In this document: in pieces, positions 1-64,000 of the stretch
How positions within the stretch are numbered: position 1 is the stretch's first letter
Layout of the letters: every line of letters starts with the position of its first letter
Assembly (NCBI RefSeq): GCF_030704305.1
Contig: NZ_CP131935.1
Location: 3,596,001 to 3,660,000, forward strand
Direction: 5' to 3'
Length of the DNA stretch: 64,000 nucleotides
Source: Massilia sp. R2A-15
GTDB lineage: Bacteria > Pseudomonadota > Gammaproteobacteria > Burkholderiales > Burkholderiaceae_D
Notes under the pieces: generated by a model
What the model was told of the DNA's origin: nothing
The model's input: only the letters and a program-made list of their open reading frames with translations
Database searches by the model: none
Translations under genes and position numbers: made by a program

Positions 1-17
1 CAGTAAAGGAGAGCATC

Positions 18-233
18 ATGAAAAGACTCAGCTTGATCATCGCCGTGCTGCTGGCGGGCTGCAGCGGAGGCGGCGAGATATCGCTGCCGCCGCCTCCGCC
101 CGAAGCGCAGTTGGACGCCTTCTACCTGCTGGTCAGCGGCGTGGTCGCGGCCAGTTCCGAGGATGGGGACGCGAAGGATGTCGATTCGCTGGCGGCAACG
201 TCGCCGGACGGCAGCGAGCCGGAGACGCTGTAA
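18..233 (+). CDS. small putative lipoprotein, function unknown
   Basis: A 71-residue protein I do not recognise. Residues 1-15 have a basic start (KR), a hydrophobic core and a lipobox-like LLAGC, so Cys15 would be lipidated after signal peptidase II cleavage. A Gly/Pro-rich stretch with six consecutive prolines follows, then an acidic tail without further domains. The start is supported by AAAGGAG at 5-11, six bases before the ATG. It is followed by a palindromic repeat (255-282) and then aroG, so it is probably its own transcription unit. Function cannot be inferred. Confidence 0.6.
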   Translation: MKRLSLIIAVLLAGCSGGGEISLPPPPPEAQLDAFYLLVSGVVAASSEDGDAKDVDSLAATSPDGSEPETL

Positions 234-254
234 TTGCCTGCGGCGCTGGCAGAT

Positions 255-282
255 CGGGGTCTGACCCGCGGGTCAGACCCCG
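255..282. repeat. family A palindrome, copy 1 (perfect)
   Basis: A perfect 28-bp palindrome with arms CGGGGTCTGACCCG and its complement, lying 22 bp after the lipoprotein stop and followed by GTTTTAG. It is the most symmetric member of the dispersed family with arms GGGGTC...GACCCC. It could fold as a terminator-like hairpin, but the T tract is short. Confidence 0.85.
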
Positions 283-360
283 GTTTTAGCTCACCTTCTG
301 CAACAGCCGGGAAATGACGCTACACTGCTTGCAACCGAAATCAAGCAGAAAAGCAGGATC

Positions 361-1422
361 ATGAGCATCACCGACAATATCGAAAATACCAACGTCAGCT
401 CGTTCGCGCGCATGCCTTCGCCGCTCGAGCTGCACCGCAAGCTTCCGCTGACCGACAAGGCGCGCGCCACGGTCATGCAGGGCCGCGAAGCGCTGCGCAA
501 CATCATCGACCGCAAGGACAAGCGCCTGTTCGTGGTGGTCGGCCCGTGCTCGATCCACGACCCGGTAGCCGGCCTCGATTACGCAGCGCGCCTGAAAAAG
601 CTGCAGGCGGACGTCGCCGACACCATGCTGCTGGTGATGCGCGTGTACTTCGAAAAGCCGCGCACCACCACCGGCTGGAAAGGCTACATCAACGATCCGG
701 ACATGGACGACTCGTTCCGCGTCAACGTCGGCATGGAGAAGGCGCGCCAGTTTCTGCTCGACGTGTGCGAACTGGGCCTGCCCACCGCCACCGAGGCGCT
801 CGACCCGATCTCGCCGCAATACCTGGGCGACCTGATCGCCTGGACCGCGATCGGCGCGCGCACCACCGAATCGCAGACCCACCGCGAGATGTCGTCGGGC
901 CTGTCCACGCCGGTCGGCTTCAAGAACGGCACCGACGGCGACATCAGCATCGCCGTCAACGCCATCCTGTCGTCGGCGCATCCGCACTCCTTCCTCGGCA
1001 TCAACGGCGAAGGCAACGTATCGATCGTGCGCACCAGCGGCAACGCCTACGGCCACGTGGTGCTGCGCGGCGGCGACGGCCGGCCGAACTACGATTCGGT
1101 GTCGGTCGCGATTGCCGAGCAGGCGCTGGCCAAGGCCGGCCTGCCCGCCAACCTGGTCGTCGACTGCTCGCACGCCAACAGCTACAAGAAGCCCGAGTTG
1201 CAGCCGCTGGTGATGTCCGACGTGGTGCAACAGATCCGCCACGGGAACAAGTCGCTGGTGGGCGTGATGATTGAATCGAACATCGTCGGCGGGAACCAGA
1301 AGATCCCGGCCGACCTGTCGCAGCTGAAGTACGGCTGCTCGGTGACGGACGGCTGCATCGACTGGGAATCGACCGAAGCGATGCTGCGCGCCGCGCACGC
1401 CGAACTGCTCCAGCGGCCGTAA
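361..1422 (+). CDS. aroG: 3-deoxy-7-phosphoheptulonate (DAHP) synthase, class I
   Basis: Catalyses the first step of the shikimate pathway, condensing phosphoenolpyruvate and erythrose 4-phosphate in the cytoplasm. At 353 residues it matches E. coli AroG/F/H (about 350). Family motifs are intact: GPCSIHDP near residue 61 with the metal-binding Cys, RTTTGWKGYINDP near 101, SSGLSTPVGFKNGTDG near 180, and DCSHANS near 267 with the metal-binding His. An AGGA lies 4-7 bases before the ATG. Which aromatic amino acid inhibits this isozyme cannot be told from the sequence. A REP-like repeat follows the stop. Confidence 0.96.
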   Translation: MSITDNIENTNVSSFARMPSPLELHRKLPLTDKARATVMQGREALRNIIDRKDKRLFVVVGPCSIHDPVAGLDYAARLKKLQADVADTMLLVMRVYFEKPRTTTGWKGYINDPDMDDSFRVNVGMEKARQFLLDVCELGLPTATEALDPISPQYLGDLIAWTAIGARTTESQTHREMSSGLSTPVGFKNGTDGDISIAVNAILSSAHPHSFLGINGEGNVSIVRTSGNAYGHVVLRGGDGRPNYDSVSVAIAEQALAKAGLPANLVVDCSHANSYKKPELQPLVMSDVVQQIRHGNKSLVGVMIESNIVGGNQKIPADLSQLKYGCSVTDGCIDWESTEAMLRAAHAELLQRP

Positions 1423-1434
1423 CCTTCTGATGCT

Positions 1435-1522
1435 GTCGTACCTGCGAAGGCAGGTACCCATACTGAGCCGCTTTTACCTCCGCAGCATGCTCAGTACGGG
1501 TACCCGCCTGCGCGGGTACGAC
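1435..1522. repeat. family B REP-like inverted repeat, copy 1
   Basis: Two hairpin-forming units in inverted orientation: GTCGTACCTGCGAAGGCAGG on the left and the mirrored CCTGCGCGGGTACGAC on the right, joined by a spacer carrying TACTGAG and CTCAGTA. The same architecture recurs at 19210, 29985 and 36763. It lies between two co-oriented genes. Confidence 0.8.
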
Positions 1523-1568
1523 ATTCCATGCTTTACAATGACGGATTCCCCATCTGTCCGCACCTCCC

Positions 1569-2609
1569 ATGATTGTTCTCGGCGTCGAATCCTCCTGCGA
1601 TGAAACCGGCCTTGCGTTGTACGACACGCAACGCGGCCTGCTGTCCCACGCGCTCCACTCGCAGGTGGCGATGCACGAAGAATACGGCGGCGTGGTGCCC
1701 GAGCTGGCCTCGCGCGACCACATCCGCCGCGCCATCCCGCTGCTCGAGCACACGCTGGCCGGCGCCGGCATGAAGCTGTCCGACATCGACGCGATCGCCT
1801 ACACCCAAGGCCCGGGCCTGGCCGGAGCGCTGCTGGTCGGCTCCTCGATCGCCTGCGCGCTAGGCCTGGCCACCGACAAGCCGGTGATCGGCGTGCACCA
1901 CCTCGAAGGCCACCTGCTATCGCCGCTGCTCGCGTCCGAGCCGCCGGCCTTCCCCTTCATCGCGCTGCTGGTCTCGGGCGGGCACACGCAGCTGATGCGC
2001 GTCGACGGCGTCGGCCAGTACACGCTGCTTGGCGAAACGCTCGACGACGCGGCCGGCGAAGCATTCGACAAATCGGCCAAGCTGCTGGGCCTGGGCTATC
2101 CGGGCGGCCCGGCGATCTCGCGGCTGGCCGAATTCGGCGACCCGAATGCCTACAAGCTGCCGCGCCCGATGCTGCACTCGAAAGACTTCAACTTCAGCTT
2201 CTCCGGCCTGAAGACGGCGGTGCTGACGGTGGTGAAGAACCACGAAGAGAAAGTCATCGCCAACATCTGCGAGCAGGACAAGGCCGATATCGCGCGCGGC
2301 TTTGTGGACGCGATCGTCGACGTGCTGACGGCAAAGTGCGTCAGCGCGATCAGGCACACGGGCTTGAAGCGCCTGGTGATCGCCGGCGGCGTCGGCGCCA
2401 ACTCGCAACTGCGCGCCTCGCTCAATGCGGCGGCGGCAAAGAAGAAATTCAAGGTGTTCTACCCAGAGCTGGAGTTCTGCACCGATAACGGCGCGATGAT
2501 CGCGTTCGCCGGCGCCATGCGCCTGCAGATCAATCCGGACGCGGCGAAGAAGGACTACTCGTTCAACGTCCGGCCGCGCTGGGCGCTCGACGAAATCCGC
2601 GACGTGTGA
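1569..2609 (+). CDS. tsaD: tRNA N6-threonylcarbamoyladenosine transferase TsaD
   Basis: Transfers the threonylcarbamoyl group to A37 of ANN-decoding tRNAs, working with TsaB, TsaE and TsaC. The 346 residues fit the Gcp/Kae1/TsaD family. The N-terminus [14 protein letters not shown] is the family start, HHLEGH near residues 109-114 supplies the metal-binding histidines, and [12 protein letters not shown] near 302 carries the conserved Asp. TsaE is encoded about 29 kb away in this window. No neighbouring gene belongs to the same pathway. Confidence 0.97.
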
Positions 2610-2613
2610 GTAT

Positions 2614-2692
2614 CGGGGTCTGGTCCTGCGGACCTGACCCCATCTTCGCTGGTCGGTGCAAAATGGGGTCAGGTCCGAAGGACCAGACCCCG
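2614..2692. repeat. family A palindromes, copies 2 and 3 in inverted orientation
   Basis: Two imperfect palindromes (2614-2641 and 2665-2692), each GGGGTC-GGTCC-GGACC-GACCCC in outline, facing opposite ways across a 23-bp spacer. They start five bases after the tsaD stop. The pair could form two small hairpins or one long one. Confidence 0.85.
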
Positions 2693-2822
2693 ACACGCGT
2701 TGTGTTGCGAACTTGTCTTTCCAATCAAACACTTACAAAGTGTAACGATATCCTACGGTGTTCTCGTCGCCCGCCAAAAAATGGCAAGATCTTACGGTTA
2801 AGGTCTTCCGGAGGTGCGCGCG

Positions 2823-3668
2823 ATGCGGGTTGTAAGTTGGAATATTCACTGGGGATGCGGCAAGGATGGCCGCATCCGGATTCACGCGATCATCGACGTG
2901 CTGCGCAAGCTGAACGCCGACATCATCTGCCTGCAGGAAGTCGCGTCGAACCATCCCGAGCTTGCCGGCAGCGCCAGCGCCAACCAGTTCCGCCAACTGG
3001 CCGGCGCCTTCGGCGGCTACCACTCGGTCATCGAGCCCACCAGTGAGCTTTACCAGAACAACCTGCCGCGCCAGTTCGGCAACCTGCTGCTGTCCAAGTA
3101 CCGCATGACCCAGGTGCACCGCCACCTGCTGCCTTGGCCGCCCGATCCGTCCAGCCCGGCCGGCATGCCGCGCGGCCTGATCGAAACGGTGCTCGACGCA
3201 CCCGCCGGCAAATTGCGCGTGCTGACCACCCACCTCGAATACTATTCGCAGCTGCAGCGCGCCGCGCAGGTACGCCAACTCAAGTACCTGCACTGGGAAG
3301 CGTGCGAACGCGCGAAGATCTTCCAGCCCGACCCGACCCTCGATGCGCCGTTCCAGCTGGGCTTCCGGCCCGGGTCGGCGATCTTCTGCGGCGACTTCAA
3401 CATGACGCCCGGCTCGCCCGAATACCAGGACATGCTGGCGCCGGGCGAAGGCGCCTCGCTGCCGCTGATCGATGCGTGGAGCGCCACGCACCCGAATGCC
3501 AAGCACGCGCCGACGGCCGGCCTGCACGGCTTCGACTGGCCCGAGAAGCCCGACACCTACGACTACTTTTTTGTCACCGACGACCTGGCGCCGCGCGTCA
3601 CGTCGATGGAAGTGATGTCGGAGACGGCGGCGTCGGACCACCAGCCGATCGTGCTCGATCTCACCTGA
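2823..3668 (+). CDS. endonuclease/exonuclease/phosphatase-fold protein
   Basis: A 281-residue metal-dependent phosphodiesterase/nuclease-fold protein. Visible EEP hallmarks are RVVSWNIHW at the N-terminus, IICLQEV with the metal-binding Glu near residue 42, FCGDFNMTPGSPEY near 190, and SDHQPIVLDL at the C-terminus with the catalytic Asp-His. I chose ATG 2823 because GGAGG at 2810-2814 sits eight bases before it; an in-frame GTG at 2814 overlaps that ribosome site and is less likely. The natural substrate (DNA, phospholipid or another phosphodiester) cannot be read. A paralogous fold is encoded at 11361. Confidence 0.85.
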   Translation: MRVVSWNIHWGCGKDGRIRIHAIIDVLRKLNADIICLQEVASNHPELAGSASANQFRQLAGAFGGYHSVIEPTSELYQNNLPRQFGNLLLSKYRMTQVHRHLLPWPPDPSSPAGMPRGLIETVLDAPAGKLRVLTTHLEYYSQLQRAAQVRQLKYLHWEACERAKIFQPDPTLDAPFQLGFRPGSAIFCGDFNMTPGSPEYQDMLAPGEGASLPLIDAWSATHPNAKHAPTAGLHGFDWPEKPDTYDYFFVTDDLAPRVTSMEVMSETAASDHQPIVLDLT

Positions 3669-3690
3669 TTCCGAGCCGCGGCCCAAAGTC

Positions 3691-3787
3691 TGGGGTCAGG
3701 TCCGCCGGAGCGACGGGGACGCCGAGTCCCCATTTTGATTGCAGCCGCGGCCTAAAAAATGGGGTCAGGTCCGCCGGACCTGACCCC
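3691..3787. repeat. family A palindromes, copies 4 (chimeric) and 5 (perfect)
   Basis: Copy 5 (3761-3787) is a perfect odd palindrome with arms GGGGTCAGGTCCG about a central C. Copy 4 (3691-3734) begins as family A but continues into a different hairpin, GGGGAC-GCCGA-GTCCCC, identical to one at 23582-23603. Both copies are preceded by a similar GAGCCGCGGCC/CAGCCGCGGCC stretch, suggesting tandem duplication. They lie between two convergent genes. Confidence 0.85.
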
Positions 3788-3816
3788 GCCTTTGTCGCCG
3801 CCGCAGGCCAAAGCCG

Positions 3817-4623
3817 CTACGCCGCTTGCCTCACCGGCCTCGCCTGCCGGTGATACAAGAACTCCAGCACCCGCGTCCGATACTCGATGTACAGCGGGTC
3901 ATGCGCCAGCGCCACCCGGTCGCGCGGCCGGGCCAGGCGCACCTTCACGATGTCGCCGATGGTCGCCCCCGGCCCGTTCGTCATCATCACGATGCGGTCC
4001 GACAGCAGCACCGCCTCATCCACGTCGTGCGTCACCATCACAACCGTCGATCCGGTCTGCGCGACGATGCGCAGCAGCTCGTCCTGCAGGTGCGCGCGCG
4101 TGAGCGCATCGAGCGCGCCGAACGGCTCGTCCATCAGCAGCACCTTCGGCTCCATCGACAGCGCCCGCGCGATCCCCACACGCTGCTTCATCCCGCCCGA
4201 GATCTCGTTCGGCCGCTTGCTCGCCGCCGCCACCAGGCCGACCAGCGCCAGCGCGTCGAGCGTGCGCGCGCGCAGCTGCGACGTGGACTCCTTCGCCCCG
4301 AACACCCGCTCCACCGCCAGGTACACGTTCTCGAAGCAGGTCAGCCACGGCAGCAGCGAATGGTTCTGGAATACCACGCCACGTTCCGGCGACGGGCCGG
4401 CGATCTCGCGGCCGTTGCAAATCAGGGCGCCCTCGGTGGCGGTGGTCAATCCCGCGATCAGGTTCAGCAAGGTGCTCTTGCCGCAGCCCGAGTGCCCGAT
4501 CAGCGTGACGAACTCGCCCTGCTCCACCGTCAGATTGATGTCGGCCAGCGCGTGGAAGCTGCCCTGCTTCGTTTCGAAGCGCATCTCCGCGTGCTGCACC
4601 TCGATGAATTTTTGCGCTCTCAT
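3817..4623 (-). CDS. ABC transporter ATP-binding protein, NrtD type
   Basis: The 268-residue ATPase of a three-gene nitrate/sulfonate-type importer. Walker A GHSGCGKST, signature SGGMKQRVGIARAL, Walker B VLLMDEPFGALD and the H-loop VTHDVDEAVL are all intact. I placed the start at ATG 4623, where MRAQKFIEV begins the normal ATPase fold; the open frame runs upstream but only into the permease gene. The start lies next to the permease stop at 4625, which suggests translational coupling. By family it energises uptake of nitrate, nitrite, cyanate or a related anion; the true substrate is unproven. Confidence 0.88.
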   Translation of the reverse strand: MRAQKFIEVQHAEMRFETKQGSFHALADINLTVEQGEFVTLIGHSGCGKSTLLNLIAGLTTATEGALICNGREIAGPSPERGVVFQNHSLLPWLTCFENVYLAVERVFGAKESTSQLRARTLDALALVGLVAAASKRPNEISGGMKQRVGIARALSMEPKVLLMDEPFGALDALTRAHLQDELLRIVAQTGSTVVMVTHDVDEAVLLSDRIVMMTNGPGATIGDIVKVRLARPRDRVALAHDPLYIEYRTRVLEFLYHRQARPVRQAA

Positions 4624-4624
4624 G

Positions 4625-5515
4625 TCAGGCCTTCGCTTCTTCGTAAGTGAACGACTTCGCCAGCGCCACCAGCGCCTGCTCCAGCACCAGCCCGACCACG
4701 CCGATGACGACAATCGCGATGATGATGTGCGGGACGTTCAGGTTGTTCCACTCGTCCCAGACCCAAAAGCCGATGCCCACGCCGCCCGTCAGCATCTCGG
4801 CCGCGACGATCACCAGCCACGCGGTGCCGATCGCCAGGCGCACCCCGGTCAGCATGTGCGGCAGCACCGATGGCAGCAGGATTTTGGTGAACACCTTCCA
4901 CTCCGACAGGTTCAGCACACGCGCCACGTTCAGGTAGTCCTGCGGCACGCGCTGCACGCCGGCCGCGGTGTTGATGATCATCGGCCAGATCGAGCAAATG
5001 AAGATAGCCCAGATCGCCGCCGGATGCGCCGCCTTGAACACCAGCAGGCCGATTGGCAGCCAGGCCAGCGGCGACACTGGCTTGAGCAGGCTGACGATAG
5101 GATTGAACATCCCCGCCAAAAACCTGAAGCGCCCCACCATGAAGCCAAGCGGGATGCCCACAGCGGCGGCCAGGCCGAAGCCGATCGCCACGCGCTTGAG
5201 CGAGGCGATGATGTTCCAGCCGATGCCCTGGTCGTTCGGGCCCCTGCTGTAGAACGGGTCGGAGAACAGCTTTACCGCCTCCGCCCACGTCACTGCCGGC
5301 GACGGGAAGGTGCTGTTCTTCACCGAGATGATCTGCCACACCAGCACCAGCAATGCGAGCCCCAGCACAGGCGGCAGCACCGCCAGCAAGAAGGCGCGGC
5401 TGCGCGGACGCCCGCCGATGCGCACACCCTGGTTCGCCAGGCGCTGGCTGCGCCGCGGCTTGCCAGTCGCAGCGGCCACTAACGGGGCCGCAACCGATTC
5501 GAGTACTGCGCTCAT
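4625..5515 (-). CDS. ABC transporter permease, NrtB type
   Basis: A 296-residue inner-membrane permease of the nitrate/sulfonate/bicarbonate family. It has a basic N-terminal tail, a first membrane segment near residues 48-68 (LAVLPPVLGLALLVLVW) and about five more. The EAA-like cytoplasmic loop that contacts the ATPase is recognisable near LPSVLPHMLTGVRLAIG (about 210-226). It is the middle gene of the operon: the binding-protein gene ends ten bases upstream and the ATPase gene begins at once downstream. Confidence 0.88.
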   Translation of the reverse strand: MSAVLESVAAPLVAAATGKPRRSQRLANQGVRIGGRPRSRAFLLAVLPPVLGLALLVLVWQIISVKNSTFPSPAVTWAEAVKLFSDPFYSRGPNDQGIGWNIIASLKRVAIGFGLAAAVGIPLGFMVGRFRFLAGMFNPIVSLLKPVSPLAWLPIGLLVFKAAHPAAIWAIFICSIWPMIINTAAGVQRVPQDYLNVARVLNLSEWKVFTKILLPSVLPHMLTGVRLAIGTAWLVIVAAEMLTGGVGIGFWVWDEWNNLNVPHIIIAIVVIGVVGLVLEQALVALAKSFTYEEAKA

Positions 5516-5525
5516 GCGATTCTCC

Positions 5526-6761
5526 TCAGGCCTTGATCTTGAATGAGTCGGCGTAGGCCTTGGGGTTCTTGCCGTCCCAGACTAGGCCGTCGATCAGCTT
5601 CGCGCTGCGCATCGGCGACTTCGGCACGCTCACCTTGGCCAGCGCGGCCGCCTCCTTGTACAGCGCGACCTGGTTGACCGCGGTGGCGGTGGCCAGATAG
5701 TCCGGCTCGCCCTTGAGCAGTCCCCAGCGCTTGTGCTGGGTCATGAACCACATCCCGTCCGACAGGTAGGGGAAGTTGACCGCGCCGTCGTTGTAGAACT
5801 TCATGTGGTTCGGGTCGTCCCAGGTCTTGCCCATGCCGTTCTGGTAGCGCCCGAGGATGCGCTGGTTGATCACGTCGACCGACGTGTTCACGTACGACTT
5901 GTCGGCGATGGTCTCGGCCATCTTGGTCTTGTTCGACAGCGAGGCGTCGATCCACTTGCTGGCGTCGAGGATTGCGGCGACCAGCGCGCGCGCCGTGTTC
6001 GGATGCGCCTTGACCCAGTCGGCCGTGGTGCCCAGCGTCTTTTCGGGATGATCGCGCCAGATGTCCTGGGTGGTGGCCGCGGTGACGCCGACGGAATCGA
6101 CGATGGCGCGGTGGTTCCACGGCTCGCCCACGCAGAAGCCGTCCATGTTCCCGACCCGCATATTGGCCACCATCTGCGGCGGCGGCACGGTGATCACCTT
6201 GGCGTCCTTCATCGGGTTGATGCCGTAGGTCGCCAGCCAGTAGTACAGCCACATCGCGTGGGTGCCGGTCGGGAAGGTCTGGGCAAAAGAATATTCGCGC
6301 TTGTCGGCCTGCATCAGCCTGGCCAGCGACGGGCCGTCCACGCCGCCCTTGTCGGCCACCTTTTTCGCCAGCGTGATGGCCTGTCCGTTCTGGTTCAGGT
6401 TCATCAGCACGGCCATGTCCTTCTTCGGGCCGCCGATGCCCATCTGGACGCCGTACACCAGGCCGTACAGCACGTGGGCCGCGTCGAGCTCGCCGTTGAC
6501 CAGCTTGTCGCGCACGCTGGCCCAGGAAGACTCCTTGCTGGGGACGATCCGGATGCCGTACTTCTTGTCGAAGCCGAGCACCGATGCCATCACCACCGAC
6601 GCGCAATCGGTCAGCGGAATGAAGCCGATCTTCACTTCTTCTTTTTCGGGCTTGTCCGAGCCGGCTGCCCAGACGCCGCCGCTGGCCAGGCCAGTGAGCG
6701 TGGCGCCCCCCGCCTTGAGGATGGTGCGGCGGATGCGGCTGGTATTGGTGTTGTTGGTCAT
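5526..6761 (-). CDS. ABC transporter substrate-binding protein, NrtA/CmpA type
   Basis: A 411-residue periplasmic or membrane-anchored binding protein. The N-terminus has an RR-x-x-L-K-A-G-G pattern (RRTILKAGG) followed by a hydrophobic run to VWAAG, resembling a Tat signal. The mature protein opens with VKIGFIPLTDCASVVMA, typical of NrtA-like proteins, and contains NGELDAAHVLYGLVYGVQ and DGFCVGEPWN, conserved in the anion-binding lobe. I set the start at 6761 (MTNNTNTSRIRRT) rather than the upstream 6794. It is the first gene of the importer operon. No nitrate reductase or response regulator lies next to it, so nitrate is only the family-based guess. Confidence 0.85.
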   Translation of the reverse strand: MTNNTNTSRIRRTILKAGGATLTGLASGGVWAAGSDKPEKEEVKIGFIPLTDCASVVMASVLGFDKKYGIRIVPSKESSWASVRDKLVNGELDAAHVLYGLVYGVQMGIGGPKKDMAVLMNLNQNGQAITLAKKVADKGGVDGPSLARLMQADKREYSFAQTFPTGTHAMWLYYWLATYGINPMKDAKVITVPPPQMVANMRVGNMDGFCVGEPWNHRAIVDSVGVTAATTQDIWRDHPEKTLGTTADWVKAHPNTARALVAAILDASKWIDASLSNKTKMAETIADKSYVNTSVDVINQRILGRYQNGMGKTWDDPNHMKFYNDGAVNFPYLSDGMWFMTQHKRWGLLKGEPDYLATATAVNQVALYKEAAALAKVSVPKSPMRSAKLIDGLVWDGKNPKAYADSFKIKA

Positions 6762-6900
6762 CGTTCCCTCGTTGTCATCGGCTGGTGTTACCAATGCATC
6801 AGCAATTGGCGTGCCAGCTTTGCAACGAGGGAATGTCAGGCAATGGCGCGCTTTTCAGGCACCGATGTTGTGCGGCGCACCAAAAGCGCGCTCGCTACGC

Positions 6901-7542
6901 TCAGGACTGGGCGGCGATGTCGCGCAGTGCGCGCTCGAACACTTCGGGCGGCTGGCCACCGGAGATCAGGTGCTTCTGGTTGATGATGATGGCCGGGACC
7001 GAATTGATGCCGGCGCGCTGGAAGAACTGCTCGGCCTCGCGCACTTCGTCGGCGAAGGTATCGGTCGCCAGGATGCGCGACGCTTCGACCGGGTCGAGGC
7101 CGACCTGTTCGGCCAGGCGTACCAGCACCTCGTGCGAACCGGGGTTCTCGCCTGCGGTGAAGTAGGCCGAGAACAGCGCCATCTTCAGGTCGCGCTGCTT
7201 GCCCTGCGCCTCGGCCCAGTGCAGCAGGCGGTGCGCGTCGAAGGTGTTGTAGATGCGGTCGCGCGAGCCAAACTCGAAGCCGAGCTGCTCGCCGCGGGCG
7301 CGGATCATTTCGCTGGTCTGGGCGCGCTGCTCGGGGCTGGCGCCGTATTTCTGGGCCAGGTGCTCGCCGATGTCCTGGCCTTCCGGCGCCATGTTCGGAT
7401 TGAGCTCGAAGGGCTGGAAATGGATTTGCGCGTCGACCACGTCGCCGACATTGTCCAGCGCCTGCTCGAGCGCCTTGAGGCCGATGACGCACCAGGGGCA
7501 CGACACGTCCGACACAAAATCAATCCTCATTTCCTTGCTCAT
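6901..7542 (-). CDS. DsbA-family oxidoreductase, FrnE-like
   Basis: A 213-residue cytoplasmic thioredoxin-fold protein. MRIDFVSDVSCPWC places a CPWC active site near residues 15-18, and there is no signal peptide. The helical insert and the C-terminal AGINSVPAIIINQKHLISGGQPPE match the FrnE/2-hydroxychromene-2-carboxylate isomerase-like branch of the DsbA family. It lies 139 bp upstream of the nrtA-like gene on the same strand, so co-transcription is possible but not shown. The exact redox substrate is unknown. Confidence 0.88.
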   Translation of the reverse strand: MSKEMRIDFVSDVSCPWCVIGLKALEQALDNVGDVVDAQIHFQPFELNPNMAPEGQDIGEHLAQKYGASPEQRAQTSEMIRARGEQLGFEFGSRDRIYNTFDAHRLLHWAEAQGKQRDLKMALFSAYFTAGENPGSHEVLVRLAEQVGLDPVEASRILATDTFADEVREAEQFFQRAGINSVPAIIINQKHLISGGQPPEVFERALRDIAAQS

Positions 7543-7600
7543 GATCCATCCCTTCAGTAGATAAGGGGCGTATATGGGAGCGGAACGAGGAAATTCAAGA

Positions 7601-7612
7601 TGGGGACAGGTC
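7601..7612. repeat. left half of family A copy 6, split by the IS element
   Basis: TGGGGACAGGTC ends directly at the left inverted repeat of the IS3 element. Joined to GGTCCGCAGGACCAGTCCCC at 8870-8889 after removing one copy of GGTC, it restores a complete family A palindrome with GGGGAC...GTCCCC arms. Confidence 0.8.
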
Positions 7613-7642
7613 TGAGATGCACCGGTTTGGTGGACAGGTTAA

Positions 7643-8536
7643 TTAGCAACACATGTGCTGCGCCTGGACCTGCGCCGGCGTTTTGTAGCCGAGCGATTGA
7701 TGAAGTCGGATTGTATTGTAGTACACCTCAATATGATCTTTGACGGCGGCAACCGCGGCAGCGTGATCTTCATACACGAAGTGATGCGTCAACTCGTTCT
7801 TCAGGTTCGAGAAGAAGCTCTCCGCAACCGCGTTATCGTGACAGTTCCCTTTGCGGCTCATGCTCGCAATTGCGCCCTTCGACTCGAGGTAGTCGCGAAA
7901 CTTCTTCGAGCCGTAAGGCGATCCCTGATCCGTGTGGCAAACGAGCCCTGGCGGCGGGCGATATCGCTCCATGGCCGCTTCGATCGTCTGCACGGCCAGG
8001 GCGGCGGTCTGGCTCGTTCCCATCGCCCAGCCAATGACAGCGTGCGTGGACAAATCCAGGAATATCGACAGATGGCTTATCCCCGTCCGCGTGGTGATTT
8101 GCGTCATGTCGCCCACCCACACGCGGTTTGGAACGGCGACCTTGAATTTCCGGTTCACCAGATTCGGGGCTGGCGGTTCTTTTTGTTGCGGTGCTGGTTT
8201 GCTTTGCAGTCGTTGGGTTCGAAGCGTCTGAATGCCGGCGCAACGTCGTAGACGTGCCACTCGATTTCGCCCGCATGGATTTTTTTCCGCGCGTAGCACC
8301 CGCCACATCTTGATGACGCCTGCAGCGCGCCGGTGTTCCGCGTCGATCTCGTGAAGCCTCGCAATCAAGGCGATGTCCGCGCTATCGCGCGGGCTCATAG
8401 GGCGACAGCGCGAGGCATGGTAGCCGCTTCGGCTTACGCCAAGTAAGCGGCACATCAGCCCGACCGGATACATCTCGGCATGCTCGCGAATGAAGGCGTA
8501 CCTCAGCGCTATCGGCGCATGAAGTACGCCTCGGCT
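7643..8536 (-). CDS. IS3 transposase catalytic part (OrfB)
   Basis: The integrase-like half of the transposase, read by -1 frameshifting from OrfA. It begins in the SRGVLHAPIALRYAFI region. An HTH-like stretch (CRLLGVSRSGYHASR) leads into the rve domain. The DDE residues are Asp in VGDMTQI, Asp in CHTDQGSPYG and Glu in NAVAESFFSNLKNE, and the last two are separated by exactly 35 residues, the DD(35)E spacing of this family. It ends with YYNTIRLHQSLGYKTPAQ, the usual C-terminal signature. The predicted OrfAB fusion is about 392 residues. The frame stays open upstream to 8677, but that part overlaps OrfA. Confidence 0.92.
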   Translation of the reverse strand, partial: SRGVLHAPIALRYAFIREHAEMYPVGLMCRLLGVSRSGYHASRCRPMSPRDSADIALIARLHEIDAEHRRAAGVIKMWRVLRAEKNPCGRNRVARLRRCAGIQTLRTQRLQSKPAPQQKEPPAPNLVNRKFKVAVPNRVWVGDMTQITTRTGISHLSIFLDLSTHAVIGWAMGTSQTAALAVQTIEAAMERYRPPPGLVCHTDQGSPYGSKKFRDYLESKGAIASMSRKGNCHDNAVAESFFSNLKNELTHHFVYEDHAAAVAAVKDHIEVYYNTIRLHQSLGYKTPAQVQAQHMCC

Positions 8537-8820
8537 TTTTTTAGAATTTCGAGCTCCAGTGCCAGGCGAAGATTCTCCTTGCGAAGCCGAGTCAGCTCGT
8601 CTTCCTCGCCAGCTGGCGGGCGCCCAGGCGGTCGAAACGCCAAGTCCGGGCCGACCAAGTCGACCCGCTTCGCCCATTTATAAAGCTGATTTCGACGCAC
8701 GCCGAGCTCTCGCGCCAGCGCCGCGGCGTTATCGCATTGCTTCAGACGTTCAACCGCTTGGAGCTTGAACTCCGGGCTAAAGACCTGGTTTTCAGATGAT
8801 TTTACGAGTTTGGTATCCAT
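8509..8820 (-). CDS. IS3 OrfA, DNA-binding part with frameshift site
   Basis: A 103-residue helix-turn-helix and leucine-zipper protein. FSPEFKLQAVERLKQCDN begins the HTH_Tnp_1-type domain, LGVRRNQLYKWAKRV is the recognition region, and RLRKENLRLALELEILKKA is the coiled coil. Near the end the minus strand reads seven A residues followed by G (8542-8535). Sliding back one base there moves the ribosome into the OrfB frame to make the OrfAB transposase. OrfA itself ends with a TAG 21-23 bases after the site. Confidence 0.92.
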   Translation of the reverse strand: MDTKLVKSSENQVFSPEFKLQAVERLKQCDNAAALARELGVRRNQLYKWAKRVDLVGPDLAFRPPGRPPAGEEDELTRLRKENLRLALELEILKKAEAYFMRR

Positions 8821-8869
8821 GGAACGTATTGTCCCCTATTTGGATGTCCACCAAACTCGGTACATCTCA

Positions 8870-8933
8870 GGTCCGCAGGACCAGTCCCCGGCTTTCGGCA
8901 GCACCGGGGTCTGGTCCTGCGGACCTGACCCCA
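8870..8933. repeat. right half of split family A copy 6, then copy 7
   Basis: 8870-8889 (GGTCCGCAGGACCAGTCCCC) is the right half of the palindrome interrupted by the IS. A second, whole copy follows at 8905-8932 in the opposite sequence orientation. Together they fill the gap between the IS and the 3' end of plsY. Confidence 0.8.
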
Positions 8934-8936
8934 TTT

Positions 8937-9566
8937 TCACTTCTTCTTCGGCGTCGCCGCAGCCGTTTTGCTGCCGCCGATCTTGCTTTCCTTGCCGGCG
9001 ATCAGGTTCGAAATGTTCTTGCTATGGCGCCACATCAGCATCGCGCTCATGACGACCACCGCAAACAGCTTCTCGTCCACGCCGAACAGCAGGCCATAGT
9101 AGAACGGCGCGAACAGCGCGGCGATCAGCGCCGCCAGCGAGGAATAGCGGAACGCGTACGCGATCACCAGCCAGGTCACCAACGTCGCCACGCCCAGCCA
9201 CGGATTGAGGCCGAACAGCACGCCCAGCGCCGTCGCCACGCCCTTGCCGCCGACGAAGCGGAAGAACACCGGCCACAGGTGGCCGATGAACACCGCCAGC
9301 GCGACCATGGCGATGCCCGCTTCGCTCACCTCATAGCGGTCGGCCAGCAGCTGCGCCAGCCACACCGCGAACCAGCCCTTGAGCGCGTCGCCGATCAGGG
9401 TAGCGATCGCGGCCTTCTTGTTTCCGCTGCGCAGCACGTTGGTGGCGCCGGGATTTTTCGAGCCGTAGGTGCGCGGATCGGACAGGCCGAACACGCGGCT
9501 CATCACCACCGCGAACGAAATCGAGCCGATCAGGTAGGCGGCAATCACAAAAATCAGGGTGTTCAT
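8937..9566 (-). CDS. plsY: glycerol-3-phosphate acyltransferase PlsY
   Basis: Transfers the acyl group from acyl-phosphate to glycerol 3-phosphate, the first acylation in phospholipid synthesis, at the inner membrane. The 209 residues with about five membrane segments match the family. The three PlsY motifs are present: [11 protein letters not shown] near residue 14, [17 protein letters not shown] near 34-50, and [11 protein letters not shown] near 105. The C-terminus carries an extra Lys-rich tail (TPKKK). A family A palindrome lies directly after the stop. Confidence 0.95.
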
Positions 9567-9875
9567 TGTTTCTCTCTATTGTTATCGGTCCCGGCCTCAG
9601 GTGCCGGGCTCGTGAATATACACCATCCTCGCAGCCCCGCGAAATCGGCCGCGGCGAAGGCCGGCGTTCCATATTTACAACAATCCCATTCTCGCCCATC
9701 GCGCACAAGCTCTCCCTATGACAGTTGAGATCGAGGCGACATTCCGTCGCTAACGACCGCACAATAAGTTACCTGACATAAAAGTCATGGCGCAAAATGG
9801 AGATTGGCATTTTTGACACATTTTGCCCGTCGCCGCAAGCCGAAGGCCCATCGATTCCCCTCACCAGGAGCAGCC
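9567..9875. other. gene-free divergent intergenic region
   Basis: About 309 bp between plsY (minus) and the secreted protein gene (plus). It must hold both promoters, but I see no convincing -35/-10 pair, repeat or hairpin. Short open frames here lack ribosome sites. Confidence 0.4.
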
Positions 9876-10811
9876 ATGCACGCGCGTTCGAAAATGATCG
9901 TCTTCATCCCATTGAGCCTGGTCCTGGTGCTCCTTGCAACGCCCGCAAAGGCCGAGCAATACGACCTGAGTGCCCCGCGGTGCGCGTCGGGTTACCTCCA
10001 CAACGCCGGCAAATGCGAAGTCGATCCCGCGGTCGCCAGATACACACGAGATCAATGCGACGCGGTAAATGGCAAGATGGATCCCGAATGCAAGCTGGCA
10101 GGGCCGGCGCCAGCACCGTACTGCCGCGCCGTGGCCGGGGGAATGAATACACTCAAAGGAGACAAGTGTATCTTCGACACAAAACCAGAGACCAGCGCCA
10201 GCGGCGACTATGTGGGTGACCACTTCAAGATCGTCGCGATGCCCGACGGAGCAAATCCGTTTCGCCTGGGGGGCAGCAATGGTCAAAGTTTGAAGGTGTT
10301 GTCGCAGAAACCCTTGGGCAAGGATGACAGGATGTTGACTGTCTACAATGAAAGCGACAGCCTTCATATCGCGCGAGAAGTAAAAGCCAGCGACCTGATC
10401 GAGTTCGGCGCCAGGCGCACAGGCTATACCTATGGCGCGCTCGCGATTCCCTACAAATACTATGCAGGCGACAAGAGCTTCGGGTCAGGCGTCGGAATCG
10501 GGCCATATGTGGGCTGGCGCCTGGGAACCCCAGGATCGGCTCACACGTTCGCGGTCGCTGCCACCATCGGCAGTGTCAAGGGCGAGGTACGCGACGCACA
10601 GGACAAGATCATCAGCACTCCAGACCTGATGGCCTATTCCATTGCTGGCGGGGTGATGTGGGACATCAGCAAGGCGCAGGGCCTCAGGCCGTTCAAGCTG
10701 GGCGTGTTCGTCGGTGTCGACTCCGTCAGCAGCGACAACGTCGTGAAGTTCAGGAACAATCGCAAGCCGTGGGTCGCCTTGCAAATTGGTTTCGACTTCA
10801 CCGACAACTAG
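9876..10811 (+). CDS. secreted or outer-membrane protein of unknown function
   Basis: A 311-residue protein I do not recognise. ATG 9876 is chosen because CCAGGAG lies just upstream and the protein then starts with a good signal peptide (MHARSKMIVFIPLSLVLVLL, cleavage likely after PAKA). The first 80 mature residues contain several cysteines (APRCASGYL, AGKCEVD, RDQCDAV, PECKLA, PYCRAV, DKCIFD), probably disulfide-bonded. From about residue 190 alternating, glycine-rich strands (SGVGIGPYVGWRLG, LGVFVGVD) ending near a final Phe (IGFDFTDN) resemble a small outer-membrane beta-barrel. The envelope location is an inference. Confidence 0.65.
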   Translation: MHARSKMIVFIPLSLVLVLLATPAKAEQYDLSAPRCASGYLHNAGKCEVDPAVARYTRDQCDAVNGKMDPECKLAGPAPAPYCRAVAGGMNTLKGDKCIFDTKPETSASGDYVGDHFKIVAMPDGANPFRLGGSNGQSLKVLSQKPLGKDDRMLTVYNESDSLHIAREVKASDLIEFGARRTGYTYGALAIPYKYYAGDKSFGSGVGIGPYVGWRLGTPGSAHTFAVAATIGSVKGEVRDAQDKIISTPDLMAYSIAGGVMWDISKAQGLRPFKLGVFVGVDSVSSDNVVKFRNNRKPWVALQIGFDFTDN

Positions 10812-10833
10812 CAGCGCCGGCGCCCGCCCGTCC

Positions 10834-11322
10834 TCAGCTCAGGGCCACCTCGACCGCGCGCGCCTCCAGCAGGCGCGGCAGCTCCTGCGGCGATATGCCG
10901 ATCAGGTAACCGCGCCGGCCGCCGTTGATGTAAATGAGCGGCAAATCGAGGATCGTTTTTTCGACATACACCGGCATTGTTTTCCGCGTGCCGAACGGGC
11001 TGGTGCCGCCAACGAGGAAGCCCGTGTGGCGGTTGGCCACTTCCGGCTTGCACGGCTCGATCTTCTTGCAGCCGACCTGGCGCGCCAGTTCCTTGGTCGA
11101 TACCTTGCAGTCGCCATGCATCAGCACGATCAGGGGCTTGGCGAACTCATCCTCCATGACCAGGGTCTTCACGACCGCGTGTTCATCGACGCCAAGCTCG
11201 CGCGCCGATACCGCGGTGCCGCCCTTCTCCTCGTAGGCGTAGGGATGCTCGCTGAACGCGACCTGCTGCTTGCGCAGGAACTGGGTCGCGGGCGTTTCTG
11301 AGATGTGCTCTTTCCTGGCCAT
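10834..11322 (-). CDS. ybaK: Cys-tRNA(Pro)/Cys-tRNA(Cys) deacylase, YbaK/EbsC type
   Basis: A 162-residue editing domain that hydrolyses mischarged aminoacyl-tRNA in the cytoplasm. The order TPATQFLRKQQVAF, YEEKGGTAVSARELG, VMHGDCKVSTKELAR and VGGTSPFGTRK is the normal YbaK sequence, including the Lys in DCKVSTKELA and the GGTSPFG loop at the active site. Length equals E. coli YbaK (159). It is convergent with the preceding secreted-protein gene and divergent from the EEP gene at 11361, whose start is 39 bp away. Confidence 0.93.
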   Translation of the reverse strand: MARKEHISETPATQFLRKQQVAFSEHPYAYEEKGGTAVSARELGVDEHAVVKTLVMEDEFAKPLIVLMHGDCKVSTKELARQVGCKKIEPCKPEVANRHTGFLVGGTSPFGTRKTMPVYVEKTILDLPLIYINGGRRGYLIGISPQELPRLLEARAVEVALS

Positions 11323-11360
11323 GCGTGATACGCTGTTCGTAAATTGTGGAGCTTCGTATT

Positions 11361-12335
11361 ATGCAGCAGGAAATTCGCTTTGCCACCTTCAACCTCCTCA
11401 ACCTGGCCCCGGCCGGCGCGAAGCTGTACGACAACCTCGTGCCGCACACCGAGGAAGAATTCGAGGCGAAAATCAACTGGACCGCGCGCCAGATCGACTT
11501 GCTCGACGCCGACGTGATCGGCTTCCAGGAGATCTTTTCGCAGTCGGCGCTGAAGCTGGCCCTGTCGCGCACCCGCAAGTATCGCGACGCCATCCACGTC
11601 GGCTTCGATCCCGACCCGAACGCCGAGCGCCTGACACCGAGCGTGGCGCTGGTATCGCGCCTGCCGCTGGCCTGCGCCGGCGTCGAATATCCGCACTTCC
11701 CCGACGGCGTCGCCATGCCCGCCGGCAGCCGCGACGCCGCCCGCTTCGCGCGCCCGGTCGTGCACGCCCAGGTGATCGCCTCGCCCGACGTGACGATCGA
11801 CGTGGTGGTGGTACACCTGAAATCGAAGCGGCCCGACTACCGCACCGGCGACAGCAGCGAGGACGCGCAACTGTATGCGCTGGCCTGCCTGCGCTCCCTG
11901 ATCCGGCGCGGCACCGAGGCGGTGGCGCTGCGCGTCCTGCTCAGCAACCTGGCGCACGAACGGCGCCGTCCGCGCGTCGTGCTGGGCGACTTCAACGACG
12001 TCGCCGACGCGGTCACCACCGGCATCGTGATCGGCGCCGGTGCCCCGCTTGGCGAGCGCCTGTTCGACGCCTGCCAGCTGCAGCGCAGCGGCGACTGCGC
12101 GCGCCACGTCGGCTTCTCCAGCATGCACGACGGCCAGTACACGACCATCGACCATATCCTGGTGTCGGAGGAATTCAACCCTGCGCTGCCGAACGCGATC
12201 GGCGAAGTGGTCGACGTGACCTATCTGAACGACCACCTGGTGCTGGGATTGCCGGAGGCGTCCGATCACGGCCAGGTGCTGGCGCGCATCCGCCTGTTCG
12301 ACGTGGGCGACCGCCTCATGGACGCAGGCGCGTGA
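11361..12335 (+). CDS. endonuclease/exonuclease/phosphatase family protein
   Basis: A 324-residue EEP-fold protein without a signal peptide. IRFATFNLLNL opens the fold, DVIGFQEI carries the metal-binding Glu near residue 57, VVVVHLKSKRPDY is the central strand, VVLGDFNDVADAV the catalytic Asp-Asn, and EASDHGQVLA the final Asp-His. GGAG at 11348-11351 supports ATG 11361; the in-frame GTG at 11346 overlaps that site. Its last 20 bp overlap the 3' end of the convergent PAS-GGDEF-EAL gene. It resembles nucleases rather than sphingomyelinases, but the substrate is not determinable. Confidence 0.85.
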   Translation: MQQEIRFATFNLLNLAPAGAKLYDNLVPHTEEEFEAKINWTARQIDLLDADVIGFQEIFSQSALKLALSRTRKYRDAIHVGFDPDPNAERLTPSVALVSRLPLACAGVEYPHFPDGVAMPAGSRDAARFARPVVHAQVIASPDVTIDVVVVHLKSKRPDYRTGDSSEDAQLYALACLRSLIRRGTEAVALRVLLSNLAHERRRPRVVLGDFNDVADAVTTGIVIGAGAPLGERLFDACQLQRSGDCARHVGFSSMHDGQYTTIDHILVSEEFNPALPNAIGEVVDVTYLNDHLVLGLPEASDHGQVLARIRLFDVGDRLMDAGA

Positions 12336-14502
12336 GGTCCGGGTCGCTGCTGGCCATGCTCGCGTAGAAGCCCTGGTATTCGTCGCAGCCGTGCAGCTGC
12401 AGGAAGCGCAGCTGTTCTTCCGTCTCGACGCCCTCTGCCACCACCCGCAGCTTCAGGCTGCGCGCCACCGCGATGATGGCCGGGACGATCGCCGCGTCGT
12501 CGGGCTCGCGCGTGATGTCGCCGATGAACGAGCGGTCGATCTTGAGGCGCGAGAGCCGGTAGCGCCGCAAGGTCGACAGGCTCGAACAGCCGGTGCCGAA
12601 GTCGTCCACCGTCAGCTGCACGCCGCGCCGGCTCAATGCCTCCACCGTGGCGATGGTGGCGCTGTCGCCATTCATGATCATGCCCTCGGTGACTTCCAGG
12701 TCGAGGAAGCGCGGATCGAGCCCGGAGGCGGCCAGCGCGCCATCGACGTATTCCAGCAGCTTGTGGTGGATGAACTGCACGTTCGACAGGTTCACCGCCA
12801 CCGCCACCGGATAGCCCTGGTCGCGCCACGCGCGCGCCCGCGCGCAGGCCTGGTGCAGCACCCACTCGCCGATCGGCACGATCAGGCCTGACGCTTCGGC
12901 GATCGGCAGGAACTGGTCGGGCGCGAGCAGGCCGCGCTCGGGATGGCGCCAGCGGATCAGCGCCTCGACGCCGGTGGTCAGGCCGCTGGCGATGTCGATC
13001 TCGGGCTGGTATTCGAGCACGAACTCGCCGTGCTCGAGCGCGTGGCGCAGCTGGTTTTCCATCTCCACCCGTTCGACCACTTCGGCGTTCATCTCTGGGC
13101 TGAAGAACTGGTAGGCGTTGCGGCCGTTCTGCTTGGCGTGGTACATCGCCACGTCGGCGTGCTTGATCAGGGTGTCGACGTCGTCGCCGTCGCACGGGCA
13201 GATGCTGATGCCGATCGAGACCGACAGCGTGACCTCGTGCTCGCCGACGGCCATCGGCTGCGACACCGCGTGCATTACGCTGCCGGCCACGTGCGCGGCC
13301 TGCTCGGCGCCGCGGATGTCGGCCAGGATCACGACGAATTCGTCGCCGCCCTGGCGGCTCACGGTGTCGACCCCGCGCACGCAGCGCACCAGCCGCCCCG
13401 CCACTTCCTTGAGCACCAGGTCGCCCGTCTGGTGGCCATGGGTGTCGTTGATTTGCTTGAAGCGGTCGAGGTCGAGGAACATCACGGCCGCCTTGGTGTG
13501 CTGGCGCCGCGCGGTGGCAATCGCCTGCTGCAGGCGGTCGAGGAACAGTACGCGGTTCGGCAGGTCGGTCAGGAAGTCGTGCTCGGCCAGGTGGCGCGTG
13601 TGCTCCTCGACCTGCTTGCGCCCGGTGATGTCGGACAGGATCGCCATGTAGCTGGTGATGGCGCCGGCGCCGTTGCGGATCGCCGTCAGCGCCACCCGCA
13701 CCGGGTACACCTCGCCGTTGGCGCGCGCGGCGAACATCTCGCCTTCCCAGTGATCGTGGTCGGCCACGTAGTCCCAGATGTGCTGGTAGAAGGCCGGCTC
13801 GTGCACGCCCGCGCGCAGGCTGGGCACATGGCGCCCGATCACCGCGGCCGGCGCAAAGCCGCTGATGTCGGAATAGGCCTGGTTGACCGCCACCACGCAG
13901 GTGGCGGCGTCGAGGATCAGGATCGCGTCGCGGCAGTTCTCGAACACCTGCGCGGCCATCGTCAGCGAGCGCTCGCTCGACTTGCGCTGGGAGATGTCGC
14001 GGATCACCGCGTAGGCCAGGCGGTCATGGTCGATCGCCACCGAGGTCAGCACCACTTCGGCCCAGAACGGCTGGCCGCCGCCGGTGCGGTACTGCCATTC
14101 GAAGCGCTGGTTGCCGTCGTCGAAGGCGCGCGCCGCCAGCTCCGCGCTGCGCTGGTCGGACTCCTCGCCGGGATGCTGCTCGGGCGGCGAGAAGTCGAGC
14201 AGGCTGCGGCCCACCATGTCGTCGCGGCTGGCGCAGTCGAACATCGACAGCGCGGCCGGGTTGGCGTCGATGATCTCGCGGCCGCGCAACATCACAATGG
14301 CGTCGGTCGAGCGCTCGAACAGCGTGCGAAAGCTGGTGCGGGCGCGCAGCCGGTCGGCGAAGTTGGGCGAGCTTTCGACCGCGGCGACGAAGCGGAACAG
14401 CAGGTCGAGCGTTGCGCAGTCCCCGCCGCCGGGAGCGCCGTCCCGCGCCGGCGCGTGCATTTCGTCGTCCACTGAACGCCCCTTGTGTTGTCCGCGTTCC
14501 AT
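12316..14502 (-). CDS. PAS-PAS-GGDEF-EAL cyclic-di-GMP turnover protein
   Basis: A 728-residue cytoplasmic signalling protein with two sensory PAS domains (about residues 50-165 and 178-300), a GGDEF domain (about 305-470) and an EAL domain (about 482-725). The diguanylate cyclase signature is intact (RQGGDEFVVIL, near 385). The phosphodiesterase domain has the EAL motif (VEALIRWRHP, near 510), with DLEVTEG and VDDFGTG further on, so both activities may be retained. No membrane segment is seen, so the PAS domains probably sense an internal or diffusible cue. ATG 14502 lacks a strong ribosome site; Met15 at 14460 is an alternative start. Confidence 0.92.
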   Translation of the reverse strand: MERGQHKGRSVDDEMHAPARDGAPGGGDCATLDLLFRFVAAVESSPNFADRLRARTSFRTLFERSTDAIVMLRGREIIDANPAALSMFDCASRDDMVGRSLLDFSPPEQHPGEESDQRSAELAARAFDDGNQRFEWQYRTGGGQPFWAEVVLTSVAIDHDRLAYAVIRDISQRKSSERSLTMAAQVFENCRDAILILDAATCVVAVNQAYSDISGFAPAAVIGRHVPSLRAGVHEPAFYQHIWDYVADHDHWEGEMFAARANGEVYPVRVALTAIRNGAGAITSYMAILSDITGRKQVEEHTRHLAEHDFLTDLPNRVLFLDRLQQAIATARRQHTKAAVMFLDLDRFKQINDTHGHQTGDLVLKEVAGRLVRCVRGVDTVSRQGGDEFVVILADIRGAEQAAHVAGSVMHAVSQPMAVGEHEVTLSVSIGISICPCDGDDVDTLIKHADVAMYHAKQNGRNAYQFFSPEMNAEVVERVEMENQLRHALEHGEFVLEYQPEIDIASGLTTGVEALIRWRHPERGLLAPDQFLPIAEASGLIVPIGEWVLHQACARARAWRDQGYPVAVAVNLSNVQFIHHKLLEYVDGALAASGLDPRFLDLEVTEGMIMNGDSATIATVEALSRRGVQLTVDDFGTGCSSLSTLRRYRLSRLKIDRSFIGDITREPDDAAIVPAIIAVARSLKLRVVAEGVETEEQLRFLQLHGCDEYQGFYASMASSDPDLTRLRP

Positions 14503-14857
14503 TCTGGAACAGGCATGTTATTTACCACTTGTGCGTGCGCAAACGCTGACCGGAAGTCATGGCTCAGTTCGGCGGGACGTGACACCGGTTTGTCGCCGCC
14601 GCGTGCGCAATGCGCAGGCCCGTTTCCTTCGCTCCATATGCATGTCAATTCCATTCAAGAAATTCAGCACTTCATCGGGGTTTTCTGCATTTCAGCGCGT
14701 CGAAAACGCCACCTGTCGCATTCCGATGGCAGAGCCACCGATGATTTTCTATAGTGTCAACATGCGCGAGGGGCTCCACCTCATCGACAAGGCGGAGCAC
14801 AAGCGCCCCCGATTCCCCAACGCTCGAACAACAACTCCACCAGCGAAGAACCACGCC
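14503..14857. other. gene-free divergent intergenic region
   Basis: About 355 bp between the c-di-GMP gene (minus) and the RND adaptor (plus). A TATAGT at 14750-14755 could be a -10 for the efflux operon, but I see no matching -35. No repressor gene of TetR or MarR type adjoins the pump. No hairpin or repeat stands out. Confidence 0.4.
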
Positions 14858-16081
14858 ATGAAAATCGAAACCCTGCCGTTGGCGCAAGCCCAGCCCACCA
14901 CCCGCCCGCGCCGCTGGAAAAAACCGGTTGCCGCCCTGCTGATCGTGTTGCTCGCCGGCGGCGGCTGGGCCTACATGCAGAAGTCGAAGGCCGGCGCCGC
15001 GCCCGCGAAGACGGCCCAGGCCGGCAATGAAAAAGGCGAGCCGAAAGTCGACGTGTATGAATTGTCGAAAGCCGACGTGGCCCAGGTCGAAGCGCGCGAA
15101 CTGCGCGTGAACCTGCCGCTGTCGGGCTCGCTCGCGCCGGTGGACCAGGCCACGGTCAAGTCGAAGGTCTCGGGCGTGGTGCTGGAAACGTCGGTGCAGG
15201 AAGGCATGAACGTTGCCGCCGGCCAGGTCATCGCGCGCCTCGACGCGGCCGACCAGCGCGCCCGCGTGGCGCAGCAGCAGGCCGCGTACGACGAAGCCGC
15301 TGCGCGCCTGTCGCTGGCGAAAAAGAACAACGCCAACAGCCAGGCTTTGCTCAAGCAGAACTACATTTCACAGAATTCCTACGACACGACACAAAACAGC
15401 GTGGAGCTGGCGCAAGCGTCGCTGAACGCCGCCAAGGCGCAGCTGGACCTGGCGCGCATCGCGCTGGCCGACACCGTCATTCGCGCGCCGATGGCAGGCG
15501 TTGTCAGCAAGCGCCACGTGCAGGCCGGCGAGAAGCTGGCGCCGGACATGCCGGCGTTCACCATCGTCAACCTGCGCCAGCTGACGCTCGACGCGCAGGT
15601 GCCGGCGTCGGAAGTGCCGCGCATCAAGGTCGGCCAGGAAGTGCGCTTCAAGGTCGACGGCTTCGCGCAGCGCGATTTCGCCGGCAAGGTCGCCCGCATC
15701 AGCCCGACCGCCGAAGCCGGTTCGCGCTCGATGGTGGTGTACGTGGCCGTCGACAACAGCGACGCCGCCCTGCGCGGCGGCATGTTCGCCAAAGGCAGCA
15801 TCACCACCGACAAGTCGGCCGCGTCGCCGCTGGTGCCGCTGTCCGCGCTGCGCACCGACAAGGGTCAGCAGGTGGTCTACAAGATCGAAGGCAACAAGGT
15901 GCTGGCGCAGCCCGTCACGGTGGGCATGCGCAACGAGGATGAAGGCATGGCGCAGGTCACCAGCGGCCTGGCCCAGGGCGCCAGCGTGATCGTCGCCAAG
16001 CTCGACGGCGTCAAGCCTGGCAGCAAGGTGCGCGTCGGCGTTGCGCCGGTCGCCGCGGCCACCATTCCTGCCAAGGGTTAA
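14858..16081 (+). CDS. RND efflux periplasmic adaptor subunit (MFP/HlyD family)
   Basis: A 407-residue membrane-fusion protein. After a Pro/Arg-rich cytoplasmic start there is one membrane anchor (PVAALLIVLLAGGGWAYM, about residues 24-41). The biotinyl-lipoyl halves flank a coiled-coil hairpin (VAQQQAAYDEAAARLSLAKK and the NSVELAQASLNAAKAQLDLA arm), then DTVIRAPMAGVVSKRHV leads into the beta-barrel. ATG 14858 begins just before this anchor. It forms an operon with the pump gene three bases downstream. The outer-membrane channel is not in the window, so a TolC-like partner is presumably supplied from elsewhere. Confidence 0.92.
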   Translation: MKIETLPLAQAQPTTRPRRWKKPVAALLIVLLAGGGWAYMQKSKAGAAPAKTAQAGNEKGEPKVDVYELSKADVAQVEARELRVNLPLSGSLAPVDQATVKSKVSGVVLETSVQEGMNVAAGQVIARLDAADQRARVAQQQAAYDEAAARLSLAKKNNANSQALLKQNYISQNSYDTTQNSVELAQASLNAAKAQLDLARIALADTVIRAPMAGVVSKRHVQAGEKLAPDMPAFTIVNLRQLTLDAQVPASEVPRIKVGQEVRFKVDGFAQRDFAGKVARISPTAEAGSRSMVVYVAVDNSDAALRGGMFAKGSITTDKSAASPLVPLSALRTDKGQQVVYKIEGNKVLAQPVTVGMRNEDEGMAQVTSGLAQGASVIVAKLDGVKPGSKVRVGVAPVAAATIPAKG

Positions 16082-16084
16082 GCC

Positions 16085-19000
16085 ATGTGGATCACTAAAA
16101 CCAGTATTCAGAACCCGGTGTTCGCCACCATGGTGATGGTGGGCCTGATGGTGCTCGGCCTGTTCTCGTACAAGAACCTCTCGCTCGAAAGCATGCCGGA
16201 CGTGGAAATCCCGTTCGCCTGGGTCGAGGTGCAATATCCGGGCGCCTCGCCCGAGCAGGTCGAGAACGACATCACGCGGCCGATGGAAGACGCGATCAAC
16301 ACCGTCAGCGGCATCAAGTCGATCCGCAGCAACTCATGGGAAGGCCGCGCCGGCATCCAGCTCGAGTTCCAGATGTCGACCAGCATGGACAAGGCGATGC
16401 AGGAAGTGCGCGACAACATCGCGCGCGTGCGCCCGAGCTTTCCGAAGGAGGCGAAGGAGCCGTTCATCGTCCGCGCCGAGGGCGACAATTCGCAGCCGAT
16501 CGTTGAGCTGACCCTGATGTCGGACACGCGCAGTCTGCGCGAGCTGTCGACCCTGACCGAACAAGTCATCACCAAGCGCCTGCAGGGCGTGGCCGGCGTC
16601 GGCCAGGTGCGCGTCAACGGCAAGACCAACCGCCAGATCCTGGTCAACCTGAAACCCGAGCAGCTGCTGAGCCAGAACATCGGCGTGGACGAAGTGCTGC
16701 GCGCGATCCAGACCACCAACGCCAATCTCCCGGCCGGTAACATCAGCTACGGCGCCGCCGAGCGCCTGGTGCGCATCGAAGGCAAGATGAAGAGCGCCCG
16801 CGACTTCAACCGCATCATCGTCGCGCGCCGCGCCAGCGGCCCGGTCTACCTCGATCAAGTCGCCACGATCGTTGACGGCGAGCAGGAAGAAACGTCGATC
16901 TCGCGCGTCAACGGCGCCCGCGCCATCTCGCTCGAAGTGACCAAGGTGCAAGGCGCCAACACGGTCGACGTCGGCAATGGCCTCACCAAGGTCATCGCGC
17001 AGCTGCAGAAGGAACTGGGCAGCGACATCAAGCTCAAGGTCATGGAAAACCAGGCCGACCAGGTGAAAAGCCAGCTCGACAACGTCAAGGAAACCATCAT
17101 CGAAGGCGCACTGCTGACGATGCTGATCGTGTTCCTGTTCCTGCACTCGTGGCGCAGCACCATCATCACCGGCCTGACTCTGCCGATCTCGGTGATGGCC
17201 AGCTTCATCGCGATGAAGTACTTCGGCTTCACGCTCAACTTCCTGACCCTGATGGCGCTGTCGCTGTGCATCGGCCTGCTGATCGACGACGCCATCGTGG
17301 TGCGCGAAAACATCGTGCGCCACCTGGCAATGGGCAAGAGCCACTTGCGCGCCGCTTACGACGGCACCAACGAAATCGGCCTGGCAGTCATGGCCACCAC
17401 GTTTGCGATCGTCGCCGTGTTCGTGCCGATCGCCTTCATGAAAGGACTGATCGGCCGCTTCTTCCTGCAGTTCGGCATCACCGTCGCGGTTGCGGTGCTG
17501 GTGTCGCTGTTTGTCAGCTTCACGCTCGACCCGATGCTCTCGTCGGTGTGGCCCGATCCGGTCAAGAACCGCTTCAAGTATGTACCGTGGCTCGGCCGCA
17601 TGATGGAGAAAATCGAGCACGGCATCGACCGCGTGCACGTCTGGTACGGCAAGGTGCTGGGGCTTGCGCTGCGCTGGCGCAAAGCCACCCTGGCGACCGC
17701 GCTCGCGCTGTTCGTCGGCAGCCTGGCCCTGGTGCCCTTCGTCGGCGGCGAGATGATGCCCGAGATCGACCGCGGCTACATCCAGCTGCGCTTCAAGACG
17801 CCGGTCGGCTCGAGCCTCGAGTACACGTCGCAGAAAGTCGACCAGCTGACCGCCGCGCTGAAGGATTTCGACAAGGAGATCGACAGCATCTCGACCACCG
17901 CCGGCACCTACGACGGGCGCAACGCGGCAATGATGAGCGTGAAGCTGACCGACGTGCACAAGGTCAAGCGCCGCTCGCAGAAGGAACTGGAAAAACTGAT
18001 CCGCGCACGGCTGCAGTCGATTGCCGGCATCACCATGTCGGTCGGCAACCGCCCGATCTTCATCGCGATCCTGGGGCAGGACGAATCAAAGCTCGATGCG
18101 GTGGCGCACAAGCTGATGGACAAGATGCGCGCCATCAAGGGCGTCGCTGACATCGAATACAGCCAGGAAGGCGCCAATCCGGCCACCATTGTGAAGATCA
18201 ACAACGAGCTGGCCAGCGACCTGGGCCTGTCGGTGCAGCAGATCGGCACCGCGCTGCGTCCCTTCGTCGCCGGCGACCAGATCAGCCGCTGGCTGGCGCC
18301 GGACGGCCAGAACTACGACGTCAACGTGCAGCTGCCGAAGACGGGCCGCCAGAAGATCGCCGACCTGGCCGAGCTGTCGGTGGCGTCGAGCAAGCGCGAC
18401 GCGCAGGGCAATCCGGTGATGGTGCCGTTGCGCCAGGTGGTCGAGTTCGTGCCTTCGACCAGCCCGCAGGTGCTCAAGCGCCAGGCGCTGGAACGCCGCG
18501 TCGCGGTGTACGGCGGCATCGAAGGCCGTCCGAACGGCGACGTCCACAGCGACATCAAGAAGGCGATGAACTCGATTGCCTTGCCCGATGGCGTGCGCTT
18601 CGACGTCGGCGGCGACGCGGAGCAGATGGCCGAGACCATGTCCGGCTTCCTCGCCGCGGTGGCGATCGCGATCATCTTCATCTACCTGGTGCTGGCCTCC
18701 CAGTTCGGCAGCTTCCTGCAGCCGGTGGCGATCATGATGTCGCTGCCGCTGTCGATGATCGGCGTGCTGGTGGCGCTGCTGGTGACGGGCAGCACGCTGA
18801 ACATCTTCTCGGTGATCGGCATCGTCATGCTGATGGGCCTGGTGACCAAGAACGCGATCCTGCTGGTGGACTTCACCAACCACGGCCAGCGCGAAGGCAA
18901 GCCGCAGTTTGCGGCGATTCTGGAAGCGGGCCAGGTGCGGTTGCGGCCGATCCTGATGACGACGCTGGCGATGATCTTCGGCATGCTGCCGATGGCGATC

Positions 19001-19204
19001 GGGCTGGGCGACGGCGGCGAACTGCAGGCGCCGATGGGACGCGCGGTGATCGGCGGTGTGATTACCTCGACCTTGCTGACGCTGGTGGTGGTGCCGGTAG
19101 CCTACTCCTACCTCGACAACCTGGGCAAGCGCGCGACGCGCTGGTTCAAGCGCGGGGAAGAGAAGCACGAGGAAGCGGCCGAGGAACTGGCCGAAGTCGC
19201 GTAA
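16085..19204 (+). CDS. RND efflux pump, inner-membrane permease subunit
   Basis: A 1039-residue proton-driven exporter of the AcrB/MdtB (HAE1) group. Its N-terminus (TSIQNPVFATMVMVGLMVLG) and the porter-domain motif GASPEQVENDITRPMEDAI are typical. The proton relay Asp pair is visible in LCIGLLIDDAIVVREN near residue 400. A second half with the matching VTKNAILLVDFTNHG near 920 completes the duplicated 12-helix design. The length is normal. Substrates (drugs, solvents or metabolites) cannot be predicted; the IDDA motif argues against a heavy-metal CzcA pump. A REP-like repeat follows the stop. Confidence 0.93.
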   Translation: MWITKTSIQNPVFATMVMVGLMVLGLFSYKNLSLESMPDVEIPFAWVEVQYPGASPEQVENDITRPMEDAINTVSGIKSIRSNSWEGRAGIQLEFQMSTSMDKAMQEVRDNIARVRPSFPKEAKEPFIVRAEGDNSQPIVELTLMSDTRSLRELSTLTEQVITKRLQGVAGVGQVRVNGKTNRQILVNLKPEQLLSQNIGVDEVLRAIQTTNANLPAGNISYGAAERLVRIEGKMKSARDFNRIIVARRASGPVYLDQVATIVDGEQEETSISRVNGARAISLEVTKVQGANTVDVGNGLTKVIAQLQKELGSDIKLKVMENQADQVKSQLDNVKETIIEGALLTMLIVFLFLHSWRSTIITGLTLPISVMASFIAMKYFGFTLNFLTLMALSLCIGLLIDDAIVVRENIVRHLAMGKSHLRAAYDGTNEIGLAVMATTFAIVAVFVPIAFMKGLIGRFFLQFGITVAVAVLVSLFVSFTLDPMLSSVWPDPVKNRFKYVPWLGRMMEKIEHGIDRVHVWYGKVLGLALRWRKATLATALALFVGSLALVPFVGGEMMPEIDRGYIQLRFKTPVGSSLEYTSQKVDQLTAALKDFDKEIDSISTTAGTYDGRNAAMMSVKLTDVHKVKRRSQKELEKLIRARLQSIAGITMSVGNRPIFIAILGQDESKLDAVAHKLMDKMRAIKGVADIEYSQEGANPATIVKINNELASDLGLSVQQIGTALRPFVAGDQISRWLAPDGQNYDVNVQLPKTGRQKIADLAELSVASSKRDAQGNPVMVPLRQVVEFVPSTSPQVLKRQALERRVAVYGGIEGRPNGDVHSDIKKAMNSIALPDGVRFDVGGDAEQMAETMSGFLAAVAIAIIFIYLVLASQFGSFLQPVAIMMSLPLSMIGVLVALLVTGSTLNIFSVIGIVMLMGLVTKNAILLVDFTNHGQREGKPQFAAILEAGQVRLRPILMTTLAMIFGMLPMAIGLGDGGELQAPMGRAVIGGVITSTLLTLVVVPVAYSYLDNLGKRATRWFKRGEEKHEEAAEELAEVA

Positions 19205-19209
19205 CCGCC

Positions 19210-19319
19210 GTCGTTCCTGCGGAGGCAGGAACCCATGCTGAGCATGAGCCGCGGCAGTACGTGTTGAGTATGGGTTCCTGGCTCCGCAGGAAGTCGTTTC
19301 TGCCAGTGGCAGGAACGAC
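19210..19319. repeat. family B REP-like inverted repeat, copy 2
   Basis: Starts with GTCGTTCCTGCGGAGGCAGG and ends with CAGTGGCAGGAACGAC, with a third unit (GGTTCCTGGCTCCGCAGGAA) in between and CATGCTGAG/TTGAGTATGG spacers. At about 110 bp it is longer than the other copies because of the extra unit. It begins six bases after the pump stop. Confidence 0.8.
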
Positions 19320-19333
19320 AAGCCAAAAAAGAT

Positions 19334-19360
19334 GGGGTCCGATTCTGCGAACCTGACCCC
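19334..19360. repeat. family A palindrome, copy 8 (diverged)
   Basis: Outer arms GGGGTC and GACCCC are kept, but the inner arms are GATTC/GAACC rather than GGTCC/GGACC. It lies between the REP-like copy at 19210 and the small Lys-rich gene, at the convergent 3' ends. Confidence 0.75.
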
Positions 19361-19375
19361 ATTCTTGTTTCTGCC

Positions 19376-19573
19376 TTAAATCGGGCTTTCCTCTTGCGGC
19401 GAGGCCCGTTCGATATCGGTATCCGTTTCAACGGCATCATCCACGTCGTCAGGATGGACAGCCATGCCGGGATTGGCTTTCGCCTCCGCCTTGCGCCTGG
19501 CCTTCTCTTCCGCTTTCTTCTTCTTCTCTAATTCCCGTTGACGTTTCTCGTACGAAAAATTCGTCTTAGCCAT
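19376..19573 (-). CDS. small charged protein, function unknown
   Basis: A 65-residue protein whose first half is a Lys/Arg/Glu-rich helix (SYEKRQRELEKKKKAEEKARR) with coiled-coil character and whose second half is acidic. ATG 19573 is preceded by AGAGGTG with good spacing; a GTG at 19579 lies inside that site and is unlikely to be the start. Similar short KRQRELEKKKK proteins are common as hypotheticals in Burkholderiales, which supports it being real. Nucleic acid or ribosome binding is a plausible guess from composition only. Confidence 0.7.
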   Translation of the reverse strand: MAKTNFSYEKRQRELEKKKKAEEKARRKAEAKANPGMAVHPDDVDDAVETDTDIERASPQEESPI

Positions 19574-19641
19574 GATCACCTCTTGTATTGTCGGAATGCC
19601 CTAACCCGCATTATGACGCAGTTATGCAAACAGCATTTGAA

Positions 19642-20577
19642 TTAACCACGTGGATGGTGCTCGGCGTGCAAGCTTTTCAGGCGTTCGCGCGCTACATGGG
19701 TGTAGATCTGGGTTGTAGAAATGTCCGAGTGGCCCAACAAAAGTTGGACCACGCGCAGGTCGGCGCCGTGGTTCAGCAGGTGCGTGGCGAAGGCGTGGCG
19801 CAAGGTGTGCGGCGACAGCGGCCCCTGGATGCCGGCGCGCGCCGCGTGCTTCTTGATCAGCACCCAGAACATCTGGCGCGTCATCGGCCCGCCGCGCGCG
19901 GTGACGAACAGCGCGTCGTCCACCTGGCCGTCGAGGATCACGCCGCGCGCATCGAGCAGGTACCGCTCGATCCAGCGCCGCGCTTCCTGGCCGAACGGCA
20001 CCAGGCGCGTCTTGCTGCCCTTGCCGGTCACGCGCAGCACGCCGTCGTTCAGGCTCAACTCCACCATCTTCAGCGCCACCAGTTCCGACACCCGCAGCCC
20101 GCTCGCGTACATCAGTTCGAGCATGGTTCGTTCGCGCAGTCCCAGCGGCGTGCCCACGTCCGGCGCGGCCAGCAGCGACTCGACCTGCGCCTCGGTCAGC
20201 GTGTGGACGAAGCGGTCCGGCTGCTTCGCCGACGCCATCTGCAGGCAGGGGTCGGTGGCGATCTGCTTCTGGCGCAGCGCCAGCTGGTAGAAGCGCTTGA
20301 GCACCGACAGGCGGCGGTTGGCCGAACTCGGCTTGGTCTGGTCGTGGCGCTCGGCGAAATAGGCGGCCAGGTCATGCCCCTCGACCTGGTGCAGGGTCGC
20401 GCAATGGGGCCGGCGCACTGCCAGCCAGCGCGCGAACAGGCGCATGTCGCGCCGGTAAGCTTCGAGCGAGTTCTTGGCCAGGCCCTGCTCGAGCCACAGG
20501 TTGTCGATGAATTCGTCGATCAGCGCCAGATTGGCGGCCGACGGTTCCGTCACGCCCAGATCGACTGCTGCTGCCAT
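19642..20577 (-). CDS. xerD: site-specific tyrosine recombinase XerD
   Basis: A 311-residue recombinase that, with XerC, resolves chromosome dimers at dif near division. The N-terminal SAM-like domain (IDEFIDNLWLEQGLAKNSLEAYR) is followed by the catalytic domain with Arg in SGLRVSEL, Lys in TGKGSKTR, HTLRHAFATHLL, LLGHSDISTTQIYTH, and the nucleophilic Tyr in that last motif. Start 20577 (MAAAVDLGVTEPSA) gives the normal XerD length, although the frame is open upstream. Its first 28 bp overlap the 3' end of ogt, so the two are co-transcribed. It is the housekeeping XerD rather than a mobile-element integrase. Confidence 0.93.
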   Translation of the reverse strand: MAAAVDLGVTEPSAANLALIDEFIDNLWLEQGLAKNSLEAYRRDMRLFARWLAVRRPHCATLHQVEGHDLAAYFAERHDQTKPSSANRRLSVLKRFYQLALRQKQIATDPCLQMASAKQPDRFVHTLTEAQVESLLAAPDVGTPLGLRERTMLELMYASGLRVSELVALKMVELSLNDGVLRVTGKGSKTRLVPFGQEARRWIERYLLDARGVILDGQVDDALFVTARGGPMTRQMFWVLIKKHAARAGIQGPLSPHTLRHAFATHLLNHGADLRVVQLLLGHSDISTTQIYTHVARERLKSLHAEHHPRG

Positions 20578-21092
20578 GGGGTGCCGGACAAGGCGGCGCC
20601 TTCGTGGGTGAGCAGCCAGCGCTTGACGCTCAGGTGGAAACCGTTTTCGTCGTCGTGGTTCGAGAAGCCGCCCAGGCCGCCGGCCGCCGTCACGCGATGG
20701 CATGGGATCACCAGCGGGAACCAGTTGGCGCCGCAGGCCTGGCCGACCGCGCGCGGCGCCGAGCCGATGTGCTTGGCGACCTGGCCGTAGGTGCGCACGC
20801 TGCCGCGCGGGATGCTGGAAATCGCCGCCCAAACGCGCTGCTGGAACGCGCTGCCGGCCTCGCACAAGGGCAGGCTGAACGTGAAGTCCGGATCGGCGAG
20901 ATAGCGCCGCACCTGCTGCGCGGCGGCGTCCGCCGTCGCGTCGGTGGCGTCCTTCTCACTGAAATGGGGCGGCAGGTAGACCAGTTCACGGACCTGCCCT
21001 GCATCGGTGCGGATGCCGATGGCGCCAAATGGTGCATGCACGATGGCGCTGAAGATGTAGCTGCCCTGCTGGGCGGGAGTGATGGTTTGCAT
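20550..21092 (-). CDS. ogt: methylated-DNA-[protein]-cysteine S-methyltransferase
   Basis: A 180-residue suicide repair protein that removes alkyl groups from O6-alkylguanine. The acceptor Cys lies in FPLVIPCHRVTAAGG near residue 141, preceded by the helix-turn-helix PRGSVRTYGQVAKHIGS and the Asn hinge region. I chose ATG 21092 (MQTITPAQQ), since the upstream extension to 21161 runs through the terminator hairpin. It overlaps xerD by 28 bp. No ada-type regulatory domain is fused. Confidence 0.93.
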   Translation of the reverse strand: MQTITPAQQGSYIFSAIVHAPFGAIGIRTDAGQVRELVYLPPHFSEKDATDATADAAAQQVRRYLADPDFTFSLPLCEAGSAFQQRVWAAISSIPRGSVRTYGQVAKHIGSAPRAVGQACGANWFPLVIPCHRVTAAGGLGGFSNHDDENGFHLSVKRWLLTHEGAALSGTPWQQQSIWA

Positions 21093-21121
21093 GACGCATA
21101 GTGTAGCGCATGCCGCAGGCG

Positions 21122-21150
21122 AAAAAAAACGCACCCGAAGGTGCGTTTTA
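21122..21150 (-). terminator. rho-independent terminator of the dctPQM operon
   Basis: On the minus strand AACGCACC-TTCG-GGTGCGTT forms a perfect stem with a UUCG tetraloop, followed by a run of eight T. It lies between the dctM stop (21400) and the ogt start (21092), so it should end dct transcription before ogt-xerD. Four T on the plus side give it weaker bidirectional potential. Confidence 0.85.
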
Positions 21151-21399
21151 AGTTCGTTCACGTTTCCGGCCGTTTGGTCAGTGCCAACGGCATTCTGTAA
21201 AACGTGTGTCTCCTCGATATTTCTGCGGTATGGACTACCGTGTTTTTATCACTACTCCCCAAACCTTCGATTCTTTGACCGGCGCCGCACCATTGTGGGG
21301 CGCTGGAACGGTGCCAATCATAACGCATCTGCATTTGGGCGGCGTGGTTTTTTTTGCACGCCTGTTGAAATAAATTTACTTGCCTTTCCACGCGGATTG

Positions 21400-22791
21400 C
21401 TACATCAATCCCATCGCCCTTGGCAGCCACAAGGACAAGCCCGGCCAATAGGTGACGATCACCAGAAACACCAGCATGGTCAGCAGCCACGGCAGCACCG
21501 CCACGGTCAGCTCCGAGATGCTCATCTTCGAAATGCCGCTGGCCACGTACAGGTTCAGGCCGACCGGCGGATGGCACAGGCCCACTTCCATGTTGGCGTC
21601 GATCATGATGCCGAAGTGCACAGAATCGATGCCAAGACGGATCGCGGCCGGATGCAGGATCGGCGCCATCACCAGGATGATCGACGACGGCTCCATCACG
21701 TTGCCGGCCAATAGCAGCAGGATGTTGGTGAAGAACAGGAAGCCGGCCTGGCCCAGGTCCTTGGCCAGGATCCAGTCCGCCATCGCCTGCGGGATGTTCT
21801 CGTGCGCCATCAGGAACGAGAACAGCACGGCATTGGTGATGATGTAGAGCAGCATCGCGCTCAGGCTGGCCGAACGCTTGAGCACGGCCGGCACCTTCTT
21901 CATCGGCAAGTCCTTGTACACGAACACCGAAATGAGGAAGGCGTACACGGCGCTCATCGCCGCCGCTTCGGTCGGCGTGAAGATGCCGTAGGTGATGCCG
22001 CCGATGATGATCACCACCAGCATCAGGCCCCACACGCTCTTGCGGAAGGCCACCCAGCGCTGGGCCCAGGTGGACTTGCGCATGCGCGGGTAGTTGTTCT
22101 TCTTCGCCAGCACCCACGTCGTGGTGCACAGCATCACCGTCAGCAGGATGCCGGGGAACAGGCCCGCCAGGAACAGCGCGCCGATCGAGGTGTTGGTCGA
22201 GATCGCGTAGATCACTTTCGGGATCGACGGCAGCATCAGGATGCCGAGCGAGCCGGCGGTGATGATGACGCCGGCGCCGAACGCCTTCGGATAGCCCTGC
22301 TTGACCATGGCCGGCAGGATGATCGAGCCGATCGCCACCACCGTCGCCACGGACGAGCCGCACACCAGCGCGAACATGGCGCAGGCGATGATGCCGGCCA
22401 GCGCCAGCCCGCCGTACCAGTGGCCGATCATGCTGGTGGCGAAGCCGATCATGCGCTTGGCCACGCCGCCGTGCGTAAGGAAGTTACCGGCCAGGATGAA
22501 CAGCGGGATCGCCATGATCTCGAACTTCTCAATGCCGGAGAACAGCTTGAGCGCGACCGCCTCGACCGGCACATGGGTCAGCAGGTACAGGAACATCAGC
22601 ACCGTCAGGCCCAGCGCGATCGACACCGGAATGCCGGTCAGCATCAGCAGGATCAGCAGCGCGAACACGATGCCGACCTTGCCGCCGGCGATGCACACGG
22701 CCAGCAGGATCAGGCCGATCGCGCCCAGCCAGATGCCGGCCTTCTTCTTCGACCAGACCTGGCTTTCGTCAACAGGAATGGCGGCGCTCAT
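21400..22791 (-). CDS. dctM: TRAP transporter large permease subunit DctM
   Basis: A 463-residue membrane protein with about 12 segments that carries the substrate in the TRAP dicarboxylate system, driven by a sodium or proton gradient. Family motifs include IPLFILAGNFLTHGG, CGSSVATVVAIGSIILPAM and FTPTEAAAMSAVYAFL. It overlaps dctQ by four bases (22788-22791), so the two are translationally coupled. It is somewhat longer than the usual 425-430 residues because of a hydrophilic N-terminal segment (VDESQVWSKKKAGIW) before the first helix and a hydrophilic loop (KKNNYPRMRKSTWAQRW) near the middle. Confidence 0.95.
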   Translation of the reverse strand: MSAAIPVDESQVWSKKKAGIWLGAIGLILLAVCIAGGKVGIVFALLILLMLTGIPVSIALGLTVLMFLYLLTHVPVEAVALKLFSGIEKFEIMAIPLFILAGNFLTHGGVAKRMIGFATSMIGHWYGGLALAGIIACAMFALVCGSSVATVVAIGSIILPAMVKQGYPKAFGAGVIITAGSLGILMLPSIPKVIYAISTNTSIGALFLAGLFPGILLTVMLCTTTWVLAKKNNYPRMRKSTWAQRWVAFRKSVWGLMLVVIIIGGITYGIFTPTEAAAMSAVYAFLISVFVYKDLPMKKVPAVLKRSASLSAMLLYIITNAVLFSFLMAHENIPQAMADWILAKDLGQAGFLFFTNILLLLAGNVMEPSSIILVMAPILHPAAIRLGIDSVHFGIMIDANMEVGLCHPPVGLNLYVASGISKMSISELTVAVLPWLLTMLVFLVIVTYWPGLSLWLPRAMGLM

Positions 22792-23444
22792 CGTGCACCT
22801 CCTGCGCTGAGCGGCGTGACCGGTTCGAGCGCGGCGAACATCTCGTCGTCCTCATCGTCCAGGCCCTCCACGTGCGCTTCGTCCTGGTGCGGCAGTTCGC
22901 CGGTGCGCAGGAAGATCCAGGTCACCTGGATGAAGCGGAAGCACATTAGGTAGGAGCCGAGCGGCACCACCGAATAGACGAACCAGGTCGGCCACTCAAG
23001 GTCCGGCGTGGTCGGCCCTTCCGGCACGCCGTCGACATTCATGCCCAGCCGCGAGAAGAACGCGTAGTGCATGCCGTTTTCCCAGATGAAGCGCAGGCCG
23101 AGCGAGCCGATGATGCCGGTAAACAGCATCCCGCACAGCAGCGCCACCAGCGTCGTGTTGCGCCGCCAGGCGGTGGGCAGGCGCCGCACCAGCACATCGA
23201 CGCCGACGTGCACGCCCATGCGCACGCCATAGGCCGCGCCGAATTTTGCCATCCACACGAACATGATGATCGCCAGTTCCTGCGCCCATTCGAAATGCAG
23301 CGACAGCAGGAAGTCCTGGACGTAGGGGATCGGCAAGCCGGTGCCGTAGCGGTGCAGGACCGACAGGAAGATGATCAGCGTGGCGCCGCCCATCAGAAAG
23401 GCGATCACCCACTCTTCGAGGTGATCGAGAATTTTCAGAAACAT
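22788..23444 (-). CDS. dctQ: TRAP transporter small permease subunit DctQ
   Basis: A 218-residue, four-helix membrane protein that joins DctM in the inner membrane. The first helix starts near residue 14 (VIAFLMGGATLIIFLSVLHRYG). WAQELAIIMFVWMAKFGAAYGVR and HVGVDVLVRRLP are the typical DctQ signature region. An acidic cytoplasmic tail (VEGLDDEDDEMFAALE) ends the protein. It starts about 275 bp after the dctP stop, with a repeat-filled gap between. Confidence 0.92.
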   Translation of the reverse strand: MFLKILDHLEEWVIAFLMGGATLIIFLSVLHRYGTGLPIPYVQDFLLSLHFEWAQELAIIMFVWMAKFGAAYGVRMGVHVGVDVLVRRLPTAWRRNTTLVALLCGMLFTGIIGSLGLRFIWENGMHYAFFSRLGMNVDGVPEGPTTPDLEWPTWFVYSVVPLGSYLMCFRFIQVTWIFLRTGELPHQDEAHVEGLDDEDDEMFAALEPVTPLSAGGAR

Positions 23445-23559
23445 GACACGTCTCCGTGGTCTTAAGAATGTTGAATGCGGATGCCGAAAACGGCGAACAA
23501 GCGCCCCGGCCGCCCTACTGCCGTGAGGTGAAGGTGAAGACTGGCGCGGCGCGCAGAAA

Positions 23560-23656
23560 CGGGGTCTGCTCCCGCGGAACTACGGGGACGCCGAGTCCCC
23601 ATTGTCATTTCGCCCCGCATTCCTAAAATGGGGTCAGGTCCGCGGGACCTGACCCC
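23560..23656. repeat. family A palindromes, copies 9a (chimeric) and 9b (perfect)
   Basis: 9b (23630-23656) has the full GGGGTCAGGTCC/GGACCTGACCCC arms. 9a (23560-23603) begins with GGGGTCTGCTCC and ends in the ACGGGGACGCCGAGTCCCC hairpin, which is identical over 22 bp to 3713-3734. Both lie inside the dct operon, between dctP and dctQ, so they could lower dctQM expression relative to dctP. Confidence 0.8.
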
Positions 23657-23719
23657 GATGACGCGCGCGCCGCTGGTTCTTAACCTGACGGTGTTACCCG
23701 CCCGGTGCTACGGCCCGCC

Positions 23720-24706
23720 TTACTTGGCCGCTTCTTTCGTAATGGCGGTGATCAAGTCCTTGCCGATGCGGCCTTCCATCTCCTTGTGCACCGGCAGCAG
23801 GACCTTGCGGAACGCCGCCTGCTCGGCTGGCGTCGGCGTGTAGATCGTCGTCTTGCCGGCCTTCTTGATGGCGTCGAGGGCCATGTCGTTGTCGCGCTGG
23901 GCGATGGCTTTCTCGAACGTAGTGGCGTCGGCCATGGCTTTTTCCAGCTGGCCGCGGATGTCGGCCGGCAGCCCGTCCCAGAACTTCTTGTTGACGATTA
24001 CCGCGTAGCCCAGGTAGCCGTGGTTCGACAGCGTCACGTGCTTTTGCACCTCATGCATCTTCTGGGTGTACATGTTCGATGGCGGGTTCTCGGTGCCGTC
24101 CACCACGCCGGTCTGCAGCGCCTGGTACACCTCGGAGAAGGCCAGCACCTGCGGATTGGCGCCGAGCGCGCGCATCTGGGCGTCGAGCACTTTGGATGAC
24201 TGGATGCGCATCTTCAGGCCCTTGAAGTCGGCCGGCGTGTGCAGCGGCTTGTTGGCCGACATCACCTTGAATCCGTTGTCCCAGTAGGCCAGGCCGGTGA
24301 TGCCCTTCGGTTCGAGCTTGGCCAGCAGGCCCTTGCCGATCGGGCCTTCGGTCACGTTGTACAGCGCCTGCTTGGTCGGGAAGATGTACGGCAGGTCGAA
24401 CGCTTCGAATTCCTTCACGCCCAGCGGGCCGAACTTGGCCAGCGACGGCGCCAGCATCTGCACGGCGCCGAGCTGCAGCGCCTCCATCTCTTCCTTGTCC
24501 TTGTACAGCTGGCTGTTCGGATACACCTCCACCTTGACCCGGCCCTTGGTGTTCTTCTCGGCCAGCTCCTTGAAGCGCTCGGCGGCCTGGCCTTTCGGCG
24601 TGTCGGTCGCGACCACATGGCTGAACTTGATGACGATCGGCGCTTGCGCGAACGCGCTCATGCTGACGGCGGCGGCCAGGGCGACGACCAGTGACTTGAA
24701 TTTCAT
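23720..24706 (-). CDS. dctP: TRAP dicarboxylate-binding protein DctP
   Basis: A 328-residue periplasmic receptor. MKFKSLVVALAAAVSMSAFA is a clean signal peptide. GRVKVEVYPNSQLYKDKEEMEALQLGA-type sequence and KMRIQSSKVLDAQMRALGANP contain the conserved Arg that binds the carboxylate, followed by VVDGTENPPSNMYT. ATG 24706 has GGAG nine bases upstream. It is the first gene of dctPQM. C4-dicarboxylates such as malate, succinate and fumarate are the expected substrates, supported by the divergent DctS/DctR genes. Confidence 0.95.
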   Translation of the reverse strand: MKFKSLVVALAAAVSMSAFAQAPIVIKFSHVVATDTPKGQAAERFKELAEKNTKGRVKVEVYPNSQLYKDKEEMEALQLGAVQMLAPSLAKFGPLGVKEFEAFDLPYIFPTKQALYNVTEGPIGKGLLAKLEPKGITGLAYWDNGFKVMSANKPLHTPADFKGLKMRIQSSKVLDAQMRALGANPQVLAFSEVYQALQTGVVDGTENPPSNMYTQKMHEVQKHVTLSNHGYLGYAVIVNKKFWDGLPADIRGQLEKAMADATTFEKAIAQRDNDMALDAIKKAGKTTIYTPTPAEQAAFRKVLLPVHKEMEGRIGKDLITAITKEAAK

Positions 24707-24782
24707 GCTTTGTCTCCTCGTTGATGGCAAATCTATTATTATTAAAACTATTTTCCCAGTCTGAGCGGGTTCATCCGGCATC

Positions 24783-24806
24783 GCTATTGTGGAAAACCAC
24801 AATAGC
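24783..24806. promoter_or_regulatory. perfect inverted repeat between dctP and dctS (candidate operator)
   Basis: Arms GCTATTGTGG and CCACAATAGC, ten bases each and fully complementary, separated by AAAA. It sits 76 bp upstream of dctP and 31 bp upstream of dctS, in a markedly AT-rich divergent promoter region. Position and symmetry suggest the binding site of a dimeric regulator, most simply the DctR-like response regulator encoded next to it. There is no T tract, so it is not a terminator. Confidence 0.65.
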
Positions 24807-24837
24807 AACTCGGCAATAAATGTAACACTTTTATGCC

Positions 24838-26811
24838 ATGAAAATTCCGTTCGTGCATGCTGCGCCGCACCATCTGCGCTGGCCACTGCGCTTCCTCCTC
24901 CCCGCCGTGCTGGTGCTGCTGTTCGTCGCCGTGCTGATCTGGCTGCCGTGGCAGGCGCGCGAAATGGAAAGCAATGAGCGCCAGGAGCAGCTGATCGCCG
25001 ACACCCTGTGGGTCGAGCAGGCGGTGCGCTTCGAGCTGAGCCGCAGCGAGGACGCACTGGCGTCGCTGGGCAACGAGCTGGCCGCGCAGCCGCCGGCGGA
25101 CAAGCTGCAGGCGCGCTTCGCCCAGCTGCTCAACAATGGCCACGAACTGCGCGCGGTGCGCTGGCTCGATGCGCAGGCCGGCACGCTGGCCGAGCGCGGC
25201 GCCGACGTGGCGGCCGGCGCGCTTTCGGCCACGTCGCGCAACGCCTGGGAGCTGGCGCGCGACACCCGCAAGGCGCGCTACAGCGATGCCTACGCAGCCG
25301 CGTCGGGCCGCGCTTCCCTGGTCGACTACCACCTGCCCCTGTACCGCAACGGCCGCTTCGCAGGCACCCTGACCGCCACCTACGACCTCAAGCTGCTGCT
25401 CGACGAAACCGTGCCCTGGTGGTTCGCGCAGGACAACGCCATCTCGCTGGTCGATCGCGACGACAGGAACCTGGCCACGCGCGCAGCCGCGGGGCCGGGG
25501 CGCGGCGTGTACACCCACAAGCGCGCGCTCGACCTGCCCGGCGCGACCATGTTCCTGGCCACCGACAGCGTCAAGGGTCCGCCGCGCCTGCTGCCCAATT
25601 TGCTTGTCGGCTCGGTCATCGCGCTGGCGCTCGGCCTGCTGGCGAGCCTGGCCGCGCTGTGGCGCCACATCGCGCGCCGGCTCGCCGCGGAAGGCGCGCT
25701 GCGTCAGCAGATGGCGTTTCGCACCGCGATGGAAAACTCGCTGGTGACGGGCCTGCGCGCGCGCGACCTCGAAGGGCGCGTCACCTACGTCAATCCGGCG
25801 TTCTGCCAGATCGTCGGCTTGCCGCCGGAGGAACTGGTGGGCAAGGCGCCGCCGATGGCCTACTGGGCGCCCGAGGCGATGGCCGACTACCAGCAGCGCT
25901 TCGCCTCGGTGCTGGCGGGGAACGTGACGCCGCAGTTCGAGACCATCTTCCAGCGCTCCGACGGCGTGCGCGTGCCGGTGCTGATCTTCGAGGCGCCGCT
26001 GGTCGACAGCGAAGGCCGCCAGACCGGCTGGATGGGATCGATCCTCGACATCTCCGACCGCAAGAACGCCGAGGAACTGGCGCGCCAGCAGCAGGAAAAA
26101 CTGCACGCGAGCGCGCGCCTGGCGACAATGGGCGAGATCTCGTCAATGCTGGCGCATGAGCTGAACCAGCCGCTGGCCGCCATTTCGAGCTACACCACTG
26201 GCGCGCTGAACATGCTCGGGCGCTCGTCCGACACCGGCGCCGCGCTCGACCCGGCGGTGCTCAAACCGGCGCTGGAACAGGCCAGCGTGCAGGCGCGCCG
26301 CGCCGGCCAGATCATCCGCAGCGTGCACGAATTCGTCAAGAAGCGCGAGCCGGAGCGCCAGCCGGTCGACATCGCCGCGCTGGTCGAGGGGATCCGCACG
26401 CTGATCGAGCTGCAGGCCAACAAGCACTTCGTCGCGATCCAGACCGCGATCCCGGCGGACCTGCCGGCCGTCAGCGCCGACCGCATGATGCTCGAGCAGG
26501 TGCTGCTGAACCTGACGCGCAACGCGATCGAAGCAATGCAGGACATCGTGCCGGAGCGGCGCGTCCTGCGCATAGTGGCGGCGCACGAGGCGGGCCAGGT
26601 GATGGTGTCGGTGATCGACCAGGGACACGGCATCGCGCCCGAAGTGGCAGAGCGCCTGTTCTCGCCCTTCTTCTCGACCAAGGCCGAAGGCATGGGCATG
26701 GGCCTGTCGATCTGCCGCACGGCGATCGAATTTCACGGCGGCACCCTGACCCACGCCGACAACCCCGGCGGCGGCACCATTTTCCGGTTTTCCTTGCCCA
26801 GCCAGGCTTGA
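24838..26811 (+). CDS. dctS: sensor histidine kinase, DctS-like
   Basis: A 657-residue membrane kinase. Two membrane segments (about 17-37 and 256-276) bracket a periplasmic sensor domain of the double-Cache dicarboxylate type. A PAS domain (about 295-415) is followed by a HisKA domain with the phospho-acceptor His440 in MLAHELNQPLAAISSY. The ATPase domain has NLTRNAIEAMQD (N box), VIDQGHGIAPE (G1) and EGMGMGLSICRTAIE (G2). Placement divergent to dctPQM and next to a FixJ-type regulator matches the DctS/DctR arrangement known from Rhodobacter capsulatus. The gene name rests on that analogy. Confidence 0.88.
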   Translation: MKIPFVHAAPHHLRWPLRFLLPAVLVLLFVAVLIWLPWQAREMESNERQEQLIADTLWVEQAVRFELSRSEDALASLGNELAAQPPADKLQARFAQLLNNGHELRAVRWLDAQAGTLAERGADVAAGALSATSRNAWELARDTRKARYSDAYAAASGRASLVDYHLPLYRNGRFAGTLTATYDLKLLLDETVPWWFAQDNAISLVDRDDRNLATRAAAGPGRGVYTHKRALDLPGATMFLATDSVKGPPRLLPNLLVGSVIALALGLLASLAALWRHIARRLAAEGALRQQMAFRTAMENSLVTGLRARDLEGRVTYVNPAFCQIVGLPPEELVGKAPPMAYWAPEAMADYQQRFASVLAGNVTPQFETIFQRSDGVRVPVLIFEAPLVDSEGRQTGWMGSILDISDRKNAEELARQQQEKLHASARLATMGEISSMLAHELNQPLAAISSYTTGALNMLGRSSDTGAALDPAVLKPALEQASVQARRAGQIIRSVHEFVKKREPERQPVDIAALVEGIRTLIELQANKHFVAIQTAIPADLPAVSADRMMLEQVLLNLTRNAIEAMQDIVPERRVLRIVAAHEAGQVMVSVIDQGHGIAPEVAERLFSPFFSTKAEGMGMGLSICRTAIEFHGGTLTHADNPGGGTIFRFSLPSQA

Positions 26812-26850
26812 GCTAAAATCGGCACACAATAATAGGGACGGAGACAGGCA

Positions 26851-27435
26851 ATGCTTCACATCGTCGACGACGAGGACGTGATTCGCGACTCGCTCGCGTG
26901 GCTGGCCCAGTCGCGCGGAATTTCCGCGTGCGGCTACGCCAGCGCGCAGGCTTTTCTCGACCAGGCCGGCGCGCGTTTCGACGCCGGCGGCGACTGCGTG
27001 CTGCTCGACGTGCGCATGCCCGACATGAACGGCGTCGCGGTGTTCGACCAGCTGAGCGCGCGCGGTCTGACCGGGCGGTTGCCGGTGATCTTCCTGACCG
27101 GGCACGGCGACGTGCCGATGGCGGTGGACACCCTCAAGCGCGGCGCCTTCGACTTTTTCGAGAAGCCCTTCAACGACAACCAGCTGATGGACCGGGTGCA
27201 GGAAGCGCTGGCGCAATCGCGCCAGGCCGGCGTGGGCGCCGCAGTCCAGTCGCGGCTGGCGTCGCTGTCGGCGCGCGAGCGCGAAGTGCTCGACCTGATC
27301 CTGGCCGGCAAGCTCAACAAAGTGGTGGCCGACGAACTTGGCATCAGCATGCGCACGGTGGAAGTGCACCGCGCGCATATCTTCGACAAGATGCAGGTCA
27401 AGACCGCCGTGGAGCTGGCAGGCCTGCTGAAATAA
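26851..27435 (+). CDS. dctR: FixJ/LuxR-type response regulator, DctR-like
   Basis: A 194-residue two-domain regulator. The receiver domain has the acidic pair in HIVDDED, the phosphorylated Asp53 in VLLDVRMPDMNG, and the Lys in FFEKPFND. The LuxR-type helix-turn-helix (SAREREVLDLILAGKLNKVV to ISMRTVEVHRAHIFDKM) fills residues 135-185. It follows the kinase by 39 bp in the same operon and is expected to activate dctPQM. The perfect inverted repeat at 24783 is its most likely site. GGGACGGAGA lies just upstream of the ATG. Confidence 0.9.
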   Translation: MLHIVDDEDVIRDSLAWLAQSRGISACGYASAQAFLDQAGARFDAGGDCVLLDVRMPDMNGVAVFDQLSARGLTGRLPVIFLTGHGDVPMAVDTLKRGAFDFFEKPFNDNQLMDRVQEALAQSRQAGVGAAVQSRLASLSAREREVLDLILAGKLNKVVADELGISMRTVEVHRAHIFDKMQVKTAVELAGLLK

Positions 27436-27441
27436 GTACAT

Positions 27442-27471
27442 CGGGGTCTGGTCCTGCGGACCTGACCCCAT
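27442..27471. repeat. family A palindrome, copy 10
   Basis: GGGGTCTGGTCC...GGACCTGACCCC, starting seven bases after the dctR stop and followed by ATTTT. In this orientation the hairpin plus T-run could serve as a weak terminator for the dctSR transcript. Confidence 0.8.
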
Positions 27472-27476
27472 TTTAG

Positions 27477-27496
27477 TTGCATAGCGAACTAAATCG
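27477..27496. promoter_or_regulatory. repeated motif upstream of the MarR gene, site 1
   Basis: TTGCATAGCGAACTAAATCG, 16 bp before the MarR start. Eighteen of its 20 bases recur at 27948-27967, directly before the next gene. This looks like a shared autoregulatory operator or promoter element. Confidence 0.5.
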
Positions 27497-27511
27497 GCGT
27501 ATCGTGGGCCC

Positions 27512-27928
27512 ATGTTTGACCACTGCCTCTATTTCAACACCACCGCCCTCGCCCGCACCCTGGAGCGCGAATGGACGCGCGCATTCCAGCCTTTCGGCCT
27601 GACGCCCTCGCAAGCGTTCATGCTGCGCGTGGTGCTGGAAAAGCCGGCGCTGCTGCAAAGCCAGCTGGCACTGGAAATGGCGATCTCCCGCCCGACCGCG
27701 ACGCGCAGCCTCGACGGCTTGCAAAAGCTCGGCTTGATCGAGCGCCGCAACACCGAATCCGATGGCCGCGAATTCGCGATCCATCCCACAGAAGCGGCGC
27801 TCGCGCTCAAGGACGGCCTCAACGCCGCGAGTGGCGCCGTCACGCGCCGGCTCAAGAAAGCGCTCGGCGCCCCGCAGTTCGACGACACGGTCGCAAAGGT
27901 CCGGCAGGTTCGCGCCGGCCTGGAGTGA
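27512..27928 (+). CDS. MarR-family transcriptional regulator
   Basis: A 138-residue winged helix-turn-helix repressor-like protein. The DNA-binding part spans about residues 30-95 (LLQSQLALEMAISRPTATRS recognition region, GLIERRNTESDGREFAIHPT wing). Both termini form the dimer helices. It lies 51 bp upstream of a tautomerase gene on the same strand, and the two share an 18/20-bp motif in their upstream regions, so it most likely controls itself and the tautomerase. Ligand unknown. CTATTTCAACAC near its start lacks unusual codon use. Confidence 0.88.
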   Translation: MFDHCLYFNTTALARTLEREWTRAFQPFGLTPSQAFMLRVVLEKPALLQSQLALEMAISRPTATRSLDGLQKLGLIERRNTESDGREFAIHPTEAALALKDGLNAASGAVTRRLKKALGAPQFDDTVAKVRQVRAGLE

Positions 27929-27947
27929 AAATTTTTTATGCAAATAA

Positions 27948-27967
27948 TTGCATAACTAACTAAATCG
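27948..27967. promoter_or_regulatory. repeated motif upstream of the tautomerase gene, site 2
   Basis: TTGCATAACTAACTAAATCG, differing from site 1 at two positions, ends 11 bp before the tautomerase start. It is preceded by TGCAAATAATTGCA, a partial palindrome that overlaps its left end. Candidate MarR operator. Confidence 0.5.
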
Positions 27968-27978
27968 AGGAGAACCAC

Positions 27979-28368
27979 ATGCCCATCCTGAACGTCAAGG
28001 TCAGCGCCGCCAAATCGCCACAGCTGGTGGCCGCGATATCCGACATGCTGCTCGACGTGACGACGCGCATCCTGAAAAAGGACCGGCGCGTCACCGCCAT
28101 TGCGATCGACTTCATCGCGCCCGACTGCTGGATCGTGGGCGGCGCGCCGCTCAGCGAACAAGGCCGCAGCAGCTTCTACTTCGACATCAAGATCACCGAC
28201 GAGACCAACACCAAGGCCGAGAAGGCGCAGTACATCCGCGCGGCGTTCGACGGCTTTGCGCGCATACTCGGCGACCTGCACGAAGAGAGCTACATCCACA
28301 TCGAGGACGTGCGCGCCGCGTCATATGGCTACGGCGGCCTGACGCAGGAATACCGCTACCACCACTAA
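27979..28368 (+). CDS. 4-oxalocrotonate tautomerase-family protein
   Basis: A 129-residue tautomerase-superfamily protein. The family's catalytic Pro follows the initiator Met (MPILNVKVSA), and it is preceded by GAGGAG. Length and the C-terminal GYGGLTQEYRYHH correspond to the longer tautomerase-like subgroup rather than the 62-residue enzymes. The likely chemistry is keto-enol tautomerisation of an oxo-acid; the actual substrate is unknown. Its control by the neighbouring MarR protein is inferred from the shared upstream motif. The last four bases overlap the convergent next gene. Confidence 0.82.
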   Translation: MPILNVKVSAAKSPQLVAAISDMLLDVTTRILKKDRRVTAIAIDFIAPDCWIVGGAPLSEQGRSSFYFDIKITDETNTKAEKAQYIRAAFDGFARILGDLHEESYIHIEDVRAASYGYGGLTQEYRYHH

Positions 28369-28808
28369 AGTCCCTTGAACATGTGCGGGCAGGCGCCGAT
28401 CAGCGGCTCGCCGGGATTGGCCTTGCCCTGGTCGGCGCGATTCTTGTCGGCGTAACGCACGCAGTAACTGCCCAGCATCCCGGTGATCTTGTAGATCTTG
28501 CGCGCGTCGTCTCCCGGCGGCGTGATGTCCTCGACCTTGGCCGCCTGGTACCACTTGTTCGGCGCCGCGGCGTGCGCTTCGTCGAACAATCGCTGCATCT
28601 TCTGCTGCGCGCTCTCCCCCGCCAGGCCGAAGGTTGCGGCGCGCTTCCCGGCCGTGTCGTCCTTCTCGTCCTTGCGCTGCTGCTTGTCCTCGTCGCGCAG
28701 CGCCTTGTCGGCCTTGCCCGCTTCGCGCTTCGCCAGCTCGGCCAGCTGCGTGGCCGACGCGGCCTGCATCAGCAGCAGCAGCGTGGCGAGCGCAAGCTGG
28801 CGGCGCAA
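28365..28808 (-). CDS. secreted protein of unknown function, TTG start
   Basis: A 147-residue protein. LRRQLALATLLLLMQAASA is a signal peptide, followed by a highly charged Lys/Asp/Glu region (KADKALRDEDKQQRKDEKDD) and a C-terminal part with a Cys pair (YCVRYADKN, IGACPHMFKGL). The start codon appears to be TTG at 28808, immediately after the stop of the upstream gene, so it is probably coupled to it. No family recognised; an envelope location is the only reasonable statement. Confidence 0.65.
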   Translation of the reverse strand: MRRQLALATLLLLMQAASATQLAELAKREAGKADKALRDEDKQQRKDEKDDTAGKRAATFGLAGESAQQKMQRLFDEAHAAAPNKWYQAAKVEDITPPGDDARKIYKITGMLGSYCVRYADKNRADQGKANPGEPLIGACPHMFKGL

Positions 28809-29402
28809 TCAGCGCTCCGCCATGCAAACGGCCAGCGCGTAAATGAAATCGTCGCGCAGCGCCTGGTACTGCTCGAAGGTCTGGAACTTGCGTTCCTCCG
28901 GTTTCTGGTTCAGCAGGTAGGCGGTGGCGATCACATTGGTTTTTTCCGAGATCAGGGTATAGACGCTGATCACGCCGGGACTGAGCTCCAAATTGTTGAG
29001 CGCCATGATCTCGACGCCGTTGCGCTCGATGACCTTGAACGGCGCCACCTTCGCGCCCGGCGTGGCGGCGAAGCTGGTCATCTGGGCCAGGATTGCGGTG
29101 CGGTCCGCGGCCAGCTTGCCGGGCTGCGAGCGCTCGAGCTTCAGGTTGACGAACGGCGCGGTGCCCGGATACGCCAGCAGCATGCGGTAGCCGTCGGCCA
29201 CCGACACGCTCATCGGGCCGCTGGCCGTCTGCACCATCCGCGAGTTTCCCGCGCTCCAGCGCGAGACGCTGTCCGCCCGCAAGTCTTTTCCGAACGGACA
29301 TGTCGTCAGGGGCCGGAGCGGATCGTCGGGACGATCCTGGGCCGTTGCGTTTACGCTAAACAGAACCAGTGCGCTTAAAAACACTCGAACAAGGGATGGC
29401 AT
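28809..29402 (-). CDS. secreted protein of unknown function
   Basis: A 197-residue exported protein. ATG 29402 is preceded by AGGAG and starts a signal peptide (MPSLVRVFLSALVLFSVNAT, cleavage near AQD). The mature part mixes beta-strand-like segments (FVNLKLERSQPGKLAAD, KVIERNGVEIMALNN) and ends with the helix DDFIYALAVCMAER. There are two Cys, possibly forming a disulfide. It is the first gene of a two-gene unit with the TTG-start gene at 28808. I do not recognise the family. Confidence 0.65.
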   Translation of the reverse strand: MPSLVRVFLSALVLFSVNATAQDRPDDPLRPLTTCPFGKDLRADSVSRWSAGNSRMVQTASGPMSVSVADGYRMLLAYPGTAPFVNLKLERSQPGKLAADRTAILAQMTSFAATPGAKVAPFKVIERNGVEIMALNNLELSPGVISVYTLISEKTNVIATAYLLNQKPEERKFQTFEQYQALRDDFIYALAVCMAER

Positions 29403-29599
29403 GGCGAACTCCTGATGAGCTAACTGGTAATGATTCTTGCACAACGGAATCGCAGCGGCTACGAGTTCGTCAAAAGGACTGTGTCACGATACCAACGGTA
29501 CTACCGGCTCGCACACGGCACGCGCCGGCAAACGTGCTCTGCGGCGTTAGCTTGTAGAATAAAACGAATGTTTCCACTAATCGAGCTGAGGGAAATCCG

Positions 29600-29974
29600 A
29601 TGAACGAAAAGACTGTTGCAGACAAGATGTTCCTGAAAAACGCCAAGTCGATCGCGGTGCTCAATGGCGCCGCCCATCCCGGCATGGTGGCCCAGTTGCC
29701 GGCCCAGCTGATCGACGAGAGCGGCGGCCCGGCCGACGTGGTGGTGATGTTCGCGCTGAACCAGAAAGAGCTCGACCAGTACCTGCCGCAGGCCAAGGAG
29801 CGTCTGGGCGACAAGGGCTCGCTGTGGATCGCCTACCTCAAGCAGAGCGCACCGAAAGCGACCGACATCAACCGCGACACGATCAACGCAACGGCCCAGC
29901 AGCACGGCATCACCGCGGTGGCCATCATATCGGTGGACGCCGACTGGTCGGCGCTGCGCCTCAAGCGGCTGTAA
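29600..29974 (+). CDS. DUF3052-type small protein
   Basis: A 124-residue cytoplasmic protein. KNAKSIAVLNGAAHPGMVAQ, GPADVVVMFALNQKEL, GDKGSLWIAYLKQSA and AIISVDADWSALRLKRL follow the order of DUF3052-like proteins, which resemble a Rossmann-type fold and often end with a DxxWSxL-like motif. GAGGGAAA lies upstream of ATG 29600. It stands alone between an oppositely oriented gene and a REP-like repeat. No function is known to me. Confidence 0.7.
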   Translation: MNEKTVADKMFLKNAKSIAVLNGAAHPGMVAQLPAQLIDESGGPADVVVMFALNQKELDQYLPQAKERLGDKGSLWIAYLKQSAPKATDINRDTINATAQQHGITAVAIISVDADWSALRLKRL

Positions 29975-29984
29975 GAGAGCGCCT

Positions 29985-30074
29985 GTCGCTCCTGCGGAGG
30001 CAGGAGCCTATGCTGAGCGCGCAAGTCCGCAGCAGTTCGAATTCAGCATGGGTTCCTGCCTTCGCAGGAACGAC
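29985..30074. repeat. family B REP-like inverted repeat, copy 3
   Basis: GTCGCTCCTGCGGAGGCAGG on the left and TTCCTGCCTTCGCAGGAACGAC-like sequence on the right face each other across a spacer with CTATGCTGAG and TTCAGCATGG. It fills the gap between the DUF3052 gene and the convergent queG gene. Confidence 0.8.
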
Positions 30075-30081
30075 GGGCGGA

Positions 30082-31167
30082 TCAGGCGTGCCGCGCCAGC
30101 GCCCATTCGACATGCTCGCGCACCATCGCCGACGGATGATCGGCGCGAGCGCGCAGCGCCGCGACGATCGCCGCATCGCCCTTGAGCCGCTCGGCCGCGT
30201 TGCCCAGCCCGACGGCCAGGTTGCGCAGCCAGCGCTCGTGGCCGATGCGGCGGATCGGGCTGCCCTCCATGCGCCGGTCGAATTCTTCCTCGCTCCAGCC
30301 GAACAGCTCCACCAACGATGCGTCGCCCAGCCCGTTGCGCTGGTCGAAGTCGGGGATCGTGGCGCGCTGGGCGAACTTGTTCCACGGGCAGACCGTCTGG
30401 CAGTCGTCGCAGCCGTAGATGCGGTTGCCGATCAGCGGCCGCAGGTCGGCCGGAATGCTGCTTTTCAGTTCGATGGTCAGGTAGGAGATGCAGCGCCGCG
30501 CGTCCAGCCGGCCCGGCCCGAGGATGGCCTGGGTCGGGCAAACGTCGATGCACGCGCGGCACTGGCCGCAGTGGCTTGAGGCCGGCGCGTCGATGGGCAG
30601 CGGCAGGTCGACCAGGATCTCGCCGAGGAAGAACATCGAGCCGGCCTCGCGACTGAGCATCAGCGTGTGCTTGCCGCGCCAGCCCAGGCCTGCTTTTTCG
30701 GCCAGCGGCAGCTCCATCACCGGCGCCGAATCGGTAAACACGCGATAGCCGAACGGCCCCGCCGCCGCCTCGATGCGCGCGGCCAGCTGCTGCAATCGCG
30801 CGCGCAGCACCTTGTGATAATCGCGGCCGCGCGCGTACATCGACACCACCGCGGCGTTCGGATCGGCCAGGCGCGCGGTCTCGCGCTCGCGCCAGTCGTC
30901 GGGCGTGGCGGCCGGCAGGTAATCCATGCGCGCGCTGATCACGCGCACGGTGCCGGGCACCAGCTCGTCCGGGCGGGCGCGCTTCATGCCGTGGCTTGCC
31001 ATATAATCCATCTCGCCGTGGTGCCCCGCGGCCAGCCACGCCTGCAGGCCCGGCTCCGCGTGCGCGAGGTCGATGTCGGTGATGCGCAGGTCGGCGAATC
31101 CAAGCTCCACGCCCCATTGCTTGATGGCGCGCGCGAGTTCGGGAAGGTCGAGTGGGGGTGGAGTCAT
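30082..31167 (-). CDS. queG: epoxyqueuosine reductase QueG
   Basis: Cobalamin-dependent reductase for the last step of queuosine synthesis in tRNA. The 361 residues carry an N-terminal cobalamin-binding part and two [4Fe-4S] cluster motifs, CGQCRACIDVCPTQAI near residue 205 and CDDCQTVCPWN near 252. Start 31167 (MTPPPLDLPELA) matches family length better than 31203. The C-terminal HEAT-like segment (MVREHVEWALARHA) is present. It is divergent from tsaE, another tRNA-modification gene, with 59 bp between the starts. Confidence 0.95.
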   Translation of the reverse strand: MTPPPLDLPELARAIKQWGVELGFADLRITDIDLAHAEPGLQAWLAAGHHGEMDYMASHGMKRARPDELVPGTVRVISARMDYLPAATPDDWRERETARLADPNAAVVSMYARGRDYHKVLRARLQQLAARIEAAAGPFGYRVFTDSAPVMELPLAEKAGLGWRGKHTLMLSREAGSMFFLGEILVDLPLPIDAPASSHCGQCRACIDVCPTQAILGPGRLDARRCISYLTIELKSSIPADLRPLIGNRIYGCDDCQTVCPWNKFAQRATIPDFDQRNGLGDASLVELFGWSEEEFDRRMEGSPIRRIGHERWLRNLAVGLGNAAERLKGDAAIVAALRARADHPSAMVREHVEWALARHA

Positions 31168-31226
31168 ACTGGACAAGAAAAATGCGGCGCGCGGCGCCGT
31201 CAACGATCAACACACCATTTTATTCG

Positions 31227-31712
31227 ATGCAGCACTTTACAGCCTACTTGCCCGACGAAGACGCGACCGCCGCGCTGGGCGCCGCGCTGGCGCGCACCCT
31301 CGCCCCGGGCCTGGTGATCTACCTGCACGGCGACCTTGGTGCCGGCAAGACCGCCCTCACGCGCGCGCTGCTGCACGCGGCCGGCCACGTGGGCAAGGTC
31401 AAGAGCCCGACCTACACCTTGTCCGAGCCCTACCAGGTCATGCTCGCCGGCCGGCCGGTGCAGGTGATCCACTTCGACCTGTACCGCATGTCCAGTCCCG
31501 AGGAATTTCTCGACGCCGGCTTTCGCGAAGACTTCAATCAGGAGAACATCTGCATCGTCGAATGGCCGGAAAAAGGCGAGCCGGTGTTGCCGCCACCCGA
31601 CGTCAATGTATTCCTGCGTGTTTCCGGCCGAGGCCGTGAGGTAGAATTGCAACCGTTGTCTCAACTGGGTTTGCTATGCCTCGACCGCCTCACTTTCGCA
31701 CCGAACCTGTGA
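31227..31712 (+). CDS. tsaE: tRNA threonylcarbamoyladenosine synthesis ATPase TsaE
   Basis: A 161-residue P-loop ATPase that works with TsaB and TsaD on t6A37. Walker A is GDLGAGKTALTRALL near residue 35, followed by VKSPTYTLSEPY and the VIHFDLYRM Walker-B-like strand, then IVEWPEKGE. ATG 31227 begins the family N-terminus; the frame is open 75 bp further upstream without support. The gene overlaps the start of amiC by 37 bp, the common tsaE-amiC arrangement in Proteobacteria. Confidence 0.95.
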   Translation: MQHFTAYLPDEDATAALGAALARTLAPGLVIYLHGDLGAGKTALTRALLHAAGHVGKVKSPTYTLSEPYQVMLAGRPVQVIHFDLYRMSSPEEFLDAGFREDFNQENICIVEWPEKGEPVLPPPDVNVFLRVSGRGREVELQPLSQLGLLCLDRLTFAPNL

Positions 31713-33031
31713 CCGGCGCTGCCATCAAGCGCCGCACCGTGCTCAAGGCCGGCGGCACGCTGCTGCTGTCGGTGCTCGCCCCGATGAAGGCGATGGCCGC
31801 GCAGATCCTCGCCGTGCGCGTGTGGCCGGCTCCCGACTACACCCGCGTCACGCTGGAAAACGACAGCGCCCTGAAGGCCACCCACTTCGTCGTCCCCAAC
31901 CCACAACGGCTGGTGGTCGACATCGAAGGGCTGACGCTGAACCCGACGCTCAAAAGCCTGGTCGCCAAGATCCAGTCGAACGACCCGTACATCGAGCGGG
32001 TGCGGGTTGGCCAGAACCTCCCGAACGTGGTGCGCCTGGTGTTCGACCTGAAGGAAGAAATCAAGCCGCAGGTATTTACGCTGGCGCCGGTGGGCGCCTA
32101 CAAGCACCGCCTGATTTTCGACCTGTACCCGGTGGCGCCGGTCGATCCGATCGCGGTGATGATCGAAAAGGGCGAATGGCCGCGTGACCCCGAAGCGCCG
32201 GTCGGCACGCCCGCGGTGCCGGCGCTGCCGCCCGACCCGCTCGCAAAGCAGGAATCCGAGATGCCGGCCATGGCCGTCGTCAAGCCGAAGGAGCCGGCTG
32301 CGAAGGCGGAGCCGAAAGTCACGCGCCTGATCACCATCGCGCTCGACCCGGGCCACGGCGGCGAGGATCCCGGAGCGCTGGGCGCCTCGGGTACGCGCGA
32401 GAAGGACATCGTGCTGTCGATCGCCAAGCGCCTCAAGTTCAAGCTGGAGGAACTGCCGAACATGCGCGTGATGCTCACGCGCGACGCCGACTTCTTCGTC
32501 CCGCTCGGCATGCGCGTGGAAAAAGCGCGCAAGGTGCAGGCCGACCTGTTCGTGTCGCTGCACGCGGACGCATTCGTCGAACCGAGCGCGCGCGGATCGT
32601 CGGTGTTCGTGCTGTCCGAAAAAGGCGCCAGCTCCACCGCCGCGCGCTGGCTGGCCAACAAGGAAAACCTGGCCGATGCGATCGGCGGCGTGAACCTCGG
32701 CACCCACGACAAGCAGCTCGCCAGCGTGCTGCTCGACCTGTCGACCACCGCCCAGATCAGCGACAGCCTCAAGCTGGGCAAGGCGGTGCTGGGCGAGATC
32801 GGCGGCATCGCCAGACTGCATCGCGGCGCGGTCGAACAGGCCGGCTTCGCCGTGCTGAAGGCGCCCGACATCCCGTCGATCCTGATCGAGACCGCGTTCA
32901 TCTCCAATCCCGAGGAAGAAGCGAAGCTGAAGGACAACGGCTACCAGGACCAGATTGCCGACGCGATCACCAAGGGAATCCGCCGCTACTTCGCCAAGAA
33001 TCCCCCGCTGGCCAAGAGCCGCATGACTTGA
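31676..33031 (+). CDS. amiC: N-acetylmuramoyl-L-alanine amidase AmiC
   Basis: Periplasmic amidase that splits septal peptidoglycan during daughter-cell separation. The 451 residues comprise a Tat signal (KRRTVLKAGGTLLLSV), an AMIN domain (about 45-150) that directs the protein to the septum, a Pro/Ala linker, and an Amidase_3 domain. Zinc-site motifs IALDPGHGGEDPGA, SLHADAF and the catalytic Glu in ILIETAFISNPEE are intact. Activation by an EnvC/NlpD-type partner is expected. It overlaps tsaE and precedes the mutarotase gene by 10 bp. Confidence 0.94.
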   Translation: MPRPPHFRTEPVTGAAIKRRTVLKAGGTLLLSVLAPMKAMAAQILAVRVWPAPDYTRVTLENDSALKATHFVVPNPQRLVVDIEGLTLNPTLKSLVAKIQSNDPYIERVRVGQNLPNVVRLVFDLKEEIKPQVFTLAPVGAYKHRLIFDLYPVAPVDPIAVMIEKGEWPRDPEAPVGTPAVPALPPDPLAKQESEMPAMAVVKPKEPAAKAEPKVTRLITIALDPGHGGEDPGALGASGTREKDIVLSIAKRLKFKLEELPNMRVMLTRDADFFVPLGMRVEKARKVQADLFVSLHADAFVEPSARGSSVFVLSEKGASSTAARWLANKENLADAIGGVNLGTHDKQLASVLLDLSTTAQISDSLKLGKAVLGEIGGIARLHRGAVEQAGFAVLKAPDIPSILIETAFISNPEEEAKLKDNGYQDQIADAITKGIRRYFAKNPPLAKSRMT

Positions 33032-33041
33032 GGAGCTCCGC

Positions 33042-33878
33042 ATGAACGCCATTACCCCGGCCACGTTCGGCCAGCTTCCGGCTGTCCGGATCACCGCCGC
33101 CGACGGCGCGCAAGCCGTCGTCACGCTGTATGGCGCCCACCTCGTGTCGTGGAAGGGCGCCGACGGCCAGGAACGGATTTTCTGCAGCGCGAAGTCGGCG
33201 CTCGATGGCAGCCGCGCGATCCGCGGCGGCGTGCCCGTCATCTTCCCGCAGTTTAACGAGCGCGGTTCGGGCATGCGCCACGGCTTCGCGCGCGTGTCCA
33301 CGTGGGCGCTGGGCGAGCACGGCGCCGACGGCGATACGTCGTTTGCCGAATTCGAGCTGGCGCCGAACGACCTGGCGCCGGAACGCGCCGCGGCCTGGCC
33401 GCACGATTTCCGGCTGCGCCTGCGCGTGACGGTTGGCGCAAACAAGCTGGCGATGGCGCTGGAAGTGGACAACCGCGGCGCCGATGCGTTCGCGTTTTCG
33501 TGCGCGCTGCACACCTATCACCTGGTCGATTCAATCGGCGCGGTCAGGATCGACGGACTGCAGGCCGGCCCGCTGGCGATCGGCGACACGCTCGACGAGA
33601 TTTTCTACGGGGTGAAGGGGCAAGTGACCTTGCACGCCGGGTCGCGCAAGGTCGAACTGGATCAGGATGGGTTCACCGATGCGGTGGTGTGGAATCCGGG
33701 CGCGGCGAATGCGGCGGCGATGCCGGACCTTGAGGACGACGAATACCAGCGCTTCGTCTGCATCGAGCCGGCCTGCATCGAGCCGGTGACGCTTGCGGGC
33801 GGCGCCCAGTGGCGCGGCCACTACGGGGTCTCAAGCCAGATGGGGTCAGGTCCGCAGGACCAGACCCCGGCTTCGTGA
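33042..33878 (+). CDS. D-hexose-6-phosphate mutarotase, YeaD type
   Basis: A 278-residue aldose-1-epimerase-fold enzyme interconverting glucose-6-phosphate anomers. GAHLVSWKGADGQERIF, AIRGGVPVIFPQF, MRHGFARVSTW and ALHTYHLVDSI carry the conserved Arg and His residues of the family. GAGGAG lies before the ATG. The normal protein should end soon after WRGHYGV; the remaining residues (SSQMGSGPQDQTPAS) are encoded by a family A palindrome, so the original stop seems to have been lost or replaced. That tail is probably unimportant for activity. Confidence 0.9.
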   Translation: MNAITPATFGQLPAVRITAADGAQAVVTLYGAHLVSWKGADGQERIFCSAKSALDGSRAIRGGVPVIFPQFNERGSGMRHGFARVSTWALGEHGADGDTSFAEFELAPNDLAPERAAAWPHDFRLRLRVTVGANKLAMALEVDNRGADAFAFSCALHTYHLVDSIGAVRIDGLQAGPLAIGDTLDEIFYGVKGQVTLHAGSRKVELDQDGFTDAVVWNPGAANAAAMPDLEDDEYQRFVCIEPACIEPVTLAGGAQWRGHYGVSSQMGSGPQDQTPAS

Positions 33879-33924
33879 CGCGGCGCCGACGTCATCGGGG
33901 TCTGGTCCTGCGGACCTGACCCCA
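33841..33924. repeat. family A palindromes, copies 11 and 12 in inverted orientation
   Basis: Copy 11 (33841-33869) lies inside the 3' end of the mutarotase reading frame. Copy 12 (33896-33923) lies after its stop, facing the other way. The pair separates convergent mutarotase and carbonic anhydrase genes. Confidence 0.85.
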
Positions 33925-33933
33925 TCTTGCCTC

Positions 33934-34953
33934 TTAGTTCGATTCCTTGATCACGCGCCCCCCGCCCGGCTGGGTCGGACGCGCATTGAGCGGATACAGG
34001 CGCGAAAACAGCGCCATCTGCGCCGGCGAGGCCGGCATCGGCGTCTTCATCACCAGCCACAGCACGCCTTCCGTGCAGGGCGGCGTGGTCAGTGAGCCCA
34101 TGAACGTGAAGTACTCGCGCTTCTGCGGCAGGATCTCGCTGACGTCGAGCGTCACCGCCGGCGTGACCGTATCGTGCTTCTCCAGCGGCAGGTTGTTCCA
34201 CACGGTCTGGATCATCGGATTGGCGGCGCCGCGTTCAAGCAGCACGGCGATAATGGCCAGGTGGCCTTCGGCGTCCTTGTGCACCAGGTGCACCACCATC
34301 TCCGTGCCGCGGCCGTTGATGCGCTCTTCGGACGGACGGTGGAAGTGGAACTGCACCAGTTCATAGGTGCGGTTCTGCACCGTGATGTAATTGCCAAGGC
34401 CGACCGCCACCTGCACCGTGTGGCCGTTGTCGACCACGTTGAAGCCGGAAGGACGATAGTCGAAGGCGATCTGCTCGAGATCGACCTTTATGCCGTCGCG
34501 CAGGTCGATCGGCGACTGGCGCGTGCCGGTGCCGCACTTGGCCCAGTCGGCGTTGATCTTGCCCCAGTTGGCCGGGCCGGTTTCGCCCTCATACGACCAG
34601 TGGCTGCTTTGCAGCGGCTTGGGCTGCATCGCCGCCGACGCCAGCACCACCGGTTCCTTCGCGCGGACCTCGGCCGCTTTCTTCGCCTTGGCGGCTGCAG
34701 CGGCGCGCGCGGCCTGGTTGGCGCGCATCACGGCCAGGCGCGCGGCGATTTTCTGCGACAGTTCGACTTCGGCTTCTTCTTCCTTGATGCGCTGGGCGGC
34801 GGCCGCCGACATGGGCGCGCCGGCCGTCGGCTTGATCGTCACCGGCGCGGGCTTGGCCGCTTCCGGCGCCGGTTTGGCGGCCGCAGGGGCGTCGCTGGCG
34901 CTCGCCGAAGCGAAGGCAAAGCTGCAAGCGACAAGGGTGATGAACTTACGCAT
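33934..34953 (-). CDS. alpha-type carbonic anhydrase, exported
   Basis: A 339-residue exported enzyme that hydrates CO2 to bicarbonate. MRKFITLVACSFAFASASA is the signal peptide; then comes an Ala/Pro/Lys-rich and coiled stretch (about residues 25-100) unlike the compact family, followed by the catalytic domain. Family marks are HWSYEGETGPANWG, RQSPIDLRDG, and the zinc ligands in QFHFHRPSEE and MVVHLVHKD. The C-terminus YFTFMGSLTTPPCTEGVLW is typical. The long charged N-terminal extension is unusual and may tether the enzyme or bind a partner. The frame is open upstream, but ATG 34953 starts the signal peptide. Confidence 0.92.
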   Translation of the reverse strand: MRKFITLVACSFAFASASASDAPAAAKPAPEAAKPAPVTIKPTAGAPMSAAAAQRIKEEEAEVELSQKIAARLAVMRANQAARAAAAAKAKKAAEVRAKEPVVLASAAMQPKPLQSSHWSYEGETGPANWGKINADWAKCGTGTRQSPIDLRDGIKVDLEQIAFDYRPSGFNVVDNGHTVQVAVGLGNYITVQNRTYELVQFHFHRPSEERINGRGTEMVVHLVHKDAEGHLAIIAVLLERGAANPMIQTVWNNLPLEKHDTVTPAVTLDVSEILPQKREYFTFMGSLTTPPCTEGVLWLVMKTPMPASPAQMALFSRLYPLNARPTQPGGGRVIKESN

Positions 34954-35049
34954 GGGATTCCAGAAAGTGGCAGTACAGTCTGGATATCGGCGCCGCCGGC
35001 CCAAAACTTGAGCCATGCGGGCGCCGCGAGGCGAGAAAATCTTCGCGGA

Positions 35050-35694
35050 TTATCGCTTCAATATCTTGCGGCTGAATTTCCACAGGCCGCCCAGCGCCAG
35101 CGGCACGACCGCGGCGCCCACGCCGACCAGCACGATCGCGGTCAGGTGGTCGCGCACCCACGGCAGGTTGCCGAAGAAGTAGCCGCCGGTGACCAGCGAG
35201 ACCACCCACAGCGCGGCGCCGGTGAAGTTATAGAGCTGAAAACGGGCGTGCGTCATGTCGGACACGCCGGCGACGAAGGGCGCGAAGGTGCGCACCACCG
35301 GCACGAAGCGCGCCAGGATGATGGTCTTGCCGCCGTGCTTTTCGAAGAAGTTGTGGGTGCGGTGCAGCGCCTCCTTGTTGAGCCAGCGGTAATCGTGGGT
35401 GAACACACGTTGGCCGATGGCCTCGCCGATCCAGTAATTGAGCGTATTGCCGGTGACGGCGGCGGTAATCAGCAGCACCAGCAGAATCAGGTAATTCATC
35501 TCGCCCGTGGCGCAGAAGGCGCCGGCGATGAACAGCAGGGTATCCCCAGGAAAGAAGAACAGCACCACGAGGCCGGTTTCGCAGAACACAATCGCAAACA
35601 AGACCGCGTAAATATAGACACCATACTGGGACAGCAGCAATCCCAGGGTTTTATCGACATGGAGAATCATGTCGAAAAATTGCATCAGATCCAT
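35050..35694 (-). CDS. DedA-family membrane protein
   Basis: A 214-residue inner-membrane protein of the DedA/SNARE-associated (VTT) family, linked in other bacteria to lipid flipping (undecaprenyl phosphate or phosphatidylethanolamine) and envelope stress. FCETGLVVLFFFPGDTLLFIAGAF-type sequence near residue 39, NYWIGEAIG, and FFEKHGGKTIILARFVPVVRTFAPFVAG-type sequence near 113 are hallmark segments. A basic C-terminal end (KFSRKILKR) follows the last helix. AGGA lies upstream of ATG 35694. It is divergent from the cyclophilin gene. Confidence 0.93.
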   Translation of the reverse strand: MDLMQFFDMILHVDKTLGLLLSQYGVYIYAVLFAIVFCETGLVVLFFFPGDTLLFIAGAFCATGEMNYLILLVLLITAAVTGNTLNYWIGEAIGQRVFTHDYRWLNKEALHRTHNFFEKHGGKTIILARFVPVVRTFAPFVAGVSDMTHARFQLYNFTGAALWVVSLVTGGYFFGNLPWVRDHLTAIVLVGVGAAVVPLALGGLWKFSRKILKR

Positions 35695-35835
35695 AGATTT
35701 CCTAAAAGGTAGCGCCGCATCATATCATCTGCGCCGGCGTATTGACCCATGGCCATGGCCCTCGGCCGCATTTTTTTACGCCGCCGCAAGTTTCCGGTAT
35801 TACAATTCGCGCACACCACTTTCGGGAGATCAGCA

Positions 35836-36753
35836 ATGCAAGGTTTCAGTCGAAATCACAAGATGGCGATGTGCGCGGGCGCGCTGGCGGCGGCGATGGC
35901 GGGCGCGGGCGCGGCCGAACTGGCGCCGAAGCCCACGCTGGCCGACGTGATCAAGGCGTCCAAGCCGTCCGACTGGCGCCCGCTCGACCCGGCCAACACG
36001 ATGTACATGGAGCTGCCGGCCGGGCGCGTGGTGATCGAGATGGCGCCGGTGTTCGCGCCGGCGCACGTCGACAACATCCGCACGCTGGTGCGCGAGCACT
36101 ACTTCGACGGGCTGGCCGTGATCCGCTCGCAGGACAACTGGGTGGTGCAGTGGGGCGACCCGGACGAGAAAAATCCGCGCCCGATGAAAAGCGCGAAGCC
36201 GACCCTGAAGGGCGAATTCACGATCCCGATGAAGAACGACACGGCCTTCGTGCGCATGCCGGACCGCGACGGCTATGCGCCGCAGGTGGGGCATTCGAAC
36301 GGCTTCCCGTCGGCGCGCGACCCGAAAAGCGGGCGCGCATGGCTGACGCATTGCTACGGCATGGTCGGCGTGGGGCGCGATACGGGCGCCGACAGCGGCA
36401 GCGGCTCGTCGCTGTACGTGGTGATCGGGCACGGGCCGCGCCACCTGGACCGCAACATCACCGTGGTGGGGCGGGTGATCTCCGGCATGCCGCTGCTGTC
36501 GACGATCGCGCGCGGGCCGGGGCCGATGGGGTTTTACGACAAGCCCGAGATGAATGTGCCGATCGCCTCGGTGAAGATGGCGGCCGACGTCCCGGAGGCC
36601 GAGCGCAGCAAGTTCGAAGTGATGCGCACCGAGACCGCGACGTACGAGAAAGCGGTCGAAGCGCAGCGCAACCGCGGCGGGCCGTGGACCAAGGTCGCGG
36701 CGGGCTACATCGACCTGTGCAACGCCCCGATTCCGGTGCGCGAGGTCAAATAA
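35836..36753 (+). CDS. exported peptidyl-prolyl cis-trans isomerase, cyclophilin type
   Basis: A 305-residue cyclophilin-fold protein. ATG 35836, preceded by CGGGAGA, starts an N-terminal signal ([19 protein letters not shown]). The core has [25 protein letters not shown], the cyclophilin beginning, and later [24 protein letters not shown]. It is longer than PpiA (190) through an N-terminal lead (residues 30-60) and a C-terminal tail. Some active-site residues in the central loop look changed ([22 protein letters not shown] rather than the usual GMARTxxPHSATSQFFI), so enzymatic activity is uncertain while the fold seems secure. Confidence 0.82.
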
Positions 36754-36762
36754 CTCGACGCA

Positions 36763-36849
36763 TCGTACCTGCGCAGGCAGGTACCCATGCTGAATTTGCG
36801 TTCACTCTTCGGCGTGCTCAGTATGGGTACCTGCCTCCGCAGGTACGAC
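36763..36849. repeat. family B REP-like inverted repeat, copy 4
   Basis: TCGTACCTGCGCAGGCAGG and the mirrored TACCTGCCTCCGCAGGTACG, with CCATGCTGAA and CTCAGTATGG spacers. It fills the gap between the cyclophilin stop and the mutL promoter region, ending 35 bp before mutL. Confidence 0.8.
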
Positions 36850-36883
36850 ACCCGGGCGGGGGCCGCAGGATATAATCGCGGCC

Positions 36884-38755
36884 ATGAACGCTCCCCTGCC
36901 CGCCCACCGCCCGATCCAGGCCCTCCCCGACCAGCTCATCTCCCAAATCGCCGCCGGCGAGGTGGTCGAACGCCCATCGGCAGTGGTGAAGGAGCTGCTG
37001 GAAAATGCGCTCGACGCCGGCGCCACCCAGATCACCGTGCGCCTCGAGGAAGGCGGCGTCAAGCGCATTGCGATCACCGACAACGGCCGCGGCATCCCGC
37101 CCGACCAGCTGCCCCTCGCCCTGTCGCGCCACGCCACGTCGAAAATCGCGTCGCTGACCGACCTTGAGAATGTCGCCACCCTCGGCTTTCGCGGCGAGGC
37201 GCTGGCGTCGATCGCGTCCGTCGCCGCCGTGTCGGTGACCACGCGCACCGCCGACGCCCCGCACGCCTGGGAACTGGTCGGTTCGCACCTGGGCACGGTC
37301 GCGCCTTCGTCCGGCCCGCTGGGCACGACGATCGACGTGCAGGACCTGTACTTCAACACGCCGGCGCGCCGCAAGTTCCTCAAGTCCGAACAGACCGAGT
37401 ACGGCCACTGCGCCGAAGTGGTGCGCCGTATCGCGCTGGCCCGTCCCGACGTCGCGTTCAGCCTGTACCACAATGGCCGCACCATCGACCAGTGGAACGT
37501 GAGCGAAATGGCCAAGCGCAGCGCGCACATCCTCGGCAGCGAGTTCGCCGAAGCGCGCCTCCCGATCGACGAGACGGCCGGCCCGCTGCGACTGCACGGC
37601 TTCGCCGGCCTGCCGACCGCCTCGAAGGCCCGCGCCGACGGCCAGTTCTTCTACGTGAACGGGCGCTTCGTGCGCGACAAGCTGCTGGTGCACGCGGTGC
37701 GCGCCGCCTACCAGGACGTGCTGCACGGCGACCGCTTCCCGTCGTACGTGCTCGGCCTCGACCTCGACCCGGCGCTGGTGGACGTCAACGTGCACCCGTC
37801 GAAAATCGAAGTGCGCTTCCGCGACAGCCGCGCGGTGCACCAGTTCGTGTTCCACGCGGTGCAGCGCGCGCTGTCGCAGACCTCGGCCACCGCCTACGGC
37901 TCGGTGCCGGCGCCGCTGCCGGCCGGCGACGTCGGCGGCGGCACGTCCACCTGGCGCCGCGAGCACGAACAGCAATCGTTCGGCACGCAGCTGTCAGCCA
38001 CGTTCTCGCCATCGCCCTACGCTCCCGGCAGCCGCTACGACACGCCCGGCGTCGCGCAGAATACCGCCAGCTATGGCGCGCTGTTCGCGTCCGACAGCAG
38101 CGCCACCAGCGCGCCAGTCACGCCATTCACGCCATCCGCGCGGACGATGTCCAACGACGAGTATCCGCTTGGCTTCGCACTGGCGCAGCTGCACGGCATC
38201 TACATCCTGGCGCAGAACGCCAAGGGCATGGTGCTGGTCGATATGCACGCGGCGCACGAACGCATCCTGTACGAGCAGCTGAAGAACGCGCTCGACGCCC
38301 AGGTCGACGGCCAGGAAATGCAGGTGCAGTCGCTGCTGATCCCGGTGACCTTCTTTGCCGATGCCGTCGAAGTGAGCACCGCGCAAGAGAACCAGGACAC
38401 GCTGAAGGCGCTCGGCTTCGACATCGCCGCGCTGTCGCCGACCACGCTGGCCGTGCGTTCGGTGCCGACGCTGTTGAAGAACGCCGACGCGCAGACGCTG
38501 GCGCGCGACGTGCTGCGCGACGTGCGCGAATACGGCGGCTCGCGCGTGCTGATCGAGCGCCGCAACGAGCTGCTCGGCACCCTCGCCTGCCACACCGCGG
38601 TGCGCGCCAACCGCATCCTGTCGGTGCCGGAGATGAACGCGCTGCTGCGCCAGATGGAGAGCACCGAGCGCGCCGACCAGTGCAACCACGGCCGCCCGAC
38701 CTGGGTGCAGCTCGAGATCTCCGCGCTCGACAAGCTTTTCCTGCGCGGCCAGTGA
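36884..38755 (+). CDS. mutL: DNA mismatch repair protein MutL
   Basis: A 623-residue GHKL ATPase that links MutS to strand incision. The ATPase motifs [20 protein letters not shown] and [11 protein letters not shown] lie in the first 110 residues. A Ser/Ala/Thr-rich linker (about 330-420) leads to the dimerisation domain. [13 protein letters not shown] near residue 453 fits the DQHA(X)2E(X)4E endonuclease motif with Q replaced by M, and [12 protein letters not shown] and CNHGRPTW match later endonuclease motifs, so this is the nicking type used where no MutH exists. It overlaps the MFS gene by one base in TGATG. Confidence 0.95.
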
Positions 38756-39981
38756 TGGCTACCAGGAGCGACACCATTCACCCGATCGCGGCCTACGCGC
38801 ACGCGCCGGTCCTGTTGCTGATCATCGGCTTCCTGATGCTGCAGCCGCTGTCGACCGACCTGTACCTGGCGTCGCTGCCAAGCCTGGCGACCGTGTTCGG
38901 CGTGCCCGCGTCCACCGTGCAGCTGACGCTGTCGATGTTCGTCTTCGGCTTCGGCGGCGCGCAGCTGATCATCGGCCCGCTGTCGGATCGCTACGGCCGC
39001 CGCCCTGTCCTGCTGATCGGCCTCGCGCTGTACGTGCTCGCCAGCCTGCTGTGCGCCGCGGCGCCCGGCATCGATCTGCTGATCGTCGCGCGCTTCCTGC
39101 AGTCGCTGGGCTGCTGCTCGGCCATCATCATCGCCCGCGCCATCGTGCGCGACGCCTACGCGCCAGCCGACAGCGCCCGAGTGATCGCGCGCGCGTCGAG
39201 CTGGCTGTCGCTGGCGCCGCTGCTCGGCCCCATCCTCGGCTCCTACCTGCAGGTGACATTCGGCTGGCGCGCCGCGTTTGTCGCGCACTCGATCCTCGGC
39301 GTGATCCTGCTGGCCGCGGTGTTCCTGCGTCTGCCCGAGACCAACGTCCACAAGAATCCGCGCGCGACCGAACTGGCGGGCCTGATCGACAACTTCAAGC
39401 TGGTGCTCGGCGCCCGCGAGTTCTGGGCGAACGCGCTGCCGGGCGCCCTGTCGTACGGATCGATTTTCGCCTTCATCTCCGGCTCCTCGCTGGTGCTGAT
39501 CCGCGTGCTGCACGTGCCGACGGCATGGTTCGGCTACTGCTTCGCGTTCGGCGTCTCCGGCTACCTGACGGGCACCATCATCTGCCGGCGCCTGCTGCCG
39601 CGCTTTGGCCAGGCCGCGACCCAGCGCATCGGCAGCGCCGCGTCGCTCGGCGCCGGCGCGCTCTTCCTCGCCGCGTTGACGCTGGGCGCGGTGCACTGGT
39701 CGCTGGTCGTGATCGCGATGTTCATGACCATGTGCGCGCACGGCGTCAACTTCCCAGTCGCGCAATCGGGCTCGGTCACGCCGTTCCCGCAGCAGGCCGG
39801 CACCGCCGCCGGCTTGATGGGCGCGCTGGCGATGGCGGTCGCCTTCATCGTCGGCTCGGTGGTCGGCGCCACCTTCGACGGCACGCTGTATCCGCTCGCG
39901 CTGACCGAGTGCGCGCTTGGCGCCAGCATCTTCGCCTCGGTTCGCCTGCTGGGCGCCAGGCACGTGGAGGTGACGCCGTGA
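38755..39981 (+). CDS. Bcr/CflA-type multidrug MFS transporter
   Basis: A 408-residue inner-membrane exporter with about 12 helices. [20 protein letters not shown] is the hallmark N-terminal motif of the Bcr/CflA group, [20 protein letters not shown] is the MFS motif A, and [20 protein letters not shown] follows. The start overlaps the mutL stop, and the stop overlaps the miaA start in GTGA, so all three appear translationally coupled. Substrates may include bicyclomycin-like or sulfonamide-type drugs by family only. Confidence 0.9.
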
Positions 39982-40919
39982 CGCCGCTCGTCGTCGCCAT
40001 CATGGGGCCCACCGCGTCCGGCAAGACCGCCGCGGCGCTGGCGATCGCGCGCGAAATCCCCAGCGAGATCATCTCGGTCGACTCGGCGCTGGTGTATCGC
40101 GAGATGGACATCGGCACCGCCAAGCCGAGCGCGGAGGAACTGGCCAGCGTGCCGCATCACCTGATCGACATCATCGAGCCGACCGACGCGTATTCGGTGG
40201 CGCAATTTCGCACCGATACGCTGCGCCTGGCGGCCGAGATCAGCGCGCGCGGCAAGCTGCCGCTGCTGGTCGGCGGCACGATGATGTACTTTAAGGGACT
40301 GACCGAGGGTCTGGACGACCTGCCGACCGCCGATCCGCAGGTGCGCGCCGCGATCGAAGCCGAAGCCGCGCGCATCGGCTGGCCCGGCATGCACGAGAAG
40401 CTGCGCGCATGCGATCCGGTCACCGCCGCGCGGCTGGCGCCGAACGACGCGCAGCGCATCAACCGCGCGCTCGAAATTTTCGAACTGAGCGGCCGGCCGA
40501 TGTCGGAACTGCTGTCGGGCCGCGGGAAGCTCGATCTGCCGTTCGAGCTGCAGTCGTTCGCGCTCGAGCCGTCCGACCGCGCGGTGCTGCACGCGCGCAT
40601 CGCAACCCGCTTCGACCAGATGCTGGGCGCCAGCGACGACAGCGGCATCGTGGCCGAAGTGGCAAGGCTGCGCGCACGCGGCGACCTGCATCCCAACCTG
40701 CCGTCGATGCGTTGCGTCGGCTACCGGCAGACTTGGGATTATCTCGATGGCAAAATCGACCGTGCGGCGCTGCGCGAGACCGGCATCATCGCCACGCGCC
40801 AGCTGGCCAAGCGCCAACTGACGTGGTTGCGCTCGATGCCCGAGCGCGTGGTCATCGATTGTCTTGCCGGCGACCCCGCGCAGAAATTACTGGCCCAGCT
40901 CGCCGCGCGAAAGAATTGA
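39978..40919 (+). CDS. miaA: tRNA dimethylallyltransferase MiaA, GTG start
   Basis: Adds the dimethylallyl group to A37 of tRNAs reading UNN codons, the first step to ms2i6A. The 313 residues start at GTG 39978 and contain the P-loop [50 protein letters not shown] and the R-rich Q-R-x-K tail [15 protein letters not shown]. The mutL-miaA neighbourhood is widely conserved; here an MFS gene has been placed between them. The overlap GTGA with the MFS stop couples the two. A tRNA-Met gene follows with its own promoter. Confidence 0.95.
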
Positions 40920-40941
40920 GCACATAATTTTTGCCGATTCC

Positions 40942-40970
40942 TTGACAGGTCTCCAGCAAGCCGGTATAGT
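40942..40970 (+). promoter_or_regulatory. sigma-70 promoter of the tRNA-Met gene
   Basis: Perfect -35 TTGACA (40942-40947), 17-bp spacer and -10 TATAGT (40965-40970), with transcription expected to start a few bases before the tRNA at 40983. It is the clearest promoter in the window. Confidence 0.8.
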
Positions 40971-40982
40971 TCTGGCCTGTTC

Positions 40983-41059
40983 GGTGATATAGCTCAGTTG
41001 GTTAGAGCACAGCATTCATAATGCTGGGGTCGGTGGTTCAAGTCCACCTATCACCACCA
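40983..41059 (+). tRNA. tRNA-Met, elongator, anticodon CAT
   Basis: A 77-nt cloverleaf. The acceptor stem GGTGATA pairs with TATCACC, discriminator A and encoded CCA follow. The D-arm is AGCTCAGTTGGTTAGAGCA, the anticodon stem CAGCATT-CAT-AATGCTG, and the T-loop GGTTCAAGTCC. It pairs fully at the first acceptor position and does not begin with the CGCGGGG typical of initiator tRNA, so it is the elongator. In Burkholderiales a tRNA of almost this sequence is tRNA-Met. It stands alone. Confidence 0.96.
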
Positions 41060-41072
41060 AGATTCATCAAAG

Positions 41073-41108
41073 AGCCCGCACTTCTCTACCGAGACTGCGG
41101 GCTTTTTG
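41073..41108 (+). terminator. rho-independent terminator after tRNA-Met
   Basis: AGCCCGCA and TGCGGGCT form an eight-bp stem around a 15-base loop, followed by TTTTTGTTT. It lies 13 bases after the tRNA end. Confidence 0.85.
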
Positions 41109-41211
41109 TTTGACTGCGATTAAGCAGGGCATCCAGTTCAAACGCGCCCTTGCCCCGTGGGTTTGCGGCCACCGGGAGGCATCATCGACACCCCCCTTTG
41201 CGCCTTTCTCC

Positions 41212-42417
41212 TCATTTCCGGCTAAGCACCCGCTGCGCATCCGCGCTTGTGTTCGAGGCAGGCTGGCGCGGCGCCAGCCCCGCCCTTAGCGCCTGCTGGG
41301 CCGACGCGGCATGGACCGCCGCTTGGAAGGCGGTCTGGCGCAGCATCGATTGTGGCGGCGCCTCCCGCATTCCCCCGCCGCGAACCTGATTTGGCGTTCC
41401 CGGACCATAGCCTCCGGCCGGCACCGAGCTCGACGTCGGTGATTGCTCCGCGCCGGCCGCGGCGTCGACAGGCCGGTTCAAGCCGGTGGCCACCACCGTC
41501 ACCCGCATGGCGTCGCCCAGCGTATCGTCGAACACCGCGCCGAATTTGATGATAGCGTCGTCCCCGGTCTGCGCGCAGATCACATTCATCACCTGCTTGG
41601 TTTCGCGCAGCTTCAGCGTTTCTTCGGATGCGGCGATGTTGACCAGCAGGCCGCGCGCGGCGTGCAGGTTCGAACCATCGAGCAGCGGGCAGGAGATCGC
41701 CTCCTCGGCCGCCTTGACGGCGCGCTCGTCGCCAGAATGCTGGGCGGAGCCCATCATTGCCGTGCCGGTCTGGCGCATCACCGTGCGCACGTCCTCGAAG
41801 TCGACGTTGACCATGCCTGGCAGGGTAATGATTTCGGCGATGCCGGAAACTGCCTTGCTCAAGACTTCGTCGGCGGCGGCGAATGCCTGCTTCTGTGTGA
41901 TGTCGTCCCCCAGCACTTCCTCCAGGCGGCTGTTGAGCACGATGACCAGCGAATCGACGCATTTCGCCAGCATCGCGATGCCCTCTTCGGCGACGCGCAT
42001 GCGCCGCGCCCCTTCGAATTCGAAAGGCTTCGACACCACGCCAACGGTCAGGATGCTCAATTCGCGCGCCACTTCCGCGACGATGGGAGCGGCGCCCGTG
42101 CCGGTGCCGCCGCCCATGCCGGCGGTGAGGAATACCATGTGCGCGCCCTGGAGCGCGTCGGCGATGGCGGCGCGTTCGCGAATCGCGTTTTCGCGACCGA
42201 CAATCGGGTCGCTGCCGGCGCCAAGGCCGCTCTCGCCGAGTTGGATCCGCTTTTCGGCGCGGGTATTCGATAGCGCCTGCGCATCAGTATTAGCGCAGAT
42301 GAATTCGATGTTGGACAGTCCGGAGGTCGCCATATGGTTGACGGCATTGCCGCCGGCACCGCCGATGCCGATTACTTTGATCACCGTCTCGGGTTGGACA
42401 TGTTTTAGGTCGGACAA
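41212..42417 (-). CDS. ftsZ: FtsZ paralogue, standalone, TTG start
   Basis: A 401-residue tubulin-like GTPase. VIKVIGIGGAGGNAVNHM, the tubulin signature GMGGGTGTGAAP near residue 102 and the T7-loop region NVDFEDVRTVM near 200 show an intact GTP-binding and polymerising core. The start is TTG 42417, with AAAGGAG six bases before it. Unlike normal FtsZ there is no dcw cluster here, and the C-terminus (MLRQTAFQAAVHAASAQQ to QRVLSRK) lacks the D-I/V-P-x-F-L-R peptide that binds FtsA/ZipA. It may be a second FtsZ with a special role. The canonical copy is presumably elsewhere. Confidence 0.9.
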   Translation of the reverse strand: MSDLKHVQPETVIKVIGIGGAGGNAVNHMATSGLSNIEFICANTDAQALSNTRAEKRIQLGESGLGAGSDPIVGRENAIRERAAIADALQGAHMVFLTAGMGGGTGTGAAPIVAEVARELSILTVGVVSKPFEFEGARRMRVAEEGIAMLAKCVDSLVIVLNSRLEEVLGDDITQKQAFAAADEVLSKAVSGIAEIITLPGMVNVDFEDVRTVMRQTGTAMMGSAQHSGDERAVKAAEEAISCPLLDGSNLHAARGLLVNIAASEETLKLRETKQVMNVICAQTGDDAIIKFGAVFDDTLGDAMRVTVVATGLNRPVDAAAGAEQSPTSSSVPAGGYGPGTPNQVRGGGMREAPPQSMLRQTAFQAAVHAASAQQALRAGLAPRQPASNTSADAQRVLSRK

Positions 42418-42683
42418 GGGAGACTCCTTTTGATGGAATTGTGCTCGGCCAAGCGCGCGCTTTCGCGGGGCAGGTCGCGTCTTCGCCGCGCCTGTCGCAC
42501 AGGCGCGATCCGAGAGCGCGGCGCGCAACGGCGCCCGCGCTCACCTCCAAGCTGGGCTGGCTATGGCCTAATCCGATAGGCTACTTGCTGAGGAGCGCAC
42601 GCGAAAGGGAAGAAATGTTTCAATCGAAAGCATTTGTAATACCGCATGCATTCGACCCGCAATGCGCACCATAAGGGGCAGGA

Positions 42684-42723
42684 CTGCCATTCAGACACAA
42701 GCTCAGTACTGAATTTCGGCGCG
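42684..42723 (+). repeat. 40-bp direct repeat, first copy
   Basis: CTGCCATTCAGACACAAGCT continuing to ATTTCGGCGCG. It matches 42790-42829 in 33 of 40 positions, 106 bp downstream. Confidence 0.7.
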
Positions 42724-42789
42724 GCGACGAGTCCGGGTATTCGCGGCGCGGTCGAGGAAGTCTAGAGGCAGAAAACAAGAAGTTCAGGC

Positions 42790-42829
42790 CTGCCATGCAG
42801 AGACAAGCTCGACGCTCGATTTCGGCGCG
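42790..42829 (+). repeat. 40-bp direct repeat, second copy
   Basis: CTGCCATGCAGAGACAAGCT continuing to ATTTCGGCGCG. Both copies precede similar GC-rich stretches. Only two copies exist, so this is not an array. Confidence 0.7.
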
Positions 42830-42913
42830 TGCAAAACTGTCGCTGGTTCTCGTTAGCGAAAAGGGGCGAACGAAAGCAAGGCCGAGCGTTTGCCACCGCC
42901 CAGTAAAGGAGCT

Positions 42914-42942
42914 GCGCGCCTCCCGGGAGCGCGCCTTTTTTT
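42914..42942 (+). terminator. rho-independent terminator without an upstream gene
   Basis: Stem GCGCG/CGCGC plus CTC/GAG with one bulged C and a CCGG loop (42914-42934), followed by CTTTTTTT. It lies 87 bp before ATG 43029. It may end a small RNA or act as a leader attenuator for the next gene. Confidence 0.7.
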
Positions 42943-43028
42943 CCGAGCCTGCCGCCGTGTTACAAAGCGAGGATTTTGCCCCGTCGTTCGCGTGTAAGCT
43001 CCTGTATCGTTATAACAAGGCGCCTACC

Positions 43029-44036
43029 ATGCTCCATTCGACCCGCTTGATCCTGCCTCGCCTGCTCGCCGCCATCACGATGCTGCTGTGCTTTGCGACG
43101 CCCGCCTCGGCCCAGAACGATATGGCGCTGGCGACTTCGCCGGCCCTCGCCTGCCTCACCATTCCCGGTGGCGCGTCACTCAAACCCGACTATCCCGAGA
43201 ATTCGCTCAACCGCAAGGAAGGCGGCACTGTCCGGGTGCAGCTGGAATTTCGCGCTCCGGGCGACAAGCCGCGCGTGAAACTGCTCGATCGCGCGATGTG
43301 GAGCGAGCTCAATGACGCCGTCGAAAGCCACGTCAGGCAATTCCGCGTGCCATGCATGCAGGAGGCAGACGGGCCGGTGATCCTGGTGCAGAAGTATGTG
43401 TTCGATCCAGACCAGGGCGACAGGGTGATGGCGTCGCCCACGCGCGACCTCGCCGATATTCAACGTGCCGCGGCGTACAGGTGCATGCGCCACCCGGTCC
43501 CGAATTCGAAGCCTCGCTATCCCAGCGATGCGTTGCGCAACGGAGAAGAAGGTAACTTCATCGTGAAACTGCATTTCTCCGCACCGGACCAGGCTCCCGC
43601 AGTGGAATTCGCCGGCGGCCCCAACCACCGGTCACTGCGCCACTCGATCACGAACTACGCGGAAGAATTGCGCCTGCCGTGCCTGCAGGGCCAGCCGGTC
43701 GACGTGATGATCGCGTACAAATTTGTCCTGAGCGGCGGCGCACGCACGCTGCTGCGCGACGGCGGCCTCAAGGAGGTGCTCGGCTCGGCCAAAGATTTGG
43801 CGCGCCCAGCCTATTTCGATTTCAACACGATGGATTGCCCATTCGACGTTCGCCTCACGTATTACCGTCCGTTCGCCAACAACAAGGTCCAACAGCTCGA
43901 CACCGCGGTCGCCGCACGCCAGCCCTTTCTCGACTGGCTGGAAGGCATGTCATTCAATCTCGACGAACAAACCAGCGCGAAAGTATTCGGCAACAAAATG
44001 GTCATTTCCGTGTCATGCGGGAAGCTGGATATCTGA
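43029..44036 (+). CDS. secreted protein with two TonB-C-like domains
   Basis: A 335-residue exported protein. ATG 43029 (AAGG upstream) starts a signal peptide (PRLLAAITMLLCFATPASAQ). Two repeats of about 85 residues follow, each with a K-x-x-YP beginning (LKPDYPENSLNRKEGGTVRV and SKPRYPSDALRNGEEGNFIV), a beta-hairpin (QLEFRAPGDKPRVKLL) and a RxxRxPC(M/L) end. They resemble the TonB C-terminal domain (energy transducer) without its membrane anchor and proline linker. A third, unrelated segment (DLARPAYFDFNTMDCPFDVR) completes the protein. Its role is unknown; a periplasmic partner-binding function is conceivable. It ends inside the left 26-bp direct repeat. Confidence 0.72.
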   Translation: MLHSTRLILPRLLAAITMLLCFATPASAQNDMALATSPALACLTIPGGASLKPDYPENSLNRKEGGTVRVQLEFRAPGDKPRVKLLDRAMWSELNDAVESHVRQFRVPCMQEADGPVILVQKYVFDPDQGDRVMASPTRDLADIQRAAAYRCMRHPVPNSKPRYPSDALRNGEEGNFIVKLHFSAPDQAPAVEFAGGPNHRSLRHSITNYAEELRLPCLQGQPVDVMIAYKFVLSGGARTLLRDGGLKEVLGSAKDLARPAYFDFNTMDCPFDVRLTYYRPFANNKVQQLDTAVAARQPFLDWLEGMSFNLDEQTSAKVFGNKMVISVSCGKLDI

Positions 44037-44041
44037 TCAGC
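44016..44041 (+). repeat. 26-bp direct repeat, left copy
   Basis: TGCGGGAAGCTGGATATCTG continuing ATCAGC. It covers the last codons and stop of the TonB-C-like gene. The only other copy, with one mismatch, is at 50864-50889. Confidence 0.75.
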
Positions 44042-44862
44042 CCGGGCCTGCGCCGCCTTTGAAGATCTGGGCAAGAATAAAAAACATCCGACTATTTTTA
44101 ATATCGGCATTTGTCTAATTAAATAGCACCGACAACGCAGAAAAGGAATCCATTCCGGGCGCGCCCTTCACGGATTCCATTTCACAAATTGACATTCGTA
44201 CTCACACATGTCTCTTAAAGCGGCAGCACTCCCTGGACAAATTCAAATCGACGCCCAATCTCGCCGTGGGCCGCACGCTTCTCAAAACCCGTGTTAAGCA
44301 GACAGGGTTATGATGTTGTCGGACGACAAGCCAGCGTTGCATCCATTTGGCGTTGGATTTTGCAGCGAAGCGTCCGAATCAAAGGAAATCGCGACACTCA
44401 TCATGCTGTTGATCAGAAGTGTGAAAAACCCTTCTCTGCCATCGCACCCGTGACCTTGCGTTTTTGTGAAATTGAGCACCGTACTTTCCCCGATTCCCAA
44501 GTAGCCGACCGTATCCCCGGTCGCGGTAAATCGCAGCAATTGTATGTGCCATCGCTGTTGGAGACAGTGATATTAATTGGAATCGAAAACTTGTTCAAAA
44601 GTCGGACTGCGCCCATAACTGACATGTTAATTCCTTTGAATATGTTATATTAATAAAATTTTAACTGCACCCAATCCTAGCACATTGATTATTTTTTAAT
44701 ATATATTTTTTACTAATAGTTTTCGCGGTTCGATTGATATTCCCGAATCCGGATTTGAACGGAGATCGTTCACCTTTTTTGTGGCGTCACAGCTGCCATC
44801 GTTGGTGTTTTTGGGGCAGCCGCACCATTTGACCGAGAGTGGAATCACCTCAGCACAATGCT
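44042..44862. other. AT-rich, mostly gene-free stretch
   Basis: About 820 bp with clearly lower GC than the rest of the window, especially 44080-44130 and 44580-44760, and TATATATTTTT runs. It holds one frameshifted small gene on the minus strand (44294-44625) and is otherwise empty. Its composition suggests foreign origin. Confidence 0.6.
44294..44625 (-). pseudogene. small protein gene split by a frameshift
   Basis: ATG 44625 has a good ribosome site (AAAGGA, six bases away) and codes MSVMGAVRLLNKFSIPINIT then VSNSDGTYNC before drifting into a low-quality frame. A second frame, joined around 44535, continues sensibly as LRFTATGDTVGYLGIGESTV and then NFTKTQGHGCDGREGFFTLL, ending in DNIITLSA at 44294. 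The two halves together look like one beta-rich protein of about 110 residues. Either the gene is broken or there is a sequence error. The family is not recognised. Base composition is unlike the neighbours. Confidence 0.45.
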
Positions 44863-46086
44863 ATGAAGCACACCTGGAAGTCTGCACCGGACACCGAACC
44901 CACCCCGCAAACGCTGGCGGTGCGCCGGCCTTTTCTGACCGCGCTCGCCTTGTCGCTGGGGGCGGCGATTTCGCTGGGGCTGACGCGCTTTTCGTATGCG
45001 CTGCTGTTGCCGCCCATGCGCGCCGATCTGGGCTGGAGCTACCTGCTGTCGGGCTCGATGAATACCGGCAACGCACTCGGCTACTTTGTCGGCGCCCTCA
45101 TCACGCCTGCTCTCATGCGGCGCTTCGGCGCGCAGCGCGCCCTGGTCGGCGGCGCGGTGCTGGCGGGCGGGTTCATGATGCTGTCGGGCCTGGTCGTCGA
45201 TGCCAACCTGCTGATCCTGCAGCGCCTGCTGGCCGGCATTGCCAGCGCCTTCATTTTCATTTCCGGCGGCGTACTCGCGGCGCGCCTGAGTTCGCTGCAT
45301 CCGGAGCGGGCCGGCCTGCTGATCGGCATCTATTACGGCGGCACGGGCCTCGGTATCGTGCTGTCGGCCTTGCTGGTGCCGTTCGCGCTCGCCGCCGCCA
45401 ATGCCCACGGCGCGGCGCATGCCTGGCAATGGGCCTGGGTAGGGCTTGGCGCCGTGTGCCTGTTGGCGACGCTGGCGATGGCGCTGCCGTCGCGCCACAT
45501 CGACGGCGCCCCCGTGGCCCCTGGCGCGCACGGACACTTCCGCTTCAGGCCTTTTGCGTTCGGGCTAGGCGGATATCTGATGTTCGGCGTCGGCTATATC
45601 GGCTACATGACGTTCGTGATCGCCCTGCTGAAGGAACAAGGCATGGGCGCCGGCACGATCACCTTGTTCTACTCGGTGCTCGGATTGGCCGTCGTGGCAT
45701 CGTCGCGAATTTGGGCACGCATGCTGGACCGGTTCAAGGGCGGCCAGTCGATGGCGATCCTGAATGGCTTGCTTGGCGTGGCGACTATTTTGCCGGCGCT
45801 GACCGCCGCGCCACCACTCGTGTTCGCGTCCGGGTTGATGTTCGGCGCGATCTTTCTATCGGTGGTTGCCTCCACCACCGCACTGGTGCGCCACAATCTG
45901 CCCCAGCACGCCTGGTCCTCGGGGATCAGCGCGTTCACGACCGTGTTTGCGCTGGGCCAGATCATCGGTCCATCGGTAATCGGATGGATCGCCGACGGTC
46001 CCGGGGGCCTGCAGCGAGGACTGATATTTTCAGCGCTGGCGCTGTTTGCCGGCGCGCTATTGGCGTCGCGTCAACGGTCCTTGTAG
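44863..46086 (+). CDS. MFS transporter, YbfB/YjiJ type
   Basis: A 407-residue inner-membrane transporter with about 12 helices. LGAAISLGLTRFSYALLLPPM and MNTGNALGYFVGALITPALM are the N-terminal signature of the YbfB/YjiJ family. RRFGAQRALVGGAVLAGG corresponds to motif A, and YYGGTGLGIVLSALLVP follows. ATG 44863 is chosen over the GTG at 44839, which only adds eight residues; neither has a strong ribosome site. It belongs to the block between the 26-bp direct repeats. Substrate unknown. Confidence 0.87.
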   Translation: MKHTWKSAPDTEPTPQTLAVRRPFLTALALSLGAAISLGLTRFSYALLLPPMRADLGWSYLLSGSMNTGNALGYFVGALITPALMRRFGAQRALVGGAVLAGGFMMLSGLVVDANLLILQRLLAGIASAFIFISGGVLAARLSSLHPERAGLLIGIYYGGTGLGIVLSALLVPFALAAANAHGAAHAWQWAWVGLGAVCLLATLAMALPSRHIDGAPVAPGAHGHFRFRPFAFGLGGYLMFGVGYIGYMTFVIALLKEQGMGAGTITLFYSVLGLAVVASSRIWARMLDRFKGGQSMAILNGLLGVATILPALTAAPPLVFASGLMFGAIFLSVVASTTALVRHNLPQHAWSSGISAFTTVFALGQIIGPSVIGWIADGPGGLQRGLIFSALALFAGALLASRQRSL

Positions 46087-46212
46087 CGCAGCGATTGCCT
46101 GAAAGGGTTTGATGCGATCGCGCAAGACCGCCTTCCGCCTGAAGCGATATATCTGACAGCTCGGCGAAATTTGCCGCACGGATATATCTCCCCGGCGGAG
46201 TGCGGAGGCGCG

Positions 46213-49200
46213 ATGGTATTCCTGATCTTTGGGGCGTTACTTTACCTATTCATCGATCTCGGCCGGGCGAAACGGGAAAGCGAGCGTCGAAACGACGCGC
46301 TGGCCCGCCTGGTCGATGTACTCGAACACGAGCAGGAAAAGTTAAGGGTACGAATTACATTGCTCGAAGCGTCGCCAGCCGCCGCGCCGGCCGCGCAGGA
46401 CGCGGTCGTCGCTGCGCCCCAGGTGATCGTGCCGGCGCCCCAGCAGGCCGAGGCGGCCACCGCGCCGCCCCCGACGGAGGAGCCATCGGCAGTCCCGGAA
46501 ACGCTCCCGCCTGCCGTTTCCGGGTTGCACGAGGTCGCTCCTGAGCCCCCGCCGCCGCCGCCCGAACCCGTGCTGGCACCGGCCACGCCAGCCTGGCTGC
46601 TGGCCACCAAAAAATGGCTCTTCACCGGCAACCTGGTGGCCAAGTTCGGCCTGATGATCCTGTTCATCGGTATCAGCTTCCTGCTCAAGTACGCCGCCGA
46701 ACGCTTCACCGTGCCCATCGAACTGCGCTTCGCCGGCGTCGTACTGGCCGACATTGGGCTGCTGACGTGGGGCTGGCGCATCCGTACCGCGCGGCGCGGC
46801 ATCGGCTTGCCGGTCCAGGGCGCCGCGCTGGGCATCCTGATGCTGACCACCTTCGCCGCCTTCGCGCGGTTCCACCTGCTTCCGTCGGGCCTCGCGTTCG
46901 GCATGTTGTTTACCCTCACCGCGTTCACCTGCATGCTGGCGGTGCTTCAAGATGCGATCTGGCTGGCCGTGTTCGGCATCGTCGGCGGTTTCGCGGCTCC
47001 CGTGTTGACGTCCACCGGCCAAGGCAGCCATATCGGCCTGTTCTCCTACTACGCTGTGCTCAACGCCGGCATTCTTGCGATCGCACTCAAGAAGTCATGG
47101 CGTTCGCTGAACCTGCTCGGGTTCGCGTTTACCTTCGTGGTTGGTACCGCGTGGGGCGTGCTGAAATATGAGCCGGAAAATTACTTGAGCGCGCAAGTAT
47201 TTTTGACCCTTTTCGTCTGTTTCTATGTCGGCATCGCCGTGGCGTACGCCGATCGACAGGCGCCGCGACTGAAGCACTATGTCGACGCCACCCTGGTGTT
47301 CGGCACGCCGATCCTCGGCTTCGGGCTGCAATTCGGACTGGTTCAGCACATGCGCTTCGGCCTGGCGATCGCCGCGCTCGCGCTCGGGCTGTTCTACACT
47401 GGCCTGGCGCTGCTGCTGTGGCGCCGGCGCGGGTCGAATCTGCGCCTGCTGGTCGAATCCTTCCTCGCCATGGGCGTCGTGTTCGGCACGCTGGCCCTGC
47501 CGTTTGCGCTGGACCAGCGCTGGACATCGGGCGCCTGGGCGATCGAAGGGGCCGCGCTGGTATGGATCGGATTGCGCCAGAAAAATGTGCTGACCTGGTC
47601 GTTCGGGCTGCTGGTGCAGGCCGGTGCCTGGCTCGCGTTTCTCGGCGCGATGGCGCAACTGGATCCGGCGCAGGCGGCCCAGGCGAATATCTGGCTGGGC
47701 TTCCTCCTGCTGACGGCCGCCGCATTCGCGATGGCGATCAACTTCCGCGAGGCCGGCACCGGCGGCGGCGAACGCGCCAGCCGATTTACGATCACCTCCA
47801 ACGTGTTCCTCGGTTTCGCCGCGCTATGGCTGCTCGGTGGCGCATGGGGCGAAATCTTCTTGCGGTTCAACGCGCTCGCTTCGCACGCGCCCAATCTGCT
47901 GGTGGTTAGCGCAATGGTTTGTGCGCTGGTCCTGTATGTGATCGCGGCCTACATGCAGTGGCTGGTCGCACGCGCCTTCGCCGTCGTCGCGCAGTTGGCC
48001 GGAGGCCTGTCGCTGCTGCTCCTGATGGGCTCCGAGATGTCGCTCGACGGCGGACGGTATCACGCCTTTGCGGGAGCGGCGATGATCATGGCCGGCGCGC
48101 TCGTTTCCAGCCGCCGCTTTTATCTGCTCGATGCCCCCCGCTATCGCACGGCTTCGTACCTGTTGATGGGATGGGCAGGCTGGTGGTGCTTCGGGCCCAT
48201 CCTGCAGATAGCGGCGGACTGGGCCAGCGACTTTGCGTGGTTGCCGTCGCGCGGGGCCGACTATCAGATCGCCGTCGCCCTGACGTCGATCCTGTTCGCC
48301 CGGCTGTCGGCACGCCTGGCGTGGCCGCAGCTCCGCTGGCTAAGCACGCCTTGCTGGCTGGCCCTGCTGGTGCAGACCGCCACCATCCTGTACTGGATGA
48401 CAATTGATCGCTTCCCCGGCCCATATCGTTGGACCGCGTTCCTGGCGCTCTGGCTCGCTAGCGAGTACTTGCTCCACTTCTGGCAGGCGCGCGCGTGGAA
48501 CCTCTCCAGGCCCGCAATGAAATTGCTGCATCTTGTGCGCATCGCCGGACCCTGGGCAATGATATGGCATGTCGGGGCCGAGTTGGTCGGCAACTGGCTT
48601 TATGGGCTCGCCCCCGACCAGACCGTGGTGCTGGCGAGCGCCGGCTGGCAGGTCAGCGGCAGCTGGCTCCATTATTTGCCCGCCTGGCTGATGATGGGAG
48701 TACTCAGCTGGCTGACCGGCCGCAGCCGCCGCGACGTCTGGCCGGTGCAGCCGCTGGCCCGCTGGCATCGCATCGTGCTGATTCCCCTGGGGACCGGCTG
48801 GGCACTGCTACTGGCATTGGTATGGAACCTTCGCCAGGACGGCACGATGGCGCCGCTGCCCTATCTGCCGATCCTCAATCCGCTCGACCTGACGACGGGC
48901 TTTGCCGCGATCCAGGCGGTCCTGTGCTACCGCATGCTTCGCACCGGGTTCCCCGGCGCGCCGTCAGCCGGGCCGAGGCTGATCGATGGTTTGCCGCGCG
49001 CGGCCGGATTCGCCGCCTATGGCTGGTTCAACCTGATGCTGCTGCGCACTGCGGCGCGCTACCTCGACATCGACTACGCGTTCGGCGCCCTGGCCGCCTC
49101 GCAGTTCGTGCAGGCGATGCTGTCGCTGACCTGGTGCATCACTTCGCTGATCCTGATGCGGCGCGCGCGCTCGCTGACCCCGCGCCCGCGCCTGTGGATG

Positions 49201-49377
49201 CTGGGCGCGGCACTGCTCGGTGTGGTGGTGACGAAACTGTTCCTCGCCGACCTCGCCAACGTGGGCAGCATGGCGCGCATCGTCTCCTTCGTCGGCGTCG
49301 GCGCGCTCATGGTGGCCATCGGCTACCTGGCCCCTTATCCGTCGCGGCCGGCCGATCCCACGCCGGTTCCCGTTTGA
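46213..49377 (+). CDS. DUF2339 multi-spanning membrane protein
   Basis: A 1054-residue integral membrane protein. ATG 46213, four bases after GGAGG, starts a membrane anchor (MVFLIFGALLYLFIDLG). A charged coiled-coil (RAKRESERRNDALARLVDVL, EQEKLRVRITLLE) and a Pro/Ala-rich linker (about 60-125) follow. From about residue 145 to the C-terminus there are more than 20 hydrophobic segments, starting with WLFTGNLVAKFGLMILFIGI, the DUF2339 signature. DUF2339 proteins occur next to DUF3999 genes in many Proteobacteria, as here. The function is unknown. Confidence 0.88.
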   Translation: MVFLIFGALLYLFIDLGRAKRESERRNDALARLVDVLEHEQEKLRVRITLLEASPAAAPAAQDAVVAAPQVIVPAPQQAEAATAPPPTEEPSAVPETLPPAVSGLHEVAPEPPPPPPEPVLAPATPAWLLATKKWLFTGNLVAKFGLMILFIGISFLLKYAAERFTVPIELRFAGVVLADIGLLTWGWRIRTARRGIGLPVQGAALGILMLTTFAAFARFHLLPSGLAFGMLFTLTAFTCMLAVLQDAIWLAVFGIVGGFAAPVLTSTGQGSHIGLFSYYAVLNAGILAIALKKSWRSLNLLGFAFTFVVGTAWGVLKYEPENYLSAQVFLTLFVCFYVGIAVAYADRQAPRLKHYVDATLVFGTPILGFGLQFGLVQHMRFGLAIAALALGLFYTGLALLLWRRRGSNLRLLVESFLAMGVVFGTLALPFALDQRWTSGAWAIEGAALVWIGLRQKNVLTWSFGLLVQAGAWLAFLGAMAQLDPAQAAQANIWLGFLLLTAAAFAMAINFREAGTGGGERASRFTITSNVFLGFAALWLLGGAWGEIFLRFNALASHAPNLLVVSAMVCALVLYVIAAYMQWLVARAFAVVAQLAGGLSLLLLMGSEMSLDGGRYHAFAGAAMIMAGALVSSRRFYLLDAPRYRTASYLLMGWAGWWCFGPILQIAADWASDFAWLPSRGADYQIAVALTSILFARLSARLAWPQLRWLSTPCWLALLVQTATILYWMTIDRFPGPYRWTAFLALWLASEYLLHFWQARAWNLSRPAMKLLHLVRIAGPWAMIWHVGAELVGNWLYGLAPDQTVVLASAGWQVSGSWLHYLPAWLMMGVLSWLTGRSRRDVWPVQPLARWHRIVLIPLGTGWALLLALVWNLRQDGTMAPLPYLPILNPLDLTTGFAAIQAVLCYRMLRTGFPGAPSAGPRLIDGLPRAAGFAAYGWFNLMLLRTAARYLDIDYAFGALAASQFVQAMLSLTWCITSLILMRRARSLTPRPRLWMLGAALLGVVVTKLFLADLANVGSMARIVSFVGVGALMVAIGYLAPYPSRPADPTPVPV

Positions 49378-49403
49378 CCGCACCATCGATCAGGAGGATC
49401 ACA

Positions 49404-50849
49404 ATGCCCCCATTTCGCCCGATATGGCTGCTCGCTTTGGGACTGCTGGCGCCGGGTTCACGGGTCGCCGCCGTCGCCCAGCCCGACGGCGCGCACCTGT
49501 ACACGCACGTCATGCAAGTCACTGTCAGCGGCAAGGACGGCCTGGCACAGCTTCGCCTGCCGAAGGACGTGTACCTCAATGCGCGCTCCGCCGAGTTGAA
49601 CGACCTGCGGCTGTTTGACCGGCGCGGCGCCAGCATTCCGTTCGCGCTGACGACACCTCAAGCGCAGGAAAATGTCAGCGTGCGGACCGTGCCTGTGACG
49701 ATTTTTCCGCTTACGGCGGAGCGCCGCGCCGGCCCCGCCAACGCTGCGCTCGAGATCCGTAGTGCCGCCGACGGATCGCTGGTGTCGGTTAACACGCGCG
49801 TCAGCGGCAACGTCCCCGCAAGCAGCCAGTTGTCGGCCCTGGTACTGGACATGCGTGGTCCCGGCAGCGCCGGCGCGCCGGCCGCGCCCGTGTCGGCGCT
49901 TCGCCTGACGCTACCGAAGGAATTGTCGAACTACTCCGCGCGCATCGAACTGGAGGTGAGCGACGACCTCAAGCAGTGGGACAGCCTGGGCGATTCACTC
50001 GTCAACTGGCTGACGAACGCCGACACCAAGTCCCTCGCCAACGACCGGATCGAGTTCGAGCCGCGCGCGTTCCGCTATGCGCGCCTGAGCTGGCGCGAAG
50101 GAACTCCAGTGGCATTTTCTGCCATCGAGGCCGAATTCCGATCGCAAACCGCAGTGGCGGCGCCGCTCGACACCGTGGTCATCGCGCCCTCGCCGGGGAA
50201 ATTCGCCGGCGACCTGGCTTACCCGTCGGCGATAGCGCTGCCGGTCCGGTCGCTCGCTCTGGAGTTTTTGCAGCCGAACGTGGTTGTGCCTGCGGTCATG
50301 GGACACTACGTCGAGCTGCCTGCAATCAAAAAGGGACAGCCAAAAGCCTGGCAGTTCGCGCCATCGTTCAACGCGACGTTCTACCGGATAACGCAAGCAG
50401 GCCGCACGCGCAGCTCCGGAGAACTCGAACTGCACGGAGCGCATGCTGGCGAATGGGTGCTGCGTCCGCAAGCGGCAATGGCTTCGCCGCCATCATTGCG
50501 GCTGTCCTGGCAACCGGCAACGATGGTATTCCTCGGCAACGGCGAGGGCCCCTACACCCTCGCCGTCGGGCGGCTCGGCGCGCCCCGGGCTCAACTGGAC
50601 ATTGCAAGAGTCGCGCCAGCGTTCTCCGCGCCGGAGCTGGCGGCGTTGGAAGTGGCGGTCGCCGGGCCGGTCAGGCAGCAAGGCGTCGCCCAGTCCGCCC
50701 CTGGCACCGCGGACCTGGCAGGCGTCGCCGCGCAAGGACGCCAAATGGTCCTCTGGGCCGTGCTCGGACTTGGCATCATCGTGCTCGGCGTGATGACGAA
50801 GGTGCTGCTAGGCCAGATGCGCCACGCCGATGCGGAAGGAACCGGATAA
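49404..50849 (+). CDS. DUF3999 exported, membrane-anchored protein
   Basis: A 481-residue protein. ATG 49404 has AGGAGG upstream. A signal peptide (MPPFRPIWLLALGLLAPGSR) is followed by beta-rich repeats (VSALRLTLPKELSNYSARIE, VEFEPRAFRYARLSWREG-type segments) that look like carbohydrate-binding or adhesion-type sandwiches. A membrane segment near the C-terminus (MVLWAVLGLGIIVLGVMTKV) anchors it with most of the protein outside the cytoplasm. It follows the DUF2339 gene by 26 bp and is presumably co-transcribed. The pairing suggests a membrane complex; the function is unknown. Confidence 0.87.
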   Translation: MPPFRPIWLLALGLLAPGSRVAAVAQPDGAHLYTHVMQVTVSGKDGLAQLRLPKDVYLNARSAELNDLRLFDRRGASIPFALTTPQAQENVSVRTVPVTIFPLTAERRAGPANAALEIRSAADGSLVSVNTRVSGNVPASSQLSALVLDMRGPGSAGAPAAPVSALRLTLPKELSNYSARIELEVSDDLKQWDSLGDSLVNWLTNADTKSLANDRIEFEPRAFRYARLSWREGTPVAFSAIEAEFRSQTAVAAPLDTVVIAPSPGKFAGDLAYPSAIALPVRSLALEFLQPNVVVPAVMGHYVELPAIKKGQPKAWQFAPSFNATFYRITQAGRTRSSGELELHGAHAGEWVLRPQAAMASPPSLRLSWQPATMVFLGNGEGPYTLAVGRLGAPRAQLDIARVAPAFSAPELAALEVAVAGPVRQQGVAQSAPGTADLAGVAAQGRQMVLWAVLGLGIIVLGVMTKVLLGQMRHADAEGTG

Positions 50850-50863
50850 TCATCAAGCTCCCT

Positions 50864-50889
50864 TGCGGGAAGCGGGATATCTGATCAGC
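50864..50889 (+). repeat. 26-bp direct repeat, right copy
   Basis: TGCGGGAAGCGGGATATCTG continuing ATCAGC, 25 of 26 bases identical to 44016-44041. It lies 14 bp after the DUF3999 stop, outside any plus-strand gene, and its last bases overlap the end of the convergent gene at 50885. In the left copy the same bases code CGKLDI-stop, so this is a duplicated gene end. Confidence 0.75.
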
Positions 50890-52327
50890 TCTTGACCGGC
50901 GCCGCGCTCAAGGAGCCGGCGTCGCAATCTGCTGATAACGGTGGCGCCCAGCCGCCGGCGGCAAGGGAATTGTCGTCCTCCGAATGCGCAGGCCTCAGCG
51001 TCGAACCATCCCTGGCCACCTGCCAGCTACCAAACAGGAACCGCTGCACCCACACCTCCAACCGCCGATGCACCTTGCGCATCGCGAACGACACGATCGC
51101 CACCACGATCGCATCGACCACCAGGCTGCTCTTTTCGACCGCGCGCCGCACCCCGCCGTCGCCAGGCAGCACGGTCGAATAGATCCATTCGATCATGCCG
51201 AACACGCACAGCAGCAGCAGGCTGGCGACCGCAAACACCAGCGCGCGGCTGGCCGCGAAGTCGAAATCGAACACGCGGTAGCGCAATACGGCGTACGCCA
51301 GGCCGCCGAACATCAGCAATTGGCCGACGAAGTAAATCATCACCGTCACGCGCAAGTCGTCCTGCACCTTGGCGTCGAGCGCGGGCACCATGTTCAGGAA
51401 TCCCGGCACCACGCCGACCGCGAACGCCCACAGCAGCCACAGATGGCGCTGGCGCACCTCGCCGGTGGTATGGCGCCAGCCATCGACCAGGCTGACGAAC
51501 ATCATCACCAGGCCCAGGATCACCACCAGCAGCGTGCCCAGCCACAGCCACGGCGTCTCGCGGCCCAGCGCAAAGCCGATCGAATACGCCGTCGTCAGAT
51601 ACGCCAGCCCCCGGTACCACGGGAACACCCGCCGCAGCCAGATGCGTGCCGTGCTGGCCGGGTAAGGCTGGAACAGCAGCGCGAACACCACGCAGCCGTA
51701 CCAGATGATCGCGTAGCTGGCGATGTTGGCGAATTTGCTCAGCCTGAGCGTGGCGCCGGCCGGCGAATAATTGAAGTTGTAAAAATAGATCAGGCTGAGG
51801 GTGATGAAGGTGGTCGACAGTGCGCGATACGAGCGGCCGTCCTGCCTGAACGCGATCATCACCGCAAACAGCAGCGCGGGAAGGGCCAGCAAAAAGCGCC
51901 CGCCGTAGTCGAAATAGTCGCCCACGGTGATTGCGACCGGCACCGCCACCAGCGACAGCCGGCGCGCCTGGCCGCCCTGATACAGCGTCAGGTCCACGCG
52001 CTCGCCCGGCATGAACTTGCGCCAGCGATTCTCGTAGTCATCGAATTCGATAAAGTCGCCCGGATGCGCGCCTGCCGTCGCCATTGGCAAGCCGGGTTCC
52101 GCCGAGCTGACGCGCAGGCGATACGTGCCCTGCCCCTGGGCGGTGGCGCCGATCGGGTCGACCAGGGTCATGCCCAGGCTGCCCTGCTGGCCGTCGATCA
52201 GCAAGGGCTTGATGGCGTAGCTGAATTCGCTGACCATCAGGATGGAAGTGAGCACCACCAGCACGCAGACGAACGCTCTCCACACCTTCGTGGACAATGT
52301 AATTCGCGCTGTGACCCCTGCCCTCAA
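50885..52327 (-). CDS. ComP-like membrane sensor without a kinase domain
   Basis: A 480-residue protein. An N-terminal helix (VWRAFVCVLVVLTSILMVSE) is followed by an extracytoplasmic PDZ-like domain (about 45-125, ending VDLTLYQGGQARRLSLVAVP) and then about eight membrane segments. Segments such as LLALPALLFAVMIAFRQDGR, LRYRVFDFDFAASRALVFAV and the final MRKVHRRLEVWVQRFLFGSW are like the sensor part of ComP-type and related histidine kinases. There, the kinase would follow; here the protein ends with a 55-residue charged tail lacking HisKA and ATPase motifs. A separate kinase or other partner is possible. Its 3' end touches the right 26-bp repeat. Confidence 0.7.
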   Translation of the reverse strand: MRAGVTARITLSTKVWRAFVCVLVVLTSILMVSEFSYAIKPLLIDGQQGSLGMTLVDPIGATAQGQGTYRLRVSSAEPGLPMATAGAHPGDFIEFDDYENRWRKFMPGERVDLTLYQGGQARRLSLVAVPVAITVGDYFDYGGRFLLALPALLFAVMIAFRQDGRSYRALSTTFITLSLIYFYNFNYSPAGATLRLSKFANIASYAIIWYGCVVFALLFQPYPASTARIWLRRVFPWYRGLAYLTTAYSIGFALGRETPWLWLGTLLVVILGLVMMFVSLVDGWRHTTGEVRQRHLWLLWAFAVGVVPGFLNMVPALDAKVQDDLRVTVMIYFVGQLLMFGGLAYAVLRYRVFDFDFAASRALVFAVASLLLLCVFGMIEWIYSTVLPGDGGVRRAVEKSSLVVDAIVVAIVSFAMRKVHRRLEVWVQRFLFGSWQVARDGSTLRPAHSEDDNSLAAGGWAPPLSADCDAGSLSAAPVKS

Positions 52328-52428
52328 ACCGCCTCCCGAATGCGCTAACTATTATAGTTGGGCAACATATTCAGGATAGTATCGGAAACCAGGCCGCACA
52401 TACGCACGCTTTGTAACACTGTGCGTAT

Positions 52429-53724
52429 TTACATGACCACGCCCAGCCAGGACGGCACGTGCGACAGTACATACAGCACCACGCCGATCAGCCCGCCCAC
52501 GATGGTGCCGTTTATCCGGATGAACTGCAGGTCCTTGCCGATATTGAGCTCGATCTGCTCCGACATCTCGCGGCTGTCCCAGTTCTTCACCGTGTCGGAG
52601 ATGTGCCTGGTGAGGAACTGCGCAAACTCCGGCGCCCCGCTGCGCGCCGCCGATTCGAGGTGCTCGTTGAGCGACTGGCGCAGGCGCGCGTCCTCCGCCA
52701 GCGTCTTGCCGACCCATGCGCCGGTCGCCACCACGCGCTTGTGCAGCACCGAGTCGTCGCTGTGCAGGTCCTTTTTGAGCCACGCCTTCAGGTCGTCCCA
52801 CAGCGACTTCAGGTAGGTATTGAGCGTCTCGTCGCCGATCAGGTACTGCTTGATCTCTTCTCCCTTCTGCTGGAACTGCGGGTCGTGCTTCAGGCGCTCG
52901 ACAAAGTCGTGCGTGAACTGGTCGAAGTTCTTGCGGATCGGATGCTCGCGATCGGCGTCGATGCGCGCGAGGATGCCGGCGGCCAGCCGCACCGCGATGT
53001 CGGCGCCCTTGCGGCCGATAGCCTCCTTCGGGATCACCTTCTCGAACATCGCATATTCTTCCTTCAGCCAGTCCACGATGCCCTGGGCGATGAACGCCTG
53101 CGTGTCCTCGTTGTGCAGCAGGTTCGCCAGCTGGTTGATGCCTTCGTCGAGCAGCTGCTGGTGGCGTCCGTTCTGCGTCATCGATTCGAGGATCACGCCG
53201 GCCGACTGCGACAGGTCCACGCTGCCGATCAGACCATGCACTGCCTTGCTGATGAATTTCTGCACCGGCGCGTCCTCGATGAAGTCGAGTACCCCGGCCG
53301 CCAGCCTGACGAGGTAGTCGCCCAGCTGGCGCGAATTCTCGGGCTTGAGCAGCCAGCCGGAGATCATCTGCGCGGGATCGTGGCGCCGGATCAGGGCGAC
53401 GATCGATTCGGTATCGAGGAATTTCTCGCGCACGAAGACCGCCAGGTTGTCGGCGATCTTGTCCTTGTTCTTGGGGATGATCTCGGTGTGGCGCGACACC
53501 AGCGGGATGGGCACGCGCTTGAACAGGGCGACGACGGCGAACCAGTCGGCCAGCGCGCCCACCATCGCCGCCTCGGAAAACGCCTTGACCAGATCGACCC
53601 ACCACACCGGCCGCAGGAACAGCGTCGCGACGAACAAGGCGCCGGCCCCCAGAAAGAACATCAGGGCCAGGCGCTTGGACGCGCGCAGCTCGTCCTGCTT
53701 GTCGGTGCGGGCGGCGCCGCTCAA
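52429..53724 (-). CDS. DUF445 (YjiN-like) membrane protein, TTG start
   Basis: A 431-residue protein of the DUF445 family. Two N-terminal membrane segments (RLALMFFLGAGALFVATLFL and WVDLVKAFSEAAMVGALADW) precede FAVVALFKRVPIPLVSRHTE, the family signature; a long alpha-helical cytoplasmic or periplasmic region follows, and a last helix (NGTIVGGLIGVVLYVLSHV) ends the protein. The start is TTG 53724 with GGAG eight bases away; it overlaps the stop of the upstream DUF2007 gene (TTGA), so they are coupled. The function of the family is unclear. Confidence 0.9.
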   Translation of the reverse strand: MSGAARTDKQDELRASKRLALMFFLGAGALFVATLFLRPVWWVDLVKAFSEAAMVGALADWFAVVALFKRVPIPLVSRHTEIIPKNKDKIADNLAVFVREKFLDTESIVALIRRHDPAQMISGWLLKPENSRQLGDYLVRLAAGVLDFIEDAPVQKFISKAVHGLIGSVDLSQSAGVILESMTQNGRHQQLLDEGINQLANLLHNEDTQAFIAQGIVDWLKEEYAMFEKVIPKEAIGRKGADIAVRLAAGILARIDADREHPIRKNFDQFTHDFVERLKHDPQFQQKGEEIKQYLIGDETLNTYLKSLWDDLKAWLKKDLHSDDSVLHKRVVATGAWVGKTLAEDARLRQSLNEHLESAARSGAPEFAQFLTRHISDTVKNWDSREMSEQIELNIGKDLQFIRINGTIVGGLIGVVLYVLSHVPSWLGVVM

Positions 53725-54038
53725 ATCGGATCTCCGACGTCGGCGTTGTCGTCCAGCGCATATTCGCCGCGCTCGTAGGCGGCGATGATTTCTTCGGCTT
53801 GCGCCAGGTAGCACGCGGGCGCGAGGATGCGCACGCCGCCCAGCGCCGGCGCGATCAGCAGATCGGCCTGCACGTGGTTGGCGTCGGCCACCACCGCCGG
53901 CACGCCGCCGGCCGCGAGGCAGCCTTGCAACAGGTACGCGTCGGTCGGCACCATGCACTTGGCGACCACGAACAGGTCGCGGCCCGGCAGGGACTCGGCT
54001 TCCATCGTCACATCGGCGGGACGCAGCAGGTGTTCCAT
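53721..54038 (-). CDS. DUF2007-like small protein
   Basis: A 105-residue protein. After RDLFVVAKCMVPTDAYLLQG it has the pattern VPAVVADANHVQADLLIAPA then VRILAPACYLAQAEEIIAAY, the compact alpha-beta fold of DUF2007, described as a putative signal-transducing domain. ATG 54038 has GGAG seven bases upstream. It overlaps DUF445 by four bases. The acidic end (YALDDNADVGDPI) is typical of such proteins. Function unknown. Confidence 0.78.
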   Translation of the reverse strand: MEHLLRPADVTMEAESLPGRDLFVVAKCMVPTDAYLLQGCLAAGGVPAVVADANHVQADLLIAPALGGVRILAPACYLAQAEEIIAAYERGEYALDDNADVGDPI

Positions 54039-54094
54039 CGCGACTCCTCGGCAGTTCGGTCTTGCCATCTTACTACCGCCGCGACTCGGACGCA

Positions 54095-55237
54095 TCAGAT
54101 CACGTGCGCGTCCCGCAGCGCCGCGATCGAGTCGGCCGGCCAGCCCCAGTCGGCAAGGATGGCGGCGCTGTCGGCGCCCGGCTTCGACGCCGCGCCCTCG
54201 ACCCGCGGCGCCGTGCGCGAAAAGCGCGGGGCCGGCGCCGGCTGCACGACGCCGTCAACGTCGACGAAGCTGCCGCGGGCACGGTTGTGCGGATGCGCCG
54301 GCGCCTCCTCCATGTCCAGCACCGGCGCGAAGCAGACGTCGGTCCCTTCGAGCAGCGCGCACCAGTCGTCGCGCGTGCGGCCGCGGAACAGAAGTTCGAA
54401 ACGGCGTTTCATTTCCGGCCATGCCGCGTGGTCCATCTGCGGGGCCGCTTCGGCGCCGGTCAGCTCGAGCAGCAAGGCGTAGAACTGCGGCTCGAGCGAT
54501 GCGATGGTGATGAATTTGCCGTCGGCGCAGGCGTAGCTGTCGTAGAACGGCGCGCCGCCATCGAGCAGGTTGGATTCGCGCGCCCCGTTCCAGTCGCCGA
54601 ACGCGCGCATCCCGTACATCATCGCGCCGAGCAGCGCGGCGCCGTCGGTCATTGCCGCGTCCACCACCTGCCCCTTGCCGGAGCCGCGCGCCTCCAGCAC
54701 GGCGCACACCACGCCGAACGCCAGCATCATGCCGCCGCCGCCGAAGTCGCCCACCAGGTTCAGCGGCGGCGCGGGCGGCGTATCGGCGCGGCCCATCGCG
54801 TGCAGCATGCCGGTCAGCGCGATGTAGTTGAGGTCATGGCCGGCGGCCTGCGCGAGCGGACCGTGCTGGCCCCAGCCGGTCACGCGGCCGTACACCAGCT
54901 TCGGGTTGCGCGCGTGGCAAGCGTCGGGGCCGAAGCCGAGCCGCTCCATCACGCCGGGCCGGAATCCTTCCAGCACCACGTCGGCCTTGCCCAGCAGCGC
55001 CAGCACCACTTCCTTCGCCTGCGGGTTCTTGAGGTCCAGCGCCAGCGAGCGGCGTCCGCGCGCCATCACGTCGAACTTCGTGCCCAGCATGGGGAAGGGG
55101 TTGTGGGCGCCGGACGCACTCTTCCGGTCGATGCGGATCACTTCCGCGCCCATGTCGGCCAACATCATGGCGGCGAACGGGCACGGCCCGAGGCCCACCA
55201 TTTCAACCACGCGTACTCCTGCCAGCGGTCCAGCCAT
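54095..55237 (-). CDS. CaiB/BaiF-type CoA protein, alpha-methylacyl-CoA racemase-like
   Basis: A 380-residue protein of the family III CoA-transferase superfamily. The closest branch appears to be alpha-methylacyl-CoA racemase, because AAGHDLNYIALTGMLHAMGR and NLVGDFGGGGMMLAFG contain the catalytic His (GHD) and Asp (GDFGGG) of that enzyme; transferases differ here. It would interconvert R- and S-2-methylacyl-CoA so that branched chains can enter beta-oxidation. It is the last gene of the operon with the dehydrogenase and thiolase. Transferase activity is not excluded. Confidence 0.85.
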   Translation of the reverse strand: MAGPLAGVRVVEMVGLGPCPFAAMMLADMGAEVIRIDRKSASGAHNPFPMLGTKFDVMARGRRSLALDLKNPQAKEVVLALLGKADVVLEGFRPGVMERLGFGPDACHARNPKLVYGRVTGWGQHGPLAQAAGHDLNYIALTGMLHAMGRADTPPAPPLNLVGDFGGGGMMLAFGVVCAVLEARGSGKGQVVDAAMTDGAALLGAMMYGMRAFGDWNGARESNLLDGGAPFYDSYACADGKFITIASLEPQFYALLLELTGAEAAPQMDHAAWPEMKRRFELLFRGRTRDDWCALLEGTDVCFAPVLDMEEAPAHPHNRARGSFVDVDGVVQPAPAPRFSRTAPRVEGAASKPGADSAAILADWGWPADSIAALRDAHVI

Positions 55238-55249
55238 CTGCTGCTCCTT

Positions 55250-56395
55250 TTACAGTGAACGGGCGATGATCTCTTTCATGATCTCGTTGGCGCCGCCGTA
55301 AATGCGCTGCACGCGCGCGTCCACATACATCTGGGCGATCGGGTATTCGAGCATGTAGCCATAGCCGCCGAACAGCTGCACGCACTGGTCGATCACCTTG
55401 CACTGCAGGTCGGAGATCCAGTATTTGGCCATCGACGCCTGCACCGCATCCATTCGGCCGGCGATCATGTCTTCGATGCAGCGGTCGATGAAGATGCGCG
55501 CGATGGTCGCCTCGGTCTTGATCTCGGCCAGCACGAAGCGGGTGTTCTGCATGTCGATCAGCGCCTGGCCGAAGGCCTTGCGTTCGCGCGTGTGCTCTAT
55601 CGTCAGGCGCAGCGCGCGCTCGATCGCGGCCACGCCGGACACGCCGAGGATGGTGCGCTCGTACGGCAGCTCGGTCATCAGCTGCGCGAAGCCCTGCCCT
55701 TCCACGCCGCCGAGCACATTGTCGGGCGCCACGTGAGCGTCGTCAAAGAACAGCTCGCAAGTGTCCTGGCCTTTTTGCCCGACCTTTTCGAGGATGCGGC
55801 CGACCCGGAATCCCGGGTTGTCCTTCGTTTCGAGCAGCAGCAGCGACACGCCGCGCGCGCCGGCAGCGGGGTCGGTCTTGACCACGACCAGGATCAGGTC
55901 GGCCAGGTAGCCGTTGGAGATGAAGGTCTTCGAGCCGTTGACGCGGTAGCCGTCCTGCCCCGCGACGGCGGTGGTGCGGATGCCTTTCAGGTCGGAGCCG
56001 GCGCCCGGTTCGGACATCGCGATCGCGCCGACCATCTCGCCGGTCGCCAGCCGCGGCAGGTACTGGCGCTTCTGCGCTTCGGTACCCTGGTTCAGGATGT
56101 AGTGGGCGACGATCGCATGCACGTGGATGCCGAACGCCATGTCGCCGGCGTGGGCCAGCTCCTCGAACACCACGCACTGGTGCGCGAAGCTGCCGCCCGA
56201 GCCGCCGTATTCATCAGGGATGTCGGCCAGCAGGATGCCCATCTCGCCGCCCTTGCGCCACAGGTCGCGGTCCACGTGCTGCTGCTTGCGAAACCGTTCT
56301 GCGTGCGGGACGATTTCGCTGTCCACGAAACGGCGCACGGCGTCGCGAAAGCCATCGAGCTCCGGCGTCATCCAGGGTGAGGTGAGGTCCATCAT
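55250..56395 (-). CDS. acyl-CoA dehydrogenase
   Basis: A 381-residue FAD enzyme that introduces the alpha-beta double bond into acyl-CoA. AIAMSEPGAGSDLKGIRTTA binds the substrate and flavin, NGSKTFISNGYLADLILVVV follows, and RIYGGANEIMKEIIARSL carries the catalytic Glu near residue 368 and the C-terminal Arg motif. The start ATG 56395 overlaps the thiolase stop (ATGA). ATG 56392 is a possible alternative. The operon context suggests branched or long side-chain substrates. The electron acceptor (ETF) is not encoded here. Confidence 0.94.
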   Translation of the reverse strand: MMDLTSPWMTPELDGFRDAVRRFVDSEIVPHAERFRKQQHVDRDLWRKGGEMGILLADIPDEYGGSGGSFAHQCVVFEELAHAGDMAFGIHVHAIVAHYILNQGTEAQKRQYLPRLATGEMVGAIAMSEPGAGSDLKGIRTTAVAGQDGYRVNGSKTFISNGYLADLILVVVKTDPAAGARGVSLLLLETKDNPGFRVGRILEKVGQKGQDTCELFFDDAHVAPDNVLGGVEGQGFAQLMTELPYERTILGVSGVAAIERALRLTIEHTRERKAFGQALIDMQNTRFVLAEIKTEATIARIFIDRCIEDMIAGRMDAVQASMAKYWISDLQCKVIDQCVQLFGGYGYMLEYPIAQMYVDARVQRIYGGANEIMKEIIARSL

Positions 56396-57573
56396 GCGGC
56401 CCGGTACATCGTCACGACGCAGGCGCCGCCCAGGCCCAGGTTGTGCTGCAGCGCGACGCGGGCGCCGTCGACCTGGCGCGCCTGCGCGGTGCCGCGCAGC
56501 TGGTGGGTCAGTTCGTAGCACTGCGCCAGGCCGGTGGCGCCGAGCGGGTGGCCTTTCGACAGCAGACCGCCGGACGGATTGGTCACCACCTTGCCGCCGT
56601 AGGTGTTGTCGCCCTCGCTGATGAACTTGTCGGCGCCGCCTTCCGGGCACAGGCCCAGCGCCTCGTAGGTGATCAACTCGTTGTGGGCGAAGCAGTCGTG
56701 CAGCTCGACGACGTCGAGGTCTTCCGGGCCGACGCCCGCTTCGGCATACACCCTGGCCGCCGCCTCGCGGCTCATGTCGTAGCCGACCACGCGCATCATG
56801 TCGTCCGATTCGAAGGTGCTGGGGCGGTCGGTGGTCATGGCCTGGGCGGCGATGTAGACGTCGGTTTTCAGGCCACGCTTGCGCGCGAAGTCTTCCGACA
56901 CCAGCACCGCGGCGGCGGCGCCGCAAGTTGGCGCGCAGGCCATCAGGCGCGTCATCACGCCGGGCCAGATCATTGGCGCGTCCAGCACGTCCTGGGTGGT
57001 GACCTCCTTGCGGAACAGCGCCAGCGGATTGTTCACGGCGTGGCGGCTGGCCTTGGCGCGGATCTTGGCGAACGCGGACAGCGGCGTGCCGTACTTTTCC
57101 ATGTGCGCCAGGCCGGCGCCGCCGAAGTAGCGCAGCGCCAGCGGGATCTCCGGCATGCCGACCAGCTTGTCGGTGACGGCGTCGAACGGATCGAAGGGGC
57201 TGGGACGGTCGGCGAACACCGAGGCGAGCGCGCCCGGGCTCATCTGCTCGAAGCCGAGCACCAGCACGCACTCCGCGGCGCCGCTGGCAATGGCCTGGCG
57301 CGCCAGGAACAGCGCGGTCGAGCCGGTCGAGCAGTTGTTGTTGACGTTGACGATCGGGATGCCGGTCATGCCGACCTGGTACAGCGCCTTCTGGCCGCTG
57401 GTCGAGTCGCCGTAGACGTAGCCGGCGTAAGCCTGCTCGATGTCCTCGTAGGCGACGCCGGCGTCATCCAATGCCTGGCGCGCGGCCAGGGCGCCCATCT
57501 GGTCGTACGGCGCGCTGGCGCCCGGCTTGGCGAACGGGATCATGCCCACGCCGGTGACGAATACTTTCCTCAT
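56392..57573 (-). CDS. thiolase-family acyltransferase, SCP-2/SCPx type
   Basis: A 393-residue thiolase. NNNCSTGSTALFLARQAI carries the nucleophilic Cys near residue 83, ELHDCFAHNELITYEALG is typical for the SCP-2 thiolase-like branch, GHPLGATGLAQC contains the catalytic His, and LGLGGACVVTMYRAA the final Cys. ATG 57573 has GAGGAG upstream, so the longer frame to 57600 is rejected. It is the first gene of the three-gene catabolic operon and is divergent from a TetR regulator. The SCPx group favours 2-methyl-branched 3-oxoacyl-CoA substrates, which fits the racemase downstream. Confidence 0.92.
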   Translation of the reverse strand: MRKVFVTGVGMIPFAKPGASAPYDQMGALAARQALDDAGVAYEDIEQAYAGYVYGDSTSGQKALYQVGMTGIPIVNVNNNCSTGSTALFLARQAIASGAAECVLVLGFEQMSPGALASVFADRPSPFDPFDAVTDKLVGMPEIPLALRYFGGAGLAHMEKYGTPLSAFAKIRAKASRHAVNNPLALFRKEVTTQDVLDAPMIWPGVMTRLMACAPTCGAAAAVLVSEDFARKRGLKTDVYIAAQAMTTDRPSTFESDDMMRVVGYDMSREAAARVYAEAGVGPEDLDVVELHDCFAHNELITYEALGLCPEGGADKFISEGDNTYGGKVVTNPSGGLLSKGHPLGATGLAQCYELTHQLRGTAQARQVDGARVALQHNLGLGGACVVTMYRAA

Positions 57574-57622
57574 TCCCGCTCCTCGAAGGTTGTCGGTCAA
57601 TTATAGGTCAGTCGTACTATTC

Positions 57623-57637
57623 CGCATAGCCCATGCG
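57623..57637. promoter_or_regulatory. short inverted repeat in the thiolase/TetR divergent region
   Basis: CGCAT-AGCCC-ATGCG, five-bp arms, 11 bp before the TetR start. A possible operator for the divergently encoded regulator; the arms are short, so confidence is low. GGTCAATTATAGGTCAG at 57595-57611 nearby is a second candidate with a repeated GGTCA. Confidence 0.3.
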
Positions 57638-57648
57638 ATAATCACATC

Positions 57649-58284
57649 ATGCCATCGACTCTCGCCAGCGTCCCGAAAGCCAAGACTTCGGTCACCACCG
57701 AAAAGGGGCTGGGCCGCGCGCACGAGATATTGCAGGCGGCGCGCGCGCTGCTGGCGGCCGACGGCTACGCCGGCCTGTCGATGCGGCGCGTGGCGGCCGA
57801 AGTGGGCATCAGCCTGTCGAACGTCCAGCACTACTACCAGAGCAAGGACGTGCTGCTCGAAGCGCTGCTGCTGTACACGATGGATGTGTTCCAGGCGAAG
57901 ATGGACAGCATCTCGGCCGAGATGGTCAGTGCGACGCGCGCCGAACAGTTCCTGTCGACGATCGACATGTTCCTGGAAGAGATTACCGATCCGGTGACGC
58001 ACGCGATCTTCTTCGAGATCTGGGCGCTGGCGTCGAGGAATGCGTTTGCGTCGGCGCTGATGGCGCGCATGCTGGCGCGCGAGCGCAAGGCGATCTTCAA
58101 CCTGATCCGCCCGCTCAATCCCGCCATTTCCGACGACGAGACCATGCAGCGCGCGATCCTGATGGTGGCGCAGGTCGAAGGGTTGATGCTGTTCCGGCTG
58201 GACAAGCACGCGCGCCGCGACGAATTCCTGGCGGTGCGCGCGTCGGTGCGCAAGGTGCTGCTGATGCTGGCCACGGCGCCCTAG
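57649..58284 (+). CDS. TetR-family transcriptional regulator
   Basis: A 211-residue repressor-like protein. The helix-turn-helix lies at about residues 24-70 (HEILQAARALLAADGYAGLS, RRVAAEVGISLSNVQHYYQS, KDVLLEALL). The variable C-terminal domain is all-helical and would bind an effector, plausibly an acyl-CoA of the neighbouring pathway. It is divergent from the thiolase-dehydrogenase-racemase operon with 75 bp between the starts, the usual arrangement for a local repressor. No effector can be identified from sequence. Confidence 0.9.
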   Translation: MPSTLASVPKAKTSVTTEKGLGRAHEILQAARALLAADGYAGLSMRRVAAEVGISLSNVQHYYQSKDVLLEALLLYTMDVFQAKMDSISAEMVSATRAEQFLSTIDMFLEEITDPVTHAIFFEIWALASRNAFASALMARMLARERKAIFNLIRPLNPAISDDETMQRAILMVAQVEGLMLFRLDKHARRDEFLAVRASVRKVLLMLATAP

Positions 58285-58315
58285 CTCCCCCACTTTTCAA
58301 AACAAAAAGGGACAC

Positions 58316-58705
58316 ATGTCCAGTTCTGCATTCAGTGCCAAGGTCTTCGCCTCCTACCTGTTCGTCGTCGGCGCCATGCTGGTGGTCGCGCCGAACTTCT
58401 TGTTGTCGATGTTTCGGATGCCAGTCACGTCCGAGGTGTGGATTCACGTCGTCGGCGTGCTCGCGTTCATGCTGGGCGTGTATTCCTGGGTCGCCGCCAG
58501 TCACGAAAACAAGGCCTTTCTCGAAGCGTCGGTGTACACACGCCTGCTTACGTTCGTGGCCTTCACCATCTTTGCAGTCATGGACCTCGTCAGCCCGACA
58601 CTGATTCTGTTTGGAGTGATCGAAGTCCTTGGCGCCGTCTGGACTTACTTCGCACTGAAAGCCGATACGCAGGCGGTCAAGCCGATCCTGGCGGGCCAGC
58701 ACTGA
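58316..58705 (+). CDS. small four-helix membrane protein, unknown
   Basis: A 129-residue inner-membrane protein with four hydrophobic segments: VFASYLFVVGAMLVVAPNFL, VWIHVVGVLAFMLGVYSWVA, LLTFVAFTIFAVMDLVSPTL and ILFGVIEVLGAVWTYFAL. Loops are short and there is no signal peptide. AAAAAGGGACAC precedes the ATG. Similar small proteins occur as hypotheticals in proteobacteria. It lies between the TetR gene and the effector-immunity pair without a clear link to either. Confidence 0.65.
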   Translation: MSSSAFSAKVFASYLFVVGAMLVVAPNFLLSMFRMPVTSEVWIHVVGVLAFMLGVYSWVAASHENKAFLEASVYTRLLTFVAFTIFAVMDLVSPTLILFGVIEVLGAVWTYFALKADTQAVKPILAGQH

Positions 58706-58713
58706 ACAAGAAA

Positions 58714-58740
58714 ATGGGGTCAGGTCTGCAGGATCAGCCT
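58714..58740. repeat. family A palindrome, copy 13 (degenerate)
   Basis: ATGGGGTCAGGTCTGCAGGATC then CAGCCTCC; the left arm is kept and the right arm has decayed. It lies eight bases after the membrane protein stop. Confidence 0.6.
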
Positions 58741-58855
58741 CCACGTGGCTCATTGCGACGGATCATTTCGATTGGGCAGCTTTTCCAATAGGCTAGCGAA
58801 GTCGCACGGCATGTTTTCGACGCGACATTCCGCCTCAACCTTCCGGAGAGCTATC

Positions 58856-59218
58856 GTGCCTTATGTCGCAATGGATCCTCGAAAATTCAACAAGACCGCT
58901 GTGGGAAACGGCCACTGCGTCGCCTATGCGCGGGCGGCTGCGTTGATGCCGCATACTGGAGTCTGGCGTAAGGGCAAGCAGGTACAAGGTGACAATACTA
59001 TTGCAGTCGGGACCGCCATAGCAACGTTCGACGAAAATGGGCGTTACGGGAACAAGGTGAACGGAACTTCCCATGTTGCGATCTACCTTGGCCAAAGCCC
59101 GATTGGTATTCAAGTCTTGGATCAATGGGTAGGTCAACCAGTACATGAACGAACAATCAATTTCAGACTAGCGCCGCGCGAGGTCAACGATGGTCGAAAC
59201 TATTATGTGGTTGAGTAA
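58856..59218 (+). CDS. BPSL0067-family protein, candidate type VI amidase effector
   Basis: A 120-residue protein matching the BPSL0067 family. NGHCVAYARAAALMP supplies a candidate catalytic Cys near residue 19 and GTSHVAIYLGQ a His near 65, the Cys-His arrangement of NlpC/P60-like amidases. The family appears related to Tae-type peptidoglycan amidases delivered by type VI secretion. GTG 58856 follows CGGAGAG by five bases; there is no signal peptide, as expected for a translocated effector. The next gene overlaps it by 29 bp and encodes an exported protein, a typical immunity partner. No vgrG or other T6SS gene is nearby, so the role is inferred. Confidence 0.7.
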   Translation: MPYVAMDPRKFNKTAVGNGHCVAYARAAALMPHTGVWRKGKQVQGDNTIAVGTAIATFDENGRYGNKVNGTSHVAIYLGQSPIGIQVLDQWVGQPVHERTINFRLAPREVNDGRNYYVVE

Positions 59219-59708
59219 GCCCCGAGCATTTGTGCTGCTGTTGGCCATAAGCATGTTGTTAGCGACTGGTCGCGCTGTCGCGTCTTCGGGCCAAGAGTGT
59301 GTCGGCGAATCGCCGACGGCGGTAACCCGCTGGGTATGGAAAAATCGGCCGGGCCTAAACGCGCCCGACGCCAGTCGATTTCTCGCCTCTGACTTTCTCG
59401 AATCGATCCGGCGCGATGCGGCGCGCGCCACCCAACGGGATGAACCTTGCGCCATTTGCGAAGGGGACCTCTGGACTAATTCGCAGGAAGGCGAAGCGCG
59501 ACCTCCCATGACATTCGCGTTGGCCAAACGCGACGGCAATCATGCGGAGGTTGTGTACGCATTCCGGTTTTCGGTTGAACCACATCAGCCGGTCGAACAG
59601 CGCACAACGCACATCATCCTGCGCAAGGAATCCGGATGCTGGAAGATCGATGACATGCGCCACGGCGCCGACGATTCCGTCAAGCGCTCGGTGAAGGCGA
59701 ATCGATGA
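59190..59708 (+). CDS. exported protein, probable immunity partner
   Basis: A 172-residue protein with a signal peptide (KPRAFVLLLAISMLLATGRA, cleavage near VAS), so it acts in the periplasm. The mature part has a Cys pair (ECVGESP, EPCAICEGD), beta-strand-rich FALAKRDGNHAEVVYAFRFS and a C-terminal CWKIDDMRHG, a pattern seen in DUF3828-like and other small immunity-type proteins. ATG 59190 gives the 29-bp overlap with the amidase-like gene; Met6 at 59205 is an alternative. Periplasmic location matches what would be needed to block a peptidoglycan amidase. Confidence 0.6.
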   Translation: MVETIMWLSKPRAFVLLLAISMLLATGRAVASSGQECVGESPTAVTRWVWKNRPGLNAPDASRFLASDFLESIRRDAARATQRDEPCAICEGDLWTNSQEGEARPPMTFALAKRDGNHAEVVYAFRFSVEPHQPVEQRTTHIILRKESGCWKIDDMRHGADDSVKRSVKANR

Positions 59709-59735
59709 AACGCGGGATGGCGCGGTAAGCGAAAA

Positions 59736-59867
59736 ATGGTGTCACGCCCGCGGACCAAGAGCTGGGGTCAGGTCCGGCGGACCTGCCCCCGGATTTGTCG
59801 CCGCCGCCGATTCTACTGCGGCGCCGTAAACGAAGAAGGGGTCAGGTTCTGCGAACCTGACCCCATT
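59736..59867. repeat. family A palindromes, copies 14-16
   Basis: Three copies in 130 bp: a decayed one (59736-59757), 59764-59790 (GGGGTCAGGTCCGGCGGACC, right arm altered) and 59838-59864 with arms GGGGTCAGGTTC and GAACCTGACCCC. They fill the gap between the immunity gene and the convergent protease gene. Confidence 0.75.
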
Positions 59868-59885
59868 TTGTTAGCCGACGCTGGC

Positions 59886-61850
59886 TTACACCGCGGCGCC
59901 GTCGCCGCACAGTTTCAGGCTGGCGCCACGCGGGCCGGACAGGTGCGCCATCAGCATGTCGTGGCGCTCTTCGAGCAGCGCGAACACGGCGTCCTTCGAC
60001 AGCACGTACTGGTCCAGCAGCGTGTCCTTGATCGATTCGATCACGGCCTTGTAATCGCGGATCGCGCCCAGCGTGTAGCTGTACAGCTCATCGGACTTCT
60101 CTTCGACCTGGCGTACCGAATGCTCGCCGTGCTGGTCCTGGCCCAGCTGCGTGTAGTCGATCTTCGAGCGCGAGTACATCGACAGGCGATTCACCATCAG
60201 GTTGAGCATCTTGGTGGCCTTCTCGATGTCGTTCTGGCTGCCGACCGAAATGCCGCGCGCGCCGTAGAACAGTTCTTCGGCCGCGACGCCGCCGTACAGC
60301 TGGATCACGTCCTGCTCGAGTTCTTCGAGCGTGCGCAGCGACACGTCGTCGCCCGACTGCAGCACGTAGCCGAGCGCGCCGATCTTCGACACCGACTCGG
60401 TGCTGATCTTGAGCAGGTGCGATTTCTCCTTCACTTCTTCCAGCGACATGCCCTGGCGCAGATACGGATCGATCTGCATGAAGAAGTGGCCCAGCTCGTG
60501 CAGCGCCACGCGCTCGCGCTGCTTGTGCTTTTCGGCCGTGGTGGCGCGGTCGGTCAGGCCCAGCGTGGCGCGCTCGAAAGCGCGGAACATCAGGTCGGTG
60601 TTGATGATCGTCTTTTCCTGGATCGAGATCATGCTCGCGCGCTCGACCACCGTCTCCAGCAGCGCCGGGCTGAGGTTCGCCGTCATCTCGGCCACCTGGT
60701 TCAGATCGAGGTCGCTCCAGTCGACCAGGCCATCTTTTTTACGCGACAGGAAGCTCTTGAGCAGTTCGCTGCGCTCGGTCTTGTTCGGCAGGCGGAAGTT
60801 GATCTTCACCGAGAAACGGCGCAGCATCGCTTCGTCCATCTCGGACGAGGCATCATCGAAGTTCGATGCCACCACCCAGATCACGCCGGCGCCCTTGTCG
60901 CTCTTGACGCCATCGAGCAGGCCAAGCAGCGTGTTGGCGGTGTCGTCTTCCCACTTCTTCTCGCCGCGGCCGCGCGGCATGAACAGGGTCTGCGCCTCAT
61001 CGAGGAAGATGATGCAGCTGCCCTTGGCGCAGGCCTTGCGGTACAGCGCATTGAGCGCCTTCGAGCCGCCGCCGACGAAACCCGATTCCAGCGCCGAGCC
61101 CGACGCCTGGATCAGCGGCACATTGAGCTTCTTGGCCAGGTAGCCGACCAGCTTGGTCTTGCCGGTGCCGGCGGGGCCGGTCAGCATCACGTTGAACGGC
61201 TTGTCGATGTTGTGCGACTTGTACTCGGCGCGGTTGCGGATCATGTCTTCCAGGTGCAGCACTTCCTGCTTGATGTCTTCCATGCCGATCAGGTCGTCCA
61301 TGCTGCCCTTGAGCTTGTCGGGCGAAATGACGGACGCGTTCATGCCCATGCCCGGAATGCCGAACTTGAGGGCGTAGATGATGAAACAGATCACCAGGAT
61401 GTCGAGCGCGTGGCGCTTCAGAAAAGCGGTCGCCTCGGCGGTGGCGCTGTTTTCGCCTTCGTCGAGCAGCACGGCCTTGTGCGAGGCCAGGTAGTCTTCC
61501 TTGGCGATCGAATAGGGAATGGCGTTCTTGAGCAGCACTTCGCGCTCCAGGCTCAGGTGCGAGGTGGACGGCACTTTGACCACGTGCAGTTCGCTGGCGC
61601 CCTTGAACTTGAAGATGTATCGCGGCGACTCCGACAGCGGCTTGGCCACCAGCAGGTAGTCGAGCTGGTCCTTGCGCGCGGCCAGTTCGGTGATCTCCGA
61701 AATGTTCTGCGACTGGACGACCGGGCTCGGGTCCTGGGCGACGTCGGCGCGCACGACCGCCAGCCAGACGAGCGAGGCAATCAGCAGCACGGCGGCGAGG
61801 CGCACGTACACGTTCTTGAAGGCGATCTGTAATTTGGCAAGATATGGCAT
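59886..61850 (-). CDS. FtsH-like AAA membrane metalloprotease, divergent
   Basis: A 654-residue protein. TM1 (about 17-36, VRLAAVLLIASLVWLAVVRA) and a periplasmic part precede TM2 (about 148-163). The AAA module has Walker A GPAGTGKTK near 223, pore-loop-like SGFVGGGSKALNAL, Walker B IIFLDEAQTLF and the arginine region DEAMLRRFSVKIN. The zinc site is HELGH near 449-453 (FtsH has HEAGH) with the third ligand region GVAAEELFYGARGISVGSQN-DIEKAT intact. It is an FtsH homologue, but the pore, Walker-B and SRH segments differ from typical FtsH. A normal ftsH probably exists elsewhere. Its substrate and role are unknown. Confidence 0.85.
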   Translation of the reverse strand: MPYLAKLQIAFKNVYVRLAAVLLIASLVWLAVVRADVAQDPSPVVQSQNISEITELAARKDQLDYLLVAKPLSESPRYIFKFKGASELHVVKVPSTSHLSLEREVLLKNAIPYSIAKEDYLASHKAVLLDEGENSATAEATAFLKRHALDILVICFIIYALKFGIPGMGMNASVISPDKLKGSMDDLIGMEDIKQEVLHLEDMIRNRAEYKSHNIDKPFNVMLTGPAGTGKTKLVGYLAKKLNVPLIQASGSALESGFVGGGSKALNALYRKACAKGSCIIFLDEAQTLFMPRGRGEKKWEDDTANTLLGLLDGVKSDKGAGVIWVVASNFDDASSEMDEAMLRRFSVKINFRLPNKTERSELLKSFLSRKKDGLVDWSDLDLNQVAEMTANLSPALLETVVERASMISIQEKTIINTDLMFRAFERATLGLTDRATTAEKHKQRERVALHELGHFFMQIDPYLRQGMSLEEVKEKSHLLKISTESVSKIGALGYVLQSGDDVSLRTLEELEQDVIQLYGGVAAEELFYGARGISVGSQNDIEKATKMLNLMVNRLSMYSRSKIDYTQLGQDQHGEHSVRQVEEKSDELYSYTLGAIRDYKAVIESIKDTLLDQYVLSKDAVFALLEERHDMLMAHLSGPRGASLKLCGDGAAV

Positions 61851-62362
61851 GGTTACTCTTTGGACAAATGGTGCGCGTGGCGCAGGTACAAGCAGTCTTG
61901 GATTGCCGGCGAAGTCGTGGCGCGGCGGCTGGCAGGGGCATTGAATGCCACTACGGCCATTTCATGACCGTTTTGCCATCATTTTGATGCTTGAAGGCAA
62001 TACCGATATGGTGACTATACCTTCAAAAAAAACGCGGGTGCAAATAAATTAGTGTAAAACTTCGTGTAGCGCAACAAATGTGAACATTGCGGTAATTCAA
62101 TTAGTGATGGGCTGCTAATTAGATGATCGTTCTGATAAAAACGAACAATCCGTATTTGAAATTCAGATAATTGTACAAATGAAAATTATCTTTAGAATCA
62201 TACTGTTGCAGTTGTTCTATATAAGCGAAGTAATGGATGAGCGAACGCTGCGGACAATAAGCTCCCATTGTAATTCGATTTGAGGTTCTGGTTTACCTCG
62301 GGCATAAAAATGCCATTGCCGTGGATAAAAGCGCAATTACCGAGGACGGGGTCTGGAAGCGA
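61851..62362. other. AT-rich gene-free region upstream of the FtsH-like gene
   Basis: About 510 bp with low GC (62000-62230 in particular). No gene is visible on either strand. It separates the FtsH-like gene from the DUF1697 gene and should contain the former's promoter. Confidence 0.6.
62014..62043 (-). promoter_or_regulatory. possible promoter of the FtsH-like gene
   Basis: On the minus strand TTGCAC (62043-62038), an 18-bp spacer and TATAGT (62019-62014), giving a leader of about 160 bases before ATG 61850. The match is moderate and alternatives exist in this AT-rich region. Confidence 0.35.
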
Positions 62363-62917
62363 TCAAGGCGCGGGCGCGCACAGCTCCCGCAATTTGCGCA
62401 AGGTATTCCAGTTGCGCGACGTGGTGGCGTCGCCCAGCGCCCCGGACACCGCGGCGGCCGCGGCGCTGTCGAGCACGCCGGTCGGACACCAGACATAGGC
62501 GGCGCGCTCGCCGATCGCCAGCGCGCCCGGCGCCCAGTCCTGGCGCGCCAGCGGTTCGAGCAGCTTGCGCTGATCGGCGCCGGCCAGGATGAACGCCACC
62601 AGCCGCGCATGGTCGGTGGCCTGGCCGAGCAGCGGATTGCCGTCGACCACCGCCTGCAGCTCGGCGGCGCCGAGCACCGTGACGCGCGAGGCGACGCCCA
62701 GGCGCTGCACCAGCGCCGCCTCGATCGCCGCCGCGGCCTTGCCCGGCGCGAACTTGCCGCCGCCGAAGACGACGTTGCCGCTGTTGAGCACGGTGCGCAC
62801 GTCCGTGAACCCCAGCTCCTCGAACAAGGCGCGCAGGTCGGCCATCGCGATGCGCTTGGCGCGGCCGACGTTGATTCCGCGCAGCAGCGCGATGCCGGGA
62901 CCGCCGCGCGCGCTCAA
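62363..62917 (-). CDS. DUF1697 protein, TTG start
   Basis: A 184-residue cytoplasmic protein. IALLRGINVGRAKRIAMADL, LFEELGFTDVRTVLNSGNVV and the C-terminal TTSRNWNTLRKLRELC are the DUF1697 signature. The start is TTG 62917, whose bases overlap the stop of the glutathione S-transferase gene (TTGA), so the two are coupled. No biochemical function is established for the family. Confidence 0.88.
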   Translation of the reverse strand: MSARGGPGIALLRGINVGRAKRIAMADLRALFEELGFTDVRTVLNSGNVVFGGGKFAPGKAAAAIEAALVQRLGVASRVTVLGAAELQAVVDGNPLLGQATDHARLVAFILAGADQRKLLEPLARQDWAPGALAIGERAAYVWCPTGVLDSAAAAAVSGALGDATTSRNWNTLRKLRELCAPAP

Positions 62918-63522
62918 CCGAGCAAGCCCTCGTCGCGCATCGCCTGCTGGACTGCGGGACGCGCGCCGATGCGGGCGTGGAAGGCTTGCAGGTTCGGCAT
63001 GTCGGCGAGGTCCGGCCCGACCTTCTTGGTCCAGTTGAGGATGGTAAACAGGTAGCCGTCCGCGACGCTGAACTTGTCGCCGACCAGGTAGTCGTGCCCA
63101 TTGAGCAACTTCTCGGCCTGGCCGAAGCGCTTGGTCAGGTTGGCGCGCGCCTGTTCCTTGGCCTCGTCGGTCGAGGCCGGGTTGAACAGCGGCGTGAATC
63201 CCTTGTGAATTTCGGCGCTGATGAAGTTGAGGCGCTCGAGCAGGTGGTAGTGGTCGTCACTGCCGAAGGCCGGCACGAGCTGCTTGTCCTTGGCCTGATG
63301 GGCGATGTACTGGACGATCGCGGGACCTTCGGTCAGCACCTGGCCGTTGTCGAGCTGCAGGGCCGGCACATAGCCGCGCGGATTGACCTCGAGGTAATCG
63401 GCGCCGCTGGCGGTTTTCTTGCTGCGCAGGTCGACCTTTTCCGTGGTGTACGGGAGACCGGATTCCTGCAGGGCGATGTGCGGCGAAAGGGAGCAGGCGC
63501 CAGGAGCGAAGTACAGTTTCAT
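62914..63522 (-). CDS. glutathione S-transferase, beta-class-like
   Basis: A 202-residue GST. MKLYFAPGACSLSPHIALQE is the beta-class N-terminus with the active-site Cys10, and NPRGYVPALQLDNGQVLTEG supplies the glutathione-binding cis-Pro and the conserved Glu-Gly. The C-terminal helical domain ends with HARIGARPAVQQAMRDEGLL. ATG 63522 has GGAA upstream; the longer frame to 63564 is unlikely. It detoxifies electrophiles or handles oxidised thiols by family. It is followed by the DUF1697 gene in the same operon. Confidence 0.93.
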   Translation of the reverse strand: MKLYFAPGACSLSPHIALQESGLPYTTEKVDLRSKKTASGADYLEVNPRGYVPALQLDNGQVLTEGPAIVQYIAHQAKDKQLVPAFGSDDHYHLLERLNFISAEIHKGFTPLFNPASTDEAKEQARANLTKRFGQAEKLLNGHDYLVGDKFSVADGYLFTILNWTKKVGPDLADMPNLQAFHARIGARPAVQQAMRDEGLLG

Positions 63523-63636
63523 GGGGTTCCTTTGCAAGAAAATGGGCGCGATTGCGGCGCGCACAAGGGGTCAATGGAGATGGCGAGAATATAACAAAAC
63601 CGCCGGCCTCGCTTGGCCGCACGCAAGCGGTGCGAA

Positions 63637-64000
63637 CTACTCGGCCGGGACAGCCTGCGGCGCCACGCGCGGAATGCGCAGGGTAAATTCGGTGCCCAGG
63701 CCGGGCGTGCTGCGCGCCGTGATCGTGCCGCCGAATTGCTTGGCCACCAGGTTGTAGACGATGTTCAGGCCCAGGCCGGTGCCGCCCTGCCCGCGCCGGG
63801 TGGTGAAGAAGGGCTCGAAAATGCGGTCGAGCGCGTCCGGCGCGATGCCCCTGCCGTTGTCGGCCAGCGCGATCTCGACCGTCTCGCCGAGCTGGCGCGC
63901 GCTGATCTCGATGCGCCCCTCCTGGTCGGCGCCGAAGGCGTGCTCGGCGCAATTGAGCACCAGGTTGGTGATCACCTGGGCAAAGGCGCCGGGGTAGCTG
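63637..64000 (-). CDS. sensor histidine kinase, C-terminal part (cut by the window edge)
   Basis: The last 120 codons of a kinase whose 5' end lies beyond 64000. SYPGAFAQVITNLVLNCAEH is the N box, IALADNGRGIAPDALDRIFE the G1 box, and QGGTGLGLNIVYNLVAKQFG the G2 box of the HATPase domain, so the catalytic part is intact. It is separated from the GST gene by 114 bp. Sensor domains and partner regulator cannot be seen. Confidence 0.9.
   Translation of the reverse strand, partial: SYPGAFAQVITNLVLNCAEHAFGADQEGRIEISARQLGETVEIALADNGRGIAPDALDRIFEPFFTTRRGQGGTGLGLNIVYNLVAKQFGGTITARSTPGLGTEFTLRIPRVAPQAVPAE

Follow-up and report, generated by a model that had tools for sequence, protein, structure and literature searches.

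The TIRYT/TIRtron elements described by Di Nocera et al. (2013, PMC3733652) carry a GGGGWSAS motif at their ends, and TIRYT has been equated with TnpA-REP subclass 2.1 (PMC6006769). In the passages of these two papers cited here, TIRYT ends are described as mostly unrelated to REPs and as only moderately abundant, and a survey did not find REP-like sequences beside subclass 2.1 enzymes (PMC6006769); Di Nocera et al. also considered that TIRtrons might show the origin of REPs (PMC3733652). For subclass 2.6 and class 3, atypical REPs that lack GT[AG]G have been reported (PMC6006769); an unusual head by itself is therefore not new in kind.

The hairpins reported here from Massilia sp. R2A-15 resemble the canonical REPs and REPINs of E. 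coli, Pseudomonas and Stenotrophomonas, as presented in PMC2817692, PMC8266576 and PMC3116915, in being short imperfect palindromes that have a head at the 5' end and a mismatch in the stem, and in having hundreds of intergenic copies, inverted pairs and a likely cognate, single-copy RAYT flanked by repeats. They differ in the head, which is AARAT here and GT[AG]G there, and in the enzyme, which here is nested among long TIRYTs and lies outside groups 2/3. By length, helix-turn-helix (HTH) tail and GGGGWSAS ends, the relatives of this enzyme (RAYT2) share the TIRYT branch as described in those sources, and their end families likewise occur in dimers and clusters; the differences are two short enzymes without the HTH tail and 27-bp REP-like hairpins at more than 700 copies in one genome. 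The CGTC-tagged REPs of PMC3733652 are also short tagged palindromes in dimers, but the family here has a likely companion transposase and no CGTC tag. The first-pass annotation knew of no described family with this sequence, which holds for the literature searched, except that the GGGGTCAG end agrees with GGGGWSAS, the motif published for the ends of TIRYTs (PMC3733652). The best reading is that of a REP/REPIN family derived from TIRYT ends, a new variant among REPs, in which both the mobilisation and the direction of change are proposed from sequence comparison. It would be a REP family of large size, linked to a RAYT and lacking the canonical GT[AG]G head, an exception to the absence of REP-like sequences beside subclass 2.1 enzymes in the cited survey (PMC6006769), and one of the few views of how bacterial repeats of this kind may originate.

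Repeats in the window

The window is the whole stretch of 64,000 nucleotides that was analysed. About 17 copies had been proposed for it, and all the places named are present in the sequence to within a base or so; a search with GGGGTCNGGTCCNNNGGACCNGACCCC gave 11 main-family copies (at three mismatches or fewer) or 12 (at four or fewer), and the proposed number also includes relatives, namely a second-family palindrome at 256, chimeras at 3692 and 23561, a truncated copy at 8867 and a degenerate one at 59736. The features are as follows.

255..282, unstranded: second-family palindrome of the GGGTCTGACCC type (GGGTCTGACC...GGTCAGACCC), the type flanking RAYT1; outside the main family
2615..2641, minus: Y-REP, 5 bp beyond the tsaD stop; heads-in inverted pair with 2665
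2665..2691, plus: Y-REP with loop GAA; partner of 2615
3692..3731, unstranded: chimera, REP 5' part running into the hairpin GGGGACGCCGAGTCCCC (3715-3731)
3761..3787, plus: Z-REP (perfect stem), head AAAAAAT at left
8867..8891, plus: truncated partner of 8906
8906..8932, minus: Y-REP, 4 bp beyond the stop of plsY (minus strand), head facing the gene
19334..19360, unstranded: diverged copy, 3 mismatches, inner arm ATTC/GAAC
23561..23600, unstranded: chimera as at 3692 (running into GGGGACGCCGAGTCCCC), within the dctP-dctM cluster
23630..23656, plus: Z-REP, head AAAAT at left; dctP lies on one side and a small TRAP permease on the other
27443..27469, minus: Y-REP, 7 bp beyond the stop of a FixJ-like response-regulator gene
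33842..33868, plus: Y-REP within the final codons of ORF 33042-33878; pairs heads-out with 33897
33897..33923, minus: Y-REP, partner of 33842
59736..59762, unstranded: degenerate copy
59764..59790, unstranded: Z-type copy with one arm change
59838..59864, minus: Z-type copy whose inner pair is compensated (GGTTC/GAACC); head at right, the stop of ORF 59886-61850 (minus) lying 21 bp away

Two of the three inverted pairs noted earlier, 2614/2665 and 33841/33896, were borne out, and each folds as one hairpin (z -10.6 for 2615/2665 and -13.1 for 33842/33897); the third is a Y-REP at 8906 with its truncated partner. The pair placed inside the dct operon is 23561/23630, with the chimera as one member, and its surroundings are dctP (23720-24706, minus), a weakly matched small TRAP permease (22788-23444, minus) and then dctM. 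A scan of the window against Rfam matched only a tRNA. A separate repeat in the window resembles CGTC dimers.

Copy number, anatomy and placement

The window's own genome is labelled G000, and G001 to G004 are other species of the same genus. Far beyond the window, 703 places in the 5.03-Mb G000 genome match at three mismatches or fewer (0 for the reversed-pattern control), and an 864-kb sample of it holds 117 copies (0 for reversed sequences), so the family is not due to chance. Plasmids searched with a 33-nt unit gave no match. Copies at first seemed to be missing between 0.64 and 3.06 Mb, but this gap was rejected, since sampled stretches of that region contain them; the GC skew of the samples was too noisy for orienting copies by replichore.

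The unit is asymmetric, consisting of an A-rich 5' head (AARAT), a stem GGGGTC-A-GGTCC, the loop GCA and a stem GGACC-A-GACCCC, with the A.A mismatch fixed in the stem. As an imperfect palindrome of high copy number with a 27-bp core plus head, it falls within the 20-40 bp of REPs, and it contains GGGGTCAG, a GGGGWSAS end, within itself; GT[AG]G is absent from its foot, where the head is AARAT in G000 and A-rich in G004. The compensating changes noted earlier do exist, with 14 double stem changes as against 2.0 expected from independent columns, but they are fewer than had been implied, as 78/117 sampled copies agree exactly with the scored core and nine of the 14 fall at one base pair.

Nearly all sampled copies (113/117) are intergenic. 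Their position near gene ends was rightly noted, most lying near stop codons and 55/105 within 15 bp of one, and copies occupy 34/69 convergent gaps versus 48/379 others. Neighbouring Y-Y pairs were inverted in 27/27 cases in the sample; two direct Y-Y pairs exist outside it.

A probable companion transposase

The G000 genome contains only two Y1_Tnp genes, RAYT1 and RAYT2. RAYT2 (G000:C1:4219387-4219974, outside the window) encodes a 195-aa HUH/Y1 enzyme that matches PF01797 above cut-off, keeps the HUH motif and catalytic Tyr of RAYT enzymes (HYH and RYVVLNPVRA), and scores 79.7 bits against the NCBIfam REP transposase model NF047646, whose cut-off is 80. Family copies flank it on both sides with their heads facing it. 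Such a heads-in arrangement occurred at 3/654 sampled genes in a head-based count (1/654 when only Y forms were judged, one of RAYT2's neighbours being a Z form), and copies in any orientation flanked 4/654, so that flanking alone is weak evidence in G000. RAYT1 is flanked by another palindrome, of the GGGTC (GGGTCTGACCC) type. A match to the solved E. coli TnpA-REP (4er8) was discarded, as the query alignment itself included the E. coli enzyme and the result was thus circular; with the RAYT2 family profile made without that enzyme, the match was lost and no solved structure was found.

The earlier "REP/MITE-type" label thus suits a family of hundreds of intergenic hairpins in inverted pairs that also lie on both sides of an HUH tyrosine transposase gene, and RAYT2 is a likely companion. 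The hairpins were probably spread by RAYT2, the small single-strand DNA enzyme that they adjoin.

Long and short forms within the genus

RAYT2's relatives are longer, at about 280-310 aa with a C-terminal HTH (in the two that were scanned, the HTH matches were weak and below cut-off), and at 19/28 long-RAYT loci GGGGTCAG lies upstream and CTGACCCC downstream, both exact and both within 300 bp. RAYT2 and the 202-aa enzyme of G004 consist of Y1_Tnp only and lack the C-terminal HTH of TIRYTs. G001, G002 and G003 have a long RAYT and dispersed long GGGGTCAG ends (forward/reverse matches 116/122, 18/22 and 136/146, respectively), and G000 and G004 have a short enzyme with 27-bp hairpins. The short RAYT of G004 stands at the same TonB-dinB locus as RAYT2 with its own hairpins on both sides, so placed in a second species; the G004 family gave 26/27 matches (forward/reverse; control 0) with a pattern that required the A.A mismatch, whose conservation there partly follows from this choice. 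G004, a 610-contig draft assembly, also holds a second, long RAYT. The G000 pattern was absent from the 79 other genomes searched, G001-G003 included.

In the enzyme tree the two short enzymes pair at 100/98 and are nested inside the long ones. The tree left out L037 (internal stop), L078, L079 and L081 (partial), and L209 and L035 (duplicates); L049 and L063, identical to L034 over the overlap, were never in the set. The contrast rests on one pair of sister enzymes and thus represents one short/long event at most. The comparison covered one genome per species, and dN/dS, undefined or saturated in several pairs, was unused. The analysis that gave the orientation and covariation counts included 23 selected G004 sequences, with symmetric copies and most three-mismatch rows set aside.

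Origin of the family and alternative explanations

Taken together, the family is quite probably the REP family of RAYT2, with many copies paired as REPINs, and derived from TIRYT ends. The close relatives suggest that the hairpins are cut-down ends of the enzyme's older, transposon-like unit, the long form presumably preceding the short. A single-stranded REP would fold into a short hairpin in which the A-rich 5' head and the A.A mismatch could mark one strand; RAYT2 might bind, cut and rejoin the marked strand and thereby give rise to new copies; these would survive where they are least harmful, chiefly just beyond stop codons. The source of the family may be a longer TIRYT-type unit, namely its inverted ends (GGGGTCAGG...). 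In the lineage leading to this species and G004, these palindromic ends, long at first, would have been reduced to roughly their outermost 11-12 bp with a loop of 3 nt, and the C-terminal HTH of the enzyme would have been lost.

It is unlikely that the hairpins, although RAYT2's REP family, resemble TIRYT ends through shared constraint or convergence alone, the short hairpins having arisen separately and the long ends having been lost with no shrinking. Many RAYT loci of the order do carry GGGGTCAG-type ends, so that functional constraint might account for a short foot in common, and no palindromes of intermediate length were found in the genomes examined; however, the outer 11 bases, GGGGTCAGGTC, are common to G000, the same-locus ends in G001, and G003, and the head AAAGC occurs in 13/34 G004 flanks and, as AAAAGCT, in 6/13 G001 places, which were chosen for close plus/minus matches. 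We consider it improbable that the hairpins serve mainly to terminate transcription or to stabilise mRNA 3' ends and that selection retains them at gene ends for such a purpose. Their strong excess just beyond stops and in convergent gaps would suit such a role, but intrinsic terminators have a stem and then a T-run on the strand of the upstream gene, and orientations beside stops were balanced (26 versus 25), and a terminator scan of window positions 1-20000 showed no excess, with 17 sites where shuffled sequences averaged 14.0 (sd 4.7). Absence from the other genomes searched is also unlike a needed signal, and the near-identity of the copies points to recent copying. Termination, which had been suggested, is therefore not supported as the main role; single copies may act as terminators, since three of the 17 sites (3715, 3761 and 19336) are family members or chimeras. 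Very improbable is movement of the copies as ordinary MITEs by another element: RAYT1 is the only other Y1_Tnp gene and also lies among GGGTC-type palindromes, but its type has just 6 members in 864 kb, and for a DDE transposase, 27-bp units with a strand-marking head and mismatch would seem to fit HUH enzymes better.

Returning to derivation from TIRYT ends, we tentatively suggest, at somewhat less than even likelihood, that the collapse of a TIR-flanked tyrosine-transposase unit can give rise to REP families: palindromic ends of about 60 bp would become 27-bp hairpins, the HTH would be shed where a hairpin now sits, and amplification to REP numbers would follow. If so, this genus shows both states, partly at one locus. 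The presence of both forms in the genus, at one locus in three species, makes the change of ends and enzyme directly testable. G000 itself retains the decayed remnant of a long-end unit, in which the RAYT tail is broken.

Abundance and anatomy of the hairpins

The 27-bp hairpins with GGGGTC...GACCCC arms constitute a REP/REPIN family with its own RAYT, in a variant not described in the literature compared, having an A-rich head and an HTH-less enzyme of TIRYT descent. The palindromes placed in the window by the first-pass annotation were confirmed in the sequence, and the family is not confined to it: the pattern GGGGTCNGGTCCNNNGGACCNGACCCC, allowing at most three mismatches, matches 703 places in the 5,028,452-base genome of Massilia sp. 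R2A-15 (G000), against none for a reversed-pattern control. The window spans G000:C1:3596001-3660000. An 864-kb sample (40 stretches of 20 kb and the window) held 117 copies with up to four mismatches, while reversed sequences held none; 78 of the 117 are exact at the scored positions, and 33 of the 41 stretches contain at least one copy.

The oriented Y form, defined by an A.A mismatch, comprises 87 of the 117 copies and consists of the head AARAT, GGGGTC-A-GGTCC, a loop and GGACC-A-GACCCC. Its head is conserved at each position (A 82%, A 93%, A/G 91%, A 91%, T 93%), its loop is GCA (81%) or GCG (16%), and a G directly follows the stem in 68%. The Z form, with A-T at the mismatched pair, accounts for 23 copies, and 7 belong to neither. 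Another copy lies within 200 bp of 62 of the 117. Among the 32 neighbouring pairs in the sample, 27 are Y-Y and all 27 are inverted, 14 heads-in and 13 heads-out, with spacers of 14-90 bp; two direct Y-Y pairs were found outside the sample (3508336/3508384 and 3689708/3689763). Long-hairpin folds of two window pairs gave z values of -10.6 and -13.1.

With at most two mismatches, the G000 pattern finds 667 places in its own genome and none in 79 others, including four further species of the genus (G001-G004). Two Z-form-like copies (G257:C39:4306-4334 and G257:C133:1217-1245) occur in another genus, in a draft genome that is 86% complete, and may reflect transfer, contamination or kinship.

Compensating changes in the arms had been taken as a sign of selection for the hairpin. 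Double changes do exceed the expectation from independent columns, with 14 versus 2.0 in the 117 copies and 9 versus 2.4 in the 41 distinct sequences, most of those in G000 falling at pair 5. When 23 distinct sequences from G004 are included, the count rises to 58 versus 15.9, much of this excess being species differences between G000 and G004 at pairs 10 and 11. Because such counts ignore relatedness, they favour selection on the hairpin without proving it. The A.A mismatch is present in both species; the G004 pattern required it, and symmetric copies also exist there.

Position relative to genes

Gene prediction trained on the sample itself gave 733 genes (82.7% coding). The proximity to gene ends first noticed in the window holds throughout the sample, with 113 of 117 copies being intergenic, compared with 15% of random points (2% lay at stretch edges), and in three of the four copies within genes the middle is at most 25 bases from the gene end. 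A stop codon lies within 15 bp for 55 of 105 stop-adjacent copies, versus 5.7% of random intergenic points. Among gaps of at least 30 bp, a copy is present in 34 of the 69 between convergent genes, in 42 of the 285 between genes in tandem and in 6 of the 94 between divergent ones. The first-pass annotation also offered a terminator family as a reading; beside stops, Y copies point their tail to the gene in 26 cases and their head in 25, near-equal numbers by which termination does not orient them.

The companion enzyme and its long relatives

G000 has two Y1_Tnp genes. One, RAYT2 (L032, 195 aa), has copies of the family on both sides and is the likely companion transposase. It matches PF01797, scores 79.7 bits against the NCBIfam REP transposase (cut-off 80) and retains the HUH and Tyr residues. 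A Y copy lies 4 bp 3' of its stop, with a head that extends as far as the stop codon. Upstream there are two Z-type copies, of which the nearer is separated from the start by 59 bp. In the two copies closest to the gene, the heads point towards it. Copies within 150 bp on both sides flank 4 of 654 sampled genes, heads-in in three of those four. The palindromes on either side of the other gene, RAYT1 (L031), are of the GGGTCAGACC type and form a second family. A sequence close to this second family, ATGGGGTCAGACCCGNCGGGTCTGACCCC, occurs in genomes of genus g5 (e.g. G082, G310 and G261), with between one and five copies in each.

In the excerpts of the literature compared, every REP detected by Nunvar et al. 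2010 bears a GT(A/G)G head (PMC2817692), activity in E. coli is influenced by the stem mismatch and GTAG (PMC8266576), and RAYTs are single-copy genes inherited vertically (PMC8049555). The same excerpts describe TIRYTs as having GGGGWSAS ends (Di Nocera et al. 2013), in moderately abundant families most of which are unrelated to REPs (PMC3733652). Subclass 2.1 is probably the TIRYTs (20 of 26 of them, HTH in all 20); REP-like sequences are reported there as absent beside subclasses 2.1 and 2.3, and as atypical, without GT[AG]G, for subclass 2.6 and class 3 (PMC6006769). In the open-licence PMC literature, GGGGTC with 'repetitive extragenic palindromic' gave no match, GGGGTCAG with 'transposase' no fitting title, and TIRYT follow-up work none beyond the papers cited here.

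RAYT2 has matches in 46 of 80 genomes (E <=1e-20) and 105 of 392 (1e-45), its own genome counted. Among the matches listed, frames below 240 aa with the whole core occur only in G000 and G004, four more below 240 aa match only to residue 155-163, and all others are 242-415 aa. A C-end HTH gave weak matches, below Pfam's cut-offs, in two long RAYTs scanned. Exact GGGGTCAG upstream and CTGACCCC downstream, each within 300 bp, flank 19 of 28 long-RAYT loci; at least one exact end is found at 22, and both at 23 when one mismatch is tolerated. When the same loci are divided into 300-bp bins, ends counted, GGGGTCAG occurs in 24 of the 442. Examples of ends are GGGGTCAGGTCTGACATTCGGACA (G001 and G003) and GGGGTCAGGTCCTCCATTTCTACACGAGCTGA (a Duganella), and the RAYTs of G001 and G003 take their last codons and stop from the end itself. 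A tree of 45 enzymes groups the two short enzymes as sisters (support 100/98) and places this pair with the long enzymes from G001, G003 and Massilia eurypsychrophila (98/90). G004 has a second RAYT, which is long, and G000 retains a decayed 1.2-kb unit:

L105:1106-2301 (G000:C1 about 226106-227301), long-type GGGGTCAG ends with broken pieces of a long-RAYT C-terminus

Its two ends are diverged, with 3 and 6 mismatches, and the tail pieces lie in two frames. A lone diverged long-type end, AGGGGCAGGACTGCCATTCAGACACAAGCTCAG (5 mismatches), is seen at window position 42674.

The RAYT locus and the two forms in the genus

The RAYT lies between a TonB-receptor gene and dinB in G000, in G001 (with one extra gene between) and, inverted relative to G000, in G004 (L035 versus L032/L211). 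No RAYT was present in the 9 kb fetched from G002, where only a receptor piece adjoins dinB, and no dinB match was found in G003 (82% complete). Both hairpins flanking the G004 RAYT are heads-in, one of them encoding the enzyme's last residues.

Matches to each form in the genus (forward/reverse)
Genome; long ends, <=3 mismatches; G004-type pattern, <=1 mismatch
G000; 2/2; 4/4
G001; 116/122; 0/1
G002; 18/22; 0
G003; 136/146; 0
G004; 1/0; 26/27
Controls; 0; 0

A looser G004 pattern gave 36/37 in G004 and 2/3 in controls. Thirteen places in G001 were hand-picked from the matches: 11 consist of a single palindrome 60-64 bp long, and the head AAAAGCT is present at 6 of the 13; AAAGC occurs in 13 of 34 G004 flanks. 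The outer stem is common to the main family and the sister species' longer palindromes, and the short/long contrast is drawn from one clade. We infer both the role of RAYT2 as mobiliser of the hairpins and the direction of change between the forms.

Other repeats

Two further repeats were observed in the 864 kb, with 58 and 17 matches respectively and none in the controls:

Window 1451, 19214-19292, 30001-30080 and 36763-36848, separate inverted-repeat family CAGGNACCCATGCTGA
Window 3715-3731 and 23584-23600, and loci L100, L105, L108 and L111, small hairpin GGGGACGCCGAGTCCCC

The GTCGTTCCTGCG-AAGG-CAGGAACCCA unit of the former resembles published CGTC-tagged REPs with a CCA tail, as dimers. 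The small hairpin is located within members of the main and second palindrome families, after GAC, and looks as if inserted into their hairpins.
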